Below are positions 1-64,000 of a stretch of DNA of 64,000 bases, in pieces. The notes under the pieces are model-generated. The model saw only the letters and a program-made list of their open reading frames with translations, was not told where the DNA came from and did not search any database. The position numbers and the translations under genes were made by a program. This DNA comes from Paraburkholderia largidicola (GTDB taxonomy: Bacteria; Pseudomonadota; Gammaproteobacteria; Burkholderiales; Burkholderiaceae), in contig NZ_AP023176.1 of NCBI RefSeq assembly GCF_013426895.1, positions 496,001 to 560,000 on the forward strand. Direction: 5' to 3'. Within the stretch, counting starts at the first letter, position 1. Each line of letters starts with the position of its first letter.

Positions 1-235
1 CGACCGGCGGCGCGCTCAACGTTACTGTCAGGGTTCGAACCGGTTGAACCCGCAACGGCTGCAATGGCTCCGATGGCCGCAAGACGAGTGTCGAGATCAG
101 ACCCACATGCAGTGCGCAGACGAATGCCACGACGACGCTGAACCGCCGTTCGTGAGCGGAAGGGCGCGTGGTATCAGCGGTGCGATCGATTGCCGACTCA
201 ATCGCATTTGAGCCCGAGAGTGCGTGTATATCCAT
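1..235 (-). CDS. TonB-like energy transducer, N-terminal part (cut by window edge)
   Basis: The reading frame starts at an ATG at 235 and runs off the left edge, so only about 78 residues are visible. A polar N-terminus of about 32 residues is followed by one hydrophobic segment (FSVVVAFVCALHVGLIST) and a proline-containing stretch (EPLQPLRVQPVRT). This is the layout of TonB: an inner-membrane anchor, then a Pro-rich periplasmic spacer. The C-terminal domain that would decide the call lies outside the window. TonB proteins pass proton-motive energy to outer-membrane receptors. The gene lies 148 bases downstream of a DUF2946 gene on the same strand; DUF2946 genes often accompany metal-responsive TonB-dependent receptors, so an uptake operon is an inference. 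An upstream GTG is an alternative start. Confidence 0.6.
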   Translation of the reverse strand, partial: MDIHALSGSNAIESAIDRTADTTRPSAHERRFSVVVAFVCALHVGLISTLVLRPSEPLQPLRVQPVRTLTVTLSAPPV

Positions 236-383
236 CGCGTTCACCGTTTCGGCGGACACATGCGCGCCCGCCGTCCCCGTTCGCAAAGAGCGGATAGCAA
301 TTGGGTATTTCCTGAAAGCAGGATGAGCACCGGCCTGCGTCTCTAATGAGCGCAATGCGTCGGACGATGCGCAGGAGTGAAGC

Positions 384-743
384 TCAGGAAAGAACGGGTG
401 GGCCGCGAGGACGGCCTGACGGATAGTCGCGAACGCTGATGAAAAGCGGGCGCGTCAACGTTGGAACGGTGGCAAGAAGGACCACGCCCGCTCCAGGAGG
501 TGGCGCGGGCGGAACAGCGAACGCTTGCTGTGCAATGAGATCGCAGTAGCCGCACGCGCTTATAGAAATGCTGGTCGCGTGATGGGACGGGCCTTCTTCG
601 CGGATGGCGGAACAGTTGACCGCAAATGGCTCGGACACTTTCGCATACGTGACCAGCTGACTGACCAGCGGCACGAACAGGATCAGCCACATGGCGATGA
701 GGCCAAGCCATGCGGTGCGATGTTTTCGGGCGCGACTGGTCAT
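384..743 (-). CDS. DUF2946 family small membrane protein
   Basis: This 119-residue protein has one N-terminal transmembrane segment (around residues 12-32, WLGLIAMWLILFVPLVSQLV) and then the family hallmark ISACGYCDLI near residues 60-70, with its paired cysteines. A second hydrophobic stretch follows (residues 75-95, Pro- and Gly-rich). These features fit the DUF2946 family of proteobacterial membrane proteins, which are often found next to copper-handling or TonB-dependent receptor genes. The biochemical role is not established; metal sensing or binding by the cysteines is inference. A TonB-like gene follows on the same strand. A palindrome at 849-861 lies about 105 bases upstream of the start and may be an operator. 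Confidence 0.75.
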   Translation of the reverse strand: MTSRARKHRTAWLGLIAMWLILFVPLVSQLVTYAKVSEPFAVNCSAIREEGPSHHATSISISACGYCDLIAQQAFAVPPAPPPGAGVVLLATVPTLTRPLFISVRDYPSGRPRGPPVLS

Positions 744-848
744 GATGTGATGAACAACGTGCGCGAATAAGGACGATCAATGAAGCACAGTGATTGTGTC
801 GCAGAACTGTATGGTTAGAGTAACCGAATGTGAAGGATCGCAGAACGT

Positions 849-861
849 TTCGTTAAGCGAA
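849..861. promoter_or_regulatory. Palindromic operator-like site TTCGTTAAGCGAA
   Basis: This is a 13-base site with TTCG and CGAA arms around TTAAG. It fits the same TTCGNTAANCGAA pattern as two sites upstream of the AtoE gene (12135-12147 and 12154-12166). It lies upstream of the DUF2946/TonB genes and just downstream of the stop of the next gene. That it binds a regulator is inference from symmetry and recurrence. Confidence 0.4.
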
Positions 862-898
862 TTGTTCGGTGGATCACGTTTTAATGGCGCGATCAGCG

Positions 899-1258
899 TC
901 AGTCGCTTGCGCTCCGCTGGCGCTGTTGGGTGCTCGGTTTTTTATGTGGCACGCGTTCGCGCCAGTAAGAGTGAAGTCGCGTTACGCCATAGCTATATCC
1001 ATTGACGGCAGGAGGCGGCCCGTAGACTTCGGCCGAAGTTTCGTAGACGACGGGTGCCGGATAGGTTCGTACGGTCGGCGGAGCGTAGGGTTGCGCTTCA
1101 GCAGAGGAATAAGATTCGTACATGACCAGGGGCGGCACGGATATAGAGTCCGGGCTGGGAACGCTCAGGAAGCCACCCGCGTTCGCATGCGGCACTGCGA
1201 CAGAGCACACGCATACTGCTGCGATTTTCACTAGACCTGACGTCGAGGCGTATTTCAT
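899..1258 (-). CDS. Hypothetical exported Pro/Tyr-rich protein
   Basis: I place the start at the ATG at 1258, giving 119 residues. The frame is open further upstream, but that part is not protein-like and this ATG leads straight into a signal peptide (residues 1-26, ending in PHANA). The mature part is low in complexity and rich in Pro, Tyr, Ser and Val. It contains a loose internal repeat: a YES...YAPP unit followed by a YET...YGPPP unit. The tail is basic (RERVPHKKPS...). I recognise no domain. An envelope or periplasmic location is predicted from the signal peptide. There is no strong ribosome-binding site, and the local base composition is less GC-rich than the flanking metabolic genes. 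Confidence 0.55.
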   Translation of the reverse strand: MKYASTSGLVKIAAVCVCSVAVPHANAGGFLSVPSPDSISVPPLVMYESYSSAEAQPYAPPTVRTYPAPVVYETSAEVYGPPPAVNGYSYGVTRLHSYWRERVPHKKPSTQQRQRSASD

Positions 1259-1592
1259 GATGTACCGATTTCGCTTGCCCGTCCGGCGATGTACCGACTG
1301 TGCTAAATCAAAGATAGTCGCTAACGAACAGAACGGAAATACGCTGCAAGTTCTTTTGTAACTGGCGGTAACTATCGTCTGATTACTTTGCCGATCACAC
1401 TGTGCGCTGAGGTATTGCCGATCGAGCCATGACGCGAGTTGAACGAGAGCCGGAAAGATCCTCGCGCCTGAAGGGAATAGTGCAAGAGTGTCAATCGTTA
1501 ATAGCAGACTGCAGGCACCGGATAGTGAAAATGCCTGGAGTGTGGATATTCTTTCGGCTCGTTTGATCTGACAGGAACTCAGGGAGACTCTC
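1259..1592. other. Intergenic region between two divergent small genes
   Basis: This 334-base gap lies between the exported protein (minus strand) and the small protein at 1593 (plus strand) and should hold both promoters. It is noticeably AT-richer than the rest of the window. I see no convincing coding sequence, RNA gene or strong palindrome in it. Confidence 0.5.
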
Positions 1593-1886
1593 ATGAACAC
1601 GTACAGTGCCGTAGGCACGATTTCGCTATTGTCGAAGACGGGCGAAGCTGTGGGACCCGACGTTCACGAGTTACGCCTGGAGGCCTCCATAGACGGCAAC
1701 GCTTTGCTAATGACCGACGTGGACCGCACTGACCGTGGCGTTTCCCGGAAGAGCTGCTATAGGATCACGGTTGCTGAGCTGGTCTCAGCGATTCAGATGT
1801 ACGGAATCGAGCTGATACCGGAATCAAAGAGGAAAACAATTACTACGCTTTCGGGTTACTGCATTCAGCAGTCGGAAACTGAATAA
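1593..1886 (+). CDS. Small conserved-looking hypothetical protein
   Basis: This 97-residue protein starts at an ATG preceded by a good ribosome-binding site (CAGGGAGA, 6 bases upstream). It has no signal peptide or membrane segment. The sequence looks like a compact alpha/beta fold: beta-like segments around residues 5-12 and 24-42, then a predicted helix around 58-72 (ITVAELVSAIQMYGIEL). I do not recognise the family. It stands alone, followed after a few bases by chemoreceptor gene debris. Confidence 0.6.
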   Translation: MNTYSAVGTISLLSKTGEAVGPDVHELRLEASIDGNALLMTDVDRTDRGVSRKSCYRITVAELVSAIQMYGIELIPESKRKTITTLSGYCIQQSETE

Positions 1887-1891
1887 CCGAG

Positions 1892-2014
1892 GTGGCTGGC
1901 TACTTCATGATCAACGAGATTGGATCTGCGTCGAAAGAACAGGCACATGGAATTCAGCAGATCACGATCGCGGTAACGAGTATGGACGAGGTGACACAGC
2001 AGAATGCTGCTTTA
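1892..2014 (+). pseudogene. Fragment of a methyl-accepting chemotaxis protein gene
   Basis: Translated in the frame of the GTG at 1892, this stretch reads ...INEIGSASKEQAHGIQQI... and then ...SMDEVTQQNAAL. This is the distal part of the methylation helix/signalling domain of methyl-accepting chemotaxis proteins (compare EIAAASEEQSEGIEQV and MDQVTQQNAAL in the intact receptor at 12329-13897). Homology stops at about 2014; the frame then continues with unrelated residues to a stop near 2060. No receptor sequence lies upstream, so this is a relic. The rest of the gap to 2274 shows nothing I can call, although the stretch 2041-2187 should carry the promoter of the esterase gene. Confidence 0.75.
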
Positions 2015-2274
2015 CGTCCGCGCGATGTCACCACGTCAACAGGATTAACGGCGATTGAATAACCCACCTCCCCATCAGTTCTTTCGGGGGTCACGCCGCG
2101 CGTTTTCCCAACCCCTCCCCACACCCGCATCTTCATGATATATTACATATCAACAGAACATAGACCCTGCCGCCCGCATCCGCCGCAGTGCCTCAACCGC
2201 CGACACGGCTCGTAGCCGCAACTGGCAGGAATACTCATCCGTGCGCGCCAGGCGCGCCCAATCCGGGTTCCACC

Positions 2275-2952
2275 ATGTTCGATCCGTCGCTGCTTGGCCG
2301 CCTGTCCTTCGTTCCCGCCGACGCCGCCAAAGCCCCCTTACCGCCGGGCCGCAACCGGCTCGGCCTCGCCAGCGAACGCGACGCCATCCTGTTCGTCCCA
2401 TCCGGCCTCGACACGCGCGAGCCCGTACCGTTATTCGTGATGTTCCATGGTGCAGGCGGCTTTCCAGAAAAGGTTCTACCCTTCATCGAAGAGCACGCCG
2501 AGCGTGACAGGTTTCTCGTCCTTGCGCCGCATTCGATGTACGCCACCTGGGACATCGTCATCGGCGGCAGCGGCCCTGATCTGGCGCGGCTCGATCGGGC
2601 GCTGGTCGAAGTGACGTCCCGCTACCGGATCGACCCTAAGCGTCTCGCCTTCGCCGGCTTCTCGGACGGCGCAAGCTACGCACTGTCGATCGGTATCACG
2701 AACGGCGATATCGCAAGTCATGTGATCGCGTTCTCCGGCGGCTTCATGTCGGTCTTCACGCAGGAGGGCGCGCCCAAGGTTTTCATCGCGCACGGCCTGG
2801 CCGACGAACAACTGCCCATCGAATCCAGCGGTCGCGCAAACACGGCCAAGCTGAAAGCCGCGGGCTACGACGTGCAATACATCGAATTCAACGGACCCCA
2901 TGCGATCCAGCCTGCCATCGCAGGCATGGCGATCGCGTTCTTTCTCGGCTAG
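2275..2952 (+). CDS. Alpha/beta hydrolase, predicted esterase
   Basis: This 225-residue enzyme has an alpha/beta-hydrolase fold of the carboxylesterase/dienelactone-hydrolase type. Visible landmarks are the oxyanion region MFHGAGG (about residue 52), the nucleophile elbow GFSDGASYA (Gly-x-Ser-x-Gly, about residue 130), an acid candidate in HGLADEQLP and the C-terminal histidine in NGPHAIQPAIA. I chose the ATG at 2275; a GTG at 2188 would add 29 Pro-rich, unstructured residues and neither start has a clear ribosome-binding site. There is no signal peptide. The AAA ATPase gene begins 53 bases downstream on the same strand. The substrate is unknown. Confidence 0.8.
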   Translation: MFDPSLLGRLSFVPADAAKAPLPPGRNRLGLASERDAILFVPSGLDTREPVPLFVMFHGAGGFPEKVLPFIEEHAERDRFLVLAPHSMYATWDIVIGGSGPDLARLDRALVEVTSRYRIDPKRLAFAGFSDGASYALSIGITNGDIASHVIAFSGGFMSVFTQEGAPKVFIAHGLADEQLPIESSGRANTAKLKAAGYDVQYIEFNGPHAIQPAIAGMAIAFFLG

Positions 2953-3005
2953 CTGGCGCGCTGCCGTCACCCGCGTCGCCGCCACCACCAGATACGAGTG
3001 CGTCT

Positions 3006-4628
3006 ATGGACTTTGAAATACCGGAATCACTGGTGCATCCGCTGCTTGCGATGATCGAATCGGAATCGCCGCTCGCCAGACAGCTGAATCAGCACGGCGC
3101 GTGTCACGGCAGCATGGTGGTGTCGAGCGCGCTGTTCGATTCGAGATCGCTCAATACGCTGTACTCGCTGAGCAAGGCGAACAACGAGCGCGCGCTGATG
3201 TTCCAGATGCTCGCGCTCGACAACATCTACAACGCGCCGCAAGCGCGCATTATTCCGGGCCTCGATCAACTCGTGCCGGGTCTCGTTGCGTATCTGTCGC
3301 GCGATGCGATCGACGGCTGGCTCTACAGCCGCGCGAAGGACGGCACGTTGCTGCCGTGGCTCGTGCGCCGCATGCGCGTCGTCGAGCCCGAGCAGGGCAT
3401 GCCGTACGTCGTCATCGACATGCTGGCGAATACGATGCAGTCCGCGAACTCCGAGCGCACCGAGCATCACATGCGGCACTCGGGCATGACGACGTCACTC
3501 GTGATCAACCGGCACGACATCGTCAACCGCACGATTCCCGAACTGCTGGCCGAGTTCGGTTTCTACAAGGAATGCCCGGAATTCAAGCTCGAATATGAAC
3601 GGCACGCGCAGCGCTTCCTCGAATTCCAGCCGCGTTTCGGCGCGCAGTTCGTGGTGTCGAAGGCGGCGTATACGATCGATGCAAAAGCCGGCGCCGAGTT
3701 GATCCGCATTCCCGAAGGCGTGAGCGCAAAGTGCGTGAACGACGAAGAGACGCTCGAGCGCCGCTTCCTGATGACAGCCGACGCGGAGTTCTGGCGCGAC
3801 GCGAGCATCGATAGCGGCTTCGACAAGGTGCCGTTGCATTGCTACGTGTGCCTGTTTCATATGGAATGGCATCGCGATATCTGGGTGCATGTCCAGCACA
3901 TGGCGGCATACCGCTATCAGCCGGAACTGCGCGACAAGCTGGTTCTGCCGTCTCACCACCGCGATCTGATCGACATTCTGACGTCGAAGACGAATGTGTT
4001 CGTGCAGGACTTCGTGCCGGGCAAATCAGGCGGCACGACGATTCTTTGCCAGGGCGCGCCTGGCTTGGGCAAAACGCTGACGGCCGAGGTCTATTCGGAA
4101 GTGGTCGGCAAGCCGTTGTATCGCGTGCATTCGGGGCAGCTTGGAACGACGGCGGCGTCCGTCGGCGCGGCGCTGTCGGGTATCCTGCAGCGCGCGACGC
4201 GGTGGGACGCGATCATGCTGCTCGATGAAGCCGACGTCTATATCCGCCGTCGCGACAACGACCTCGAACACAATGCGATCGTTGCGGAGTTTCTGCGCAC
4301 GCTCGAGTATTTCAACGGCTTGCTGTTCATGACGACCAATCGCATCGACGATGTCGACGACGCCATTCTGTCGCGCTGCATCGCGAAGATTCACTATGCG
4401 ACGCCGCCGCGAGCCGATGCGATCCGCTTGTGGAAGCTGCTGTCCGTGCAACTGGGCGCCGACCTCGGCGACGAGCTGATCGAAGCGCTTACCAATGCGT
4501 GGCCGCAATCGAGCGGACGGGACATCAAGGAGCTGCTGAAGCTGACCACGCGCTATTGCCGCGCGAAAGAGATTCCGTTATCGGAAGATGCGTTCAGGAT
4601 CTGCGCGACGTTTCGCGGGCATGCGTGA
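3006..4628 (+). CDS. AAA family ATPase with long uncharacterised N-terminal region
   Basis: This protein has 540 residues. The C-terminal half is a single AAA module: Walker A GAPGLGKT at 350-357, Walker B IMLLDEAD around 403-410 with D407 and E408, and a sensor-1 like MTTNRIDD about 35 residues later. The first 320 residues match no domain I recognise. The arrangement resembles AAA proteins of the FtsH/BCS1 type that remodel a partner, but there is no protease domain and no clear membrane segment. It probably forms an operon with the esterase gene 53 bases upstream. Downstream it converges, 12 bases apart, on an effector-like gene. The biological role is not known to me. Confidence 0.85.
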   Translation: MDFEIPESLVHPLLAMIESESPLARQLNQHGACHGSMVVSSALFDSRSLNTLYSLSKANNERALMFQMLALDNIYNAPQARIIPGLDQLVPGLVAYLSRDAIDGWLYSRAKDGTLLPWLVRRMRVVEPEQGMPYVVIDMLANTMQSANSERTEHHMRHSGMTTSLVINRHDIVNRTIPELLAEFGFYKECPEFKLEYERHAQRFLEFQPRFGAQFVVSKAAYTIDAKAGAELIRIPEGVSAKCVNDEETLERRFLMTADAEFWRDASIDSGFDKVPLHCYVCLFHMEWHRDIWVHVQHMAAYRYQPELRDKLVLPSHHRDLIDILTSKTNVFVQDFVPGKSGGTTILCQGAPGLGKTLTAEVYSEVVGKPLYRVHSGQLGTTAASVGAALSGILQRATRWDAIMLLDEADVYIRRRDNDLEHNAIVAEFLRTLEYFNGLLFMTTNRIDDVDDAILSRCIAKIHYATPPRADAIRLWKLLSVQLGADLGDELIEALTNAWPQSSGRDIKELLKLTTRYCRAKEIPLSEDAFRICATFRGHA

Positions 4629-4640
4629 CGTCGCGCGCAC

Positions 4641-5552
4641 TCATGGCGTCGTGTCCATCGGATCGTCCGTGGCATTGTTCGCGGCGTCCTGCTGACGGGT
4701 TCGGATGAGTTCGTCGAGCATCGGCTTTCCGGCCATGTTCTGGCGATACCACATGTTCATCATCTGCTGGCCGACCATCGGATCGACGCCGGTGGACGAC
4801 TTGTGCAAAGTCGCTCCGCGCGCGCTCTCCGAGTGAACGTTGGTCTTCGGTAGCGCCACGCCGCCTTTTGCCGGCTCGCCGTGTGCGTTGTACGGCGAGT
4901 AGGCGCGCGCCGTCGCATCGAGCAGCGAGTCCATGTTCGGGTGCGCGCTTTTCTCGCCTACGCCATGCATCTCGCGCAACGACGTAAATGCGCTGTGCGC
5001 GGCCGAGTCTCTCGGCTTGTTATGGTTGTCCTTGTCGATCTGGAATTTGTCGTTGCTGAACTGCAAGGTGGGCACGTCGGTTTCGCGGACGTTGAACGCG
5101 CCGGGAACCGCCGCGGCGCCACGGCCGAGCACTTTCGCCTCGTCGGACTGCGTGCGATTGACGGATGAGATTGATGGAGAGTGATCGCCGGCATTCGGCG
5201 CGTCGGTTTTCTTGATCAGATCGCCTGGCTTTGCTGTACCAAGCGCACCGACAGGCGAGGCGGACGGGTCGTGCAGCGCAGTCTCGCCGTGCGTTGCAAG
5301 TGACTTGCCTTTACCGCCCGGCGCCTTTGCAACACCACTCCCGGAAATACCGAACCGCGTCACTTCCGTCTGCCAGTCGGCCGGCGCGTCGTTCGTCGAC
5401 GCGGACTTCTTTTGCTTCGCGGATGGCGGCATGCCGGGCAACGGGCTGGAAGCACGGCGCTTGACGCCCGATGTCGATGGCGTCGGCTGGCTCGAGCCTA
5501 CCGTCGGCGTTGCAGCGATGTGGGACGGCGAACTGCCGTTGACTTTAGGCAT
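4641..5552 (-). CDS. Orphan low-complexity protein, candidate secreted effector
   Basis: This 303-residue protein starts at the ATG at 5552, with GGGAGG about 14 bases upstream. No enzymatic domain is recognisable. The first 54 residues contain no Asp or Glu and are rich in Ser, Thr and Pro, as in many type III secretion signals. Residues 31-49 carry a bipartite nuclear-localisation-like pattern (KRR, 12-residue spacer, KQKK). The middle is polar and disordered; the C-terminal 70 residues are Met/Gln-rich and likely helical (VGQQMMNMWYRQNMAGKPML). Unlike the gene at 57204-58055, I find no exact TTCG-N16-TTCG box upstream. An effector role is inference; a lineage-specific disordered protein is the alternative. 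Confidence 0.55.
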   Translation of the reverse strand: MPKVNGSSPSHIAATPTVGSSQPTPSTSGVKRRASSPLPGMPPSAKQKKSASTNDAPADWQTEVTRFGISGSGVAKAPGGKGKSLATHGETALHDPSASPVGALGTAKPGDLIKKTDAPNAGDHSPSISSVNRTQSDEAKVLGRGAAAVPGAFNVRETDVPTLQFSNDKFQIDKDNHNKPRDSAAHSAFTSLREMHGVGEKSAHPNMDSLLDATARAYSPYNAHGEPAKGGVALPKTNVHSESARGATLHKSSTGVDPMVGQQMMNMWYRQNMAGKPMLDELIRTRQQDAANNATDDPMDTTP

Positions 5553-5689
5553 GATGAAACGACCTCCCGTGACGATCCGGACATTGAGCGTCCGCACAGT
5601 CTGGCCCGGAGCGGCGCGTGAAGCCGTCAGCACGCGCATGCATGTCGCGCGATACGAAGCGGTCGGAACCCGCCAACGCACGCTGCCCG

Positions 5690-6358
5690 CTATCGACGCT
5701 CGCGCACCGCGATGACCCGGTTCTGCGCAACCGCATAGATGGCGGCATCGTCGGCGGACGGGTTGACGACGAAACCGCCCGTGAACGCGCCGAACGCGGG
5801 CAGCACGCCGCATCGCGCGGCAAAGCGGAAGCAGGGCACGCGCACGGAATCCGCGCGGCTCGCGATCACGTAGACAGGATGCTCATGTCCCGCGAGCACA
5901 TACGCGCCGTCGACCACCTGCGGGTAATGACACAACGCCCACCGTCCATGCCGCCACGGTTCGAGCACCGTCTCGACACCGAGCGACGGCGGCAGCATGC
6001 CGGCACTGCGATCGTGATTCCCTTCGACCATGACCATGCGCACCGCCGCATGCCGCGCGCGCCATTCGCCGAGCGCCTGCATCGTCGCGCTGCCGAGCGA
6101 TTCGCGCCCATGCAGCAGATCGCCGAGAAACACGATCGACTCGGGCCTGTGCGCAGCGATCAGCGCATCGAGCCGCGCGAGATCGTCGGTCGTCGCGCCG
6201 GCCGGCACGGGCACGCCATGCGCGCGAAACACGGCATCCTTGCCGAAGTGCGCATCGGCGATGAAGAGGCTCTTCAGTTGCGGATCGAACGCGGCGCGCT
6301 GCGCGGACAATTGCAGCGGATAACCCCCCACATCGACGGTCATGGTTTCGAACGTCAT
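5690..6358 (-). CDS. pdeM: Ligase-associated DNA damage response endonuclease PdeM
   Basis: This 222-residue metallophosphoesterase carries the family motifs in order: D-x-H in IADAHFGKD (about residue 34), GDLLHGRES (about 78), GNHDRS (about 113), CHYPQ (about 144) and GHEHPVY (about 157). These supply the two-metal site that cleaves phosphodiesters. PdeM-type enzymes are named for their company with an ATP-dependent DNA ligase and an Lhr-like helicase. Here the start codon overlaps the stop of the helicase gene by 4 bases (ATGA), so the two are translationally coupled. The ligase and exonuclease partners are not adjacent. Confidence 0.85.
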
Positions 6359-9036
6359 CCGCGCGCTGCCTTGTCGAGTTCGGCCAGCATCCGCTCGATG
6401 CGGTCCGCGAGCTTTTCGGTGCTGACCTTTTCGCGGATGCGCCCGACGATCAGCGGAAACGCGAACGGCGTCGGCTTCTTCGGGTGCGTCAGCGCAAGGC
6501 GGCTCGCGCGCATCGCATCGAGCGCGCGCCGGATGCGGTCGAGATCGAGTTCCTGCAACTTCACCTCCGCATCGGCCTGCGTCAGCAGCAGATTGTCGTT
6601 GTCGTGCTTGCGAAACACCTCATAGAAAAGGCCGCTCGACGCCTGCAACTGCCGCGCGCTCTTCTGCTGTCCCGGATGCGCCTGATAGACGAGACCCGCG
6701 ACACGCGCGATCTCGCGAAAGCGGCGCATCGCGAGTTCGGAGGCGTTGAGGCTGTCCATGATGTCGTCGGCAAGACGCGTGGACGAAAACAGACCTTCGG
6801 CGATCAGCGTCGCCCAGTCGAACGCCTGCGACGACAACAGTTCGAAGCCATAGTCGTTCGCGGAGATCGAGAAGGTGCCCGGCCGGTCGCGCGCCGCGCG
6901 CCAGCCGAGCAGCGACGCCAGGCCGATATGCGCGACGCGCCCCGCAAACGGATAGCAGAAGAAGTGATGGCCTTCGCGCGTCCGCAGTATTTCGGCGACC
7001 AGCAGTCCCGTTTCCGGCAACGCGGACCAGTTGGCCTGCAACTCCAGCAAAGGCCGGATCGCGATCATCTCCGGCTCGACGTACTCGCCGCGTTCAGCCT
7101 CGGCGAGCATCGCCAGCGTCGCGTCGGCCAGCTCGGAGGAGAGCGGCATCTTGCTGCCCGCCCACTGCGGCATCGCGCCTCGCGACGACGTTGCTCGCCG
7201 CACATAGGCCGTCATATCGCGCACGCGCACGAGTTCAAGCGCGCGGCCACCGAACGTGAACACGTCGCCGGGTTTGAGTCGCGAGATGAACGATTCTTCC
7301 ATCGAGCCGATCCGTCCGCCCGTGAGCCATGCGACATGCAGCGTCGCGTTGGCGACGATGGTGCCGACGTTGCTGCGGTGGCGGCGGATCAGATCGTCGC
7401 GCAGCACGCAATACACCCCGTCATCGTCGCGCACGACGCGGTGAAAGTCGGGATACGCGTGCAGCGACGGCCCGCCGCGCTCGACGAACGCAAGCGTCCA
7501 GTCGAATTCCTGCTGCGTCAGCTCGCGATACGCGAACGTCGTGCGAACCTCGTCGAACAGTTCGGGCGCCTTGAAACCGCCGCCGATCGCGACCGTGACG
7601 AGATGCTGGACCAGCACGTCGAACGGCTTGCGCGGCGTCTCACGGCCTTCGATGCGGCGCGCTTCGACGGCGCGCCGCGCTGCCGCCGCTTCGACGAGTT
7701 CGAGTGCGTGCGTCGGCACGATCGTAATGCGCGACGCGCGGCCCGGTGCGTGTCCCGAGCGCCCCGCGCGCTGCATCAGCCGCGCGACGCCTTTCGGCGA
7801 GCCGATCTGGAACACGCGCTCGACGGGCAAAAAGTCGACGCCGAGATCGAGGCTCGATGTGCAGACAACGGCCTTCAGCTTGCCCGTCTTGAGGCCGTCC
7901 TCGACCCATTCGCGCACTTCCTGTGCGAGCGAGCCGTGATGAAGCGCGATCACTCCCGCCCAGTCGGGGCGTAGCGCCAGCAGCGCCTGATACCAGATCT
8001 CGGCCTGCGAGCGCGTATTCGTGAAGACGAGCGACGTGCGCGCTTCGTCGATGCCCTCGGCGACGGGCCCCACCTGACGCGTGCCGAGATGGCCACCCCA
8101 CGGAAAGCGTTCGATCGTCGCGGGAATCAGCGTGTCGATGATGAGCGTCTTCGGCTGCATGCCGCTCACCGATACACGCGGCGTGCGAACGGGCGCGAGC
8201 AGCACGTCGGCGGCGAACGGAAGATTGCCGAGCGTCGCCGACAGTCCCCATACCTGCAGGTCCGCGCGCCAGCGCGCGAGATGCGCGATGGCAAGCTGGG
8301 TCTGCGTGCCGCGCTTGTTGCCGAGCAGCTCGTGCCATTCGTCGACGACGACGAGACGCACATGCTTCAGCTCTTCGCGGGCATCGCTGCGCGTCAGCAT
8401 CAGCGACAGGCTTTCGGGCGTCGTGACGAGCGCGCTCGGCATGCGGCGGCTCTGGCGGGCGCGTTCCGTCGAACTGGTGTCGCCCGTGCGCAGGCCGATC
8501 GTCCACGGCACGCCGAGTTCGCGCGCGGCGCTTTGCAATGCGCGGGCGGTATCGGCGGCGAGCGCGCGCATCGGCGTGATCCACAGCACCGTCAGCGGGT
8601 CCGCGAGCGCGCGCGGCGGATGATCGCCGAATGCGGCCATCGCGCCGAACCAGACGGCCCATGTCTTGCCCGCGCCCGTCGTGGCGTGCAGCAGCCCGCT
8701 GGAACCTGCCGTGATGGCGCGCCAGACTTCACGCTGGAAATCGAATGGCTGCCACTCGCGCTCAGAGAACCACTGCTGGACGCGCGTATCGAACGCGGTT
8801 TTTGCCTTGTCGGGGTCGGGCGCGTAGGCGGCCGGTGTGAACGCGTCCGGCGCCGGCGCGGCGCGCGTTTTCGGAATGCGGCGCGGGCGAGGCGCACGGC
8901 GTCGCGCTGCCGGGTTGGTTGTGTCGTCGATGCCGGATGCATCGGCGGGATCGCGATCAGGATCTGACGCAGGATCAGAGGCCGCGTCGGCTGCGGACTG
9001 CGTGGCGTTGCGCTCGGGATCGATCGGATCGGTCAT
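6355..9036 (-). CDS. Ligase-associated DEXH-box helicase (Lhr-like)
   Basis: This 893-residue superfamily 2 helicase shows Walker [10 protein letters not shown], a DEWH box ([11 protein letters not shown]), motif III (LSATLGN), TNTRSQAE, a motif-V region ([10 protein letters not shown]) and motif [10 protein letters not shown]. It is followed by the long C-terminal winged-helix region of Lhr proteins. The N-terminal 70 residues are acidic, then Arg/Pro-rich and probably disordered. I chose the ATG at 9036 ([10 protein letters not shown]); the frame continues upstream but without family-like sequence. Lhr helicases translocate 3'-5' on single-stranded DNA and unwind RNA-DNA hybrids. The gene is coupled to pdeM and is divergent from the diguanylate cyclase. 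Action in repair is established for the family, not shown here. Confidence 0.88.
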
Positions 9037-9199
9037 GGGGTGACATAAATCGCGGGCACGGTATGCCTCACACAGCATGGCGCATGCCCACGTTGGCATC
9101 GGTAACGAAGCGCTGCCCGACGATCATGATGCAGCCTTATTTTCAGCGTAAAATGCGTCTGCCGCCGCCATGTACCGGCGTAGTGCCCTTACGTCAGCG

Positions 9200-10375
9200 A
9201 TGCATGTCGATCTTAATACGCTTTATCTCCTTCTGATCGGGACTCTCCTCGCCAGCGCGTTGATGACGCTCTGGGAGCGACGCGTTCACCCGAAGCGCAG
9301 CCGGGAACTGGGAATACTGGCAGCGGGATTCGCCACGCTGGCCATCGGCTGCGCGGCGGCTTCCTGGCGTCGCGAGCTTCCCGGCGCGCTCGGCTCGGCG
9401 CTGAGCAATCTCGTCATCGTCAGCGGTTATCTGCTGGTTCTGCATGGCGTGGCCGCGCTGAACGGTCGCAAGCATGTGCGCCTTTCGCTCGCCGTGCTCG
9501 TGTTGCTTGCGCTTGCGTGGATCATTGCCGGCACGAAATGGCAGGACGTGATGTGGATGTATCCGAGCGCGATACCGATCTCGGTCGCGTCCGGCATGAC
9601 GGCGTTCGAACTGGCGCGCGGCGACGGCAGGAAGCGCTTGCAGGGGCAACAGATCGCCATGCTGGTGGCGGGCGCGCATGCCGTCCTGTACGCATTCAGG
9701 GCGCTGATTCTGCCCTGGCTCGTCGCGAGGTTCGGCTTCGACTTCCTGATGACCGCGAGCAAGGTCACGATGTACGAGGGCGTGCTGTATTCCGTCGTTC
9801 TTCCCATGACCTTGCTGCGGTTGGTGCGCGACGAATCGCACGGGCAACTGCTGCAGCAATCGCAGACGGATTTTCTGACGGGCCTCGGTAATCGTCGATG
9901 GTTCTTCGAGCAGGGCACACGCATGATCCGTGATGGCGGCGCGACGCGGCCCGTTTCGCTGCTCGCCATCGACCTCGACCACTTCAAGAAGATCAACGAT
10001 CGCTACGGCCACGAGACGGGCGACCGCGTGCTGACATCGTTCGCCGACATTGCCCGCAGCGTGCTGGGCGCAGACGTGCTGCTGGCGCGCATCGGCGGCG
10101 AGGAGTTCGCGGCCCTGCTGCCCGATCACGATCTGTCCCGTGCGAAAGACGCAGGCGAAGCGCTCGTCGAATCGTTCGGCGAGACCACCACGCTCAATGC
10201 CGGCGGCGCGGGCATCCAGGCCACCGTCAGCATCGGCGCGGCGCAAGCCGGCAGCGATGGGGCCACGCTGGACGATTTGCTGGCCGCCGCCGACCGGGCG
10301 TTGTATCGCGCAAAATCGCTGGGCGGCAACCGGCTCGAAGAGGCGCGCGCCGACGCGCGCCCGGCAGCGGCGTGA
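9200..10375 (+). CDS. Membrane diguanylate cyclase (GGDEF domain)
   Basis: The protein has 391 residues from the ATG at 9200 (an ATG 30 bases upstream is possible). The N-terminal 190 residues contain about six hydrophobic segments, a membrane sensory module. The C-terminal GGDEF domain has the substrate motif DLDHFKKIND and the signature RIGGEEF, so it should make cyclic di-GMP from two GTP at the inner membrane. The RxxD inhibitory site expected upstream of GGEEF is absent (LGAD at that position), so classical product inhibition is unlikely. It is divergent from the helicase gene and has no obvious operon partner. The ligand of the membrane part is unknown. Confidence 0.88.
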   Translation: MHVDLNTLYLLLIGTLLASALMTLWERRVHPKRSRELGILAAGFATLAIGCAAASWRRELPGALGSALSNLVIVSGYLLVLHGVAALNGRKHVRLSLAVLVLLALAWIIAGTKWQDVMWMYPSAIPISVASGMTAFELARGDGRKRLQGQQIAMLVAGAHAVLYAFRALILPWLVARFGFDFLMTASKVTMYEGVLYSVVLPMTLLRLVRDESHGQLLQQSQTDFLTGLGNRRWFFEQGTRMIRDGGATRPVSLLAIDLDHFKKINDRYGHETGDRVLTSFADIARSVLGADVLLARIGGEEFAALLPDHDLSRAKDAGEALVESFGETTTLNAGGAGIQATVSIGAAQAGSDGATLDDLLAAADRALYRAKSLGGNRLEEARADARPAAA

Positions 10376-10517
10376 CGTGCTGCGATGAGCCACTGAGCCG
10401 ACGCTAATCGTTCGGCGAAAAGGAGATGGCGGCGCGCGGCGATGAGTATCGTCAGCTGGTCCGCAACCTCGGCGAAGTCTCGCAAGAGGTTGCGGCGTGA
10501 CGTGACCTATATGGGCG

Positions 10518-11912
10518 TTAGTGCACGAGCCAGAGTGCCGCAGCGTAGATCACGAGCGACACGGCAAACGTAACCGCCGTATAGCCCATCACACGCTGAA
10601 TGCGGATGCCGGCAATCGCGACGATCGGCACGGCCCAGAACGGCTGCAGCATGTTCGATACGTTCTCGGCCATCGCCACACCCATCGCGGTGCGCGGCAC
10701 CGACGCGTGCAGGCTGATCGCCGCGGGCAGCACGAACGGACCTTGTACGGCCCAGTGACCGCCCGCGCTCGGCACCAGCAACGTGATGATCAGCGAGCTG
10801 AGATAACTCCAGATCGGCAGCGTGGCGGGCGTCGCGATCGTCACGAAGGCCTTGGCGATCATCGACGCGAGACCCGTGCCCTTCATGATGCCCATGATGC
10901 CGCCATAGACGGGGTATTGCAGCAGCATCGAGCCCGTCTGGCGTGCGGCGCGGCGGATCGCGTTCGCATACGCGATGGGCGTGCGCTGCAGCGCGAGGCC
11001 GATGAGCAGGAAGATCAGGATCGTGGTGTTGATGTCGAGATCGAACTTGTTCTCGTGCCATTCCATCGCGAGGTAGCCGACGCCGAGCACGAGCAGGAGC
11101 AGCGTGCCGAGCATCGACTGTTCGAGGCGCGATGCGAAGGTCGCCGTGCCGTCGCTGCTGCGTGCGTGCGGGTCGGCGCTGGATGCTTCGTCGCTCGCAT
11201 CGCCCGAATCACTGAACGCAACGACGTTCTCCGATTTCGGATGCATCTTGATGAAGATCGCCGTCATCACGACAACGACCAGCAGCGTCGGGATGAACAC
11301 GAACGGCGCGAAGATCGTCTCGGCGAGCGGCACCACATGGCCCGTTGCCTTCTCGACGAGATTGAGCGCGTTGCCATGCGAAGCCTGCGACAGCGCGATC
11401 GAACTGGACAGCCCGCTATTGCAGATCGACCACGCCGAATAGCTGCCGGCGACGAGCCACGCGAAATCGACATGGACGCGCCGGGCGATTTCACGCGACA
11501 GCAGCGCGCCGACAATCAGGCCGAGTCCCCAGTTGAGCCACGCGGCAATCGCGACGACCGGGAACACCAGCAGCGCCGCGCGCGCGGGCGTTTGCGCGTG
11601 AGCCGCGAGCGCGCGCAAGCCGCGCTGGACGATGGGCGCTTCGGCGATCGCGTAACCCGTCGCGAGAATCAGGATCATCTGCAGCGCGAACGCCAGAATG
11701 CCGAAGGTGCCCGTGTACCACGCGTCGAGCAGTGTCGGCACGTTGCCCGTCGGCGCGATCAGCAGCGCGAGGACGGCCACGACGAACGTCAGGCAGATGG
11801 ACAGCACGAACGGGTCAGGCATGACCCGCTCGAAAACATAGACCAGGCCTTCGACGATGCCGCGCGGCGCGGCAGGCTGGAAGGCGGCGGTGGGGGAGGT
11901 GTCTCGCTTCAT
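10518..11912 (-). CDS. atoE: Short-chain fatty acid transporter, AtoE family
   Basis: This 464-residue polytopic membrane protein starts at the ATG at 11912 (MKRDTSPTAAF). It has about ten to twelve transmembrane segments and the family-typical stretches FALQMILILATGYAIA, WLNWGLGLIVGALLSREIAR and PSAGGHWAVQGPFVLPAA. AtoE-family proteins import short-chain fatty acids such as acetoacetate or butyrate. A loop of charged and Ser-rich residues lies near position 240-270. The usual partners atoDAB are not here, so the exact substrate is open. A pair of palindromic operator-like sites lies 220-255 bases upstream of the start. The gene converges on the diguanylate cyclase. Confidence 0.85.
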   Translation of the reverse strand: MKRDTSPTAAFQPAAPRGIVEGLVYVFERVMPDPFVLSICLTFVVAVLALLIAPTGNVPTLLDAWYTGTFGILAFALQMILILATGYAIAEAPIVQRGLRALAAHAQTPARAALLVFPVVAIAAWLNWGLGLIVGALLSREIARRVHVDFAWLVAGSYSAWSICNSGLSSSIALSQASHGNALNLVEKATGHVVPLAETIFAPFVFIPTLLVVVVMTAIFIKMHPKSENVVAFSDSGDASDEASSADPHARSSDGTATFASRLEQSMLGTLLLLVLGVGYLAMEWHENKFDLDINTTILIFLLIGLALQRTPIAYANAIRRAARQTGSMLLQYPVYGGIMGIMKGTGLASMIAKAFVTIATPATLPIWSYLSSLIITLLVPSAGGHWAVQGPFVLPAAISLHASVPRTAMGVAMAENVSNMLQPFWAVPIVAIAGIRIQRVMGYTAVTFAVSLVIYAAALWLVH

Positions 11913-12129
11913 GGTTCTCGCTCGGTGTGGCGTCGGTCCGCCTGTGGGCGGCGCGGACGGAATCGACACGCGGCGGGTCCGTGCGTGACGCATGCACCGC
12001 CGGCAAGCTTGACGTCATCTGAGTGTCAGATGATGGTTGAGGCAGGAATTCCGGGGTGAGGCTCGGGCCTGGACGCGACAGATAGGCGGCGCGTCCGTGC
12101 TTTGTGTGCGATTCGTCTTGTGTCGTCGT

Positions 12130-12152
12130 CCATGTTCGCTAATCGAACATGG
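12130..12152. promoter_or_regulatory. Perfect 9-base-arm palindrome upstream of atoE
   Basis: The arms CCATGTTCG and CGAACATGG flank CTAAT. The core TTCGCTAATCGAA (12135-12147) matches the neighbouring site at 12154-12166 and the one at 849-861. The site sits in the 416-base gap 11913-12328 upstream of atoE, which otherwise shows no gene. I infer an operator for a dimeric regulator, possibly controlling atoE. Confidence 0.55.
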
Positions 12153-12153
12153 T

Positions 12154-12166
12154 TTCGTTAAACGAA
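12154..12166. promoter_or_regulatory. Second palindromic operator-like site upstream of atoE
   Basis: TTCGTTAAACGAA has perfect 6-base arms around a central A. Its centre is 19 bases from the centre of the preceding palindrome, about two helical turns, which would place two dimers on roughly one face of the DNA. No regulator gene of an obvious family is adjacent. Confidence 0.5.
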
Positions 12167-12328
12167 CGCTTCATTATTCGTCTTATGCGCGTTGGATGTC
12201 AAGACAACGCGGCGTTCGTTTGACGTGCAACGCGCCGATTTGATGGCGCGTGCTTTCGTATCGCTTGCGGGCAGACATTCGCGTCAAACGATTGTCAGCC
12301 AGGGCCCGCGAGAACGTCTCGAATCACA

Positions 12329-13897
12329 TCACGCGGGAGCCAACGCGCGCTCGACGCGGAACACCGACACCGTGCTCTTCAGCGCAACCGTCTGTTCTTC
12401 GAGCGCGAGCGCAGCCGCCGAAGCCTGCTCGACGAGCGCGGCGTTCTGTTGCGTGACCTGATCCATTTGCGTGATCGCGCGGTTCACCTGCTCGATGCCT
12501 TCCGATTGCTCTTCCGATGCCGCCGCGATCTCGCCCATCAGATCGCTGACCCGGTTTACGGAGGTCAGGATGTCGGCCATCACCTGGCTGGCCTTGTCGA
12601 CCTGTTGCGCTCCCGCTTCGACTCGGCCGAGCGAATCGGTGATGCGCTCCTTGATCTCCTTCGCGGCGCTGGCGCTGCGTTGCGCGAGCGAGCGCACTTC
12701 GCTCGCCACCACCGCGAAGCCGCGGCCTTCGTCGCCGGCGCGGGCGGCTTCCACGGCAGCATTCAGCGAAAGAATATTGGTCTGAAACGCGATACCTTCG
12801 ATCACGTTCGTAATGTCGGCGATCCGGCCCGACAGATCGGACAGCCCTTGCATCGTCGCCACGACTTCCTGCGCGGCGCGGTTGCCTTGCTCGGTGATCA
12901 TCGCCGTGCTCATCACGAGTTGCGTGGCCTGCTTCGCGTTGTCGGCGTTCTGGCGCACCGTGCTCGTCAACTGCTCCATCGACGATGCCGTCTCCTGCAA
13001 CGCCGCCGCCTGTTCCTCGGTGCGCTGCGACAGATCGGTGTTGCCGCTTGCCATCTGATGCACGCCCGTCGCGATCGTGTCGGTGCCGCCGTACACGGCG
13101 TGCACGATCCCGGCGAGGCTGCGCTTCATTTCCTTCATCGAGTCGAACAACTGGCCGATCTCGTTCGACGACTCGTGACGGATCTGCACGGTGAGGTCGC
13201 CCCGCGCCACGTGCTGGAGGACGCTCATCGCTTCCTTGAGCGGCAGCACGACGGTGTGTTCGAGCGTGTAGTAAACGAGCAGAATCAACGCGCACGACAA
13301 CACGAGCAGGCCGATCGCGACGCCCATCAATAGCGATTTGGCGTGTGCCTTCTCGTCCTTCAGTTGCGCCGTTTCATCCTCGGCTACCTTGAAGAACGCA
13401 TCCGCCGACTTGCCGAATGCCGCGCTCGTCTGCGTCATTGGCCCTTCGTTCGTTGCAGCATACGCGGCGACATTGCCGGAACCGATGGCCGTGAACAGCA
13501 GATCGATTGCGTTGGCGTGCGCCGTGAACGTGTCGGCCACGCGTTTTGCCGCGTCCTGTTGGGCGGCTGTTTCCTCCGTGATGTTCTCGAATGCGCCAAA
13601 CGACTTCTTCGCGAGGTCGTAATAAGTTCGTGCTGCGGCGACAGCGGCGTCCTTGTCAGCGGGATTCGTGGACAGCGCGATAAAAGCCCGGCTCAACGCA
13701 CTGCGGGCCTTCAGGTTGTTGATGTAGACGTCCTTGAGATCGACCGTTTCGGCGTTGAGCGTGCTGATCCGCTCCGATAAGCCGTTGTTCTTCGTGAGCG
13801 AATAGATCCCGAGCAACGCGGTGACCAGAACCAGCATGCCAAACAGCGAGAGAACCGCGATAAAGCCCGTCCGCACGGGCAGATTCTTCAATTTCAT
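12329..13897 (-). CDS. Methyl-accepting chemotaxis protein
   Basis: This 522-residue transmembrane chemoreceptor has TM1 near residues 9-32, a periplasmic four-helix-bundle ligand domain (about 35-185), TM2 near 186-209 (LLMGVAIGLLVLSCALILLV), a HAMP linker to about 265 and the cytoplasmic signalling domain. The signalling hairpin is intact (IAFQTNILSLNAAVEAARAG, GRGFAVVASEVRSLAQRS) and methylation helices are visible on both sides. There is no C-terminal CheR/CheB tether pentapeptide. I chose the ATG at 13897; a GTG at 13912 would add five residues. The receptor should signal to CheA/CheW. The ligand is unknown, and the nearby atoE is only a hint. Confidence 0.88.
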   Translation of the reverse strand: MKLKNLPVRTGFIAVLSLFGMLVLVTALLGIYSLTKNNGLSERISTLNAETVDLKDVYINNLKARSALSRAFIALSTNPADKDAAVAAARTYYDLAKKSFGAFENITEETAAQQDAAKRVADTFTAHANAIDLLFTAIGSGNVAAYAATNEGPMTQTSAAFGKSADAFFKVAEDETAQLKDEKAHAKSLLMGVAIGLLVLSCALILLVYYTLEHTVVLPLKEAMSVLQHVARGDLTVQIRHESSNEIGQLFDSMKEMKRSLAGIVHAVYGGTDTIATGVHQMASGNTDLSQRTEEQAAALQETASSMEQLTSTVRQNADNAKQATQLVMSTAMITEQGNRAAQEVVATMQGLSDLSGRIADITNVIEGIAFQTNILSLNAAVEAARAGDEGRGFAVVASEVRSLAQRSASAAKEIKERITDSLGRVEAGAQQVDKASQVMADILTSVNRVSDLMGEIAAASEEQSEGIEQVNRAITQMDQVTQQNAALVEQASAAALALEEQTVALKSTVSVFRVERALAPA

Positions 13898-13955
13898 AGT
13901 TTTCGTTTTCACAGTGAGCCACGATGTTGTCCCCCCGCAGCCGAGCGCGAGAGCA

Positions 13956-13982
13956 AAGGCCGCAGGACGTTGCTGCGGCCTT
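13956..13982 (-). terminator. Possible terminator hairpin downstream of the GNAT gene
   Basis: Nine-base perfect arms (AAGGCCGCA and TGCGGCCTT) enclose a 9-base loop. Read on the minus strand it ends in CCTTT but has no long T-run. It lies between the end of the acetyltransferase gene (14061) and the start of the chemoreceptor, so it could be a weak terminator or a leader structure of the receptor mRNA. Confidence 0.4.
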
Positions 13983-14060
13983 GTTAACGGTCACATGAAC
14001 GAGAACTTGACGGTTGCGGACGTTGGAAAGCGTGTTTGCGAGCGTGCGGACGTTTGTGAA

Positions 14061-14795
14061 TCAAATGTGACGGGCGGTATTTACGCCTGCATCGGCGTGG
14101 CCGATCCGGTTGAGCACGAACTCGCGGCGCAACTCGAATCCCAGCCGTTCATACAGGCTGATCGCCGTCGTGTTGTGACTGAACACGTGCAGAAAGGGTG
14201 TCGCGCCGCGCTGCGTGATTTCCTTGCGCAAGATGTTGATCAGCCTGCCTGCGAGACCTTTGCCGCGCCAGTCGTCATCCACGCAGACGGCGCTGATTTC
14301 GACGTACCCGTCGAGGCACAGCCGTTCGCCCGCCATCGCAACCAGCCGCCCCTGATCGCGCACGCCGATGTAATTGCCCATCTCGTGCGTGCGCGTGCTG
14401 AACGGACCCGGTTTGGTTTTTTGCGCAAGGGCGAGCATCTCTTTCGCGTCGGCGTTGCCGAGGCGGAGCACGTCCAGATTTTCCTGGCTTCCTGTTTCGT
14501 CACGCGTCGAAACCATCTGATGCAGCGTGCCGACATGATCGACCTGAAGCGTGTCGATTCCAGCGAGCGGCTCAAGCGACAGCAGCGCGACCTGTTCATG
14601 CGGCTGCAACAGACGGTGCAGCGCCTCGTATGCAGCGGGTGTGTCCGATCCCAATGCCGCGAACGGCGCCACGTCGGGGTGATAGCGGCGCGCGAGCGCA
14701 TCGCCGGGTCCGAGATGCGCCTGGCGCGTCGTGAGCGCCGTCCAGATCGGGCGGTCGAGGTTGGCCTGTGTCGAACGATGCGCCGTGCTGCTCAT
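14061..14795 (-). CDS. GNAT family N-acetyltransferase
   Basis: The protein has 244 residues. The C-terminal half is a GNAT domain: EISAVCVDDDWRGKGLAGRL carries the acetyl-CoA pyrophosphate-binding loop (RGKGLA), followed by PFLHVFSHNTTAISLYERLG, the typical beta5/alpha4 region. The N-terminal 100 residues form the long extension seen in the FR47-like subgroup, and the overall length fits that subgroup. The acceptor substrate cannot be deduced. It lies alone between the TetR gene and the chemoreceptor, all on the minus strand. Confidence 0.82.
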   Translation of the reverse strand: MSSTAHRSTQANLDRPIWTALTTRQAHLGPGDALARRYHPDVAPFAALGSDTPAAYEALHRLLQPHEQVALLSLEPLAGIDTLQVDHVGTLHQMVSTRDETGSQENLDVLRLGNADAKEMLALAQKTKPGPFSTRTHEMGNYIGVRDQGRLVAMAGERLCLDGYVEISAVCVDDDWRGKGLAGRLINILRKEITQRGATPFLHVFSHNTTAISLYERLGFELRREFVLNRIGHADAGVNTARHI

Positions 14796-14921
14796 GGTTA
14801 CTCCAGCTGCGAAGATTGATCGGATGTCGCCCAGGGGCGGACCGGATCAATGTAATCAGAAAACCGGGTTCGAGCCATTGCCGTAAATGACATATTTGGC
14901 GTCATTCACGCCAGGTGCGAC

Positions 14922-15500
14922 TCACGCGCCGGGCCGGGACCCGATCAACAGAATATCCACGAGCCTTCTCGCGCTTTGCTGCCAGTCCGGCGCCGATGCG
15001 ACGTTCGACACCCCGACCAGCGCGCGAAACAGGTCCAGCGGGTCGAGATCGGCACGGATGTCGCCGCTCTCGATCGCGCGCGTGACGAGCGAATGGATCG
15101 CGTCCACGATCTGCGCACCCGACGATTCGAACACTTTCGACGGCCCGCCCACCAGCGAATTCAGCGCGGGCGCGATGATCTTCTTCGTTGCGATGTAGTC
15201 GACGAACAGCAGCATCCACGCTTTCAACGCGTCGATGGGCGGCATGGTCTCGCTCAGCCTGCGCTCTTCTTTTGCGAGCTTCTCGACTTCGGCGCGGTAG
15301 ACGCTTTCCAGCAGCGCGTCGCGAGTCGGGAAGTGCCGGTACAGCGTGCCGGGCCCGACGCCCGCCTGCCGGGCGACCTCTTCGAGACTGATATCGGCGC
15401 CCGCGCGCGTGAACGCCTTCTTCGCTTCTTCGAGAATGCGCTCGCGATTGCGCAGCGCATCGGCTCGGGGCTTCTTTTCTTTTGGCGTCGAATGATTCAT
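14922..15500 (-). CDS. TetR family transcriptional regulator
   Basis: This 192-residue protein has an N-terminal TetR DNA-binding domain: NRERILEEAKKAFTRAGADISLEEVARQ followed by AGVGPGTLYRHFPTRDALLE, the helix-turn-helix and its following helix (residues 20-60). The C-terminal 130 residues are an all-helical ligand and dimerisation domain. It is divergent from an SDR oxidoreductase gene, and the 132-base gap contains two closely related palindromes (15532-15552 and 15561-15583). By analogy with TetR/SDR pairs it probably represses both itself and the SDR until a substrate-like ligand binds. Confidence 0.88.
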   Translation of the reverse strand: MNHSTPKEKKPRADALRNRERILEEAKKAFTRAGADISLEEVARQAGVGPGTLYRHFPTRDALLESVYRAEVEKLAKEERRLSETMPPIDALKAWMLLFVDYIATKKIIAPALNSLVGGPSKVFESSGAQIVDAIHSLVTRAIESGDIRADLDPLDLFRALVGVSNVASAPDWQQSARRLVDILLIGSRPGA

Positions 15501-15531
15501 TTAACCCTTCGTTTTACCTTTTCGTGCTTGC

Positions 15532-15552
15532 AAACGGAGACAGTCTCCGTTT
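15532..15552. promoter_or_regulatory. TetR-type operator, perfect 21-base palindrome
   Basis: The 10-base arms AAACGGAGAC and GTCTCCGTTT surround a central A. The site lies 31 bases upstream of the TetR gene start and in front of the divergent SDR gene. Its size and symmetry fit TetR-family operators; the assignment to the adjacent regulator is inference. Confidence 0.7.
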
Positions 15553-15560
15553 AGGATGTG

Positions 15561-15583
15561 AAAACGGAGAGGGACTCCGTTTT
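15561..15583. promoter_or_regulatory. Second TetR-type operator
   Basis: The 9-base arms AAAACGGAG and CTCCGTTTT flank AGGGA. The arms share the ACGGAG/CTCCGT core with the neighbouring site; the two centres are 30 bases apart. It is the half of the pair nearest the SDR gene, starting at 15633. Confidence 0.68.
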
Positions 15584-15632
15584 ATCCCTCGTGACGCAAA
15601 ACGTCAACCTTACGGCAAACAGAGAGGTGGAA

Positions 15633-16610
15633 ATGGCTGAAAAATTCGGTGCGACATCGACGACAGACGACGTGCTTTCCGGCATCGATCTACGCGGCAA
15701 GCGGATTCTCGTCACGGGCGTGTCGGCGGGACTCGGCGTGGAGACGGCGCGCTCGCTGGCCGCGCGCGGCGCGGCCGTGGTCGGCGCTGCGCGAGACCTC
15801 GACAAGGCGGCGCGCGCAGTCGCCGCAGCGCGACGCGACGCGGCGAAGGGCGAAGGCAGCATCGATCTGGTCTCGCTCGATCTCGCGAGTCTCCAGAGCG
15901 TGCGCGCGTGCGCCGACACGTTGCTGGACGAAGGCAAACCGTTCGACGTGATCATCGCGAATGCAGGAGTAATGGCGACGCCCTTCGGCAAAACAGCGGA
16001 TGGCTTCGAAACGCAGTTCGGCACGAACCATATCGGCCACTTCGTGCTGGTGAATCGTCTTGCGACGCTTGTGCGATCGGGCGGGCGCGTGGTCGGCCTG
16101 GCATCGTCCGGGCACCGTTTCGCGAACGTCGATCTCGACGATCCGAACTTCGAACGCACGCCCTACGATCCCTTCGTTGCCTACGGACGCGCGAAGACGG
16201 CGAACATCCTGTTCGCGGTCGCCTTCGACCAGCGCCATCGCGCGCGCGGCGTGCGTGCGGCAGCGGTCCATCCGGGCGGCATTCAGACGGAACTCGCCCG
16301 TCATATGGACGAAGGGCAAATGTCCGGGCTGCTCGACACAATCAACCGTCAGCTTGCGTCCGAAGGAAAGGCGCCGTTCCAGTTCAAGACCGTTCCGCAG
16401 GGCGCCGCGACTTCGGTGTGGGCGGCCGTGGTCGCATCGGCGGAAGAAGTGGGCGGCCGATACTGCGAGAACTGCCACGTGAGCGAAGTCGTCGCCGACG
16501 ACGTCGTCATTACGCCCGTCAGCGAAGGCGTGCGCCAGTACGCGCTCGACACTGCCAATGCCGAGGCGTTGTGGCGCAAGACGGAAGAAATGGTCGGCGA
16601 AACGTTCTGA
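15633..16610 (+). CDS. SDR family oxidoreductase (retinol-dehydrogenase/WW-oxidoreductase type)
   Basis: This 325-residue short-chain dehydrogenase starts at the ATG at 15633 behind AGAGAGG. The Rossmann motif is atypical (TGVSAGLGVETA, matching TGxxxGxG), followed by NAGVMATPF (NAG motif), VVGLASSGHR (catalytic Ser) and the catalytic YGRAKTAN (YxxxK). The substrate region after the active site is long, as in the retinol-dehydrogenase-like subgroup. The reaction is an NAD(P)H-linked carbonyl/alcohol conversion of unknown substrate. Control by the divergent TetR protein through two operators is likely. Confidence 0.87.
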   Translation: MAEKFGATSTTDDVLSGIDLRGKRILVTGVSAGLGVETARSLAARGAAVVGAARDLDKAARAVAAARRDAAKGEGSIDLVSLDLASLQSVRACADTLLDEGKPFDVIIANAGVMATPFGKTADGFETQFGTNHIGHFVLVNRLATLVRSGGRVVGLASSGHRFANVDLDDPNFERTPYDPFVAYGRAKTANILFAVAFDQRHRARGVRAAAVHPGGIQTELARHMDEGQMSGLLDTINRQLASEGKAPFQFKTVPQGAATSVWAAVVASAEEVGGRYCENCHVSEVVADDVVITPVSEGVRQYALDTANAEALWRKTEEMVGETF

Positions 16611-16723
16611 CGCTTTAGCGCTTTGAGCGCCGCACGGACCGCGCCGCAACGCCGTTCGTTTGCGGGCGCAACCAGTTCGAATCGCACTGCGCCTGTCGCA
16701 GTCGCGCTGGCAGACGGGCGCGC

Positions 16724-17059
16724 CTACCGCTCTTCGCTTGCCATCGACATGCCGGCTCTCGCAGCCGGCATGTCGCATCTGGGCGTCAAGCGGTAGCCGC
16801 GTCCCGGTATGTTCTGAATCAGGCGACGGTCTTCACCCAACGCCTTGCGTAGCGCGCAAACGTGCACGCGTATGTTCGATTCCTCGACGACGGTATCGGG
16901 CCACACCTTACGAAGAATATCTTCGAGCGACACGACCTGGCCGTGAGCCGCCATCAGCACCGTAAGAATATCGAATGCGCGGCTGCCCAACGGGATGGCT
17001 GTCCCACGTACCTGGATTTCCCGGGTCGACAGATTGACGTCGATGCTACTGGCCTTCAT
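16724..17059 (-). CDS. Stand-alone OmpR-type winged-helix DNA-binding protein
   Basis: This 111-residue protein is almost entirely one OmpR/PhoB C-terminal domain: ...GSRAFDILTVLMAAHGQVVS, then LEDILRKVWPDTVVEESNIR, VHVCALRKALGE and IQNIPGRGYRL with the terminal beta hairpin. No receiver, ATPase or membrane domain is attached. In Burkholderiaceae this N-terminal domain is often fused to a large ATPase/sensor module, so it may be a truncated relic or a genuinely free DNA-binding domain. It is divergent from the DJ-1/PfpI gene (297-base gap) and could regulate it. The 17-residue tail after the domain is Ala/Met-rich and looks random. Confidence 0.7.
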   Translation of the reverse strand: MKASSIDVNLSTREIQVRGTAIPLGSRAFDILTVLMAAHGQVVSLEDILRKVWPDTVVEESNIRVHVCALRKALGEDRRLIQNIPGRGYRLTPRCDMPAARAGMSMASEER

Positions 17060-17355
17060 GTTCGTAACTCACGAGTAGACAACTGCATCTCGAATGATCC
17101 GCATCTGTTCTGAAAGCGCGAGGGTCGCAAAGGCGAACGGTCTGTCGGCGGGACGGATGCGGCACCTGGAATGATGAAACCGCAAGTGGTCCGGCGAGTC
17201 GATAGCACGTACGTATCGACGCCTATACTTTGGTATTAGCCCACGAGCCTTCGTTTGTCGGCGCTACGGTCAAGGTCTATATTGCACTTGCCACTTTACG
17301 TGGATCGCCCCGTTCAACGGCAGCTACATCATTCTTTCATCATGCGAGTGCGACA

Positions 17356-18045
17356 ATGAAGATCCTGATGGTCTTGACGTCCCATGATCAACTCGGCAAC
17401 ACCGGGAAGAAGACAGGTTTCTGGTTAGAGGAATTCGCTGCTCCGTATTTCACGTTTCTCGATGCTGGCGTGACGATAACCGTCAGCTCACCTAAAGGTG
17501 GGCAGCCACCGCTCGATCCGAAGAGCGATACGCCCGAAGGCAAGACAGAGCTGACAGAGCGTTTCAAAAACGATCCCGCCGCGCAAAAGGTCCTCGCCAA
17601 CACCGTGAAGCTCAGCACGGTCAAGGCAGACGACTACGACGCGGTGTTCTATCCGGGCGGACACGGCCCGATGTGGGATCTGGCGGAAGACCCGCTATCC
17701 ATTGCGCTGATCGAGAACTTCTACAACGCCGGCAAGCCCGTCGCGCTCGTGTGTCATGCGCCCGGCGTGCTACGGCATGTGAAGGTCAACGGCGAACCGC
17801 TCGTCAAGGGCAAGCGCGTGACAGGGTTCACGAATTCGGAAGAAGAAGCCGTGCAACTCACGAAGGTCGTGCCGTTCCTTGTCGAAGACGAACTGAAGCG
17901 GCTGGGCGGACTGTTCGAGAAGGTGGGTGACTGGCAGAGCTTTTCGATTGTCGACGGCCGTCTCGTCACGGGGCAGAACCCCGCTTCGTCGACGGCCGGT
18001 GCGCGCGATCTGCTCAAGGTGCTCGATCAGCTGCATTCGAAATAA
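17356..18045 (+). CDS. DJ-1/PfpI family protein (Hsp31/glyoxalase III-like)
   Basis: The protein has 229 residues from the ATG at 17356; upstream in-frame sequence is not family-like. The class I glutamine-amidotransferase-like fold shows E25/E26 in FWLEEF, the nucleophile C133 in ALVCHAPGVL with H134, and the YPGGHGPMWDL loop near residue 100. This arrangement matches the Hsp31-like subgroup, whose members act as glutathione-independent glyoxalase III or protein deglycase and protect from methylglyoxal. An enoyl-CoA hydratase gene follows after 71 bases, with a 15-base palindrome (18090-18104) between them. Confidence 0.85.
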   Translation: MKILMVLTSHDQLGNTGKKTGFWLEEFAAPYFTFLDAGVTITVSSPKGGQPPLDPKSDTPEGKTELTERFKNDPAAQKVLANTVKLSTVKADDYDAVFYPGGHGPMWDLAEDPLSIALIENFYNAGKPVALVCHAPGVLRHVKVNGEPLVKGKRVTGFTNSEEEAVQLTKVVPFLVEDELKRLGGLFEKVGDWQSFSIVDGRLVTGQNPASSTAGARDLLKVLDQLHSK

Positions 18046-18116
18046 CGAGCGTGTCGCGCATTGCACCTGGCCGCCCCGAACGAAGGGACGCTTCAGCCTG
18101 AAGCACGGAGATTGAT

Positions 18117-18956
18117 ATGACCAACGCCAGTTCGCATCAGCAGTTCCGCATTGAACGTCGCAGCCAGGCTTACTGGCGTGTGATCATCGACAACCCGCCT
18201 TTCAATATCTTCGGGCCGGAGTCGATCCCGCAGTTGAATGCCGTCGTGACGGCGCTCGAAACCGATCCCGACGTCAAGGTGGTCGTTTTCGAAAGTGCGG
18301 TGCCGGAATTTTTCCTCACGCATTACGACTTCGTTCCGCCGTTGCAGGAGACCACCAGCATGCCGCCGGGGCCGACGGGCATGCCGCCGTTGCCGGACAT
18401 GCTGTCGCGGCTGGGACGCGCGCCCGTCGTGTCGATCGCGTCGATCAGAGGCCGCGCGACGGGTGTCGGCAGTGAACTGGCGCTGGCCAGCGACATGCGC
18501 TTTGCAAGCCGCGAAAAGGCGCTGCTTTCGCAATGGGAAGTCGGTGCCGCGCTGGTGCCGGGCGGCGGGCCGATGACTCGCCTGTCGCGTATGATCGGGC
18601 GCGGGCGCGCGCTGGAAGTGCTGTTGAGCGGCAATGATATCGACGGCGAACTGGCGGAGCGCTACGGCTACGTGAACCGCGCATTCGCGGACAGCGAACT
18701 CGACACGTTCGTGGACGGCCTCGCATCGAGAATCGCGTCGTTCGACAGAGAGGCGCTCGTTGCGATCAAGCATCAGGTGAATGCCGTGACCTTGCCGCCC
18801 GACAAGGACGTCGCGCCCGAATGGGACGCTTTCATCGCATCGGTTGGCCGTCCGCAGGCGCAGGAACGGATCGCGCAGCTGATGCAGCTCGGGCTGCAGA
18901 AGAACCACGATGTGGAAGCGCGGCTCGGCTATTACACGGGCACGCTGGGGCGGTAG
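18117..18956 (+). CDS. Enoyl-CoA hydratase/isomerase family protein
   Basis: This 279-residue crotonase-fold protein has the ATG behind CGGAG. The oxyanion-hole region is IRGRATGVGSELALASDMRF, and the sequence continues with WEVGAALVPGGGPMTRLSRM. The usual Glu pair of classical hydratases is not obvious: the second position falls in EVGAALVPGGG. The chemistry may therefore be isomerase-like or different. The N-terminal loop carries a Met/Pro-rich insertion (TSMPPGPTGMPPLPDM). It probably belongs with the DJ-1 gene upstream. The substrate is unknown. Confidence 0.8.
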   Translation: MTNASSHQQFRIERRSQAYWRVIIDNPPFNIFGPESIPQLNAVVTALETDPDVKVVVFESAVPEFFLTHYDFVPPLQETTSMPPGPTGMPPLPDMLSRLGRAPVVSIASIRGRATGVGSELALASDMRFASREKALLSQWEVGAALVPGGGPMTRLSRMIGRGRALEVLLSGNDIDGELAERYGYVNRAFADSELDTFVDGLASRIASFDREALVAIKHQVNAVTLPPDKDVAPEWDAFIASVGRPQAQERIAQLMQLGLQKNHDVEARLGYYTGTLGR

Positions 18957-19112
18957 CCGCGCAAGAAAGCCCGTTCCTCCGGCGACGGTTGCGCGCGCCC
19001 GTTGTGGCCGCAACCGTTGCTTCCGGCAACGCGGCCCTTCGGGGCGCGATCGCATTCTTGCATGTTAGGCTATTCCCGATTCGTTACGTGAGGCGAAACC
19101 GGGAGCTTCGGC

Positions 19113-22100
19113 ATGGACTTCACAGGGTTTCAGCTGGAGCTGCTCCACGACGACGGCGATCTGTCGTTGTGCCGCGCGTCACGGCCCGACACCCCTGTCT
19201 CGCTGCTCGCGCTGATCGCAACGCGCCCGGCATCGCAGTGCGTCAAGCGTCTCGAACACGAATACGAGCTGGCCTCGCTGCTCGATACGCGCTGGGCCGC
19301 GCAGCCGGTCGCGCTCGATCTCGGCAAAGTGCCGCCGATGCTGCTTCTCGATGACGACGGTGGCGATCCGCTCGTGCGCCTGCTCGTCCAGCCGCTCGAT
19401 CTCGCGCGATGCCTGCGCATCGCCGTCAATCTGGCGCATGCCATCGGCCAGGTGCATGGCCGCGGCCTCATACACAAGGACATCAAGCCTGCGAACGTGC
19501 TGGTCGACGGCGACGACGGCGTTCGGCTCACTGGCTTCGGTATAGCGTCGCAACTGCTGCTCGAGCATCAGCCGCCGGCGCCGCCCGAGATCATCGCCGG
19601 CACGTTCGCGTACATGGCGCCGGAGCAGACGGGCCGCATGAACCGCTCGATCGACGCACGCAGCGACCTGTACTCGCTCGGCGTCACGCTCTACGAAATG
19701 CTCACGGGCGCATTGCCTTTCGCGGCTGCCGATGCGATGGAATGGATTCATTGCCATATCGCGCGCAGGCCCGTGCCGCCGGAAGAGCGCGTCGGCGACC
19801 TGCCGGTGCCCGTCGCGCAGATCGTGCTCAAGCTGCTCGCGAAGACAGCGGAAAACCGCTATCAAACGGCGGCTGGCGTCGAGGCAGATCTGCGCGCGTG
19901 CCTCGCTGCCTATGAGACGGACACCGCGATTACGCCGTTCGCGCTCGGCACGCGCGACGCGTCCGACAGGCTGCTGATCCCTGAAAAGCTGTACGGGCGC
20001 GAAGCGCAGATCGACGAGATCGTGGCGGCGTTCAACGGTATCGTGGCGGGCGGCCCGAGCGGGCTGGTGCTGATCTCGGGCTATTCCGGCATCGGCAAGT
20101 CGTCGGTCGTCAATGAGTTGCACAAGGTGCTGGTGCCGCCGCGCGGCCTGTTCGCGTCGGGCAAGTTCGATCAGTACAAACGGGATATTCCGTATGTGCC
20201 GCTCGCGCAGGCCTTCCAGTCGCTGGTGCGCGATCTGCTGAGCAAGAGCGATGCGGAGATCGAACCATGGCGGCGCGCGCTGCTGCATGCGCTCGCGCCG
20301 AACGGCCAGGTGATCGTCAATCTGATTCCTGAGCTTGCGCTCATCATCGGCGAGCAGCCGCCCGTTCCGGCGCTGCCGCCGCAAGAGACACAGAACCGTT
20401 TTCAGATCGTGTTTCGCAGCTTCCTCGGTGTGTTCGCGCGGCACGAGCACCCGCTTGCGCTCTTTATCGACGATCTGCAATGGCTCGATACTGCGACGCT
20501 CGATCTGCTCGAGCATCTCGTCACGCACCCGGATGTAAAGCACGTGCTGCTGGTTGGCGCCTATCGCGACAACGAAGTCGACGAGGCGCATCCGCTTGCG
20601 CGCACGCTTGGCGCGATCGCCCGCGCTGGCGGCAACGTGCATCGGATCGAGCTGGCGCCGCTTGCGCCCGACAGCGTCGCGCAACTCGTCGCCGATGCGT
20701 TGCATTGCCCGATTGCGATGGCGGCCCCGCTCGCGCAACTGGTGCACGAGAAGACGGGCGGCAATCCGTTCTTTGCGATCCAGTTCCTGATCACACTCAC
20801 GGACGAATCGCTGCTTGCCTTCGATCACGACGCTTCGCGATGGACCTGGGATCTGCCGCGCATCCGCGCGAAAGGCTTCACCGAGAACGTCGCCGACCTG
20901 ATGGCGGCCAAGCTGACGCGTCTGCCCGATGCGACGCGCGAAGCATTGGGGCAGCTTGCCAGCCTCGGCAATGCCGCTGACTTCGCGACGCTGACGCTCG
21001 TGCATGGTGAACCCGAAGCGTCGATTCACGCCAAGCTGTGGCTGGCCGTGCGCGCCGGGTTCGTCTTTCGTCTTGAAGGGACTTATGTGTTCGCACACGA
21101 CCGCGTGCAGGAGGCGGCGTACGCGCTCATTCCTGTAGAGAAGCGTGCGGCGACGCATCTGAGGATCGGCCGGGCGCTCGCGTCGCGAACAGCGCCCGAA
21201 GCACTCGAAGAGTCGATCTTCGATATCGTCAATCAGCTCAATCGCGGCGCTGCGTTGATCGAAACGGGCGAAGAGCGCGAGCGCACCGTTGCGCTGAATC
21301 TGATTGCGGGCCGGCGTGCGATGCGATCGACCGCGTATGCCGCGGCGCGACGTTATCTGGCGCAAGGCGTCGCGCTGCTCTCGCAGGATGCGTGGGCGCA
21401 GCGCTACGAAAGCACGTTCGATTTATACCTTGCGTACTCCGAATGCGAATACCTCGCCGGCGATTTCACCGATGCCGATGCGCTGTTCGACATGCTGCTG
21501 GAGCGCGCGCGCTCGAATCTGGACCGCGCGAAGGTGTTCGCGTTGCGCATGTCGCTCTACCAGGTGGCCGGGCGATTCGACGAGAGTTTCGATGCTGCGC
21601 GGCTTGCGCTGCGGGATTTCGGCGTGCAGCTTCCGGACGCCGAGCACGATATCGCGCCCGCCGTCGCCGCCGTGTTGCAGCAGATTCCGTCGTATCTCGC
21701 GGGACGAGCCATCAGCGAACTCGTCGATGCGCCCGTCGCGCAAGACCCCGCCATACGCGCGGTGGTCGATCTTCTCGTCGAAGCGATGCCGTGCGCCTTT
21801 ATCGCGCGGCCTGCGTACTATCCGCTCATCACGCTCAAGGCCGTCATCCTGTCGCTGAAGCACGGCAATACCGACAACTCGAGTTTTGCCTATGGCAATT
21901 ACTCGCTGATGCTGGTGTCGAGCATCGGCGACATTCCCTCCGCCGTGCAGTTTTCCGAGATGTCGCTGCGCCTGAACGAGAAGTTCGACAACCGGCGCTT
22001 CTACGGAAAACTGTTGCACCTGCATGGCAACCACATCAATTTCTGGCGGAGGCATATCGTGACCGATCTGCCGATCCTGGAGCGCGCGAGCGTCGCGTGC

Positions 22101-25067
22101 CTCGAAACAGGCGACCTCTTGTTCGCCGGATACCTTGCCTTCACCACCGTGTGGCAAACCATCGAAAAAGGCGCCGTGCTCGACGAGGTTCAGCCGCTAT
22201 CGGAGAAGCACGCCGCGTTCGCGCGGCAAAGTCACAACGATGCCGTGCTCGAAACGATCCGGCTCGAACAGCAATTCGTCGCCAGCCTGCGGGGCGTCAC
22301 GACGGATCCGCTCAAGCTGGGCGATGCGACGTTCGACGACGCAGCCTGTTTCCGCGCGATCGAGAAAGCGAATTTCGGCTGCGGGATCGTCTTCTATCAC
22401 ATCATGAAGCTGATCCTCGCGTTTCACGACGGCCGGTACGACGACGCGTCGAAGGCAGCGAGCGATGCGGCGCCGATGCTGGGCGCGGCGATGGCACTGC
22501 CTATCGAGCCGACGTTTTACTTCTTCGACGCGCTGACGCTGGCGGCCCGTTACGCCGCTGCCAGCGTGGAAGAGCGACAGGCATGGCGCAACCGGCTCGC
22601 GGAAACACTGGCGAAGTTCGAAACATGGAGCAAGCACTGTCCCGAGAATTTTCGTCACCGTCATGCGTTGCTCGCTGCGGAAATCGCACGCATCGAAGGC
22701 CGCGATTCCGATGCGACGCATTTCTATGAGGAAGCGGTACGCGCGGCGCGGGAACATGGCTTTATCCAGTATCAGGCGCTCGCGCATGAACTGGCCGCGC
22801 AGTTTCACGCGGCGCGCGGCCTCGAAACCATCGCCGACACCTATCTCTTCAATGCGCGTGCCTGCTACGAACGCTGGGGCGCCAAGGGCAAGGTTCATCA
22901 ACTGGCACGAACGTACGCGCAGTTGCGGCATGATCCGGCGAGTCTCGAAGGCACGATCGCGACGTCGAACGAACAACTCGATCTCGCGACCGTGGTCAAC
23001 GTGTCGCGTGCGATCTTCAGCGGCATCGACCTGAACGAACTGATCAATACGCTGATGGTGCTCGCGCTCGAGCACGCGGGTGCGAATCGCGGTTTGCTGA
23101 TCTTCAAGCGCGGCAACGATCTGCGAATCGAAGCGGAAGCGTTGACGGTGCATGACGGCGTAGACGTGCGCCTGCCGAAAATCCGCGCAACGAACAGTGA
23201 GCTTCCCGAATCGGTGCTGCGCTACGTGATCCGCACGGGCGACAGCGTGCTGCTCGACGATGCGTCGGCGCGCGGTCCGTTTTCGTCGGACGAGTACGTG
23301 CGGCGTCACGACTGCCGCTCGATTCTGTGCCTGCCGCTCGTCAAGCAGACGAGGCTGATCGGCGTGCTGTACCTCGAAAACAACCTGACGTCCGACGCAT
23401 TTACCCCCGCGCGGACGGCGGTGCTGCGACTGCTCGCGTCGCAGGCCGCGCTGTCGCTCGAAACGGCGCGCCTCTATGCCGATCTGCAGGATGCGGAAAC
23501 GTTGCTGGCCGACGCGCAGCAACTGAGCCAGACGGGCAGCTTCGACTGGCATGTGTCGAGCGGCGAGTTGATCTGGTCGAAAGAGAGCTTCCGGATCTTC
23601 GGCTTCGATGCGGGCGTCGAGCCGACTGTCGACATGATGTTCGGCCGCGTGCATCCCGACGACATCACGTTCGTGCGTCTCGCGTTCGACCGCTCGACGC
23701 ACGACCGTCAACCGTTCGACGTCGAACACCGGTTGCTGATGCCCGACGGGTCGATCCGGTATCTGCAGGTGGTGGCGCGCGTCGTGGTCGATGGAGAGAA
23801 CCGCTTGCGCGTGCTCGGCGCGCTCAAGGACATCACGGTGCGCAAGCAGGCGCACGCCGCGCTCGAACGCAGCGAACATCGCTATCGCAGCCTGTTCTTC
23901 GATATGCCCGTGGGTCTCTGGCAGATCGAGGCGCAGCCCTTGATGGCGTTACTCACGGAATTGCGCGCGCAAGGCGTCGACGATCTGTCCGCGTATATCG
24001 ACGACCATCCCGGCTGGCTGGACCGTGCGATGGAAATGCTGATCGTCGAAGAGGTCAATCATCACGCGGCGCAGATGTTCGGCGCGAAGGACAGGCGCGC
24101 GTTGCTCGGTCCGCTGCCGTGGGTCTGGCGCGAAAGCCCAGGGACGTTTCGGCGGGCGCTCGAAAGCCGCTATGGCGGCAACGCGATTTTTCAGGAAACG
24201 ACCAAACTGCCCACGCTGGACGGACGGATTATCGACGTTCTCTTTACGATCGCGCGTCCGAGTTCGGCCGAAGACCTGGGCATCGCGCTCATCAGTCTCG
24301 TCGATCTGACCGAGCGCGTGCGCGCGCAGGACATGTTGCAACGCCTCCAGGCCGACTTCGCGCACGCCGCGCGCATTTCGATGCTCGGCGAACTGACGGC
24401 TTCCGTCGCTCACGAACTGAACCAGCCGCTGTCCGCTATCGCGATGAACAGCGCGATCGGCAACCGCTGGCTCGATCGTGCCGTGCCGGACGTCGCCGAG
24501 GCGCGGCAGATCAACGTGCGCATCGGCGCCGATGCGCGGCGCGCGGTGGATATCGTCGATCGGATTCGGGGCATGGCGCTTCGGCGCGGCCCGAAGCGCG
24601 CGGTCGCGCAACTCGATGAACTGATCGACGAAGCCCTCGTTTTTCTGCAGCATGAAGTGCAGTCGCGCGGCGTCATCGTGCTGCGTCAGCGTGCCGCCGT
24701 GCTGCCGATGGTGTTCGCCGACCGTATTCAGTTGCAGCAGGTGATCGTCAATCTGCTCGTCAATGCGATGCAGGCGATGGAGCAGGCAGGCAGCTCCGAG
24801 CGCAAGATCACGATCCGCACGGAGACGCGCGAGGACGCGACCGTCTACTGCGCGACGGAAGACAGCGGACCCGGCATCGCGCCCGAAGACCTCAACCGGC
24901 TGTTCCAGAGCTTTTACACGACCAAGGAGAACGGCATGGGAATGGGCTTGCCCATTTGCCGCACGATCATCGAAGCGCACGGCGGGCGTATCGCCGCCGA
25001 TAACGTCTCGATGCACGGCGGCGCGCGCTTCCATTTCACGCTTCCATCCGGCGATTCCACTGGCTGA
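19113..25067 (+). CDS. Trifunctional Ser/Thr kinase-like / AAA ATPase / sensor histidine kinase
   Basis: This 1984-residue signalling protein has these domains in order: a protein-kinase-like domain (1-270) with catalytic loop HKDIKPAN at 121-128; an AAA/MalT-like ATPase with Walker A GYSGIGKS at about 323 and a long helical repeat region to about 1290; a GAF domain (about 1295-1455); a PAS/PAC module (about 1470-1590) and a second PAS-like region; then HisKA with phosphoacceptor H1767 (HELNQPLSAIA) and an HATPase domain with N box, DSGPGIAPED and GMGMGLPICRTIIEAHGG. The kinase head lacks a recognisable ATP-anchoring lysine and has GFG for DFG, so it may be a pseudokinase. It is cytoplasmic. 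A FixJ-like regulator lies three genes away (27388). Confidence 0.9.
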   Translation: MDFTGFQLELLHDDGDLSLCRASRPDTPVSLLALIATRPASQCVKRLEHEYELASLLDTRWAAQPVALDLGKVPPMLLLDDDGGDPLVRLLVQPLDLARCLRIAVNLAHAIGQVHGRGLIHKDIKPANVLVDGDDGVRLTGFGIASQLLLEHQPPAPPEIIAGTFAYMAPEQTGRMNRSIDARSDLYSLGVTLYEMLTGALPFAAADAMEWIHCHIARRPVPPEERVGDLPVPVAQIVLKLLAKTAENRYQTAAGVEADLRACLAAYETDTAITPFALGTRDASDRLLIPEKLYGREAQIDEIVAAFNGIVAGGPSGLVLISGYSGIGKSSVVNELHKVLVPPRGLFASGKFDQYKRDIPYVPLAQAFQSLVRDLLSKSDAEIEPWRRALLHALAPNGQVIVNLIPELALIIGEQPPVPALPPQETQNRFQIVFRSFLGVFARHEHPLALFIDDLQWLDTATLDLLEHLVTHPDVKHVLLVGAYRDNEVDEAHPLARTLGAIARAGGNVHRIELAPLAPDSVAQLVADALHCPIAMAAPLAQLVHEKTGGNPFFAIQFLITLTDESLLAFDHDASRWTWDLPRIRAKGFTENVADLMAAKLTRLPDATREALGQLASLGNAADFATLTLVHGEPEASIHAKLWLAVRAGFVFRLEGTYVFAHDRVQEAAYALIPVEKRAATHLRIGRALASRTAPEALEESIFDIVNQLNRGAALIETGEERERTVALNLIAGRRAMRSTAYAAARRYLAQGVALLSQDAWAQRYESTFDLYLAYSECEYLAGDFTDADALFDMLLERARSNLDRAKVFALRMSLYQVAGRFDESFDAARLALRDFGVQLPDAEHDIAPAVAAVLQQIPSYLAGRAISELVDAPVAQDPAIRAVVDLLVEAMPCAFIARPAYYPLITLKAVILSLKHGNTDNSSFAYGNYSLMLVSSIGDIPSAVQFSEMSLRLNEKFDNRRFYGKLLHLHGNHINFWRRHIVTDLPILERASVACLETGDLLFAGYLAFTTVWQTIEKGAVLDEVQPLSEKHAAFARQSHNDAVLETIRLEQQFVASLRGVTTDPLKLGDATFDDAACFRAIEKANFGCGIVFYHIMKLILAFHDGRYDDASKAASDAAPMLGAAMALPIEPTFYFFDALTLAARYAAASVEERQAWRNRLAETLAKFETWSKHCPENFRHRHALLAAEIARIEGRDSDATHFYEEAVRAAREHGFIQYQALAHELAAQFHAARGLETIADTYLFNARACYERWGAKGKVHQLARTYAQLRHDPASLEGTIATSNEQLDLATVVNVSRAIFSGIDLNELINTLMVLALEHAGANRGLLIFKRGNDLRIEAEALTVHDGVDVRLPKIRATNSELPESVLRYVIRTGDSVLLDDASARGPFSSDEYVRRHDCRSILCLPLVKQTRLIGVLYLENNLTSDAFTPARTAVLRLLASQAALSLETARLYADLQDAETLLADAQQLSQTGSFDWHVSSGELIWSKESFRIFGFDAGVEPTVDMMFGRVHPDDITFVRLAFDRSTHDRQPFDVEHRLLMPDGSIRYLQVVARVVVDGENRLRVLGALKDITVRKQAHAALERSEHRYRSLFFDMPVGLWQIEAQPLMALLTELRAQGVDDLSAYIDDHPGWLDRAMEMLIVEEVNHHAAQMFGAKDRRALLGPLPWVWRESPGTFRRALESRYGGNAIFQETTKLPTLDGRIIDVLFTIARPSSAEDLGIALISLVDLTERVRAQDMLQRLQADFAHAARISMLGELTASVAHELNQPLSAIAMNSAIGNRWLDRAVPDVAEARQINVRIGADARRAVDIVDRIRGMALRRGPKRAVAQLDELIDEALVFLQHEVQSRGVIVLRQRAAVLPMVFADRIQLQQVIVNLLVNAMQAMEQAGSSERKITIRTETREDATVYCATEDSGPGIAPEDLNRLFQSFYTTKENGMGMGLPICRTIIEAHGGRIAADNVSMHGGARFHFTLPSGDSTG

Positions 25068-25262
25068 ACACGGATCGTGCCAGGCCGTTACATACGACTG
25101 TATGAGCCCGTCATGCGATGGTGGGTCAAAGTGCAAGCAATAGTAGGCTGGTGCGCCCGTTGCGCCCTCGTTAGGCTATTCCTGTTGGATCAAGGGAAGT
25201 GAGCTAACAACAACATCGACGCGAGCCCCGGCGCTCGCTGGCGATTCATCGGGGTGCACATC

Positions 25263-26141
25263 ATGGACGTGGCGGATCTGAAGGTATTCGACGCTGTCGC
25301 TCGCCTCGGAAGCATGAGCCGCGCAGCGCTGGAGTTGCATACGGTGCAGTCGAATGTCACGGGACGCATCCGGTCCCTCGAAGGCGAAGTGGGTGTCGCG
25401 CTGTTCGAGCGGCATGTGCGCGGCGTGAGGATGACACCCGCCGGGCAGCGGATGCTGCCCTATGCGGCGCGAGCGGCGCGGCTGGTCGCCGACGCGCGGC
25501 TTGCCGCACTCGATGACGGTCCGCCGTGCGGCACGCTCGCCATTGGTGCGTTATGGACCACGGGTGCGCTGCAACTGAGCCGCGCGTTGAGCCACTTCGC
25601 GAGTCTGTATCCGCAAGTCGGCTTGTCGTTGACGACGGGCACGAGCGACGGGTTGACGGACGCTGTCGCCGGGTGCCGTCTGGATGGCGCATTCGTGGCG
25701 GGCCCGCAGGACGATCCCGGTCTCGATGTCGAGACGGTCTTCCGCGAAGAACTCGTGCTCGTGACACCGGCTGCGATGCGCTCGCTGAATGAAGTGGGAA
25801 GCGTTGGAAATCTGAAGACCATCGTGTTCAGTCAGGGCTGCTCATATCGCGAGCGACTCGATTTGCTGCTTGCCGAAATGGGGATACTGTCCGTCGCAGC
25901 GCTCGCATTCGGCTCGATCGACGCGATCCTGTCGTGCGTCGCGGCGGGCATCGGCATTACGTTGTTGCCGCGCGGGATCGTGTCGAATGCGCAGCAGAGG
26001 AATCACGTCGCGGTCCACCCGCTCGAATCCGAAACGGCATGCATGGAGACGCTGTTCGTTCGGCGGCGCGACGCTTATCTGTCGAATGCGATGCGTGCGT
26101 TTCTCGATGTTGCGCGGTCCGAGGCCGGGCCGCTGCTTTGA
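25263..26141 (+). CDS. LysR family transcriptional regulator
   Basis: This 292-residue protein starts at the ATG at 25263 (a GTG lies 9 bases upstream). The N-terminal winged helix-turn-helix reads ADLKVFDAVARLGSMSRAAL, then LHTVQSNVTGRIRSLEGEVG, with the wing ending in MTPAGQRML; the effector domain fills the rest. The sequence is close to the subgroup that regulates small efflux or oxidative genes. It follows the hybrid kinase by 195 bases and precedes the exported hydrolase by 51 bases on the same strand, so it may control that hydrolase. No divergent target gene is present. Confidence 0.85.
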   Translation: MDVADLKVFDAVARLGSMSRAALELHTVQSNVTGRIRSLEGEVGVALFERHVRGVRMTPAGQRMLPYAARAARLVADARLAALDDGPPCGTLAIGALWTTGALQLSRALSHFASLYPQVGLSLTTGTSDGLTDAVAGCRLDGAFVAGPQDDPGLDVETVFREELVLVTPAAMRSLNEVGSVGNLKTIVFSQGCSYRERLDLLLAEMGILSVAALAFGSIDAILSCVAAGIGITLLPRGIVSNAQQRNHVAVHPLESETACMETLFVRRRDAYLSNAMRAFLDVARSEAGPLL

Positions 26142-26192
26142 TCTCGTGCTGGCCCCTTGAATGATCTTGCTGCATTCAACCTGGAGATGCTG

Positions 26193-27146
26193 ATGATGGA
26201 AAGGTTTGGAATCCGCTCGTTATTCGGCTTGTTGCTGACTGCTGCGATCAGCAGTGCGCCGGCGTCGGGTCAGACATGGCACGAGAGCCGCGTGTCGTAC
26301 CGGGTCGCAAACGTGGATGGGTTGTCCATCTTTTATCGCGAAGCCGGTCCACGCGATGCGCCCACGGTTCTTCTGCTGCACGGCTTTCCTTCCTCGTCTC
26401 GCATGTTCGAGCCGTTGTTGAAGCGGCTAGGCGACCAGTATCATCTGGTCGCGCCGGACTTCCCCGGCTTCGGGCATAGCGATGCACCTGCGCCCACGAG
26501 CTTCGCCTACACGTTCGACCATATCGCGGCCGTGATGAACCGGTTCGTCGAGACGCTCGGACTCAAGTCGTATGTGATCTATATGCAGGACTATGGCGGG
26601 CCAGTCGGATTTCGCGTGGCGATCGCGCACCCCGAGCGCGTGAATGCGCTGATCATCCAGAACGCCGTCGCGCACGAGGATGGGCTCGGGCCGCTATGGA
26701 ACACCCGCCGCGCGTTCTGGGCCGACCGTCAGGCAAACCAGGCAGCCGTCGAGCAAAACCTGATGTCGTTGCAGGCGGCGAAGCAGCGCCACATTGGCTC
26801 GAGTCCTGACGTGCAGTCATACGATCCCGATCTATGGACGGACGAATACGCGTTCCTGAGCCGACCCGGCCAGCGTGAAATTCAAAGCGATCTCTTCTAC
26901 GACTATCGAACTAACGTCGCATCCTATCCGCGCTGGCAAGCATGGCTGCAAAAGACACAGCCGAGAACGCTCGTCGTGTGGGGCCGTTACGATCCGTCGT
27001 TCCTGCCGGCGGAAGCAGAGGCGTATCGGCGCGATCTTCCAAAGGCGGAGATTCACGTTCTCGATGCGGGACATTTCGCCCTCGACGAAAAGCCCGATGA
27101 AATCGCCGAGCTAATGCGCGGTTTTCTTGCAGCTAAAAACCAATAA
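26193..27146 (+). CDS. Exported alpha/beta hydrolase, haloalkane dehalogenase/epoxide hydrolase-like
   Basis: The protein has 317 residues from the ATG at 26193, behind CTGGAG. A signal peptide is visible (MMERFGIRSLFGLLLTAAIS, cleavage near ASGQT). The mature enzyme has HGFPSSSRMF (oxyanion), the nucleophile in MQDYGGPVG, where aspartate replaces the serine of esterases, and the histidine in DAGHFALDE. An Asp nucleophile is the mark of haloalkane dehalogenases and epoxide hydrolases. The cap region (WNTRRAFWADRQ...) fits that group. Export to the periplasm is unusual for these enzymes but recurs in Burkholderiaceae. The substrate is unknown. Confidence 0.83.
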   Translation: MMERFGIRSLFGLLLTAAISSAPASGQTWHESRVSYRVANVDGLSIFYREAGPRDAPTVLLLHGFPSSSRMFEPLLKRLGDQYHLVAPDFPGFGHSDAPAPTSFAYTFDHIAAVMNRFVETLGLKSYVIYMQDYGGPVGFRVAIAHPERVNALIIQNAVAHEDGLGPLWNTRRAFWADRQANQAAVEQNLMSLQAAKQRHIGSSPDVQSYDPDLWTDEYAFLSRPGQREIQSDLFYDYRTNVASYPRWQAWLQKTQPRTLVVWGRYDPSFLPAEAEAYRRDLPKAEIHVLDAGHFALDEKPDEIAELMRGFLAAKNQ

Positions 27147-27387
27147 ACAGAATATCGGTTTATCGCTGCGCGCCGTAGCTACTGCAATCGCTGCGCGCAG
27201 CGCGATAGCATCATATCGTCGCTAGTTTGACATCCCCCCTCACTTTATTCCTTCACACAGCAAACCACGTGCGACTTTGCTTTGCGCTTGTCGTCGTTTG
27301 GGACAACAATGTGGTGTGTTGCCGTATCTGCATCAGACAATCCGCGATCTGCGAAAAGGTTTCCTCACTCGTTAATAAGGAGGCGAA

Positions 27388-28062
27388 ATGGTTCCAGGAC
27401 CGAGTTCGACTTCAATCAAAAGAAATGGCGAAGGCAAGCCGTCAGTCGTGTATGTCATCGACGACGATGAATCGATCCGGTATGTGTTGAATGGCCTGGT
27501 GCGGTCGGTGGGTTTGCATGTGGAGACGTTCGAGTCACCGAAAGACTTTCTCGCGTTTCCCAAGTACGACGCACCCAGTTGCCTGATCCTCGATGTCAGG
27601 TTACGAGGCGAGAGCGGTCTGGCTTTCCAGCAGGAAGCGCACCGCTGCGGTGTGCGCATGCCGATCCTGTTCATCACGGCCCATGGTGACATCGAGATGA
27701 CGGTCAAGGCGATGAAGGCGGGTGCGCTGGATTTTTTCGCCAAACCATTCCGCGATCAGGACATGCTCGACGCGATCGCTCACGCACTCAAGCGCGACGC
27801 CGAGCGCCGCGAGTCGGAGCACGCATTGGCAACGCTGCAAGAGTCGTATGAATCGCTGACGCAACGCGAGCGCGAAGTGATGAAGTTCGTGGTGGCCGGC
27901 ATGTTGAACAAGCAGATTGCCTATGAGCTGCATCTGAGCGAAATCACCGTGAAGATTCATCGTGGGCAGGTGATGAAGAAAATGGCGTCGCGCTCGCTTC
28001 CCGACCTCGTTCGAAAAGCAGAGGCGCTTGCCATCGATCAACGGCAGACGAGTGCGAACTGA
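27388..28062 (+). CDS. FixJ/NarL-type response regulator
   Basis: This 224-residue regulator has a strong ribosome-binding site (AAGGAGGCGAA) before the ATG. The receiver domain has DDDES at about 25-29, phosphoacceptor D69 (LILDVRL), the T of FITAHGD and the K of FAKPFRD. A linker helix leads to a LuxR-type HTH (LTQREREVMKFVVAGMLNKQ, then IAYELHLSEITVKIHRGQVM). The FixJ-like layout suggests phosphorylation-dependent dimerisation and sigma-70 promoter activation. No sensor kinase is adjacent; the hybrid histidine kinase at 19113-25067 is the nearest candidate partner, and such hybrid kinases are often paired with regulators of this type. That pairing is inference. Confidence 0.88.
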   Translation: MVPGPSSTSIKRNGEGKPSVVYVIDDDESIRYVLNGLVRSVGLHVETFESPKDFLAFPKYDAPSCLILDVRLRGESGLAFQQEAHRCGVRMPILFITAHGDIEMTVKAMKAGALDFFAKPFRDQDMLDAIAHALKRDAERRESEHALATLQESYESLTQREREVMKFVVAGMLNKQIAYELHLSEITVKIHRGQVMKKMASRSLPDLVRKAEALAIDQRQTSAN

Positions 28063-28299
28063 TTCGCGGCGTGTTGCGCTTTGCGCCGCTCGCCCTCGTT
28101 GTGCCAACACCTATTTCCATCTGTTCAAAAGACAGTTTCATCTCTTTCGTCAAATTCACGCCTACAAATGCCGTAAACGGGTCAATAATTCTGCACTCCG
28201 TTGAAATAAAGCGTGCGGCATTTGAAGGTGTTGGAAAAGAATGAGACTGTCTCTATTCGATGCGTCACATGCAGGAACAGTTGTCGGGCTCGCTCTCGG

Positions 28300-28438
28300 G
28301 CGCGCCCGCTCGACGGCTGCATTGAGCGCGAGCGTATTGGTCCGAAACGCAACGTTTTAGATGATGCCGACGAACAGGCGGCGCGGCTTTGCAATCGGCG
28401 CAGCCGAAGTGCGCTCGCTTGCGCAAGGTCGTCGTCCG
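28300..28438. pseudogene. Two inverted fragments of a chemotaxis receptor gene
   Basis: The 416-base gap 28063-28478 holds chemoreceptor debris. On the minus strand, 28350 down to 28300 translates to AFRTNTLALNAAVERAR, a worn copy of the signalling-tip motif AFQTNILALNAAVEAAR. On the plus strand, about 28379-28438 reads RRGFAIGAAEVRSLAQGRR, a worn copy of GRGFAVVAAEVRSLAQRS. In an intact receptor these motifs are contiguous on one strand, so the relic has been broken and partly inverted. The rest of the gap contains only the GlcG-gene promoter region, as far as I can see. Confidence 0.65.
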
Positions 28439-28478
28439 CTTCCGTTGTGTTCTTTATTGATCCGTGTTGGAGGTTGAT

Positions 28479-29000
28479 ATGAAATTCCCTTTGTCGTTCG
28501 CGTTATTTTGCAGCCTGTCGTTCACGTGTATGCCGATGCATGCGCAACAGCAGCCTCAGCCCGGCTATCACTACACGTTGCCGACCAGTCTTGCCGTCGA
28601 GGCAGCGGAAGAAGCCATTCGCGTGTGCGAACAGAAGCAGTACTGGGTGACCGCGACGGTAGTCGATATGGATGGTGTGCCGCAAGTCGTGATCCGCGGC
28701 GATCACGCAACGGTGCACACGGGCGAATCGAGCTTCAGAAAAGCATTTACTGTCGTGACGCTGGGACCGGAATTCGGCTTCGACCGTTCGAGCGGATTCT
28801 TCGAGCTGGTTAAAACGAGTCCTTACGCGCCGCAACTCGCAACGGTTCACAACGTGATTGCGTTGCCGGGTGCTGTGGCGTTCAAGGCGGGCGGCGAGAT
28901 GGTGGGCGCGCTGGGAATCGGCGGGGCGCCAGGCGGGGATAAGGATGAAGTGTGTGCGGCTGCGGGTGTCGCTAAAGTGGCGAACCGGCTGCCGCACTGA
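28479..29000 (+). CDS. GlcG/HbpS-family heme-binding-like exported protein
   Basis: The protein has 173 residues from the ATG at 28479, behind TTGGAGG. A signal peptide runs to about residue 23 (MKFPLSFALFCSLSFTCMPM, then HA). The mature domain has the GlcG/HbpS pattern: SLAVEAAEEAIRVCEQKQYW, VVDMDGVPQVVIRGD, SSFRKAFT and the C-terminal ALGIGGAPGGDKDEVCAAAG. Family members bind heme or act in small-molecule sensing and often sit beside redox or glycolate genes; here it stands alone. It probably acts in the periplasm. A strong terminator lies immediately after the stop codon. Confidence 0.83.
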   Translation: MKFPLSFALFCSLSFTCMPMHAQQQPQPGYHYTLPTSLAVEAAEEAIRVCEQKQYWVTATVVDMDGVPQVVIRGDHATVHTGESSFRKAFTVVTLGPEFGFDRSSGFFELVKTSPYAPQLATVHNVIALPGAVAFKAGGEMVGALGIGGAPGGDKDEVCAAAGVAKVANRLPH

Positions 29001-29031
29001 TAGCGAGGCGAGTGCCTCGCTATCCGTTTTT
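29000..29031 (+). terminator. Rho-independent terminator between convergent genes
   Basis: Perfect 10-base arms (ATAGCGAGGC and GCCTCGCTAT, 29000-29023) with a 4-base loop are followed by CCG and five T. The stem begins at the last base of the GlcG-family stop codon and the T-run overlaps the stop codon of the convergent AEC transporter gene, so one structure serves the gene end with no spare DNA. Confidence 0.85.
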
Positions 29032-29971
29032 ATGCTGCGGCGAGGCCGCCATCGACCAGATAAATAGCCGCCGAGAACGTGACGATCGACAGCACCGTGC
29101 TGATGAGAATCGACGTCGCGGCTTCGCTTTGATACGCGCCCGCTTCGTTGGCGAACATCGCGGGAATGGTCGCGGACGGCAGCGCGCACAGCAGGATCAT
29201 CTGTTGCGCGTAGAGGCCATGCACGCCGAGCAGGACAGTCGCCGCGAACATCAACAGCGGATGAATCAGCAGCTTGAGCCCGAGGTTCGCCCAGACTTCG
29301 CTCGACAGCTTCAGCTTGACCGACGACATGATCAACCCGAGGCAAAGCAGCGAAACGCCAGGCGTTGCCTTGCCGAGCAGATTGAAGGATTCGGCGAGTA
29401 CGGGCGGAAACTTGATCTGCAGCAGCGAGCAGACGATGCCAAGCGCCGGCGCCCACATCAACGGGCGGCGCACCGCGCTCTTGATGCTGGCCAGAAACGC
29501 CTGCATGCCGCTTCCTTCTCCGCTTGCGACCGTCAACAGCATGGTGGTCAGCGGGATCATCACGAGGCTTGCGATCAGATTGAGAATGAGCACCGAATAG
29601 ATGCTGCCAGCACCGAACATCGCCTGCAGGATTGGAATGCCCATGAACGCGGCATCGGGATAGCCGTTGACGAAGCCCTTGAGCGTCGCCGCCTTCAGTT
29701 CGCGATAGCGCCACCAGCCGAGCAGCAGCGCAACGGTGTACATCCCCATGATGCCGATGAACGTCGCGAGAATCAGTCTGAAGTCGAACAGCTGCGAGCG
29801 CGGCGTGCTCGCCATGCCGACCAGCAGCAGCGCCGGGAAGATCCAGCCGAGCACCAGCCGGCTGATGAGCAGACTGTCCGAATGATTCAGACGTTTTCGC
29901 TTGCCGGCGATAAAGCCGAGCACGATCACAAATGCAACGGGTAAAAGCGGACCCACAATCCTGTCTAACAT
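29030..29971 (-). CDS. AEC family transporter (auxin efflux carrier-like)
   Basis: This 313-residue membrane protein has ten predicted transmembrane segments in the 5+5 arrangement of the AEC family. The broken-helix regions GYPDAAFMGIPILQ and LPSATIPAMFANEAG are typical. It starts at the ATG at 29971 with AGGAG just ahead. AEC carriers move small organic acids across the inner membrane. The gene is 45 bases downstream of an enolase-superfamily enzyme in an apparent operon, so it probably carries that enzyme's acid substrate. The divergent FadR-type protein is the likely regulator. Confidence 0.85.
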   Translation of the reverse strand: MLDRIVGPLLPVAFVIVLGFIAGKRKRLNHSDSLLISRLVLGWIFPALLLVGMASTPRSQLFDFRLILATFIGIMGMYTVALLLGWWRYRELKAATLKGFVNGYPDAAFMGIPILQAMFGAGSIYSVLILNLIASLVMIPLTTMLLTVASGEGSGMQAFLASIKSAVRRPLMWAPALGIVCSLLQIKFPPVLAESFNLLGKATPGVSLLCLGLIMSSVKLKLSSEVWANLGLKLLIHPLLMFAATVLLGVHGLYAQQMILLCALPSATIPAMFANEAGAYQSEAATSILISTVLSIVTFSAAIYLVDGGLAAA

Positions 29972-30016
29972 CTCCTGACTCCAAGTTTTGTTATGCGATG
30001 CCGTAGCGGTGTTCGT

Positions 30017-31123
30017 TTAAAGGTTGATGCGATAGTCGCGAATCACATCGGGGTTCGGCTCGATGCCGAGGCCGGGGCCTTGAGGTACGTCGATGCGGCC
30101 ATTGCGCGGAATGATGGCGTCGCCGTAGAGCTGTGCTTCGAGATCGAAGTAGCGCCATTCGATCAGCGACTTCGGGCCACCAAGCGCTGCGCTGGCGTGC
30201 ACGCTGGCAAGCAGGCCGGGTCCGTCGTAGAAGGTGTGGACCATGACAGTCACGTTGTGCGCATTCGCCAATGCAAAGACCTTTTGCAGTTCCGTGATGC
30301 CGCCCATCTTCGCGGGGCTGGGCTGGATGAAATCGACGGAACCGGCTTCGAGGAGATGCTGAAAGTCCATCAACGTCGACGCGTTTTCGCCTGCCGCGAC
30401 GGGAATGCCGCCTTGCCTGCGCACGGTGGCGAGACCCGCGTAGTTTTCGGGCGGCCACACGGGCTCTTCGATCCAGCGCAGATTGAACGGGCGGAATTGC
30501 CCGGTCATGTCGAGCGCTTCGCGAACCGTCCACGGGCAATTGACGTCGAGCGTGATTTCGATGTCGGGACCCGCCGCTTCGCGCGCGGCGCGCACGGTTT
30601 CGACGGTGACTTCATGGAGCTTCAAGTGTCGGTAGCCGCTGTCCACCGCCCGCCGCACGTTGCGCGCGACCAGTTCGGGGTCGGCATAGCGGATCAGGCT
30701 CGCGTAACACGCCAGCGAGGTCGCCTCGGCGCCGCCCAGCAGTTGATGAACCGGCTGGTTCGCCACCTTGCCCGCGATGTCCCACAGCGCGATATCGATC
30801 GCCGACAGGCCGTAGATAAACGCGCCGCTGCGGCCGAACACGTGGAATTTCTTCTGCAACTCGAACATCGACTTCTCGCGCAGCGCGACGTCGCGGCCAA
30901 TCAGTTCGGGCGCAAGTATCCCGTCGATGACGAGCTTCACGGCGGGGATCGCCGTGAAGCCGAAGGTTTCACCCCAGCCGACGGTGCCGTCGTCCGTGGT
31001 GACCTTGACGACGAGCGAGTCGACCACTTGCAGGTCTTTGGGTCCCCACACGCCGCCCGCCGACGGTCCGCCCGTCGTAAAGGGAATGCGCAGGGGAATG
31101 GTTTCGATGCTGGCGATTTTCAT
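30017..31123 (-). CDS. Mandelate racemase/muconate lactonizing enzyme family protein
   Basis: This 368-residue enolase-superfamily enzyme has an N-terminal capping domain (1-130) and a C-terminal barrel. The metal ligands are visible in order: Asp in TLDVNCPW, Glu in WIEEPVWPP and Glu in AAGENAS. The second-strand lysine is in HLKLHEV; the usual KxK is KxH here. The seventh-strand region is VMVHTFYDGPG. Such enzymes abstract a proton next to a carboxylate and then racemise, cycloisomerise or dehydrate sugar or amino acids. The exact reaction cannot be read from these residues. It heads an operon with an AEC transporter and is divergent from a FadR-type regulator. Confidence 0.85.
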   Translation of the reverse strand: MKIASIETIPLRIPFTTGGPSAGGVWGPKDLQVVDSLVVKVTTDDGTVGWGETFGFTAIPAVKLVIDGILAPELIGRDVALREKSMFELQKKFHVFGRSGAFIYGLSAIDIALWDIAGKVANQPVHQLLGGAEATSLACYASLIRYADPELVARNVRRAVDSGYRHLKLHEVTVETVRAAREAAGPDIEITLDVNCPWTVREALDMTGQFRPFNLRWIEEPVWPPENYAGLATVRRQGGIPVAAGENASTLMDFQHLLEAGSVDFIQPSPAKMGGITELQKVFALANAHNVTVMVHTFYDGPGLLASVHASAALGGPKSLIEWRYFDLEAQLYGDAIIPRNGRIDVPQGPGLGIEPNPDVIRDYRINL

Positions 31124-31213
31124 CTGGACGTACCTCGAACGGGTTGCAGGGCGGACGGACGAAAGCCCGCCGTATGTTTTGCATGGTATGAGACATCCTG
31201 TTGTCCTTCAAGT

Positions 31214-31226
31214 GAACAAGTTGTTC
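31214..31226. promoter_or_regulatory. FadR/GntR-type operator GAACAAGTTGTTC
   Basis: This perfect 13-base palindrome with a central G lies in the 255-base divergent gap between the enolase-superfamily operon and the FadR-type regulator gene. Size and symmetry fit GntR/FadR-subfamily operators. Autoregulation and control of the operon are inferred. Confidence 0.6.
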
Positions 31227-31378
31227 CTTTTGTGCAAATCACTTGAGCGCGACGTGCAACAGAGGGCTTGATGGCAGGGGTTGGCGCGCGTTGACAGGTC
31301 AAGCACTGCGGGCGGGGGAGGGGCTGCGTCTGCGTCAGGATGTAGAATAAGAAGACAAGGAACAGCCCTTACACGACC

Positions 31379-32110
31379 ATGAGCGAACTCAACGTGCGGC
31401 GCGTCGAACGGCGGCCCCATCTCGCGGAGCACATCACACGCTCGCTGAGCGACGAGATCGCGTCCGGGCGGCTGAAGCCCGGCGACCGTCTGCCTACCGA
31501 GCACTTTCTTTCCGAGAACTTCGGCGTCAGCCGCAACGTGGTGCGGGAGGCGATTGCGAGCCTGCGCGCGCAAGGCCTGATCGAGTCGCGCCAGGGCGTC
31601 GGCGCATTCGTTGCGGCGGTGCGCCAGCCGTCCGAACCGCTGCAGCCGGTGAGTTCACAACTATTGGAAGGCGACGACACGATCCGCAACATGTTCGAAG
31701 TGCGGGCCGTGCTGGAGAGCCAGGCCGCCGCGCTTGCAGCCCTGCACATGACACCGCGCAGGCTCAAGCCGATTCAGGCGGCCGTCGAACGCATGCGCTA
31801 CGAAGGCGCCCCGACATCGGACACCGTCAACGCGGACCTCGATTTTCATCGTGCGGTGGCGGCTGCGTCGGGCAACGACTATCTCGCCGCGATGATCCGC
31901 ATCGTGCTCGAACCGATGCGCCCACTGATCGCGGCGAACTTCGCGCGGCAAGGCCCGATGTTCGGCAAGATCCCCAACGCGGCACGCGGGGAGCACGAGA
32001 CGCTGATTCAGGCGTTCGTCGACAAGGACGCCGCTGCCGCGCGCGAACTCATGGGGCGGCATATCGTGAGCGCCGCATCGCGCTTCGGTTACGACATTTC
32101 GTTTTTCTGA
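31379..32110 (+). CDS. FadR/GntR family transcriptional regulator (FCD domain)
   Basis: This 243-residue protein has an N-terminal GntR winged helix (LAEHITRSLSDEIASGRLKP, then GDRLPTEHFLSENFGVSRNV and VREAIASLRAQGL, with wing SRQGVGAFV). The C-terminal all-helical FCD domain has the metal/ligand pattern: D in DLDFHRAVA, H in the same segment, and H in GEHETLIQAF and GRHIVSAA. FCD regulators usually bind an organic acid that is the substrate of the neighbouring enzyme. It is divergent from the enolase-superfamily/AEC operon, with a palindrome between, and so probably represses it. Confidence 0.88.
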   Translation: MSELNVRRVERRPHLAEHITRSLSDEIASGRLKPGDRLPTEHFLSENFGVSRNVVREAIASLRAQGLIESRQGVGAFVAAVRQPSEPLQPVSSQLLEGDDTIRNMFEVRAVLESQAAALAALHMTPRRLKPIQAAVERMRYEGAPTSDTVNADLDFHRAVAAASGNDYLAAMIRIVLEPMRPLIAANFARQGPMFGKIPNAARGEHETLIQAFVDKDAAAARELMGRHIVSAASRFGYDISFF

Positions 32111-32268
32111 GCCTGCGTACTTACACCATGTAAAGAGTGATGTGAGTCGTACGCCGTTCATGTCTTCGTGCGTCGAACGTATAGTCGGCCCGTGCGTCGG
32201 CGATGCCTGGCCGACTGATACGCGCAGCCCGCCGGGCCGCGCCTGATCAGATGAGGATGGAACAGCGT

Positions 32269-32901
32269 ATGAAACTGATATTTGTCGGCGATCCGATGTG
32301 CTCGTGGTGCTACGGCTTCGGCAAGGAAATGAGCGCGATTGCGCAGAGCATGCCGGATCTCGATGTGCAGGTCGTCGTGGGCGGCATGGCGGCGGGATCG
32401 ACGCAGGTACTCGACGACGCAGCGAAACAGTTCAGGCTCACCCATTGGGCACGCGTCGAGCAGATGAGCGGCGCGGAGTTCAACCGTGAAGCGCTGATGG
32501 CGCGCAAGGACTTCGTCTACGATACGGAGCCGGTTTGCCGGGCTGTCGTGGCGGCGCGGATGGTTGCGCCGGGCGTCGATCTGCTGAAGGTGTTCCGGGC
32601 ATTTCAACGCGCGTTTTACGTCGATGGACTCGATACGACGGATGGCGACGTGCTCGCGGAAATTGGCGCGAAGGCGATCGCGGAGCAAGGCATCGCTGTT
32701 ACCGCCGATGCCTTCTTCGAAGTGTTCAGTTCCGACGAGGCCATCGATGCCGCACAGCAGGATTTTGCCCTGACGCGTCGTCTGGGCGTGCAAGGCTTTC
32801 CGTCGTTGTTCGTCGAAGTCGACGGAAAGATTGGCCGACTGAGTTCCGGCTATGCAACGGCGGGGCAGATCACCAAAGCGCTCGAATCGCTTGCCGCGTA
32901 G
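32269..32901 (+). CDS. DsbA family thioredoxin-fold protein (FrnE-like)
   Basis: The protein has 210 residues. The redox motif CSWC lies at the N-terminus (GDPMCSWCYGFGKE) and the conserved cis-proline loop near the C-terminus (GVQGFPSLFVEV). There is no signal peptide, so this is a cytoplasmic DsbA-like protein, related to FrnE/2-hydroxychromene-carboxylate isomerase relatives rather than periplasmic DsbA. I chose the ATG at 32269, where the family sequence begins; in-frame ATGs at 32251 and 32257 are possible. It converges with the second AEC transporter gene, with only 8 bases between their ends. Confidence 0.83.
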   Translation: MKLIFVGDPMCSWCYGFGKEMSAIAQSMPDLDVQVVVGGMAAGSTQVLDDAAKQFRLTHWARVEQMSGAEFNREALMARKDFVYDTEPVCRAVVAARMVAPGVDLLKVFRAFQRAFYVDGLDTTDGDVLAEIGAKAIAEQGIAVTADAFFEVFSSDEAIDAAQQDFALTRRLGVQGFPSLFVEVDGKIGRLSSGYATAGQITKALESLAA

Positions 32902-32909
32902 CGGTACAG

Positions 32910-33830
32910 CTAAAGCAAGTACAGCCACGCCAGCAGCGTCACGATGGAGAACAGCGTCGTCGTCGAAATGGCGGCGCCCGTCGATGTCTTCTCGACGTCG
33001 TACTCGACAGCGAGCACGTAGGCGCTCTTGGCCGTCGGCACGGCGGCGCAGATCACGGCCGCGAGCGTCGTCGCGCGATTCAACCCGACGGCGACGCAAA
33101 GCCCATACACGACGAGCGGCATCACAATCAGTTTGAGTGCCGCGAGCAACGCGTAGCGGCTCAGATGGCCGCGCAATTCGTCGATCGACAGGTCGAGGCC
33201 GATGGCGAACAGCGCGCAGGGCGTCAGCGCTTCGCCGAGGATGCCGAGATACGTGACAGCGGGCGCCGGCAACGTGAGTCCGCCGACCGACCACAGCAAG
33301 CCGAGGATCGTCGCAAGAATCACCGGGTTCGTGCCGATCTGTTTCGCGAGCGCGCCGCCGCGCATCTTGCGCGAACCCGTCTGCTGATCGACTTCGAGCA
33401 GCACGACGAGGGCGGGAAACATGATCGCGCCGACGAACACCGTCGCGACGGCCGCGGCGAGCACGCCATGCTGGCCTTGCAGCGCTCTGAGTATCGGAAG
33501 CGCAACGAACCCCGTGTTCGTCATCGAAACGATGGCGCCGAGCATGGCGCTTTTCCCGAGACTCGGGTGCAGTACGGTGCGCGCGACGATGAGCGCGGCG
33601 GCGAAGCAGATCAGCGAGCCTGCGCCGAACGCGGCGAGGAAGCGCCACTCCAGCAGCGATTCGAGCGGCTCTTTGGCGACGGTCAGAAAGACGAGGGCCG
33701 GCATCGCCACGTAGTAGGCGAACTGCATCAGCGGCCCGGCGACGGTATGCGGCAGATAGCCTGATATGCGGGCGAGCCAGCCTGTCAGGATGATCGCGAA
33801 GATCGGCAATATCAGACCTGCGATGTGCAT
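32910..33830 (-). CDS. AEC family transporter, second copy
   Basis: This 306-residue ten-helix membrane carrier starts at the ATG at 33830 behind AGGGAG. It opens with HIAGLILPIFAIILTGWLAR and shows the helix-break regions ...MTNTGFVALPILRAL and ICAAVPTAKSAYVLA. It is only distantly similar to the AEC protein at 29030-29971, so a recent duplication is unlikely. It stands alone, between a convergent DsbA-like gene and the relic of an EamA transporter. The substrate is unknown. Confidence 0.82.
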   Translation of the reverse strand: MHIAGLILPIFAIILTGWLARISGYLPHTVAGPLMQFAYYVAMPALVFLTVAKEPLESLLEWRFLAAFGAGSLICFAAALIVARTVLHPSLGKSAMLGAIVSMTNTGFVALPILRALQGQHGVLAAAVATVFVGAIMFPALVVLLEVDQQTGSRKMRGGALAKQIGTNPVILATILGLLWSVGGLTLPAPAVTYLGILGEALTPCALFAIGLDLSIDELRGHLSRYALLAALKLIVMPLVVYGLCVAVGLNRATTLAAVICAAVPTAKSAYVLAVEYDVEKTSTGAAISTTTLFSIVTLLAWLYLL

Positions 33831-34013
33831 GATGGCGCTCCCTGCGTAGATGGGACGTCCGGATGCAGTTGCGTGTGCAAGATTTCGCGGGTGATGTGCC
33901 GGGCCGGTCCTCAACCGTTAGACCAATCACACTATGGCCAGTCCGCAGGCACGATCTCGTCAGAGAAGAGTAGTCGATCTGGACGTCGGCGGAGAACGAT
34001 CCTCGGCGCTATT

Positions 34014-34188
34014 TCAAGTCAGCTCGAGCGTCGCTACGCCGGACAGGATGACGACGGCGGCAATGGAACGGCCATGGCCCAACATCGTGAACCGCTCGCC
34101 GATGATCGGACCGCTTGCCAGCGCAACGTTTCCAGCTTGCATGAAGCAATGCGGCGAACAGCACGAGCAGCATGACGCGTGTGGACAT
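34014..34188 (-). pseudogene. Relic of an EamA/DMT-family transporter with internal deletion
   Basis: From the ATG at 34188 the protein begins MSTRVMLLVLFAALLHASW, the start of an EamA/DMT permease. The frame then breaks and the next frame reads SGPIIGERFTMLGHGRSIAA, then VVILSGVATLEL before the stop at 34014, which looks like the C-terminal helix of the same family (GERFT...G...I..G). About 230 middle residues are missing. The relic lies within the 458-base gap 33831-34288, upstream of and divergent from a LysR gene; the remainder of the gap has no gene I can support. Confidence 0.65.
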
Positions 34189-34288
34189 GGCTTTTCGACT
34201 CTCTCTGTAGCTGACACGAGAATATCTATCTTGTGACAACCGGCAAAACCCGATAAATTGGCCACTCGCGTTAAATTAACTAACCCGA

Positions 34289-35197
34289 ATGAAGCGAGCG
34301 TTGCCCCCGCTGAATGCGTTGCGAGCGTTCGAGGCTGCCGGAAGGTTGGGCAGCTTCAAGGAAGCCGCGGCGGAATTGCACGTCACGCATGGCGCCGTGA
34401 GCCAGCAGGTGCGCCTGCTCGAAGAGTGGCTCGGCGCGCCGCTGTTCGAGCGGCACAACCGGCGCGTCGAGCTGACGCCGGCTGCGAAGGCTTACCTCGA
34501 TGAAGTTGGCCCGGTGTTCGAACAGCTCGCGCAGGCCACCGCGAGATATGGCGTAACGGGACGGGTGCCGCGAACGCTGACCGTCAATGCCGTGGCGACC
34601 TTCACGCTGCGCTGGCTGGTGCCGCGGCTCGCGCGCTTTCACGACGCGCATCCGGGGATCGACGTGAGCGTGGAGACGTCGAACGAGCCGCTGGAAAGCC
34701 TGAAAGAGACTTACGACGTGGTCATTCGGGGCGGCCCGGACGCGTTCTACGGATTCACGATGCGGCCGTTCCTTTCCGAGGAAAGGATTCCTGTCTGCAG
34801 TCCGGCTCTGCTCGAGCGCATCCCTCTTCGAACGCTCGACGATTTGCATCGGCACACGTTGCTGCACACGTCGAGTCTGCCGCGGGTCTGGCCGGACTGG
34901 CTGGCGAAAGTCGAGATGCCCGCACTCGTCCCCGCTGCCAACCTCACGTTCGATCACTTCTATCTCGCGTTGCAGGCTGCTGTCGATGGCATCGGCATTG
35001 CGATGGGGCCGACTGCGCTGATCGCCGACGACCTCGCTGCGGGCCGGCTCGTCATGCCATTCGATCACCCGCGTCTGCCGTCGCGCAGCTATTGCACTTA
35101 TGTTCCAGATGCGAATGCGACAGATGAACTGGTCGTCACGTTTTGCGCATGGCTCGAACGGGAAGGCGGCGATTGTTCGGCATTTTCGATGACGTAA
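34289..35197 (+). CDS. LysR family transcriptional regulator (GcvA-like)
   Basis: This 302-residue regulator opens with LPPLNALRAFEAAGRLGSFK, the N-terminus of the GcvA/AmpR subgroup, with HTH helix LHVTHGAVSQQVRLLEEWLG and wing RRVELTPAAK. The effector domain shows TVNAVATFTLRWLVPRL and the IRGGPDAF turn. It faces the EamA transporter relic; regulators of this type commonly control the divergent transporter, so its original target may be lost. XdhC follows 78 bases downstream on the same strand. Confidence 0.87.
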   Translation: MKRALPPLNALRAFEAAGRLGSFKEAAAELHVTHGAVSQQVRLLEEWLGAPLFERHNRRVELTPAAKAYLDEVGPVFEQLAQATARYGVTGRVPRTLTVNAVATFTLRWLVPRLARFHDAHPGIDVSVETSNEPLESLKETYDVVIRGGPDAFYGFTMRPFLSEERIPVCSPALLERIPLRTLDDLHRHTLLHTSSLPRVWPDWLAKVEMPALVPAANLTFDHFYLALQAAVDGIGIAMGPTALIADDLAAGRLVMPFDHPRLPSRSYCTYVPDANATDELVVTFCAWLEREGGDCSAFSMT

Positions 35198-35275
35198 TCC
35201 AGATTTGCCGATTCACGTTGGCGGATGTGGCGCATACACTGCCTGTCGGAGACTCGTAGCAATCAGGTGTCGATA

Positions 35276-36307
35276 GTGGACAGTGTCAATCTCGAAGTGT
35301 TGAAGTCCAGTGCGCGCTGGCTCGAACAGGGACATCGCGTGCTGCTCGTGACGGTCGTGAAGACGTGGGGCTCGTCGCCGCGTCCCGAAGGCGCGATGCT
35401 CGTCGTGCGCGACGATGGCGCGGTGGTGGGGTCGGTATCGGGCGGCTGCATCGAAGACGATCTGATCGATCGCGTACGTCAACGTGGAATCGAGCAGAAG
35501 AAGCCCGAAGTCGTGAAATACGGCATCAAGGCGGAAGAGGCGCATCGCTTCGGCTTGCCATGCGGCGGGACGATCCAGCTCGTGCTGGAGCCTTTGACGA
35601 AGGCGAGCGGCATCGCTGAACTGTGCGATGCCGTTGAAGATGGACGGCTCGTCGCGCGCACCCTCGATATGGAAACAGGTATCGCGCGTTTGAGTCACGC
35701 GCAAGCAACCGATGGCGTCGACTTCAACGACAAGCGTCTGCTGACGATACACGGCCCGCGTTACCGGATGCTGGTGATCGGCGCGGGGCAACTGTCGCGC
35801 TATCTATGCAGTATCGCCGTGGGGCTCGATTATCAGGTGACGGTGTGCGATCCGCGTGAAGCGTACACGGATGAATGGGACGTGCCCGGCACGAAAATCG
35901 TTCGCACGATGCCCGACGATACCGTGCTCGATATGAAGCTCGATGAGCGCTGCGCCGTGATCGCGCTCACGCATGATCCAAAGCTCGACGATCTCGCGCT
36001 GATGGAAGCATTGAAAACGCCTGCGTTTTACGTTGGCGCGTTGGGCTCGCGGCGCAACAACGCAGCGCGGCGCGAAAGGCTCAAGGAGTTCGATCTCAGC
36101 GAGGCGGAACTCGCGCGGCTGCATGGGCCGGTTGGGATCTATATCGGCAGCAGAACGCCGCCTGAGATCGCCGTGTCGATACTTGCCGAAGTCACGGCCG
36201 TGAAGAACGGCGTACACATGCCGGCATCGTTGCAGGTCGGAACGGCAAAGACCGCGCAGGGCAGGGCGGCGTCCATCGTCGATCCGGAACTCGCGTGCTT
36301 CGCTTAG
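35276..36307 (+). CDS. xdhC: XdhC/CoxI family molybdenum-enzyme maturation factor
   Basis: The protein has 343 residues from a GTG at 35276 (CAGG about 9 bases upstream; earlier GTG and ATG codons are possible). The N-terminal XdhC/CoxI domain has ...WGSSPRPEGAMLVV, SVSGGCIEDD and FGLPCGG with its conserved cysteine. The C-terminal Rossmann domain has MLVIGAGQLSRYL, ALTHDPKLDD, YVGALGSRRN and the end motif GPVGIYIGSRTPPEIAVSIL. XdhC binds molybdenum cofactor, promotes its sulfuration and delivers it to molybdenum hydroxylases. The Mo-hydroxylase genes lie 3.5 kb away on the other strand (39764-43947), making them its probable client. Confidence 0.87.
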   Translation: MDSVNLEVLKSSARWLEQGHRVLLVTVVKTWGSSPRPEGAMLVVRDDGAVVGSVSGGCIEDDLIDRVRQRGIEQKKPEVVKYGIKAEEAHRFGLPCGGTIQLVLEPLTKASGIAELCDAVEDGRLVARTLDMETGIARLSHAQATDGVDFNDKRLLTIHGPRYRMLVIGAGQLSRYLCSIAVGLDYQVTVCDPREAYTDEWDVPGTKIVRTMPDDTVLDMKLDERCAVIALTHDPKLDDLALMEALKTPAFYVGALGSRRNNAARRERLKEFDLSEAELARLHGPVGIYIGSRTPPEIAVSILAEVTAVKNGVHMPASLQVGTAKTAQGRAASIVDPELACFA

Positions 36308-36325
36308 CGCACGCCCCGAACCGGA

Positions 36326-37258
36326 TTACTTCGCGTCAGTGGCCGTATCGAAGGGACTCAGTTGCGCGGCGGCGGCGAACATCTCCGTGAACTGATCGAG
36401 CGCCGCGAGCGTGTCGCGTCCGCTGCGCGTGATGCGGTAAAACGAAAACTCCACTTCCGGACGGATCACGTCGATGCGCACCTGGTAGTGCCGGCAAATG
36501 TGTTCGCAGAACGACGGCATGATCGCCACGCCAAGCCCTTCGTGTGCCATCGCAATCGCCGTCTGCAGATGGCCGATCACCGTGCGGCGGCCCGTCGTCA
36601 CCTCTTCTTTCGACAGCGATGCCTCGATCAGCCGCTGCAACGGGTTGTCCTTCGGCAGCGTGATGAGCGGAAGCCCTTCCAGCGCGCGCCATTGCACGCC
36701 GTCGCGCGGCACCTTGCCGATGCCATGCGCGCTTTCCATCGTCGACGAGACCACGACGAGCCGCGTCGGAAAGATCGGCACGCGGTCGATGCCCGATAGC
36801 TGCGAAAAGAAAATCCCGAACGCCGCATCGAGATCGCCTTCCTCGACCATCTTCAGCAACTCGCCCGGCGGACGGTCGACGAGTTCGATCTGCGCATCGG
36901 GGTTGGTCTCCGCGAAACGCGCGAGCACTTGCGGCATCAGGCTCGCGGCGATCATCGGCGTGCAGCCCAGCAGCAGCGAGGCCTGCTTTTGCCGGCCCAA
37001 CTCGTTCAACTCGATGACGGACTTTTCGAGCGTCTCGACGATCTTCATCGCCGTCGGGTAGAACAGGCGGCCCGCTTCCGTCAGCGCGACAGTGCGGGTG
37101 GTGCGCTCGAACAGGCGGCAGTTGAGCTGGGTTTCGAGTTCGCGAATGATCGCGCTCAGTGCGGCCTGGCTCAAATGCATGCTCTGCGCGGTCTTCGTGA
37201 AGCTCGATGCGTTCGCGACGCCGAGAAAGACTTTGAGTTGTTTGAGGGACAGGTTCAT
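36326..37258 (-). CDS. LysR family regulator of the catabolic cluster
   Basis: The protein has 310 residues from the ATG at 37258 (GAGG upstream). The HTH is LSLKQLKVFLGVANASSFTK, then MHLSQAALSAIIRELETQLN, with wing RTVALTEAGRLF; the effector domain starts at LLLGCTPMIAASL. It lies 183 bases after the end of the UbiD gene on the same strand and is the closest regulator to the catabolic array (37442-48734), so it is the main candidate for its control. It converges with xdhC (18-base gap). The inducer is probably a pathway aromatic acid, which is inference. Confidence 0.87.
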   Translation of the reverse strand: MNLSLKQLKVFLGVANASSFTKTAQSMHLSQAALSAIIRELETQLNCRLFERTTRTVALTEAGRLFYPTAMKIVETLEKSVIELNELGRQKQASLLLGCTPMIAASLMPQVLARFAETNPDAQIELVDRPPGELLKMVEEGDLDAAFGIFFSQLSGIDRVPIFPTRLVVVSSTMESAHGIGKVPRDGVQWRALEGLPLITLPKDNPLQRLIEASLSKEEVTTGRRTVIGHLQTAIAMAHEGLGVAIMPSFCEHICRHYQVRIDVIRPEVEFSFYRITRSGRDTLAALDQFTEMFAAAAQLSPFDTATDAK

Positions 37259-37441
37259 CGACGGCGATCCTCGAAGGCAGGGCACGGTGGGGCTGCCCGG
37301 ATTCTATCGCCGTGCAGGCGTGTCCGCGACCGGGACAAGACCCGATCGCGGATACGCTGCCGCCGTGACGCGGCGCCGTTTTATGCCGCGCAAACGTTGC
37401 AACAGCGTGTTTCGACCGAAAGCGGGCGGGCGCGGCGCTCG

Positions 37442-39007
37442 TTACGCGAATGCGTACCGGCCTTCATCGTCGCGGACGATGGTCCGCGTGGCGCCCGTAT
37501 CTTCGAGCCAGCGGACGATTTCGCGGCCGTCGCGCGTGCCCGTTGCCGACATCAACTCGGTGAAACGCTTCGGACCATGCGCGAGCGCGGCTTCGAGCGA
37601 GTCGAAGCGCGCACCCGTGAACGCCGGCGGCGTCGGCACGCGGTGTTCGAGATCGCGCTCCTCGCCCGGACGCAGCAGCGGCAGCGTGAGGTCGAAGCCG
37701 ACCTTTGCCGTCACTGCCGCGCCATCGAGCGACGGATCGAGTGGCATCGCGCGCATGCCGCTGTGCATCACGAGATCGCGGTCGGCCTGGAAGCGCGTCG
37801 CGAGTGCCCAGTCCATCTGCTCATCGGAGAAGATGTCGATGTCGGGATCGACGACGAACACATGCTTGACGTTGGCGAGCGACGCGAACACGGCGGCGAT
37901 CGCATTGCGCGCTTCGCCGGGCACGCGCTGTTGCATCGCGACGCGCACGTTGAACATGCCGCCCGTTGCGGGGCTCGCATACACGCTCCTGATCTCGCGC
38001 ACGGCCGTTTCGAGCGCGCGCCAGACGGTCACTTCCGTGCGCAGCGCGGCGAGTTGCGCGGTATCGGTGCGCGCCATCGTGCGACCGCCGATCGTGCAGG
38101 TCTGGAACACCGCATCCTTGCGATGCGTGATGGCCGTCAGATGAAACACCGGGTTCGTCTTGATGCCGCCGTAATAGCCAAGGAATTCGCCATACGGCCC
38201 TTCCGGCTCCGCGTGGCCGCGTTCATCCAGATAGCCTTCGAGGATGAACTCCGCGTCGGCGGGGACGAGCAGATCGTTCGTCACGCATTTGACGACGCCC
38301 ATCGGCGCGCCGCGCAACGCGGCGACGAGTTCGAGTTCGTCGGCGGGAATGCGCATCGTCGCGCCGATGTGGTCGATGGGATGCGTGCCGACGGCGAATG
38401 CGATCGGCAGCCGCTCGCCGCGCTTCGCGTGGGCAATGGCGATGGCGCGCAGATCCGACGGCGCGACGAGATCGACGCCCGCCGTGCGCCGGCCGCGCAG
38501 CATCAGGCGGCGAATGCCGACGTTGGTCCAGCCGGTGTCGGGATCGACGGCGAAGTCGATCGATGCGGAGATATACGGCGCGCCGTCCAGATCGTGCTGC
38601 AGATGCACGGGCAGCACAGTGAAGTCGCATTCGTCGCCCGTCAGCACGACCTGTTGCACGGGCGCTTCTTCGCGTCGCACTTCGACGAGCTTGCCTTTGC
38701 TGCGCAGACGGTCGCGCACGACTTCGAGCAGGTGCGCGGGCGTGGTGTCGAAGGCTTTGGCGAGGCGCGTACGGCTTGCCGCCACGCTGCCCGCCAGCGA
38801 CACCGTGCCGCCCGCCGGCTGCTGGAACCACACCGCGCGCGGGTTGCCTTCCATGATGCGGGCGATATCGGCGAGATCGACGGGCTCGTCGCGCCGTTCG
38901 AGTTCCGTGTCGTCGAGCGACGCGAGAAAACGCCTCAGACGGAAGCGTTCGAGGTCAGGCAGTTCCGCGCCTTGCGCGGTCGAAGGAATGGCTGTCTTGG
39001 GTCTCAA
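37442..39007 (-). CDS. UbiD family (prenyl-FMN dependent) decarboxylase
   Basis: This protein has 521 residues when started at the TTG at 39007, which has AGGA 8 bases upstream; a GTG at 39046 directly after the preceding stop is an alternative. Family landmarks are LPDLERFRLRRFLASLDDTE at the N-terminus, PYISASIDFAVDPDTGWTNV, GAPMGVVKC and the active-site segment HAEPEGPYGEFLGYYGG, which carries the conserved Glu pair. UbiD enzymes (de)carboxylate aromatic, heteroaromatic or acrylic acids using prenylated FMN. A UbiX-type prenyltransferase is encoded in the same array (48156-48734). It probably removes the ring carboxylate of the pathway substrate. Confidence 0.87.
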   Translation of the reverse strand: MRPKTAIPSTAQGAELPDLERFRLRRFLASLDDTELERRDEPVDLADIARIMEGNPRAVWFQQPAGGTVSLAGSVAASRTRLAKAFDTTPAHLLEVVRDRLRSKGKLVEVRREEAPVQQVVLTGDECDFTVLPVHLQHDLDGAPYISASIDFAVDPDTGWTNVGIRRLMLRGRRTAGVDLVAPSDLRAIAIAHAKRGERLPIAFAVGTHPIDHIGATMRIPADELELVAALRGAPMGVVKCVTNDLLVPADAEFILEGYLDERGHAEPEGPYGEFLGYYGGIKTNPVFHLTAITHRKDAVFQTCTIGGRTMARTDTAQLAALRTEVTVWRALETAVREIRSVYASPATGGMFNVRVAMQQRVPGEARNAIAAVFASLANVKHVFVVDPDIDIFSDEQMDWALATRFQADRDLVMHSGMRAMPLDPSLDGAAVTAKVGFDLTLPLLRPGEERDLEHRVPTPPAFTGARFDSLEAALAHGPKRFTELMSATGTRDGREIVRWLEDTGATRTIVRDDEGRYAFA

Positions 39008-39048
39008 TGTCGTGTCCTGATGTGCAGAGTGCGACGCGGTGCGCACCC

Positions 39049-39774
39049 TTAGAAGCGTGCTGACAGCGCAGTGGCCGCGAGGTGCGCGGCAAAGCCGCTC
39101 GAACCTGCGGCGGACATGTCGGGCGCGAGATGCAGGAACTGCTTGACGGCGCGCAGCGTGACGGCGCTGCAGCCGAGCAGCGTGTCGGCGAGCGCATCGG
39201 CTTCGTCGTCGAGCGACGCAACGGGCACCACGCGGCTCACGAGACCGGCAACGAGCGCGTCCTGCGCCGTCAGCCGCGCGCGGCTCAGCACCATGTGCGC
39301 AACCGTCTTCACGGGAACGCGCCCGATCAGCGCGGACATGACGAGCGTCGGCGGAATGTCGCGCTCCATTTCGGGGATCTGGAAGATCGCGTCGTCGGCG
39401 GCGAGCGCGACGTCGCACACGCCTGCCAGCGCGCAGCCGACCCCGATCGCTTCGCCGCGCACCACGGACAGCACGGGCACACGCACCGCTTTCAATGCGT
39501 CGTAGAGCGCGAGCGGCGGCGCGGCGACGACGCGCCGCAACGTTTCCGCCGACGGCTTGGCGCCTTGAGGCGGCATCGGCGACTGGCGGCCTTTGCAGAA
39601 GTCCTTGCTGCTGCTGACGATACGCACGAGCTTCGTATCGTCGTCGATCGTGGTGACGGCGGCGATGATGGCATCGCTCATCGGCTGATCGATCAGATTG
39701 CCGTTCTCAGGCCGGTCGAGCACGATGTCGAGCAGCGCGCCTTTGCGGCGGATAGCGACGGATTCAGTTGACAT
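39049..39774 (-). CDS. Enoyl-CoA hydratase/isomerase family protein
   Basis: This 241-residue crotonase-fold protein shows LDRPENGNLIDQPMSDAI, the first oxyanion segment DFCKGRQ, the second VVRGEAIGVGCALAGVCDVA and the region EMERDIPPTLVMSALIG with acidic residues near the usual catalytic positions. It lies between the Mo-enzyme large subunit gene (11-base overlap) and UbiD (41-base gap) and is therefore part of the operon. No CoA ligase is encoded in the array, so either the CoA ester is made elsewhere or this protein acts on a non-CoA substrate, such as a beta-keto or hydratable ring intermediate. Confidence 0.83.
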   Translation of the reverse strand: MSTESVAIRRKGALLDIVLDRPENGNLIDQPMSDAIIAAVTTIDDDTKLVRIVSSSKDFCKGRQSPMPPQGAKPSAETLRRVVAAPPLALYDALKAVRVPVLSVVRGEAIGVGCALAGVCDVALAADDAIFQIPEMERDIPPTLVMSALIGRVPVKTVAHMVLSRARLTAQDALVAGLVSRVVPVASLDDEADALADTLLGCSAVTLRAVKQFLHLAPDMSAAGSSGFAAHLAATALSARF

Positions 39775-42115
39775 GTGCGCCTCCTTGAGCGCGATGGATG
39801 TATTCCCAGACTACTTTCGGCGTGGCGGGCATCGCGAGTTCATCGTTGCCGTACTCGCGCAGCGCATCGGCGAGCGCGTTGAAAATCGTCGCTGTTGCAG
39901 GTGTGATGCCGCTTTCGCCGCCGCCTTTCACGCGCAGCGGATTGCCATGCGTCGGGTCTTCCGTCAGTTCCACATTGAGCGGCGGAATCACGCCGGCGCG
40001 CGGCATGCCGTAATCCATGTACGAACCTGTCAGCACCTGCCCCGTATCGCGATCCACGTAGAAGCCTTCGGAAAGCGCCTGGCCGATGCCTTGCGCGAGC
40101 CCGCCATGCACCTGACCTTCGACGATCAGCGGGTTGATCGGCTGCCCCACGTCGTCGACGGACGTGTAGTTGACGAGTTCCACCATGCCCGTATCGGGGT
40201 CCACTTCGAGCTCGCAGATGGCGGCGCCCGTGGGATGCGCGGGAACACGCGTGTTGACTTCGGCGTGTGCGTAGAGCTTTTTCATCGACGGGTCGCCGGG
40301 CACGCCGTCCTTTGAAACTTGGCGCGCAACTTCGGCGAGACTGATCCGCTTGCCCGAGGCGGACGCGGTGAACGACGCATTTGCGAATTCGACGTCGGAT
40401 GCGTCCACGCCGAACAGCGCGGCGGCCACCTGCTTGCCCGTTGCGACGATCTGCTGCGCGGTATCGACGAGCAGCATGCCGCCCAGGCGCATCGTGCGGT
40501 CCGAGTGGCTGCCGCCGCCGACGCTCACGAAGGCCGTGTCGCCCGTGCGCAGCGTCACGGCTTCCATCGGCACGCCGAGCTGATGCGCGATGACCTGCGC
40601 GAACGTGGTTTCGTGGCCCTGGCCCGTCGACTGCGTGCCCGACACGATATCGACGCTGCCGTCCGCGCGTACCGTCAGTTCGATGCGCTCGCGCGGCGCG
40701 CCGACGGGCGACTCGATGTAGTTCGCCAGGCCGATACCGCGCAAGCGGCCGTTTGCCCGCGATTGCGCACGGCGCGTCTCGAAGCTGTCCCACTGCGCGA
40801 GCGTCAGCGCGCGCGCCATGTTGCGCTCGAATTCGCCGCTGTCGTACGTGAGGCCCATCGGGCTGCGGTACGGCAGCTTGTCGTGCGTGACGAGATTGCG
40901 CCGGCGAATTTCCGCGCGCTCGATACCGAGTTCGGCAGCGGCGAGATCGAGCATGCGTTCGATCACATGCGTCGCTTCGGGCCGGCCCGCGCCGCGATAG
41001 GGCGCAGTCGGCACCGTGTTGGTCATGACGGCGCTGACGTGCACGGCGGCCACGGGCACGTCGTAGACGGTCGTCATGATGCGCGTGCCATTCGACATCG
41101 GCACGTAGGACACCGTATGCGCGCCGACGTTGCCGATCCATTCGTTGTCGATGGCGAGAATGCGGCCGTCTTTCGAAAAGCCGATTGCGGAACGGATGAT
41201 CGCGTCGCGGCCCTGATAGTCGGACAGGAATGCTTCGCTGCGGTCGCTCGTCCACTTCACCGGCCTTCCGATGCGTCGCGCGGCCCACACCACAGCCAGT
41301 TGCTCGACGTAGACGAACGAGCGTGGTCCGAAGCCACCGCCCGTATCGGGGCAGACGACGCGCATCCGGGCAGGCGGCACTTTCAACGCGGCGGCCAGCA
41401 CCAGTTGCTGGCGCACTGCGCCCTGACTGCCGGAGATCAGCGTGTAGACGTCGTTGGCCGCGTCGTGCATGCCGATCGCGCTGCGCGGCTCCATCTGGCA
41501 ATTGACGAGCCGGCTGTGATGAAACTCACGGCGGATCACGTGATCCGCTTCCGCGAGAATCTTGCGCGCGGCTTCGCGGTCGCCGATCTGCGTCTGGAAG
41601 CACAGGTTGCCCGGCGCGCCGTCCCACAGTTGCGGCGCGTCGGGCTGCATCGCGTCGGCGCCGTTGATGACGGCATCGAGCACGTCGTAATCGACTTCGA
41701 TCAGCTCCGACGCATTGCGCGCCTGCAACGGCGTTTCGGCGATCACCATCGCGATCGCCTCGCCGACATAGCGCACGCGGTCGACGGGCAGCGGAATATG
41801 AAGCTGATTGAAGATCGAACCCGTCAGCGACGTGAGGAAAGCCTTCTTCGTCGCGTCGACGGCGTCGACGGGATTCGGCACATGATCGACGCCCTGAAAG
41901 CCATCGTCGAGATAGTCCTGGCCGACCAGCACGGCGATCACGCCGGGCGCTTGCTGCGCGGCGCTGATATCGACAGAACGCAATCCTGCATGCGCGTGAG
42001 GCGAGCGCAGAAAGGCCGCATGCAGCTGGCCATCGACGCGAATATCGTCGGTGTACTGGCCGTTGCCCGTCACGAAGCGCTGGTCTTCGACGCGAGGTAT
42101 CGGTTTGCCGATCAT
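39764..42115 (-). CDS. Molybdenum hydroxylase large subunit (CoxL/XDH family)
   Basis: The protein has 783 residues from the ATG at 42115, overlapping the 2Fe-2S subunit by 4 bases. It shows GKPIPRVEDQRFVTGNGQYT at the N-terminus, the molybdopterin contacts CPDTGGGFGPRSFVYVEQ and TAPYRGAGRPEATHVIERM, QSTGQGHETTFAQ, and the C-terminal GGGESGITPATATIFNAL with the catalytic glutamate. The active-site loop PYRGAGR is close to the AYRGAGR of form II CO-dehydrogenase-like enzymes and lacks the AYxCSFR of true CO dehydrogenase, so hydroxylation of an aromatic or heteroaromatic ring is more likely than CO oxidation. It functions with the S and M subunits below. Confidence 0.9.
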   Translation of the reverse strand: MIGKPIPRVEDQRFVTGNGQYTDDIRVDGQLHAAFLRSPHAHAGLRSVDISAAQQAPGVIAVLVGQDYLDDGFQGVDHVPNPVDAVDATKKAFLTSLTGSIFNQLHIPLPVDRVRYVGEAIAMVIAETPLQARNASELIEVDYDVLDAVINGADAMQPDAPQLWDGAPGNLCFQTQIGDREAARKILAEADHVIRREFHHSRLVNCQMEPRSAIGMHDAANDVYTLISGSQGAVRQQLVLAAALKVPPARMRVVCPDTGGGFGPRSFVYVEQLAVVWAARRIGRPVKWTSDRSEAFLSDYQGRDAIIRSAIGFSKDGRILAIDNEWIGNVGAHTVSYVPMSNGTRIMTTVYDVPVAAVHVSAVMTNTVPTAPYRGAGRPEATHVIERMLDLAAAELGIERAEIRRRNLVTHDKLPYRSPMGLTYDSGEFERNMARALTLAQWDSFETRRAQSRANGRLRGIGLANYIESPVGAPRERIELTVRADGSVDIVSGTQSTGQGHETTFAQVIAHQLGVPMEAVTLRTGDTAFVSVGGGSHSDRTMRLGGMLLVDTAQQIVATGKQVAAALFGVDASDVEFANASFTASASGKRISLAEVARQVSKDGVPGDPSMKKLYAHAEVNTRVPAHPTGAAICELEVDPDTGMVELVNYTSVDDVGQPINPLIVEGQVHGGLAQGIGQALSEGFYVDRDTGQVLTGSYMDYGMPRAGVIPPLNVELTEDPTHGNPLRVKGGGESGITPATATIFNALADALREYGNDELAMPATPKVVWEYIHRAQGGAHVN

Positions 42116-42621
42116 GACGCGTGTTCCTCCGTCTTCGCGAAGGGCGCTTCGGGGTACATCTCGCGTGCGGCGTGGCGCACCGCTTCGATGATGTTCACGT
42201 AGCCCGTGCACCGGCAGATGTTGCCTTCCAGCGCGTGACTGATGCTCGCCACATCGAGCGCCGGTTCCTTGCGCAGATAGAACGCGCTGGCCATGATCAT
42301 GCCGGGCGTGCAAAAGCCGCACTGCAGGCCGTGGCACTGCACGAACGCATTCTGCACAGGGTGCAGCTTGCCGCCGCATTGCGCGCTCAGACCTTCGACG
42401 GTCACGACCTGTCCGCCGCTCGCCTGAGCCGCGAGCACCGTGCAGGACTTGACGGCGTTACCGTCGAGATGAACGGTGCACGCGCCGCATTGGCTCGTAT
42501 CGCAGCCAACATGCGTGCCCGTCAGCCGCACATGCTCGCGCAGAAATTCGACGAGCAGCGTGTTGTCGGGCACGGCGTGCGAGACGTCCGTGCCGTTCAC
42601 CTGAAGCTGGACTTCAACCAT
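42112..42621 (-). CDS. Molybdenum hydroxylase small 2Fe-2S subunit (CoxS family)
   Basis: This 169-residue protein is a two-cluster iron-sulfur subunit. The N-terminal plant-type ferredoxin domain has [16 protein letters not shown] and a following KSC; the C-terminal domain has [12 protein letters not shown] and [12 protein letters not shown]. All eight cysteines are present. It carries electrons from the molybdenum site in the large subunit to FAD in the medium subunit. Its stop codon overlaps the start of the large subunit gene, which ensures coupled synthesis. Confidence 0.92.
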
Positions 42622-42654
42622 GATTCACCTGTCTTTCCCGTTCGTGCAGCGTGC

Positions 42655-43116
42655 TCATTCGGCAGCGGGTTCGTTCGCTGCGCTGAGCGTCGCGTTGAAG
42701 CGCTTGAAGAACTCGGCCGCGAGCTTGTTCGCCACCGACGTGACGAGCCGCGAGCCGATCTGCGCGAGCTTGCCGCCCACCTGCGCTTCGGCCACGTAAG
42801 TGAGCAGCGTGCCGTCTTCGGCATCGGCGAGCGTGACGGTCGCCGTCATCTTGCCGAAGCCCGCAATGCCGCCTTCGCCCTGGCCGAGAATCCGGTAGCC
42901 ATTCGGCGCATCGCGTTCGGACAGTTCGAGCGTGCCCTTGAAGCGCGCTTTCACGGGCCCGACGGAGGCGACCACGACGGCCTTGTACTCGTCTTCGTTT
43001 TCCGCCGTGAAGGCTTCGCAGCCGGGAATGCATTCCTGCAGCACGGCCGGGTCGTTGAGTCCTTGCCATACCTGTTCGCGCGATGCCGCGATGGTTTGCG
43101 ATCCGGTGAATTCCAT
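42655..43116 (-). CDS. CoxG-like SRPBCC domain protein
   Basis: This 153-residue CoxG family protein starts MEFTGSQTIAASREQVWQGL and continues with NDPAVLQECIPGCE, VGPVKARFKGTLEL, AGFGKMTATVTL and VGGKLAQIGSRLV, all family hallmarks. CoxG helps to anchor or recruit molybdenum hydroxylases to the membrane and its SRPBCC pocket can bind a quinone or lipid. It lies between the FAD subunit and the 2Fe-2S subunit genes, so the order is M-G-S-L. The membrane-anchoring C-terminal segment of longer CoxG proteins is missing here, so the protein may be soluble or use another partner. Confidence 0.87.
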   Translation of the reverse strand: MEFTGSQTIAASREQVWQGLNDPAVLQECIPGCEAFTAENEDEYKAVVVASVGPVKARFKGTLELSERDAPNGYRILGQGEGGIAGFGKMTATVTLADAEDGTLLTYVAEAQVGGKLAQIGSRLVTSVANKLAAEFFKRFNATLSAANEPAAE

Positions 43117-43143
43117 CCTGTTCTCCTGAATTGAGCGGCGTCG

Positions 43144-43947
43144 TTACGACGCGAGCAGCGCCTGCAATGCGCGGCGGGTATAGGTTTCGATCAGATGTGC
43201 GCGATACGATGCGGACGCGTTGGCGTCGTCGGGCAGCATGTCGCGGTCGATCCACAGCGATGCGAGCGCGGCTTCCGACAAGTCCTGTTGCAACGCGGCT
43301 TCCGCATCGAGCCAGCGGAACACCGACGCGCCCGCGCCCGTCACGGCGACGCGCACGGCATCGTCGTACTGCGCGATGAACACGCCCGTCACCGCATAAC
43401 CCGATGCTGGGTGCCGGTACTTCGCATAGGCAGCGCGGCGCGGAATGGCGAACTCGATCGCGGTGACGAGTTCGTCGGCTTCGAGCGCGGTTTCGAATGT
43501 GTCGATGAAATAGTCGTCGGCGGGAATGCGTCGCTGCGACGAGGTGATGATGTGCGCGTTCAGCGCGAGCACGGCGGACGGATAGTCCGCTGCCGGGTCG
43601 TTGTTCGCGACCGATCCGCCCATCGTGCCGCGGTTGCGCACCTGCGGATCGGCGATCACGCTGGCCAGATGCGCGAGCGCGGGAATCGCTTCGCGCACGA
43701 CATCGGAGGCGGCCACTTCCGCGTGCTTCATCAGCGCGCCGACATGCAGCGTGTCGCCGCGCACTTCGATGCCGCGCAGTTCGCCGATGCGCGTGAGGTC
43801 GATCAGATGCGACGGCGCGGCGAGGCGTTGCTTGAGTGTCGGGATCAGCGTCATGCCGCCCGACAGCGGCCGCGCTTCGTCATGCTCGCGCAACCAGGCG
43901 ACCGCTTCGTCAAGCGACGCTGCGCGCAGATAAGTCGTCTCGTACAT
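43144..43947 (-). CDS. Molybdenum hydroxylase FAD-binding medium subunit (CoxM family)
   Basis: The protein has 267 residues from the ATG at 43947, behind GCAGGAG. The FAD-binding motif of the family is present twice: ARPLSGGMTLIPTLKQRL near the N-terminus and RNRGTMGGSVANNDPAADYP near residue 105. It passes electrons from the iron-sulfur subunit to an acceptor such as a quinone. It is the first of the four Mo-hydroxylase genes. A short tandem repeat separates it from the alpha/beta hydrolase gene upstream. Confidence 0.9.
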   Translation of the reverse strand: MYETTYLRAASLDEAVAWLREHDEARPLSGGMTLIPTLKQRLAAPSHLIDLTRIGELRGIEVRGDTLHVGALMKHAEVAASDVVREAIPALAHLASVIADPQVRNRGTMGGSVANNDPAADYPSAVLALNAHIITSSQRRIPADDYFIDTFETALEADELVTAIEFAIPRRAAYAKYRHPASGYAVTGVFIAQYDDAVRVAVTGAGASVFRWLDAEAALQQDLSEAALASLWIDRDMLPDDANASASYRAHLIETYTRRALQALLAS

Positions 43948-44000
43948 GTTGTCTCCTGCGGCATGCGTGTGGTCATCGCGCATGCCTGACTTCTGTGTTG

Positions 44001-44060
44001 ACCGCTATGGCCCGCTATGGTCCGCTATGGTCCGCTACGGTCCGCTATGGTCCGTTAGGC
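44001..44060. repeat. 10-base tandem repeat (five good copies, one decayed)
   Basis: Units of the form NCCGCTATGG fill 44001-44050 (the fourth has CTACGG), followed by a decayed sixth unit at 44051-44060. On the minus strand the unit contains TAG, and the stop codon of the alpha/beta hydrolase gene (44045-44047) lies inside the array. The 10-base period equals about one DNA helical turn. It looks like a slippage-prone minisatellite in the intercistronic region ahead of the Mo-hydroxylase genes. Confidence 0.9.
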
Positions 44061-44818
44061 TCCGAGAGCCAGTTTTCCAGCGCAGTGGCGAGCGCGACGG
44101 GCACTTCGTACATCGGGTAATGTCCCGCGTTCCGCAGCGTTTCCAGCGTGGCGTTCGGATACCACGCGAGCCATGTGCGCGTCATCAGGTCTGCCGTGAT
44201 GGTCGGATCATGCTCGCCGACGAAGAGCTTCACAGGCGTCGGGTTGCCGTCGACCTGCGCGGCGAAGTCTCCTGTGGCCCATTGCGGCAGATAGCCCGCG
44301 AACGCTTCGCGCCGCGAGTCGCGCAGCGACAGTTGCGCGAGATGCGCGCTCCACGGCGACGCGAGCCGGCTGCCCGTCGAAAAGTGAATGATGCCGGCGC
44401 GCTTCGCGACGTCGTCGATGCAGGCGGAAAACATCGCGACGCGCGCTTCGTCCATGCGCGAGCCGCACGCGGGCACGGCGGATACGCCCGCCATTTTGAC
44501 GATCCGCTCGGGCGCGGCGAGCAGCACGCGCTGCATCGCCATGCCGCCCATCGAATGGCCGATCAGGCTGAAGCGCTGCCAGTCGAGATGATCCGCGAGC
44601 GCGAGCACGTCGCGCGCGGCTTCGTCGAACGTGAACGCGCCGTCGATATCACGCGACAGCCCATAGCCGCGATAGTCGAAGAACGCATAGGAGAAGCGTT
44701 CGGCATCGAGCGCCGGCGTGAGCGCGTGCCAGTCGGCGGCACTGCCGAACCAGCCGTTCAGTGCGATGACCTTGTGCGGGCCGTGTCCGAATTGCCGGAA
44801 ACCGTTGAGCGTCGTCAT
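44045..44818 (-). CDS. Alpha/beta hydrolase of the catabolic cluster
   Basis: This 257-residue serine hydrolase has the nucleophile elbow IGHSMGGMAMQ (about residue 94), acid in VGEHDPTIT and histidine in RNAGHYPMYE. The oxyanion region is ALNGWFGSAADW, with Asn where most homologues have His. It starts only 3 bases after the fumarylacetoacetase stop codon, so the two are tightly coupled. A role in hydrolysing a ring-cleavage product, an ester/enol-lactone or an N-formyl intermediate is inference. The stop codon is provided by the tandem repeat, so slippage there could change the C-terminus. Confidence 0.82.
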   Translation of the reverse strand: MTTLNGFRQFGHGPHKVIALNGWFGSAADWHALTPALDAERFSYAFFDYRGYGLSRDIDGAFTFDEAARDVLALADHLDWQRFSLIGHSMGGMAMQRVLLAAPERIVKMAGVSAVPACGSRMDEARVAMFSACIDDVAKRAGIIHFSTGSRLASPWSAHLAQLSLRDSRREAFAGYLPQWATGDFAAQVDGNPTPVKLFVGEHDPTITADLMTRTWLAWYPNATLETLRNAGHYPMYEVPVALATALENWLSEPNGP

Positions 44819-44821
44819 GGT

Positions 44822-46162
44822 TCAATGCTCCCCGGCCGCGAGTGGATACGGCAGCGCGGCAGCGATGCGCCCGCGGCATTCGCCGAAGCCGATCGATACG
44901 GCACCCGGCGCACTGGCGCGCGCGCTCAACACGATCTCGTCGCCGTCTTCGAGGGCAATGCGCGATTCGCCGGTCGGCAGCGCGAGCGGCTTCTTGCCCG
45001 CTTCGCTGAGTTCCGTCAGGCAAGCGCGCGATGCGTCGCTGGCGCCCGAAATCGTGCCGCTGCCGAGCAGATCGCCCGTGCGCAGATTGCAGCCGTTGCT
45101 CGTGTGATGCGCGATCATCTGCGCAAAGGTCCAGTACAGATTGTCGGGCTGCGTGTGCGTGATCTGCATGGCGGGCATGCGATCGCTGCGCATCGCGGCG
45201 GTGGACAGATGCGCGTAGAGGTCCAGATTCAGGCCGCCGCGTTGCTGATCGTGCGCGCCGCGCAGATGCGGCAGGATCGCGGGATCGCCCGCTGCGCGTG
45301 ATGGCGCAGCCTTGCGGAACGGCGCGAGCGCTTCTTCCGTGACGAGCCACGGCGATACGCTGGAATGGAAGCTTTTACCGAGGAACGGACCCAGCACCTG
45401 TTCGAACCACTGAATGCTTTTGGCCGACCAGTCGTTGAGCAGGCAATAGCCGAACACGTGATTGCGCGCGTCGTCAATCGCAATGGGGCGCGTCAACGCA
45501 TTGCCACGACCGATGACGGCCGCCAGTTCCAGTTCGAAATCGAGCATCGGCGCGGGGCCGAAACACACGTTGCCGTCGGCGTCGCGGAACTGGCCGTACG
45601 GGCGCCGCACGTCGCCGCCGCTCACGCGTAACGAAGAAGCGCGACCGTGATAGGCAATCGGAAGCGATTTGAAAGCAGCAGGCAGCGGATCGGCGAGACC
45701 TTTGTAGCGGCCATGGCGCTCGGTGTGATGCAGCGAGGTCAGAAAGTCCGTGTAGTCGCCGATCGCGCACGGCAGCGTCAACTCGACGTCGGTCACGCGC
45801 GGCAGCACGGCGTCGATCGATGAGGCGAGGCGCGAACGCGCGGGCGCATCGTGTTTCAGCAGATCCGACAGCGCCGCGCGCAGCGCGCTCACATGGCGCG
45901 CATCGAGCGCCATCAGCGCGTTCAGCGTGCTGTCACAGGCCGACGCGCAGGCGATCGCCGCGTCGCCGTCGAGCAGGGCCAGATCGTGCAGCGCGCGCAG
46001 ATCGACGACGCGGTCGCCGATCGCCACGCCCGTGCGGATTTCGCCGCTGCGCGCAAACGCGCCGAACGGCAGGTTCTGAATGGGGAAATCCGTGTCGGCA
46101 GCATTTGCCGATTCGATCCAGCTTCGCCGCGCCGGATCGTGCGTGATATTCAGTGCACTCAT
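44822..46162 (-). CDS. fahA: Fumarylacetoacetase (FAH) family hydrolase, full-length type
   Basis: At 446 residues this is the two-domain form: an N-terminal SH3-like domain (to about 125) and a C-terminal catalytic domain. Landmarks are DYTDFLTSLHHTERHGRYKG (catalytic His), IAYHGRASS, PMLDFELELAAVIGRGN (metal-binding Glu), CLLNDWSAKSIQWFE and the GDLLGSGTISG loop. Classical fumarylacetoacetases cleave a C-C bond in 4-fumarylacetoacetate at the end of the homogentisate pathway. No homogentisate dioxygenase is here, so the substrate may be a related ring-cleavage diketo acid. It overlaps the VOC gene by 4 bases. Confidence 0.87.
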   Translation of the reverse strand: MSALNITHDPARRSWIESANAADTDFPIQNLPFGAFARSGEIRTGVAIGDRVVDLRALHDLALLDGDAAIACASACDSTLNALMALDARHVSALRAALSDLLKHDAPARSRLASSIDAVLPRVTDVELTLPCAIGDYTDFLTSLHHTERHGRYKGLADPLPAAFKSLPIAYHGRASSLRVSGGDVRRPYGQFRDADGNVCFGPAPMLDFELELAAVIGRGNALTRPIAIDDARNHVFGYCLLNDWSAKSIQWFEQVLGPFLGKSFHSSVSPWLVTEEALAPFRKAAPSRAAGDPAILPHLRGAHDQQRGGLNLDLYAHLSTAAMRSDRMPAMQITHTQPDNLYWTFAQMIAHHTSNGCNLRTGDLLGSGTISGASDASRACLTELSEAGKKPLALPTGESRIALEDGDEIVLSARASAPGAVSIGFGECRGRIAAALPYPLAAGEH

Positions 46163-46695
46163 GCGGGGCGTGTCTCCGATACAGCTTTATCTTTTTCAGC
46201 GGTCCAGGCGTCGAGCGCCGGCCGAGCTCGCATTTTATAGCCTGCCAGCTCTTCGACGGGCGCAACCGGGACGGTCAGCTCGACGCGCAGTCCGTTCGGA
46301 TCGAAGAAATAAATGGAGCGCACGAAATGATGGTCGGTGACGCCGAGCACGTCGATACCATGTTCGATCAGGCGCGCTTTCATCGCTTCGAGCTGTTCGA
46401 GCGTTTCGAGCCGCAGCGCGATGTGATTGACCCACGAAGGCGTGTTCGGCGAGGGCAAGGCAGCCGTCGCATCGCCGAGGTCGAAGAACGCGATGTTCGA
46501 CCCGTCGGCCATTTCGAAGAACACGTGCACATACGGGCAGTATTCGCCCGTGCTCGGCACGCGGTCGAGGCGGATCACATGGACGAGCTGCAGGCCGAGA
46601 ATGTCTTCGTAGAAATGGCGCGTTTCTTCGGCGTCGCGGCAGCGCCACGCAAAATGATGCAGGCCGAGCACGGGCGCCGGGCTGGAGTTGGACAC
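46159..46695 (-). CDS. VOC family protein, candidate ring-cleavage dioxygenase
   Basis: This 178-residue vicinal-oxygen-chelate protein has two beta-alpha-beta-beta-beta modules. Metal-ligand candidates are H13/H14 (GLHHFAWRC), H91 (VNHIALRLE) and E139 (NGLRVELTVP), a His-His-Glu set like that of extradiol dioxygenases and some glyoxalases; D72 occupies the fourth position. Its start lies 46 bases from the stop of the FAD monooxygenase gene and its stop overlaps the FAH gene start. As the array encodes no other ring-cleaving enzyme, I infer that it may cleave the ring or isomerise the product. A lyase or isomerase role is equally possible. Confidence 0.75.
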   Translation of the reverse strand: MSNSSPAPVLGLHHFAWRCRDAEETRHFYEDILGLQLVHVIRLDRVPSTGEYCPYVHVFFEMADGSNIAFFDLGDATAALPSPNTPSWVNHIALRLETLEQLEAMKARLIEHGIDVLGVTDHHFVRSIYFFDPNGLRVELTVPVAPVEELAGYKMRARPALDAWTAEKDKAVSETRPA

Positions 46696-46741
46696 GGTGT
46701 CTCCTTGTAATGCGGTTCGTACAGGCTGTCGTGGTGCCGTA

Positions 46742-47929
46742 TCAGACTTCGACGCTGTCGACGTCGTATTCGAACAGCCAGTTGTAGCGCTCTTTCACGC
46801 GCTCTTCGCTCCATTCGCGATCCACATAAGCGGCTGCGCCTTCCGCATGCGCGAGCTGCGGATTGTGAAAGCGCGTCGCATTCGCTGCGGAGCCGCGCAC
46901 CACGCGCGCCGTGCGGTCGAGCCGCAGGGCTTCGTAGCGTTGCAGCGCGAGGGGGATATCGTCGGCGTAACGTTCGAGGCAGCGCGCGAGCAGATAGCCG
47001 TCTTCGATCGCCATGCCCGCGCCCTGTGCGAGAAACGGCAGAGTGGGATGACAGGCATCGCCGAGCAGCGTGGCGTGGCCGTGGCTCCAGCGCGCCATCG
47101 GCTCGCGCACCATCAGCGCCCACTTGTACGGAATGTCGATGGCCGAGATCAGCGTGCGCACGTCTTCGTGCCAGCCGTCGAAATCGGCGAGACATTCTTC
47201 GAGCGTGCCGCGCTCGGACCACGATTCGACCTGCCAGCCGGATTTTTCGATAGCGCCGACAAAGTTGATCAGCGTGCTGCCGCGCAGCGGATAGTGGATC
47301 ACGTGCGCGCCCGGGCCGACCCAGTTCGCGCCGTACGACTCGCGCAAATGTTCGGGAAGCTTCGACGCGTCGATCACGCCGCGCCACGCCATCACGCCGG
47401 AAAAGACCGGCTCGTCGGGACCGAACAGCGCGCGGCGCACGCGCGAGTGCACACCATCCGCGCCGATCAGCAGATCGCCTTCGCAGGTTTCGCCGCTGAC
47501 TGCCTGCACGACGACCTTGCCGTTCTGCTGCGAGAAGCTTTCCACCTTGTGATTGAGCCGGATCGCGTCGGGCTTGAGCGCGCGCACGACGTCGGCGAGT
47601 TTTTCATGCAGGTCGGCGCGATGCAGCGTGAAATAGGGGAAGCCGTAGGTCTCGCGGGATTCCGCGCCGAGATCGAAGAGGCGCCAGGTCTGGCCCGTGT
47701 TCCAGAGCCGCACGCGCTTGCCGAGCGGTTCGCATGCCAGACCTTCGAGCGCATCCCCGACGCCCAGCCGGAACAGCACGCGCGTCGCATTCGGACTCAG
47801 CTGCACGCCCGCGCCGATTTCCTTGAGCGCCTGCGCCTGTTCGAACACCGTGACATCGAAACCTTTTTTCAATAGCGCGGCCGCAGCCGTCAATCCGCCG
47901 ATACCGGCGCCTGCAATAACTATCTTCAT
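46742..47929 (-). CDS. FAD-dependent aromatic monooxygenase (salicylate/3-hydroxybenzoate hydroxylase type)
   Basis: The protein has 395 residues from the ATG at 47929. Class A flavoprotein hydroxylase motifs are complete: GAGIGG near residue 7, LIGADGVHSRVRRALFG (DG motif) and LLGDACHPTLPFLAQGAGMA (GD motif). The sequence resembles salicylate 1-hydroxylase, 3-hydroxybenzoate 6-hydroxylase and 6-hydroxynicotinate 3-monooxygenase. The reaction is NAD(P)H- and O2-dependent ring hydroxylation, possibly with decarboxylation. A motif at 47977-47994 upstream resembles one in front of the porin gene. It heads the coupled run VOC-FAH-hydrolase. Confidence 0.85.
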   Translation of the reverse strand: MKIVIAGAGIGGLTAAAALLKKGFDVTVFEQAQALKEIGAGVQLSPNATRVLFRLGVGDALEGLACEPLGKRVRLWNTGQTWRLFDLGAESRETYGFPYFTLHRADLHEKLADVVRALKPDAIRLNHKVESFSQQNGKVVVQAVSGETCEGDLLIGADGVHSRVRRALFGPDEPVFSGVMAWRGVIDASKLPEHLRESYGANWVGPGAHVIHYPLRGSTLINFVGAIEKSGWQVESWSERGTLEECLADFDGWHEDVRTLISAIDIPYKWALMVREPMARWSHGHATLLGDACHPTLPFLAQGAGMAIEDGYLLARCLERYADDIPLALQRYEALRLDRTARVVRGSAANATRFHNPQLAHAEGAAAYVDREWSEERVKERYNWLFEYDVDSVEV

Positions 47930-47976
47930 TCGACGATTCGACCTCTTTCGTAATGGGCGCGTTTTATCGACGTTGC

Positions 47977-47994
47977 TTATCAATCAATCGATAA
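47977..47994 (-). promoter_or_regulatory. Motif upstream of the monooxygenase gene, shared with the porin promoter
   Basis: Read on the minus strand this is TTATCGATTGATTGATAA, with TTATC/GATAA ends. Fifteen bases, TCGATTGRTTGATAA, recur with one difference at 48876-48890 upstream of the porin, in the same orientation relative to the gene. It lies 48 bases before the monooxygenase start. A binding site for the cluster regulator is inference. Confidence 0.4.
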
Positions 47995-48155
47995 TATTTG
48001 TGAGTGACTAACCCGGTGAAATCGGAAATCACTTTAAATCAGCGAATCGCGCGAAAGAAGCAAATTAATCCGAATGGATCATCAATGAAATTTGATAATT
48101 CGCAGATGCCTGGGATAAACCCTTTATCGGCGGAAGAAAGCGGATCGTTGCGCGT

Positions 48156-48734
48156 TCACATGCCCCAGCGTTGCACCGTCGCGGTGTCCAGTCCGAACAG
48201 ATCGAGCACGCGGCCGAGCGTGTGGTCGACCATGTCGGTCAGCGATTCCGGGTTCGCGTAGAAGGCGGGCACGGGCGGATAGACGATCGCGCCCGCTTCC
48301 GTGACGGCCGTCATGCTGCGCAGGTGGCCCAGGTGCAGCGGCGTTTCGCGCACCATCAGCACGAGCCTGCGGCGCTCCTTCAGCGCGACGTCGGCGGCCC
48401 GCGACAGCAGGCCCGCCGTCATGCCCGTGGCGATCTCCGACAAGGTCTTGATGGAACAGGGCGCGACGATCATGCCCATCACGGGGAACGAGCCGCTCGA
48501 AATGGACGCGCCGATATCGGTGTTCGAATGGCAGACGCTCGCCATCGCGCGGATGTCGGCGACGTTGTAGTCCGACTCGTGCGCGAGCGTGACCTGCGCG
48601 GAGCGGCTCATCACGAGGTGCGTTTCGATGTCGAGCTTGCGCAGCAGTTGCAGCAGCCGTACACCGTAAATAACGCCCGACGCGCCGCTGATGCCGACCA
48701 CCATGCGCCGGGGCGGCATGCCTCTCATATCCAT
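48156..48734 (-). CDS. ubiX: UbiX family flavin prenyltransferase
   Basis: This 192-residue protein starts behind GGGAGAG. FMN- and phosphate-binding elements are visible: VVGISGASGVIYGVRLLQLL, the SSGSFPVMGMIVAPCSIKTL stretch, RRLVLMVRETPLH and the C-terminal FYANPESLTDMVDHTLGRVL with the conserved Asp/Arg pair. UbiX joins dimethylallyl phosphate to FMN and so produces the cofactor of UbiD decarboxylases. Its presence with a UbiD gene (37442-39007) makes this a dedicated catabolic UbiD/UbiX pair rather than the ubiquinone enzymes. It is divergent from the porin gene. Confidence 0.9.
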   Translation of the reverse strand: MDMRGMPPRRMVVGISGASGVIYGVRLLQLLRKLDIETHLVMSRSAQVTLAHESDYNVADIRAMASVCHSNTDIGASISSGSFPVMGMIVAPCSIKTLSEIATGMTAGLLSRAADVALKERRRLVLMVRETPLHLGHLRSMTAVTEAGAIVYPPVPAFYANPESLTDMVDHTLGRVLDLFGLDTATVQRWGM

Positions 48735-48874
48735 AAGACTCTCCCGAATGCCAATTCTGGTTCGCGTGACGCGGCGGATGTTAGCACCGGGTTTCTGCTA
48801 AAAGAAGCGTAAAGGGCGATTTAATCCCTGCTCCTGGTGTTTTTACCGATCCATTAAAAGCTTTGTTCGTTTTG

Positions 48875-48890
48875 TTCGATTGGTTGATAA
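48875..48890 (+). promoter_or_regulatory. Motif TCGATTGGTTGATAA in the ubiX-porin divergent region
   Basis: This motif lies in the 310-base intergenic region 48735-49044 between divergent ubiX and porin genes. It matches the site upstream of the FAD monooxygenase (47977-47994) with one difference. The surrounding 60 bases are AT-rich, as promoters in this GC-rich genome usually are. I see no gene in this gap. Confidence 0.35.
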
Positions 48891-49044
48891 ATAATTCGCG
48901 ATTCAAAGCCGTAAATACGTTGGATACACTCTCGGCAACATATGGCAGACCACGGGCATCCGGGTACGGATTCACCGCACTCGCCAGATGGGGATCAGCC
49001 GGCACGCAGCCGGCTGGCGACAATAAAGACATTGGAGACACTGG

Positions 49045-50136
49045 TTGAAAACGACGAGTCTGCTGTTAGGCGGCTGTGCGGTCGCGCTGAGTTGCCCCGC
49101 GTTCGCGCAGTCATCGGTGACGCTGTACGGGAGCATCGACGTCGGCGTCGATTTCGTTTCGAACTCGCGCGGCGCGCATCTGTATCAGGAATCGGCGGGC
49201 AAGCGCACGCCGGACCGCTTCGGCTTTTTGATCAAGGAGGATATCGGCGGCGGCAACACGGTGTTCGCACGGCTCGAATCGGGCTTCCTGACCAACACGG
49301 GCGCGCAGATCAATCCGACGAGCTTCTTCAATCGCGATGCGTACGTGGGCATTTCGAACGACCGGTTCGGCTCGCTGAGCCTCGGCCACATTCCCGACTA
49401 CGTATACGAATATGTCGGCGGACTGAACAACTCGGTGCCGGGCATCTCGTCGTTCTATACGGTCGGCAATCTGGACGGACTCGCGAACACCCGCGCGCTC
49501 GACAACTCGGTGAAGTACGAGACGATCGATTTCTACGGCTTTCAGGCCGGCGTGATGAACAGCTTCGGCAATCAGACCAACTTCAGCGACGGTCGCCAGT
49601 ACAGCATCGGCGCGCGCTACCAGAATGGCATCGTGAAACTGGGCGCGGCGTATTCGATGTCGCACAACCGTACCGCGGACCTGTTCGGCACGTTCGGCGT
49701 GACGTCGGTGCTCGGTCAGACGCTGAAGCAGGGCGTGCTTTTCAACGCGGAACGGTACAGTACGATTGCCGTCGGCGGCTCGGTTTCGGTCGGCGATTTC
49801 ATCCCGCACGCCACGTTTACCGACGTGAAGCTCGAAGATCCGCAGGGCTCGGTGACCGAGCGCAACTACCAGGTCGGCGTGAACATCGATCTGAGCGGCG
49901 GCAAGCGCTTCTACGTGCTGGGCATCTCGTACAACCGTTCGATGTTCGAAGGGCTGACGTACAACCAGTACAACCTGTTTCTGACCCATTACCTGTCGAA
50001 GAGCACGCAGATTTACGGGGGCGTCGGCTTGCAGCGCGCGTCGGGTACGGGCGCCAAGGCCGAGCAGTTCGGCTACCAGCCGTCGAGTTCGAGCGCGCAG
50101 ACGGTTGGACGCATCGGTATCAATCACATGTTCTGA
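49045..50136 (+). CDS. Outer-membrane porin (Burkholderia general porin family)
   Basis: This 363-residue precursor starts at a TTG (49045) with GGAGA 7 bases upstream. A signal peptide of about 21 residues ends in PAFA before QSSVTLYGSIDVGVDFVSNS, the standard first strand of Burkholderiaceae trimeric porins. Alternating strands continue to a C-terminal phenylalanine (GRIGINHMF), which is the outer-membrane sorting signal. The family forms 16-stranded beta barrels. Its position opposite ubiX and before two aromatic-acid transporters suggests uptake of the pathway substrate across the outer membrane. Confidence 0.9.
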   Translation: MKTTSLLLGGCAVALSCPAFAQSSVTLYGSIDVGVDFVSNSRGAHLYQESAGKRTPDRFGFLIKEDIGGGNTVFARLESGFLTNTGAQINPTSFFNRDAYVGISNDRFGSLSLGHIPDYVYEYVGGLNNSVPGISSFYTVGNLDGLANTRALDNSVKYETIDFYGFQAGVMNSFGNQTNFSDGRQYSIGARYQNGIVKLGAAYSMSHNRTADLFGTFGVTSVLGQTLKQGVLFNAERYSTIAVGGSVSVGDFIPHATFTDVKLEDPQGSVTERNYQVGVNIDLSGGKRFYVLGISYNRSMFEGLTYNQYNLFLTHYLSKSTQIYGGVGLQRASGTGAKAEQFGYQPSSSSAQTVGRIGINHMF

Positions 50137-50375
50137 TGCGTGCGGCGGGAGGCGATATGGCGTGAGGACGTCGGTGTAGCGGGTGAAGGAGCGGGAAGGG
50201 CAACGGGGTAGGGCTTTCTTCACTTTTTTCGATCTGATCATCGAGATTTTTTGATTCTGTCGCTTGCCGGCGGGCCGTATATTGAGGCTCCCGGCGGCGG
50301 CGCCAAAGGAACGCAGCACGGGGCGGCGGCGCACAGCAAACGCGTTGCCGGCCGATCAGGCACATTGGAACGCAC

Positions 50376-51758
50376 ATGCAAGCAGACCGCACATTCAACA
50401 TATCGACTCTCATCGAAGAGCAAAAAACAGGACGTTTCGCCGTTGGCCTGCTGTTCTGGTGTTTCCTGATCATGCTGATGGACGGCTACGACCAGACGGC
50501 CGTGTCGTTCGCGGCGCCCGCGATCATCAAGGAGTGGCACGTCGCGCGCGGCGGTTTCGGTCCTGTCTTCGGCGCGGGGCTGTTCGGCACGCTGATCGGA
50601 TCGTTCATCTTCGGCTATTTCGGCGACCGCTTCGGCCGCAAGCGGGCCATCGTGTCGGGCAGTCTGTTCTTCGGGCTGCTGACGCTGGTGTCCGTGTGGG
50701 CGACGTCGTTGCCGGAACTGATGCTGCTGCGCTTCATCGCGGGGCTGGGCATGGGCGGCGTGGTGCCCAATTCGGTTGCGCTGGTGGCCGAATATGCGCC
50801 CAAGCGTTTGCGTGCGACGTGGGTCACGCTGATGTTCTCCGGTTTCTCGATCGGCGCGGGTTCGGGCGGTCTGGTTTCGTCGGCGTTGATTCATCGCTAC
50901 GGCTGGCCCGTGATGTTCGTCGTGGGCGGCGTCGGCTCGCTCGCGGTGGCGCTGCTGCTGATCGTCATGTTGCCGGAATCGGCAAAGCTGCTGGTCGTGC
51001 GAGAGCGCAGCATCGAAACGGTGCGCAAGCTGGTCGCGCGTCTGCGTCCCGACATTGCACTACCTGCGGACGCGCAATTCGTGCCCGGCGAAGTGCAGGA
51101 GAAAAAGCGCTTCGTGCTCAAGCTGATCTTCTCCGACGGCCTGCGCGCCATCACGCCGCTGTTGTGGATCGTCTTCATCGTCAATTCGATGGCGCTGTAT
51201 TTCCTGCAGAACTGGTTGCCGATCCTGATGGAAGGCGTTGGCATCAATCCGCAAAGCGCGGGCCTCATCACGACGATGTTCTCGGTGGGTGGCGTGCTCG
51301 GCGGGCTGATCCTGTGCCGCTTCGTCGATCGTCATGGTGTGCTGGCCATCATCTCGCTGCCGGCGATCGGCTGTCCCGTCGTTGCGTTGCTGGGGCACGG
51401 CATGTCCGAAGCGTGGCTGATGTTCGCGGTGTTCGCGACGGGCTTCTGCGTAGTCGGCGCGCAGTACGGGCTGTACGCGGTCGCGGGCATGATCTATCCG
51501 ACGTCGTTCCGCTCGGCGGGCGTGGGCAGCGCGATCTCGGTCGGCAAGATCGGCTCCGTGTCCGGGCCTGTGATCGGCGGCATTCTGCTGTCGATGCATC
51601 TGCCGTTCGCGCAGATGTTTTACGCAGCATCCGGCCTGTTTCTCGTCGCGACCGTCTTTTCGACGGTGCTGGCCGTGCTCTACAGGGCGCGATTCGGCGA
51701 TGAGCACAGCAAGGACAACACCGCCATCAAGATGCGCTCCGCGTTGGGCGATTCCTGA
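50376..51758 (+). CDS. AAHS-type MFS transporter (aromatic acid:H+ symport)
   Basis: This 460-residue transporter has 12 predicted transmembrane segments. The family signature DGYDQTAVSFAAPAI lies in TM1, the MFS motif GYFGDRFGRKRAI between TM2 and TM3, then AGLGMGGVVPNSVALVAEYA and PKRLRATWVTLMFSGFSIGA. These match PcaK/BenK/MhpT-like importers of hydroxybenzoates and phenylpropionates. It follows the porin gene by 239 bases and is paralogous to the next gene. The role is probably import of the cluster's aromatic acid, driven by protons. Confidence 0.9.
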   Translation: MQADRTFNISTLIEEQKTGRFAVGLLFWCFLIMLMDGYDQTAVSFAAPAIIKEWHVARGGFGPVFGAGLFGTLIGSFIFGYFGDRFGRKRAIVSGSLFFGLLTLVSVWATSLPELMLLRFIAGLGMGGVVPNSVALVAEYAPKRLRATWVTLMFSGFSIGAGSGGLVSSALIHRYGWPVMFVVGGVGSLAVALLLIVMLPESAKLLVVRERSIETVRKLVARLRPDIALPADAQFVPGEVQEKKRFVLKLIFSDGLRAITPLLWIVFIVNSMALYFLQNWLPILMEGVGINPQSAGLITTMFSVGGVLGGLILCRFVDRHGVLAIISLPAIGCPVVALLGHGMSEAWLMFAVFATGFCVVGAQYGLYAVAGMIYPTSFRSAGVGSAISVGKIGSVSGPVIGGILLSMHLPFAQMFYAASGLFLVATVFSTVLAVLYRARFGDEHSKDNTAIKMRSALGDS

Positions 51759-51895
51759 TCGCCGCGCGCGGCTGGCAACACGCTCGTCTTTTCAAGCTTG
51801 TCGATGCCTGATGTCGGGCTCGCTTCAGCGAGCCGGCGTCCGGCCGTCCCAGCTCGTCTTCCCGGCCCGATGCGATCTTCCTGGATAAAACAGCG

Positions 51896-53245
51896 ATGAA
51901 TACCGTCTCGCAGACCACTCGCACCATCGACGTGACCGCGCTCATCGAACGGCAAAAGCTGCGCGGCTTCTCGTTGTGCCTGATCGCGTGGTGTTTTCTG
52001 ATCGTACTGATCGACGGCTACGATCAGGTCGCCGCAGCGTATGCGGCGCCGACCTTGATTCGCGCGTGGCACGTGGATGCCGCGGGTTTCGGCCATGTGT
52101 TCGGTGTCGGCCTGTTCGGCGTGCTCGTCGGTTCGTTGCTGCTCGGCTTTATCGGCGATCGCATCGGACGGCGGCTCACGATCATTTACGGCTCGCTGTG
52201 GTTCGGCATCCTGACGTATGCATGCAGTGACGCGACGTCGCTGGATCAGTTGACCGTGCTTCGATTCTTCGCGGGCATCGGCATGGGCGGCGTTGTGCCG
52301 AATACGGTTGCGCTCGTGTCCGAATACGCGCCGAAGGCCCGCCGCGCGACGTGGATCACGCTGATGTTCTCGGGCTTTTCGATCGGCGCGGGTGGCGGCG
52401 GCGCAATCGCATCGTGGCTGCTGCCGCGTTACGGCTGGCCCGTGCTGTTCGAAGTCGGCGGCGTGGCGGCCGTGGTGGTCGCCGTCGCGTCGGTCTGGCT
52501 GTTGCCGGAATCGGTTCGCTTTCTGATACTCAATGGCCGCGCGGTGCGGCACATTGCGCGCATCGTGGGCCGGCTCGACCCGCGTATCGAACAAGGCGGC
52601 GCGGACGTGCGCTACGTCGTCGACGATGAAAAGCGTGTGCGCGCGACGCCGCTTGCTTTGTTCAGCAACGGCCTCGCCCGTGTGACGCCGCTGCTGTGGG
52701 TGCTGTTCGTGCTGAACTCGCTCGCGCTGCATTTTCTGCAGAACTGGCTGCCGATTCTCTTCAGCATGAGCGCACTGCCAGCGGGCCAGGCAGCAAAGGC
52801 CGCGATGATGTTCCCGGTGGGCGGCACGGTCGGCGCGCTCGCGTTGAGTCGCTGCGTGGACCGCTACGGGGTCGCGGTGATCCTGTTGCTGGCGATGCTG
52901 GGGCTTCCCGTGTGCATCTCGCTCGGCATGCCGATGCCCGCACTCTGGCTGTATGGCGCGTCGTTCATGAGCGGCGTGTGCGTGATCGGCTGTCAGTTCG
53001 CGCTCTATGCCGTGGCGGGCATGCTCTATCCGACGACGCTGCGCTCAGCGGGCGTGGGGTCCGCTATCGGTGTCGGCAAGCTCGGGTCGGTCGTCGGTTC
53101 GGTGCTCGGCGGCGTGCTGCTGGCGATGCATTTGCCCGTTGCACAGTTGTTCCTGAACGTGTCGGGAGTTTTCGTGTTCATCGCGTTGCTGTCGGTGTGG
53201 CTGGGTTGGAACCGGCGACGCGCCGCAAGCCAGTCGATCGCGTGA
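51896..53245 (+). CDS. AAHS-type MFS transporter, second paralogue
   Basis: This 449-residue, 12-helix transporter is clearly paralogous to the preceding gene. It shares the DGYDQVAAAYAAPTLI segment in TM1 (compare DGYDQTAVSFAAPAI), GFIGDRIGRRLTI, AGIGMGGVVPNTVALVSEYA and the STRUCTURE-conserving LMFSGFSIGAGGGG stretch. The two copies probably arose by tandem duplication and then diverged, perhaps for different substrates or for substrate and intermediate. A chemoreceptor gene starts 24 bases after its stop, so the transporter and receptor are likely co-transcribed. Confidence 0.9.
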   Translation: MNTVSQTTRTIDVTALIERQKLRGFSLCLIAWCFLIVLIDGYDQVAAAYAAPTLIRAWHVDAAGFGHVFGVGLFGVLVGSLLLGFIGDRIGRRLTIIYGSLWFGILTYACSDATSLDQLTVLRFFAGIGMGGVVPNTVALVSEYAPKARRATWITLMFSGFSIGAGGGGAIASWLLPRYGWPVLFEVGGVAAVVVAVASVWLLPESVRFLILNGRAVRHIARIVGRLDPRIEQGGADVRYVVDDEKRVRATPLALFSNGLARVTPLLWVLFVLNSLALHFLQNWLPILFSMSALPAGQAAKAAMMFPVGGTVGALALSRCVDRYGVAVILLLAMLGLPVCISLGMPMPALWLYGASFMSGVCVIGCQFALYAVAGMLYPTTLRSAGVGSAIGVGKLGSVVGSVLGGVLLAMHLPVAQLFLNVSGVFVFIALLSVWLGWNRRRAASQSIA

Positions 53246-53268
53246 TCGCTCAGTCAAGGGTTCATACG

Positions 53269-54885
53269 ATGCTTTCCACTCTCACCGCCGATCCCGCCGC
53301 GCTCACGTCCTCTTTTGCCGCAGCACCTGAGGCACGGCGCAAGACGGTGTCGCTGCAGCAGCGCATCGTGTTGACGATGGCGCTGCTGGCCTTGCTGATG
53401 ACGGCCATCGGCGTGCTCGGGTTGACGGGCGCGTGGCGCGCGAACCGCGCCAATCGCGATACCTACGAGAACAAGCTGACAGCGGCCATGCATATCGGCA
53501 ACGCCGAATTGCTGATCGCGCGCACGCGGCTCGTGCTCGGCGGCGCGATGGCTCAGGCGGATGCCGCGCGTGCCGCGGAACAGATTCGTCATGCCGACGG
53601 CTTCTTCGTGCAGTCGGACGAGGAGTGGCGCAGCTTCGTCGCGGGCGTGCACGAAGCGGGTGAGGCTGCGTTGATCGACGCAGCCGGCCAGCGCCGCGAC
53701 GCGCTGCGCCGTGCGATGGGTGCATTTCTCGATGCGCTGAAAGCGGGCGACCGCGCGAGCGCCGAGCGCATCGGCACGTTGCAGCTGAGCGGGCTGTTCA
53801 ACGACATGAGCGCCGCCAACGACGTGCTCAAGCGTGCACTCTATGCGAACGCGAAGCGCAGCTACGACGACGCGGAGCGCTATTTCAGGCTGTTCGTCGT
53901 GGTGTCGTCGGCGATGATCGTGTTCGGCGTCGCGGCGGCGGCGTTCAGCTGGCGCTCGCTGCGCCGCGCGATCATGGCGCCGCTCGGCGACGCGCTGACG
54001 CACTTCGACGCGATCGCCGCAGGCGATCTCAGCCGCGCGATTCCACGTCATCGCGCCGATGAAATGGGACAGTTGCTCGACGGTCTGCGGCAGATGCAGG
54101 TCCGGTTATCGCACACCGTGACGGCCGTGCGCGATAGCTGCGAATCGATTGGCACGGCGGTCGGCGAAATCGCGGCAGGCACGCTCGATCTGTCGTCGCG
54201 TACGGAAGAGCAGGCCGCCTCGCTCGAACAGACGGCGGCAAGCATGAGCGGACTGACCGACACCGTGCGGCAGAACGCGGCGCGCGCGCACGACGCCTAC
54301 GCGATCGCCGACGAAGTGGCGAGTGCGGCAAACGAAGGCAATGTCGCCGTCGATCAGGTGAGCAGCACGATGGCGCGCATCCAGGCGAGTTCACGCAAGA
54401 TCGCGGATATCACGGGGATCATCGAGGGCATTGCGTTTCAGACCAACATCCTCGCGTTGAATGCCGCAGTGGAAGCGGCGCGAGCGGGCGTGCACGGACG
54501 GGGCTTTGCCGTCGTCGCGTCCGAAGTGCGTTCGCTTGCGCAGCATGCGTCGACGGCTGCGAGGGAAATCGGCGTGCTGGTGGCGGATTCCGTGGGCGCG
54601 GCGGCGGACGGCTCGACGCTCGTCGCCGATGCCGAACAGTCGATCCGGGCCGTGCTCGATGCAGCCGGTCGTTTCAGGGAAATGATGAGCGGCATCGCCG
54701 CCGACGCCGAAGAACAACGCACCGGGATCGAGCAGGTGGATGCGGCGCTCGGCATGATGGGCGCGATCACGCAGCAGAACGCGGCGCTCGTCGAACAGGC
54801 CAGCGCAGCCGCTCAACTGCTCGACGAGCAGTCACGCGACCTGACGCGGCAGGTCGCGGTGTTCCGGGTGGGCGGCGTGGCGTGA
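53269..54885 (+). CDS. Methyl-accepting chemotaxis protein linked to the transporter
   Basis: The protein has 538 residues from the ATG at 53269, with AAGGG 9 bases upstream. A long polar N-terminus (about 27 residues) precedes TM1 (30-52), followed by a helical periplasmic domain to about 200, TM2 (FVVVSSAMIVFGVAAAAFSW), HAMP and a complete signalling domain (IAFQTNILALNAAVEAARAG, GRGFAVVASEVRSLAQ). It lies 24 bases behind the second aromatic-acid transporter. Chemoreceptors coupled to PcaK-type transporters are known from hydroxybenzoate-degrading bacteria, so its ligand is probably the cluster substrate. It converges with dgdA. Confidence 0.88.
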   Translation: MLSTLTADPAALTSSFAAAPEARRKTVSLQQRIVLTMALLALLMTAIGVLGLTGAWRANRANRDTYENKLTAAMHIGNAELLIARTRLVLGGAMAQADAARAAEQIRHADGFFVQSDEEWRSFVAGVHEAGEAALIDAAGQRRDALRRAMGAFLDALKAGDRASAERIGTLQLSGLFNDMSAANDVLKRALYANAKRSYDDAERYFRLFVVVSSAMIVFGVAAAAFSWRSLRRAIMAPLGDALTHFDAIAAGDLSRAIPRHRADEMGQLLDGLRQMQVRLSHTVTAVRDSCESIGTAVGEIAAGTLDLSSRTEEQAASLEQTAASMSGLTDTVRQNAARAHDAYAIADEVASAANEGNVAVDQVSSTMARIQASSRKIADITGIIEGIAFQTNILALNAAVEAARAGVHGRGFAVVASEVRSLAQHASTAAREIGVLVADSVGAAADGSTLVADAEQSIRAVLDAAGRFREMMSGIAADAEEQRTGIEQVDAALGMMGAITQQNAALVEQASAAAQLLDEQSRDLTRQVAVFRVGGVA

Positions 54886-54909
54886 CGCGCGTGAACCGCG
54901 CGCGACGAA

Positions 54910-56307
<1,398 letters not shown>

Positions 56308-56315
56308 CTAATACC

Positions 56316-57173
56316 TTGAGTCTTTCTCTTGAGATCGATCTGCTGCGCTCGTTTGCCGTGATCGCCGAGGTGCGGGCGCTCAGCCGCGCGGCCAGCCGCG
56401 TCGGCCGGACGCAGTCGGCGTTGAGCCAGCAGATGAAGCGGCTCGAAGAAATCGTCGATCAGCCGCTCTTTCAGCGCACCGGCCGCGGCGTGGTGCTGAC
56501 CAATCCCGGGGAGCGTCTGCTGATTCACGCGCAACGCATCTTGCGGTTGCACGATGAAGCGATGGCCGATCTCTCCGGCAAAGGGCTGTCGGGAACGATC
56601 CGCTTCGGCTGTCCGGACGATTATGCCGCCGTGTTTCTGCCGCCGTTGTTGCGGCAGTTTTCCAGCCAGCATCCGCATGCGCTGGTCGAAGTCGTGTGCG
56701 GGCCTACGCCACGGCTGCTGGAACGGCTGGAAAAGCGCGAGGTGGACCTCGCGATGATTTCATTGCCCGAAGGCGGCGCGCACGACGACTTCATTCGACG
56801 CGAGCAACTCGTATGGATCGGCTATCCGGGGCTGGATTCGGCGGATTTCGATCCGTTGCCGCTGGCGCTCTCCGACCCGGACACGCTCGATCACATCGCG
56901 GCCCGCGAAGCGCTGCAACGCGCGGGCAGGGCTTATCGCATCGCGTATGCGAGCAGCAGTCTTGCGGGTCTCACGGCGCTGGTTCGCTCGGGGCAGGCAT
57001 TCGCCGTCATGACGCAGACGGCGGTGCCCGCGGATCTGAGCTTGCTCAATGCGGATGCCGGGCTGCCGGCGTTGCCCGCTATCGGTGTTTCGCTGAAGTT
57101 CGCGAGGGCGCGTCCGTCGCTGTTGACGGCGGCGTTTGCGGAGCACATCAGGGTGATGCTGCCCATGCTGTGA
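56316..57173 (+). CDS. dgdR: LysR-type regulator of dgdA
   Basis: The protein has 285 residues; I place the start at the TTG at 56316, with AGAGGA about 9 bases upstream. The HTH is SLEIDLLRSFAVIAEVRALS, then RTQSALSQQMKRLEEIVDQP, with wing RGVVLTNPGERLL; the effector domain begins at IRFGCPDDYAAVF. It is divergent from the 2,2-dialkylglycine decarboxylase gene, the arrangement described for dgdR in Burkholderia cepacia, where it represses dgdA until a dialkylglycine is present. The name rests on context plus family, not on a database match. Confidence 0.82.
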   Translation: MSLSLEIDLLRSFAVIAEVRALSRAASRVGRTQSALSQQMKRLEEIVDQPLFQRTGRGVVLTNPGERLLIHAQRILRLHDEAMADLSGKGLSGTIRFGCPDDYAAVFLPPLLRQFSSQHPHALVEVVCGPTPRLLERLEKREVDLAMISLPEGGAHDDFIRREQLVWIGYPGLDSADFDPLPLALSDPDTLDHIAAREALQRAGRAYRIAYASSSLAGLTALVRSGQAFAVMTQTAVPADLSLLNADAGLPALPAIGVSLKFARARPSLLTAAFAEHIRVMLPML

Positions 57174-57203
57174 TGGGTGGCGCGCGGTCTTTCAACTGCG
57201 CGC

Positions 57204-58055
57204 CTACGTTTCGTCGGCCATGCGGCGGAGCTCGGTCGAGTACTGCTCGTAACCGGGCTTTCGCGTGGCCTTTCCGTCCTCATCGAGATTGACGGGATCG
57301 ATACCCGTCAGATGCGAAGCGATACGCGTATGCCCGTTTTCGGCCACGTTGTAGAGCAGATGACCGCTGTCTTCGACTGGCTCACTATCGCCTTTCTTCA
57401 TGTTGTAAAAGCGATAAGGATGATTGGTTCGAAACGTGTGGTTCTCGACGGGCCCGGTGGCCGGCTTGCCCGGCTTGCTGGGCGGATTGTGATCGGTGGC
57501 GACGAGCCGATGATCCACGCCTTCGATCTTGCCTGACGGCGACATATTGAAGTGCCCGGTTTCGTTTCGAAACTTCAACTCGTCGCGCAGTGTGTTTTTG
57601 TCTTCGCCGGAAAGCACGACCACGGTGCTATTCGTCAAATGGGGGTGGTCGGTGAGCCGCTGCTTCGCTTTCGACTTCGCATCTTCGTCGCTCGTGGCGA
57701 GATGCCTGTCGTCGAATTCGTCGCTGACGAGTTCGCTCAACGACGTCTGGCTATCGAAATACCGGTTCCTCGGCGAGCTTGCGCGCGAATCCGATGACGA
57801 GAAGCTCGTGCGGCGAAAGGAATGCATGCTGCCGGCATCCGATTCGTCGCCTGATGTCTCGGCGTCGCTCGACGATGAGCCTTCGGACGAGATCGAACTG
57901 GTGCTGCCTCTTCGTGCGAGCAACGGATTGAATTGCGACGGTGGAGCGGATCGTCGGGTCTGATTGTCGCGAGTCGCCTTGTCGTCTTTCGTGCCGGTCG
58001 GCGTGGTGGGGAGCGTCGTCTGCTGTCCCGTTTCTGTGATGCGACTCTTGAGCAT
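57204..58055 (-). CDS. Orphan Ser-rich protein, candidate type III secretion effector
   Basis: This 283-residue protein starts at the ATG at 58055 behind GGAGAGG. The N-terminal 110 residues are disordered and very Ser-rich (STSSISSEGSSSSDAETSGD; SFSSSDSRASSPRNR). The C-terminal 170 residues look folded, with charged and aromatic segments (DELKFRNETGHFNMSP, HRLVATDHNPPSKP, HPYRFYNMKKGDSEP). I recognise no family. A perfect TTCG-N16-TTCG box lies 85-108 bases upstream on the same strand; in Ralstonia and Burkholderia that hrpII box marks HrpB-controlled type III secretion genes. No secretion apparatus is nearby. The effector call is inference; the coding call is firm because of the ribosome-binding site and protein-like composition. 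Confidence 0.65.
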   Translation of the reverse strand: MLKSRITETGQQTTLPTTPTGTKDDKATRDNQTRRSAPPSQFNPLLARRGSTSSISSEGSSSSDAETSGDESDAGSMHSFRRTSFSSSDSRASSPRNRYFDSQTSLSELVSDEFDDRHLATSDEDAKSKAKQRLTDHPHLTNSTVVVLSGEDKNTLRDELKFRNETGHFNMSPSGKIEGVDHRLVATDHNPPSKPGKPATGPVENHTFRTNHPYRFYNMKKGDSEPVEDSGHLLYNVAENGHTRIASHLTGIDPVNLDEDGKATRKPGYEQYSTELRRMADET

Positions 58056-58139
58056 ATCGACCTCTCCTTCCAAAGTAACAGCGACGTGCTGCCTTGAATG
58101 GATGGTCTTCGATTCGAAGCAATGGCGGGCGCGTCGATG

Positions 58140-58163
58140 CGAACCTCGGCTGCATTTCACGAA
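58140..58163 (-). promoter_or_regulatory. hrpII-type box (TTCG-N16-TTCG)
   Basis: On the minus strand TTCG occupies 58163-58160 and 58143-58140 with exactly 16 bases between. The downstream gene starts at 58055, a distance compatible with known hrpII promoters. I do not see a convincing -10 element at the expected distance, which weakens the call somewhat. Confidence 0.5.
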
Positions 58164-58229
58164 GCAGCCGCTACTTTGCTGGTACGGGCGTTCGGCCTAC
58201 ACTAGCCTCTCGTTCCCCGGTCCGAACCC

Positions 58230-58769
58230 ATGCCTGCTAGCCCCGACCTCGACCTCGACGCGCACTCGCCGGCCGAACCGGTCGATGACCCATTGCAGGA
58301 CCCGGCTCTGCTGCGCCGCCTGCTACGCGCGAAAGACCATATGGACGCAGCCTCGCACGAGGCCTGGCCTGTCGAGCGCCTCGCTGGAATCAGCGGTGTG
58401 TCCACGGCTCATTTCGCGCGCTGCTTCAAGCGCGCCTTCGGCGTGCCGCCGCACCGATACCTGCTGACGCGGCGCATCGAGCAGGCCACGACGCTGCTTC
58501 GCGACACCGAACTCACCATCACGGAAATCGCCTTCGCCACCGGCTGGGAGAGTCTCGGCACGTTCGGCCGCACGTTTCGCGACGTGACGGGCCGAAGCCC
58601 CAGCGCGATGCGCGTCGAGGCGCGCGCCAACGGGTCTCAGCTCGCCCGTGTGCCCGCGTGCATTCTGAAGGCCGCACAGCGGCCGGACCTCACGACAGCA
58701 GTTTTGGAGAAGCGTCGACGCAAGGCCAAAGGTACATTTCGGCAACCAACCGAGGAGATGTCGCGATGA
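58230..58769 (+). CDS. AraC family transcriptional regulator (short form)
   Basis: This 179-residue protein has an AraC/XylS DNA-binding domain at about residues 25-135: WPVERLAGISGVSTAHFARC, FKRAFGVPPHRYLLTRRIEQ and the second helix-turn-helix ITEIAFATGWESLGTFGRTF with the FRDVTGRSPSAMR end. The typical N-terminal ligand domain is missing; only 25 acidic residues precede the domain. Its stop codon overlaps the start of a VOC-domain gene by 4 bases (ATGA), so the two are made together and the VOC protein may replace the missing sensor or be the target. The divergent gene is the effector candidate; a control link is unproven. Confidence 0.87.
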   Translation: MPASPDLDLDAHSPAEPVDDPLQDPALLRRLLRAKDHMDAASHEAWPVERLAGISGVSTAHFARCFKRAFGVPPHRYLLTRRIEQATTLLRDTELTITEIAFATGWESLGTFGRTFRDVTGRSPSAMRVEARANGSQLARVPACILKAAQRPDLTTAVLEKRRRKAKGTFRQPTEEMSR

Positions 58770-59176
58770 ACCAGGGAATCAACGTGGTGGGGCTGTACGT
58801 GGACAATCAGGACGAAGCGCTCGCGTTCTATGTCGACAAGCTTGGCTTTCGCGTCCACACGGACGTGCGCAACGGCGCTTATCGCTGGCTTACAGTCCAG
58901 CATCCGGAACAGCCATCGTTTCAACTCGGCCTGTTCACGCCCGGGCCGCCCGTGCATGACGAGGCCACCGCTCAAACCTTGCGCGCCATGGTCGCAAAGG
59001 GCGCCATGCCGCCCCTCGTGCTTTCGGTGGCGGACTGCCGCGCGAGCTATGCGCAACTGAAAGCGCGGGGCGTCGAGTTCATCCAGGAGCCGGTGGAACG
59101 CTTCGGCAGCGTCGACGCGGGTTTCCGCGACCCCGCCGGCAATGGCTGGAAAATGATTCAGGCCGCCGCGGACTAG
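58766..59176 (+). CDS. VOC family protein coupled to AraC regulator
   Basis: The protein has 136 residues; the start at 58766 overlaps the AraC stop codon, with CGAGGAG upstream. The glyoxalase/bleomycin-resistance fold shows GINVVGLYVDNQDEALAFYV, DKLGFRVHTDVRNGAYRW and the C-terminal RDPAGNGWKMIQ. The first metal position (His/Gln/Glu) is not evident (VVGLYV), so it may bind rather than transform its ligand. AraC/VOC pairs of this type are common in Burkholderiaceae and are thought to respond to electrophiles. The function is not established. Confidence 0.82.
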   Translation: MNQGINVVGLYVDNQDEALAFYVDKLGFRVHTDVRNGAYRWLTVQHPEQPSFQLGLFTPGPPVHDEATAQTLRAMVAKGAMPPLVLSVADCRASYAQLKARGVEFIQEPVERFGSVDAGFRDPAGNGWKMIQAAAD

Positions 59177-59200
59177 CGAGACCCGGCGCGCCGCGCCGCC

Positions 59201-59222
59201 GCCGTTCCGCGAGCGGGACGGC
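59201..59222. terminator. Possible bidirectional hairpin between convergent genes
   Basis: Ten-base arms (GCCGTTCCGC and GCGGGACGGC) pair with a single G-T type wobble and a tight turn, in the 48 bases between the convergent VOC and aldo/keto reductase genes. There is no T-run, so termination would be inefficient or Rho-assisted. Confidence 0.35.
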
Positions 59223-59224
59223 GC

Positions 59225-60220
59225 TTACTGAAAGCCCACCACGTCGTGCGGCACGTATGGCGCTTCGAGCGACGCCACTTCATCCGCGGTGAGCTTCACA
59301 TCGAGCGCCGCAATCGCATCGTCGAGATGCTGCGGCTTCGACGCGCCGATAATCGGCGCGCTCACGCCCGCCTTGCCGATCACCCACGCCAACGCGACCT
59401 GCGCACGCGGAATGCCGCGCGCCTGCGCGATCGCCGCGACGGCTTCGACCACGCGACGATCGGCATCCGCCGTCTTGTCGTACAGGCTGTTGCCGTATGA
59501 ATCGGTTTGCTGGCGTTCGGTGGTCTCGTCCCAGTCGCGCGTCAGACGGCCGCGCGCGAGCGGGCTCCACGGAATCACGCCGATGCCTTCGTCCGCGCAC
59601 AGCGGCAGCATCTCGCGCTCTTCCTCGCGATACAGCAAATTCAGGTGATTCTGCATCGTCACGAAACGCGTCCAGCCGTTTCGCTCTGCGACGTGCAAGG
59701 CTTTCGCGAACTGCCATGCGAACATCGACGACGCGCCGATATAACGCGCCTTGCCCGCCTTCACGACGTCGTGCAGTGCCTCCAGCGTTTCCTCGATGGG
59801 CGTTGTGTAGTCCCAGCGGTGGATCTGGTACAGGTCGACGTAGTCGGTGCCAAGACGCGACAGGCTCGCGTCGATCGACTGGAAAATCGCCTTGCGCGAC
59901 AGACCCGATCCATTCGGCTTCTTCGCGTCGGCGCGATTGCCCATCGGAAAGAATACTTTTGTCGCAAGCACGATTTCGTCGCGTCGCGCGAATTCCTTCA
60001 ACGCGCGGCCAACAATTTCTTCCGACGTGCCGTCCGAATACGTGTTCGCGGTGTCGAAGAAATTGATGCCGGCTTCCAGCGCCCGGCGGATCAGCGGGCG
60101 GCTTGCGTCCTCGTTCAGCGTCCACGGGTGTGGGCCGCGCTCGGGCACGCCATACGTCATGCAGCCCAGGCAGAGCGGGGAGATATCGAGTCCGGTGCGG
60201 CCCAGCTTCACATAGTTCAT
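59225..60220 (-). CDS. Aldo/keto reductase
   Basis: The protein has 331 residues from the ATG at 60220 (MNYVKLGRTGLDISPLCLGC). The catalytic tetrad is visible: Asp and Tyr in FFDTANTYSDG, Lys in VLATKVFFPMG and His in VDLYQIHRWD. The NADP-binding C-terminal part has WSPLARGRLTRDWD and VSAPIIGASKPQHLDDAI. It fits the AKR subgroup of YajO/Tas type, which reduces aldehydes or ketones with NADPH in the cytoplasm. It stands alone; the 211-base gap before the next gene holds nothing I can call. Confidence 0.88.
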   Translation of the reverse strand: MNYVKLGRTGLDISPLCLGCMTYGVPERGPHPWTLNEDASRPLIRRALEAGINFFDTANTYSDGTSEEIVGRALKEFARRDEIVLATKVFFPMGNRADAKKPNGSGLSRKAIFQSIDASLSRLGTDYVDLYQIHRWDYTTPIEETLEALHDVVKAGKARYIGASSMFAWQFAKALHVAERNGWTRFVTMQNHLNLLYREEEREMLPLCADEGIGVIPWSPLARGRLTRDWDETTERQQTDSYGNSLYDKTADADRRVVEAVAAIAQARGIPRAQVALAWVIGKAGVSAPIIGASKPQHLDDAIAALDVKLTADEVASLEAPYVPHDVVGFQ

Positions 60221-60431
60221 CTCATCCTCCGTTCGGTTCGGCATTCGATTATGTCGCAATTGACCGAAAGTCTGCTTCCAACACGCATCGAGGGCTAGTT
60301 GAAGTCATGTGAGGCGAAACATCTGAACGAGAAACCGGACGGTAAGTCAAGGCGTCAACCCGTGACCCACCGATAGCTCGCACGTGCTGGAACGACACGC
60401 GTCCGTCTTCGGCAGTCACGCGTGTCGACCC

Positions 60432-61169
60432 TCAAGCGTTGGCGCCGCCGTCGACGGTGAGCGTGGTGCCGGTGACGTAACTGGCGTTGGCGCTCGCGAG
60501 GAAGACCACTGCTTGCGCGATGTCTTCGCCCTTACCGTAGTCGCCTGTGGCCGTCAGCGATTTCAGCGTCGGCGCGAACGGACCTTCGACCGGGTTCATA
60601 TCGGTGTCGATGGAGCCAGGTTGAACGACATTTGCCGTAATGCCTTGTGGGCCGAGTTCTCTCGCGAGGCCCTGGGTGAACGCAACGAGAGCGGACTTGG
60701 AGCCGGCATAGATGCCGAGCATCGAAGCCGGGACGCGGTCCGCAAAGTAACTACCGATCGAAATGATTCGCCCTCCCTTCTTCAGGTGAGGGATGGCGGC
60801 TTTTGCGGCCAGGATCGGTGCACGCACATTGACGTTAAGCGTCGCGTCGATGTCTTCGATGGAAATATCCTTGACATCGCCCATCCGGAGAATGCCGGCG
60901 TTGTTCACGAGGATATCGAGTCCGCCCAATGCTTCGACGGTTTTCTCTACGGACGCCTGAATGGCCGATGCATGTGCGCTATCCGCCTGGATTGCGATAC
61001 TGCGCCGGCCTTCCGCTTCGATTGCTTTCACAACGCTGGCGGCCTGATCCGCGGACTTTTCATATGTGATCGCTACATCTGCGCCGGCTGCTGCTAAAGC
61101 CTTCGCGATTGCAGCCCCGATACCTCGACTTGCCCCGGTGACCAGAGCGCGTTTGCCTTTAAGTTCCAT
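60432..61169 (-). CDS. SDR family oxidoreductase (3-oxoacyl-ACP reductase-like)
   Basis: This 245-residue classical short-chain dehydrogenase has the cofactor motif TGASRGIGAAIAKAL, NNAGILRMGDV, the catalytic Ser in RIISIGSYFADRV, YAGSKSALVAF (YxxxK) and the C-terminal SYVTGTTLTVDGGANA. The start lacks an Arg/Lys-rich basic patch at the end of strand 2 (TYEKSADQAA has Lys), which favours NADPH. It is followed downstream on the same strand by a PEP-mutase-family gene (upstream in coordinate order: 61197), 27 bases away, so they form an operon. The substrate is unknown. Confidence 0.87.
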   Translation of the reverse strand: MELKGKRALVTGASRGIGAAIAKALAAAGADVAITYEKSADQAASVVKAIEAEGRRSIAIQADSAHASAIQASVEKTVEALGGLDILVNNAGILRMGDVKDISIEDIDATLNVNVRAPILAAKAAIPHLKKGGRIISIGSYFADRVPASMLGIYAGSKSALVAFTQGLARELGPQGITANVVQPGSIDTDMNPVEGPFAPTLKSLTATGDYGKGEDIAQAVVFLASANASYVTGTTLTVDGGANA

Positions 61170-61196
61170 CAGAAACTCCAGTGTGTGTTGCGTCAG

Positions 61197-61994
61197 TCAT
61201 ACGAAAAGGTTTTGAATCTCGGAATACGGCAAGGGATCGTTATCGAGTGCTTCAGAACGACCATCCTTCAGAAAATCTTGTGCGAGAGCCTTCGCCTTGC
61301 CGAGCACGACTTGCGAGATACCGCTACCCGCACTTAGGCGCCGCACGCCCAGCTTTCCGAGAGTCGCAGCGTCGGCGAGCCCTGGTACGGCCATGACGTT
61401 GAGCGGCAGTCGCGTCGCACCGACAATCGTTTCGATATCGGATGACTGCGCGAGAGCCGGAAGGAAAAGCCCGTCCGCACCGGCTGATGCATACAGATTG
61501 CCGCGAGCAATCGACTCTTGCGGCTGCTTCGACTTTTCAGCGAGGCCTGCAAGAAAGACGTCGGAGCGTGCGTTGACGAAAAGATCCGAACCCGACTTCA
61601 CCAGCGCATGCTTGATCGCCTCGATCTTCAAGGCGAGAAGCGAAGCCGGGTCTGAGCCATCCTCGATATTGATGCCGGCGATGCCGAGATCCACCAGTTG
61701 CATGACATGGTCCGCAACGGTCTTTGGGTTGTCGGAATAGCCGTTCTCGATATCCACCGACAAAGGCACATTCAGCACGCGGACGATACGCCGAACAGAA
61801 CCAACGACCTCATCGAAAGGCAGTACGCGGCCGTCCGGATACCCCAATGCCCAGGCAAAGCCCGCGCTTGTCGTGGCGATGGCGGGTGCACCCAGCGATT
61901 CAATGAGACGTGCACTTCCGGCATCCCACGCGTTCGGCAAGCGGAGCGGGACCGAGTTGTCGTGCAACTGACGAAATGTATTGACGTTAGACAT
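61197..61994 (-). CDS. Isocitrate lyase/PEP mutase family protein
   Basis: This 265-residue TIM-barrel protein shows LRLPNAWDAGSARLIESLGA, GFAWALGYPDGRVLPFDEVV, the metal-binding VDIENGYSDNP, GINIEDG and NARSDVF. This pattern fits the non-canonical PEP-mutase subgroup (oxaloacetate hydrolase, phosphonopyruvate hydrolase, 2-methylisocitrate lyase relatives). The KKCGH motif of isocitrate lyase is absent, so C-C lyase activity on isocitrate is unlikely. It lies 27 bases before the SDR gene and 28 bases after the MFS gene on the same strand, so all three appear to form one operon. Confidence 0.83.
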   Translation of the reverse strand: MSNVNTFRQLHDNSVPLRLPNAWDAGSARLIESLGAPAIATTSAGFAWALGYPDGRVLPFDEVVGSVRRIVRVLNVPLSVDIENGYSDNPKTVADHVMQLVDLGIAGINIEDGSDPASLLALKIEAIKHALVKSGSDLFVNARSDVFLAGLAEKSKQPQESIARGNLYASAGADGLFLPALAQSSDIETIVGATRLPLNVMAVPGLADAATLGKLGVRRLSAGSGISQVVLGKAKALAQDFLKDGRSEALDNDPLPYSEIQNLFV

Positions 61995-62022
61995 TGCTTT
62001 TTCCTCGAATGGAAATGGAAAC

Positions 62023-63198
62023 TCAAGCTGCTACGGCGCTTTTTGCTGTTTTTGCAAACGATGCGATGCGGCGCGTCGCGAGCGCTGAGACAAGGATCGC
62101 GATGACCACGGGAATGCTGGAGAGGTAGCCGAGGTTATGGCTGCCGATGACCGGGATCACAGCAGCACCGAGCGCCCCCGCAATGGAAACACCCACGTAC
62201 GTCGCTGAAGTGTTGAGACCGACCAGCACGGCCGTCATCGGCGGATTCAGGCTTGCGAGACGGAACTGTTGCGGCACCAGCACACCCCATGCACAAGCGC
62301 CCCATATCGTCACCGCGATCGCTGCACTCCAAAGATGGGCGCCCGTGATCGGCATCGTGAGGATGACGATTGCAACGATGGAGAGTTTGATCAGCACGAC
62401 TTTGTGCGAACCGATCCTGTCGAGGATCCGTCCTGTCAGCAGGTTGGAGAACGTTCCGGCGAGTCCCCAGAGGACAAGCAATCCACCCAGCACCAGGGCG
62501 CTGTGGCCGACCGCACGATCGAACACAACGGAGAAGTAGCTGAAGATGATGAAGGTGCCGATCTGTGCAAGCACAGTCGTCGTGAGCGTGAGTCCGACAC
62601 GCGAATCCGTCAGCGGAGACAGGCGTTCGCGCAGCGAGATGGCGGGCGGCAACGGCACGTCAGGCAGGAACGCCAGGATACCGGCAAACGCGGCTGCACC
62701 GAGTGCGGCAACGAGCACCATCGTCCAGTGCCAGCTTGCGAGCCCGCCGATCACGGCACCGATGGGCGAGCCCAGCGCGGTAGCGGTGGTCAGTCCCGCC
62801 ACGATGATGGACAACGCGTACCCGCGACGCTCGGGCGGCACCAGTGACGCGCCCGTTCCGCTGGCAGTCGGCGAGAACATCGCTGCGCCAAGGCCTGCGA
62901 AAGCGCGCGTGGCCAATGCGATGCCGAGATTCGGCGCCACGATGGTGCCGAGATTGGCGATGACGAACAATCCGATGCCGCTGAGCAGCAGACGCTTGCG
63001 TGGAACGTTCGCAGCAAGCGCGGCGATGGTCGGACCGAGCAGGGCATAGCTCAGCGCGTAGACGCTGATCAGCTGGCCCGCAGCGCCGATGCTGACGCCA
63101 AACGAATGCGCGATTTCGGGCAGGATGCCAGCGAAGACGAAGCTGTCGGTGCCCAGCGCGAACATACCGAGTGAGAGTGTTAGAAGGCGGCGATCCAT
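62023..63198 (-). CDS. MFS transporter, AraJ/Bcr-like efflux type
   Basis: This 391-residue transporter has 12 predicted transmembrane segments. It opens with LTLSLGMFALGTDSFVFAGI, has SVYALSYALLGPTIAALAAN and the motif-C-like region IVAGLTTATALGSPIGAVIG characteristic of exporters (drug:H+ antiporters and AraJ). A proton antiporter exporting small molecules is the likely role. It is the first gene of the MFS-PEP mutase-SDR run. An RND outer-membrane factor gene ends 126 bases upstream on the same strand. Confidence 0.87.
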   Translation of the reverse strand: MDRRLLTLSLGMFALGTDSFVFAGILPEIAHSFGVSIGAAGQLISVYALSYALLGPTIAALAANVPRKRLLLSGIGLFVIANLGTIVAPNLGIALATRAFAGLGAAMFSPTASGTGASLVPPERRGYALSIIVAGLTTATALGSPIGAVIGGLASWHWTMVLVAALGAAAFAGILAFLPDVPLPPAISLRERLSPLTDSRVGLTLTTTVLAQIGTFIIFSYFSVVFDRAVGHSALVLGGLLVLWGLAGTFSNLLTGRILDRIGSHKVVLIKLSIVAIVILTMPITGAHLWSAAIAVTIWGACAWGVLVPQQFRLASLNPPMTAVLVGLNTSATYVGVSIAGALGAAVIPVIGSHNLGYLSSIPVVIAILVSALATRRIASFAKTAKSAVAA

Positions 63199-63324
63199 GT
63201 CGGCTTCTCCAGAAAGATTGCGAATTAAGTCTCGTGACGAAACTATAGGGAAGCCGACTGCATCGCACTACGGGCCGAAAGCAGGAAGCTGTTCCCCATA
63301 AACCGGTTAAGTCGTGCTTCCGAG

Positions 63325-64000
63325 TCAGTTCGTCCGGGCGACCTGCTGATGCGGAGCGTCCCAACCGCCGCCCAGCGAGCGGAACGTTCTCACTGCGGCG
63401 CGGGCAGCGTCGGCCTTCGTTGCATCGAGATCGTCGCGTGACGCGAGAAGTTGCCGGTCGGCGTCGAGCACATCCGTGAGCGTGATCGACCCCGCGCGAT
63501 ACGCTTTCTCTGAAAGGTCGCGCGCCTTCGTCAATGCGGCGACTTCCTGTTGGATTTCCTGCGCACGAATCTCCGTTTGCGAGAGCGTCATCAATGCGTC
63601 TTCGACGTCTTCGGTCGCTTTGAGGGCAGCCTCCCGATACTGCGCCAACGCCTCTGCATACGATCCGCGCGCACTTTTGACCTCGGCGTCTACCTTGCCG
63701 AAATCGAACAGACGCCATTGCAGCGCACCTGTCCCGATTGGCTGGAACGACTTCGCGCTCAGGAAGTGGCTGGCTGAGATGCTGTCGAATCCCAATGCGC
63801 CAGCGAGCGAAATCTTCGGGTAGTAGTCGGCAAGTGCCACGCCGATCGCTTCGTTGGACGCCGCCAGGTGGCGTTCGGCAGCAATGATGTCAGGACGGCG
63901 CCGCAAGACGTCGACGGGCTGGTCCGCGCTGCCGATGGCAGGCACGTCCGGAATGACGCCCGCATTCGTGCCGAGTTCTGCCGCATAGGTCCCCGGCTGT
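63325..64000 (-). CDS. RND efflux outer-membrane factor (OprM/NodT family), C-terminal part
   Basis: The frame is open to the right edge; about 224 residues of the C-terminal half are visible, with the N-terminus outside. The repeat-2 landmark PVDVLRRRPDIIAAERHLAA is complete, followed by IGVALADYYPKISLAGALGF, GALQWRLFDFGKVDAEVKSA and the coiled-coil region to TFRSLGGGWDAP. The family forms TolC-like trimers that take substrate from RND pumps through the outer membrane. The pump and adaptor genes should lie just beyond 64000 if the usual order holds. Confidence 0.9.
   Translation of the reverse strand, partial: QPGTYAAELGTNAGVIPDVPAIGSADQPVDVLRRRPDIIAAERHLAASNEAIGVALADYYPKISLAGALGFDSISASHFLSAKSFQPIGTGALQWRLFDFGKVDAEVKSARGSYAEALAQYREAALKATEDVEDALMTLSQTEIRAQEIQQEVAALTKARDLSEKAYRAGSITLTDVLDADRQLLASRDDLDATKADAARAAVRTFRSLGGGWDAPHQQVARTN

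Follow-up and report, generated by a model that had tools for sequence, protein, structure and literature searches.

A conserved betaproteobacterial operon for the possible breakdown of an aromatic or fused heteroaromatic carboxylic acid

Introduction

Which compound is broken down by a Paraburkholderia largidicola gene cluster that sets a UbiD-family decarboxylase and a molybdenum hydroxylase beside genes suggestive of homogentisate-like ring opening is the question raised by this locus, which lies in a window of 64,000 nucleotides (the whole stretch of DNA that was analysed). The original prediction, that these genes serve the catabolism of an aromatic or heteroaromatic acid, is supported by gene content and conservation. 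It knew of no described pathway with this gene combination, in agreement with a search of the open-access literature, which gave no paper assigning the eleven-gene combination to a substrate.

Organization and conservation of the operon

The genes originally named are all present, on the strands given for them and within 37442-54885, and the gene list stands with corrections to CoxG, which is the ORF at 42655-43116, to the porin, which lies at 49045-50136, and to the starts of UbiD and CoxL given below. The probable operon reads UbiX-FMO-VOC-FAH-ABH-CoxM-CoxG-CoxS-CoxL-ECH-UbiD, plus a LysR gene, with a porin, two AAHS transporters and a chemoreceptor on the opposite strand:

36326..37285, minus strand: LysR-type regulator at the operon 3' end (Pfam HTH_1 and LysR_substrate; 29 of 29 full loci)
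37442..39046, minus strand: UbiD-family prFMN decarboxylase (UbiD, 193.9 bits)
39049..39774, minus strand: crotonase-fold protein (ECH) without the first hydratase catalytic glutamate (ECH_1, 103.8 bits)
39764..42115, minus strand: CoxL, molybdenum hydroxylase large subunit (MoCoBD_1 and MoCoBD_2)
42112..42621, minus strand: CoxS, [2Fe-2S] subunit (Fer2_2, 105.5 bits)
42655..43116, minus strand: CoxG (Pfam COXG, 124.7 bits)
43144..43983, minus strand: CoxM, FAD subunit (FAD_binding_5, 167.7 bits)
44045..44818, minus strand: alpha/beta hydrolase, ABH (Abhydrolase_1; GHSMG nucleophile elbow)
44822..46162, minus strand: FAH, long-form fumarylacetoacetase with altered substrate contacts (passes the NCBIfam fumarylacetoacetase model TIGR01266, 402.8 bits, cut-off 375.3)
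46159..46695, minus strand: VOC, probable single-domain ring-cleaving dioxygenase (best solved relative 9u42)
46742..47983, minus strand: FMO, flavin monooxygenase (FAD_binding_3)
48156..48734, minus strand: UbiX flavin prenyltransferase, prFMN for UbiD (TIGR00421, 243.2 bits, cut-off 108.9)
49045..50136, plus strand: porin (Porin_4, 155.6 bits; 28 of 29 full loci)
50376..51758, plus strand: aromatic acid/H+ symporter, AAHS (2A0115, 367 bits, cut-off 418.55; 27 of 29 full loci)
51896..53245, plus strand: second AAHS symporter (2A0115, 335.8 bits, cut-off 418.55)
53269..54885, plus strand: chemoreceptor, TarH-HAMP-MCP signal (Pfam; 14 of 29 full loci, with locus flanks that reach 10 kb only)

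With starts as annotated (those of UbiD, near 39046, and CoxL, near 42115, come from the annotation of a near-identical P. largidicola record), none of the nine junctions between FMO and UbiD exceeds 61 bases, and five are overlaps or gaps of 2-3 bases. The gap between UbiX and FMO is about 220 bases.

A search of other genomes for the neighbourhood, as proposed with the prediction, shows that it is conserved. All eleven genes are found in 29 of 80 relatives' loci (the best 80 of 296, retrieved by conserved VOC peptides and counted at an identity of at least 40% over half coverage, or 35% for a 390-residue hydrolase considered below), in the same order in 27 of the 29, and the gene set is thus not due to chance. 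One locus (L045) has part of its FMO cut off at a contig end, and another (L038) its UbiD. The eleven genes are about 55-97% identical across the full loci, which were found in Paraburkholderia, Caballeronia, Burkholderia, Cupriavidus and Massilia. UbiD (at least 40% identity) occurs in 31 of the 80 VOC loci, with CoxL and ECH in all 31, and within the genus, orthologs of VOC (at least 78%) and UbiD (at least 85%) occur together in 7 of 34 relatives. The second AAHS symporter is less well conserved: in many loci, what it matches (at 51-55%) is the first symporter. This conserved yet patchy distribution in betaproteobacteria points to an aromatic acid often met by these bacteria. The homologues listed for individual proteins are 120 of 6564 and 120 of 3784 (8000 candidates scored), so that percentages drawn from them hold for the nearest relatives, and most matches in Streptomyces, Rhodococcus, Novosphingobium and Agrobacterium fall outside the comparison.

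Probable ring hydroxylation and ring opening

The original prediction denied the presence of a gentisate or homogentisate dioxygenase, probably wrongly, as the closest solved structure to VOC, and its top fold match, is titled homogentisate 1,2-dioxygenase (9u42, Acinetobacter; E 3.7e-15, 41% identity, TM 0.74, for a model of mean pLDDT 74.7). VOC probably acts as a ring-cleaving enzyme of a family related to homogentisate dioxygenase, and residues H14, H91, E139 and Y129 are kept in 121 of 121 proteins (that of the window and the 120 homologues listed). In Acinetobacter baumannii, a VOC relative sits in the arrangement fahA-maiA-VOC-IclR-hppD of the tyrosine route, although VOC shares only 37-41% identity with the Acinetobacter proteins. 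FAH is present in 37 of the 80 VOC loci and a different, 390-residue hydrolase in 39, never both, with neither in 4. The VOC family is not uniform, since VOCs at 64-71% identity keep the other hydrolase and mostly (34 of 39) another monooxygenase as well; a Diaphorobacter VOC of the other-hydrolase type (L155) nests within the FAH-partnered tree group.

The catalytic-type residues of FAH are kept in all 37 VOC-partnered FAHs. The positions equivalent to Y128, R142 and R237 (mouse numbering), which we take to be probable substrate contacts, are L, K and K in the same 37 proteins, whereas four FahA proteins encoded next to homogentisate-type genes have Y, R and R (two from Acinetobacter, one from the same genome, and one from Paraburkholderia sp. 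PREW-6R). Because the FAH contacts are changed, no maleylacetoacetate isomerase is found in the operon (no GST-family Pfam match among the cluster proteins), and a separate HmgA-FahA homogentisate operon exists elsewhere in the genome, the ring that is opened is probably that of a homogentisate analogue, not of homogentisate itself.

FMO resembles 6-hydroxynicotinate 3-monooxygenase, 4-hydroxybenzoate 1-hydroxylase and 3-hydroxybenzoate 6-monooxygenase among solved relatives and NCBIfam models, the last being the best model (310.2 bits, cut-off 459). The solved enzymes of this kind are presumably para- or ipso-hydroxylating. In the case of PREW-6R, a 62% relative of FMO adjoins maiA-, FahA- and HmgA-type genes, but HmgA is present in only 1 of 19 FMO neighbourhoods aligned side by side. 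Relatives at 51-58% also adjoin a cupin and a short FAH, or p-hydroxycinnamoyl-CoA genes, and in Hydrogenophaga, FMO-VOC-FAH itself lies near cupin/short FAH- or p-hydroxycinnamoyl-CoA-type genes; since FMO relatives also adjoin genes of other pathways, they are no proof of a homogentisate-like product. Among 250 genomes of the order (that of P. largidicola included), 9 more FMO loci were found at 55-66% identity, several on short contigs, and HmgA, gtdA and VOC queries gave no match in them.

Partial clusters are informative about the order of steps. In Neorhizobium, UbiD-CoxL-ECH-FMO are together with no VOC or FAH within the same 25 kb, and the same plasmid carries another VOC, hydrolase and FMO. 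Three Comamonadaceae MAGs (L054, L057 and L061) have FMO-VOC-FAH with no Cox within 20 kb, a GST lying nearby in the latter two, and one Paraburkholderia has UbiD-ECH-CoxL-CoxMS with no FMO within 20 kb. FMO is the gene common to both half-clusters, an arrangement which suggests that UbiD, the molybdenum hydroxylase and ECH act before FMO, VOC and FAH, on the evidence of a few loci whose missing genes may sit elsewhere in the genome.

The decarboxylase and molybdenum hydroxylase genes

The E-R-E residues of UbiD are present in 120 of the 120 homologues listed, and the nearest solved structure is HmfF. The histidine described as the furan-specificity residue of HmfF, H297 (PMC7976604), is replaced by T in 118 and by S in 2 of the 120 listed, and is kept in the UbiD of a separate hmf-type operon in the same genome, which includes the UbiD, UbiX, CoxL, CoxG, CoxM, CoxS and ECH families. 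CoxL has CoxL 8uem as its best solved relative, and carries the motif YRGAGR in 25 of 33 aligned rows. In ECH, 36 of 37 relatives have A and one has G at the E144-type position, with the E164-type glutamate in all 37, whereas the HmfE-type protein of the same genome retains both glutamates. The two sets are only 27-57% identical, and the CoA ligase (furoyl-CoA synthetase) of the hmf-type operon has no counterpart here, as judged by the lack of AMP-binding Pfam matches among the cluster proteins.

A proposed pathway and its alternatives

From the gene content, its conservation, the residue patterns and the co-occurrence of genes, we propose, with about even confidence, that the operon serves the two-stage breakdown of a carboxylic acid, aromatic or fused heteroaromatic, that the cell imports. 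The lower stage is better supported than the upper. In the upper stage, UbiD with UbiX-made prFMN would remove the ring carboxylate, CoxLMS would place a water-derived oxygen on the decarboxylated product, and ECH, having lost one hydratase glutamate, would isomerise or tautomerise and not hydrate. The alpha/beta hydrolase, whose nearest NCBIfam model is 3-oxoadipate enol-lactonase (PcaD, 90.4 bits, below the cut-off of 255.85), would probably open a lactone or C-C bond. In the lower stage, FMO would hydroxylate the ring to a para-dihydroxylated ring with a side chain, VOC would open it in the manner of homogentisate 1,2-dioxygenase, and FAH would hydrolyse the resulting beta-diketone to central metabolites. 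One route would thus join a prFMN decarboxylase, a molybdenum hydroxylase and VOC-type homogentisate-like ring opening, with UbiD, crotonase and FAH clades whose consistent residue changes make the chemistry directly testable.

As to substrate, a speculative and in our view rather improbable candidate is an acid of the benzofuran-carboxylate type or a closely related fused O-heteroaromatic acid. Here, UbiD would decarboxylate, the molybdenum hydroxylase would oxidise the carbon adjoining the ring oxygen, ECH would tautomerise the product to a lactone that the alpha/beta hydrolase opens to a 2-hydroxyphenylacetate-type acid, FMO would hydroxylate para to the phenol, and VOC and FAH would open and split the ring. 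If true, this would assign a step to each enzyme gene, and its upper half would parallel the hmf furan route on a fused ring. The benzofuran would have to be substituted, because the unsubstituted compound gives homogentisate itself, disfavoured by the changed FAH contacts.

Other readings of the same genes can be weighed against the two-stage proposal. The stages could run in reverse on a two-ring substrate, with FMO-VOC-FAH first opening the carbocycle of a fused heteroaromatic acid and leaving a heteroaromatic acid for UbiD-Cox-ECH-ABH to degrade. The occurrence of the two blocks apart in other genomes is consistent with this, as is the likeness of UbiD to HmfF, with which the indole acid enzyme AnInD clusters (PMC8988006), but UbiD-CoxL-ECH-FMO without nearby VOC or FAH better fits FMO acting after the UbiD block, and we regard the reversed order as unlikely. 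Equally unlikely is a route of the hydroxyquinol or trihydroxytoluene type (cf. methylhydroquinone, orcinol), whereby FMO yields a trihydroxybenzene, VOC performs extradiol cleavage, and FAH hydrolyses a triketo acid. In its favour, the nearest VOCs that lie outside the FAH group are partnered by a protein annotated as an alpha/beta hydrolase and mostly by a 545-residue FAD monooxygenase, and trihydroxytoluene and 2,4,6-trioxoheptanoate are among the intermediates of the fenitrothion/Mhq route (PMC8571283). The homogentisate dioxygenase title of VOC's solved relative argues against it, as does the resemblance of FMO to para- or ipso-hydroxylating enzymes.

A second furoate/furandicarboxylate operon of the hmf type, with FMO-VOC-FAH a separate pathway joined by chance, would explain why the same families recur in both operons of this genome, and why some sources label UbiD relatives 2,5-furandicarboxylate decarboxylase 1. 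Given the absent CoA ligase, the replaced histidine, the lost ECH glutamate and the low identity between sets, this identity was set aside as very unlikely. Less likely still is a flavonoid-type (fde/ifc) route in which a larger plant compound would have its A ring cleaved, considered as a first reading of fumarylacetoacetase-VOC-FMO and rejected: a similar trio is known from descriptions only, and by Pfam matches nothing in the operon corresponds to the two cupins of ifc. The originally suggested likeness to nicotinate/quinolinate catabolism is not supported, as no Pfam match to a dihydroxypyridine ring-opening dioxygenase or amidase was found among the cluster proteins, and to our knowledge a long fumarylacetoacetase has no place in that route. 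No gene supports the kynurenate, quinolinate or isophthalate routes as we know them.

Comparison with known systems

The closer comparison, which the original prediction did not name, is with the hmf operon for furoate and furandicarboxylate (HmfABCDEFG), a copy of whose type lies in the same genome. Common to both are the UbiD/UbiX pair and CoxL, CoxM, CoxS, CoxG-like and crotonase genes; unlike hmf, the operon has no CoA ligase, no furan-specificity histidine, and an ECH short of one glutamate, and it adds the ring-fission genes FMO, VOC and FAH.

The ifc cluster, partly similar to fde, likewise combines a FAD monooxygenase with a member of the glyoxalase family and an alpha/beta hydrolase, as compared by description (PMC11069340). 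It differs in its cupins, and the words UbiD and fumarylacet- are absent from the main text of that paper.

The Acinetobacter fahA-maiA-VOC-hppD cluster likewise places a VOC-family, probably ring-cleaving enzyme beside a long fumarylacetoacetase, whereas the operon is without hppD and maiA, has the FAH contacts changed in 37 of 37 proteins, and adds UbiD, the molybdenum hydroxylase and FMO. Finally, the canonical HmgA-FahA operon of the same genome shares the FAH family and an adjacent AAHS transporter, but has a cupin-type HmgA in place of VOC, and a FAH that retains Y, R and R.

Gene organization and conservation of the operon

The inventory of genes and their division between strands made in the original prediction, including CoxM-CoxG-CoxS-CoxL, the porin, the AAHS pair and the chemoreceptor, was borne out in full.

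Genes of the island, by strand
Minus strand, in order: UbiX, FMO (flavin monooxygenase), VOC (probable single-domain ring-cleaving dioxygenase), FAH (long-form fumarylacetoacetase), alpha/beta hydrolase, CoxM, CoxG, CoxS, CoxL, ECH (crotonase-fold protein), UbiD, LysR regulator
Plus strand: porin, two AAHS symporters, chemoreceptor

The junctions from FMO to UbiD leave gaps of at most 61 bases and three gene pairs overlap (VOC/FAH, CoxS/CoxL and CoxL/ECH), so these genes are likely carried on a single transcript. The genome comprises 9.47 Mb in five contigs, and its FMO, UbiD, CoxL and ECH are 95-100% identical to Paraburkholderia caribensis / P. largidicola records. Directly past the LysR gene, on the plus strand (window 35225-36307), is an XdhC-family maturation gene whose product is likely a helper of the operon's molybdenum enzyme; six of the 80 loci described below, which have cut flanks, show a partial match to this gene at their margin. 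Elsewhere on the plus strand (window 19113-25067) is a gene whose product, of 1984 residues, combines protein kinase, AAA, GAF, PAS and histidine kinase domains.

The operon is real and conserved, patchily distributed, and catabolic. Loci were collected by querying genomes, one for each species, with 14 aligned VOC proteins; the best 80 of 296 were kept and fetched with 10 kb on each side of VOC, some being cut by contig ends. The conserved-neighbourhood search called for by the original prediction found the full eleven-gene set to recur, in 29 of these best 80 loci. The same order and strands, with LysR, porin and AAHS included, are seen in 27 of the 29, and in the other two, both from Massilia, UbiD and UbiX are placed apart. 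UbiD (at least 40% identity) is present in 31/80 loci, with CoxL and ECH alongside in every case, and the operon is found in 7 of 34 same-genus genomes. One strain that carries it is P. xenovorans LB400 (locus L036).

The VOC protein and its partners

The VOC structure was predicted from the 14-protein alignment (mean pLDDT 74.7), and its top PDB match by Foldseek is 9u42 (E 3.7e-15, 41% identity, TM 0.74), an entry known from its title only, as the crystal structure of homogentisate 1,2-dioxygenase from Acinetobacter. This entry is also the top sequence match, labelled Glyoxalase there; the open-access literature search found no paper on it. A VOC relative in A. baumannii lies in the neighbourhood fahA-maiA-VOC-IclR-hppD, and one in another Acinetobacter in fahA-maiA-VOC. 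His14, His91, Glu139 and Tyr129 are invariant in all 121 aligned sequences (the window's own VOC plus the 120 homologues listed), and are presumably, by analogy with extradiol dioxygenases, metal ligands and the catalytic tyrosine. Because of the 9u42 match, the Acinetobacter neighbourhoods and the retained residues, the original prediction was probably mistaken in denying the set a homogentisate-type dioxygenase.

The VOC partner among the 80 loci is FAH in 37, a different hydrolase of ~390 residues in 39, neither in four, and both in none. One 39-tip group of the FastTree tree takes in 37 of the 38 FAH-partnered VOCs (the window's own counted), together with those of locus L093, where no partner was seen, and of a Diaphorobacter locus (L155) with the other hydrolase; the VOC of locus L087 is FAH-partnered yet placed in the other-hydrolase group. 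The cluster of VOC and 390-residue hydrolase is itself frequent, found in locus L056 and 38 others, mostly Variovorax, within the best 80 of 296. It is joined by a 545-residue FAD monooxygenase in 34/39, and possibly represents a methylhydroquinone or flavonoid type of route; the hydrolase of L056 has no Pfam match at 1e-5.

FAH scores above the curated fumarylacetoacetase cut-off, and its metal- and catalytic-equivalent residues are preserved in all 37 VOC-partnered proteins. The positions matching Y128, R142 and R237 of the mouse enzyme, probable substrate contacts, are L, K and K in 37/37; Y, R and R occupy them in four FahA proteins that have homogentisate-type genes as neighbours (two from Acinetobacter, one from PREW-6R and one from a separate HmgA-FahA operon in the same genome as the island). 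Given this separate operon, the altered contacts and the lack of an isomerase gene within the operon, the diketone split by its FAH is probably not fumarylacetoacetate itself. A third long FAH in this genome (G000:C3:870000-888000, 47% identical) has a crotonase and a member of CoA-transferase family III encoded next to it; this FAH retains the Y128- and R237-type residues, and has L at the R142-type position.

The monooxygenase and the order of steps

Among solved structures, FMO resembles tropone 2-monooxygenase, 6-hydroxynicotinate 3-monooxygenase, and the decarboxylative 4-hydroxybenzoate and vanillate 1-hydroxylases, and its top NCBIfam model is 3-hydroxybenzoate 6-monooxygenase, with a score below cut-off. 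A 62% relative in Paraburkholderia sp. PREW-6R adjoins maiA-, FahA- and HmgA-type genes. Relatives at 51-58% adjoin either a cupin and a short FAH, or the 390-residue hydrolase and p-hydroxycinnamoyl-CoA genes, most with a VOC gene nearby; HmgA occurs in one of 19 FMO neighbourhoods compared. As judged from homology, the class fits hydroxylation of a phenolic-acid ring, a class that does not fix the substrate.

Partial clusters overlap in a chain-like manner, with FMO as the link. For instance, Neorhizobium petrolearium has UbiD-CoxL-ECH-FMO, and a Paraburkholderia has UbiD-ECH-CoxL with CoxM and CoxS, and with no FMO, VOC or FAH in the stretch. Three Comamonadaceae MAGs carry FMO-VOC-FAH with no Cox gene in the fetched stretch; Pigmentiphaga litoralis carries FMO-VOC-FAH with ECH-CoxL 7 kb away on the opposite strand. 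In the case of Hydrogenophaga palleronii (L058:10513-13289), short CoxM and CoxL fragments lie between FAH and ECH of FMO-VOC-FAH-ECH, as if the Cox genes had been lost. From FMO being the joint of these few loci, we infer that UbiD, Cox and ECH, and probably also the alpha/beta hydrolase, would act upstream of FMO, and VOC and FAH downstream. The Neorhizobium plasmid has a further VOC, hydrolase and FMO at another place, and thus a gene missing from a stretch may exist elsewhere in the cell. A Paraburkholderia (locus L152) has the full operon plus a separate UbiD-ECH-CoxL-AAHS-CoxM-CoxS cluster (UbiD 45%).

Comparison with known systems

The E-R-E residues of UbiD are retained in 120/120 homologues listed, and its closest solved relative is 6h6v, identified as HmfF in PMC8988006, which scores 213.9 bits against 142.5 for the best match to any other protein. 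Furan specificity of HmfF is attributed to H297 in PMC7976604, and roles of the genes of the furoate (hmf) operon are tabulated in PMC12064950. The column of this histidine holds T in 118 and S in two of the 120 homologues listed. The same genome has an hmf-type operon elsewhere (G000:C3:1205000-1223000), which encodes an AMP-binding ligase and a crotonase in addition to UbiD, UbiX, CoxL, CoxG, CoxM and CoxS; the genes common to both operons share 27-57% identity. Its HmfE-type crotonase has the E144-type glutamate, whereas this residue is replaced in the operon ECH (A in 36/37, G in 1/37), and the E164-type glutamate and an oxyanion-loop arginine are present in 37/37. On the roles that we assume for the E144- and E164-type residues, the operon ECH would have lost hydratase function. 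The closest solved relatives of the molybdenum enzyme include CoxL 8uem, 6-hydroxypseudooxynicotine dehydrogenase and quinoline 2-oxidoreductase.

Such residue changes in the operon enzymes predict a substrate different from those of their relatives. No assignment of the eleven-gene combination was found in the open-access literature, outside which subscription journals mostly lie. The operon is a new combination of modules that are themselves known, the closest described systems being hmf, the flavonoid clusters fde/ifc, and the homogentisate route.
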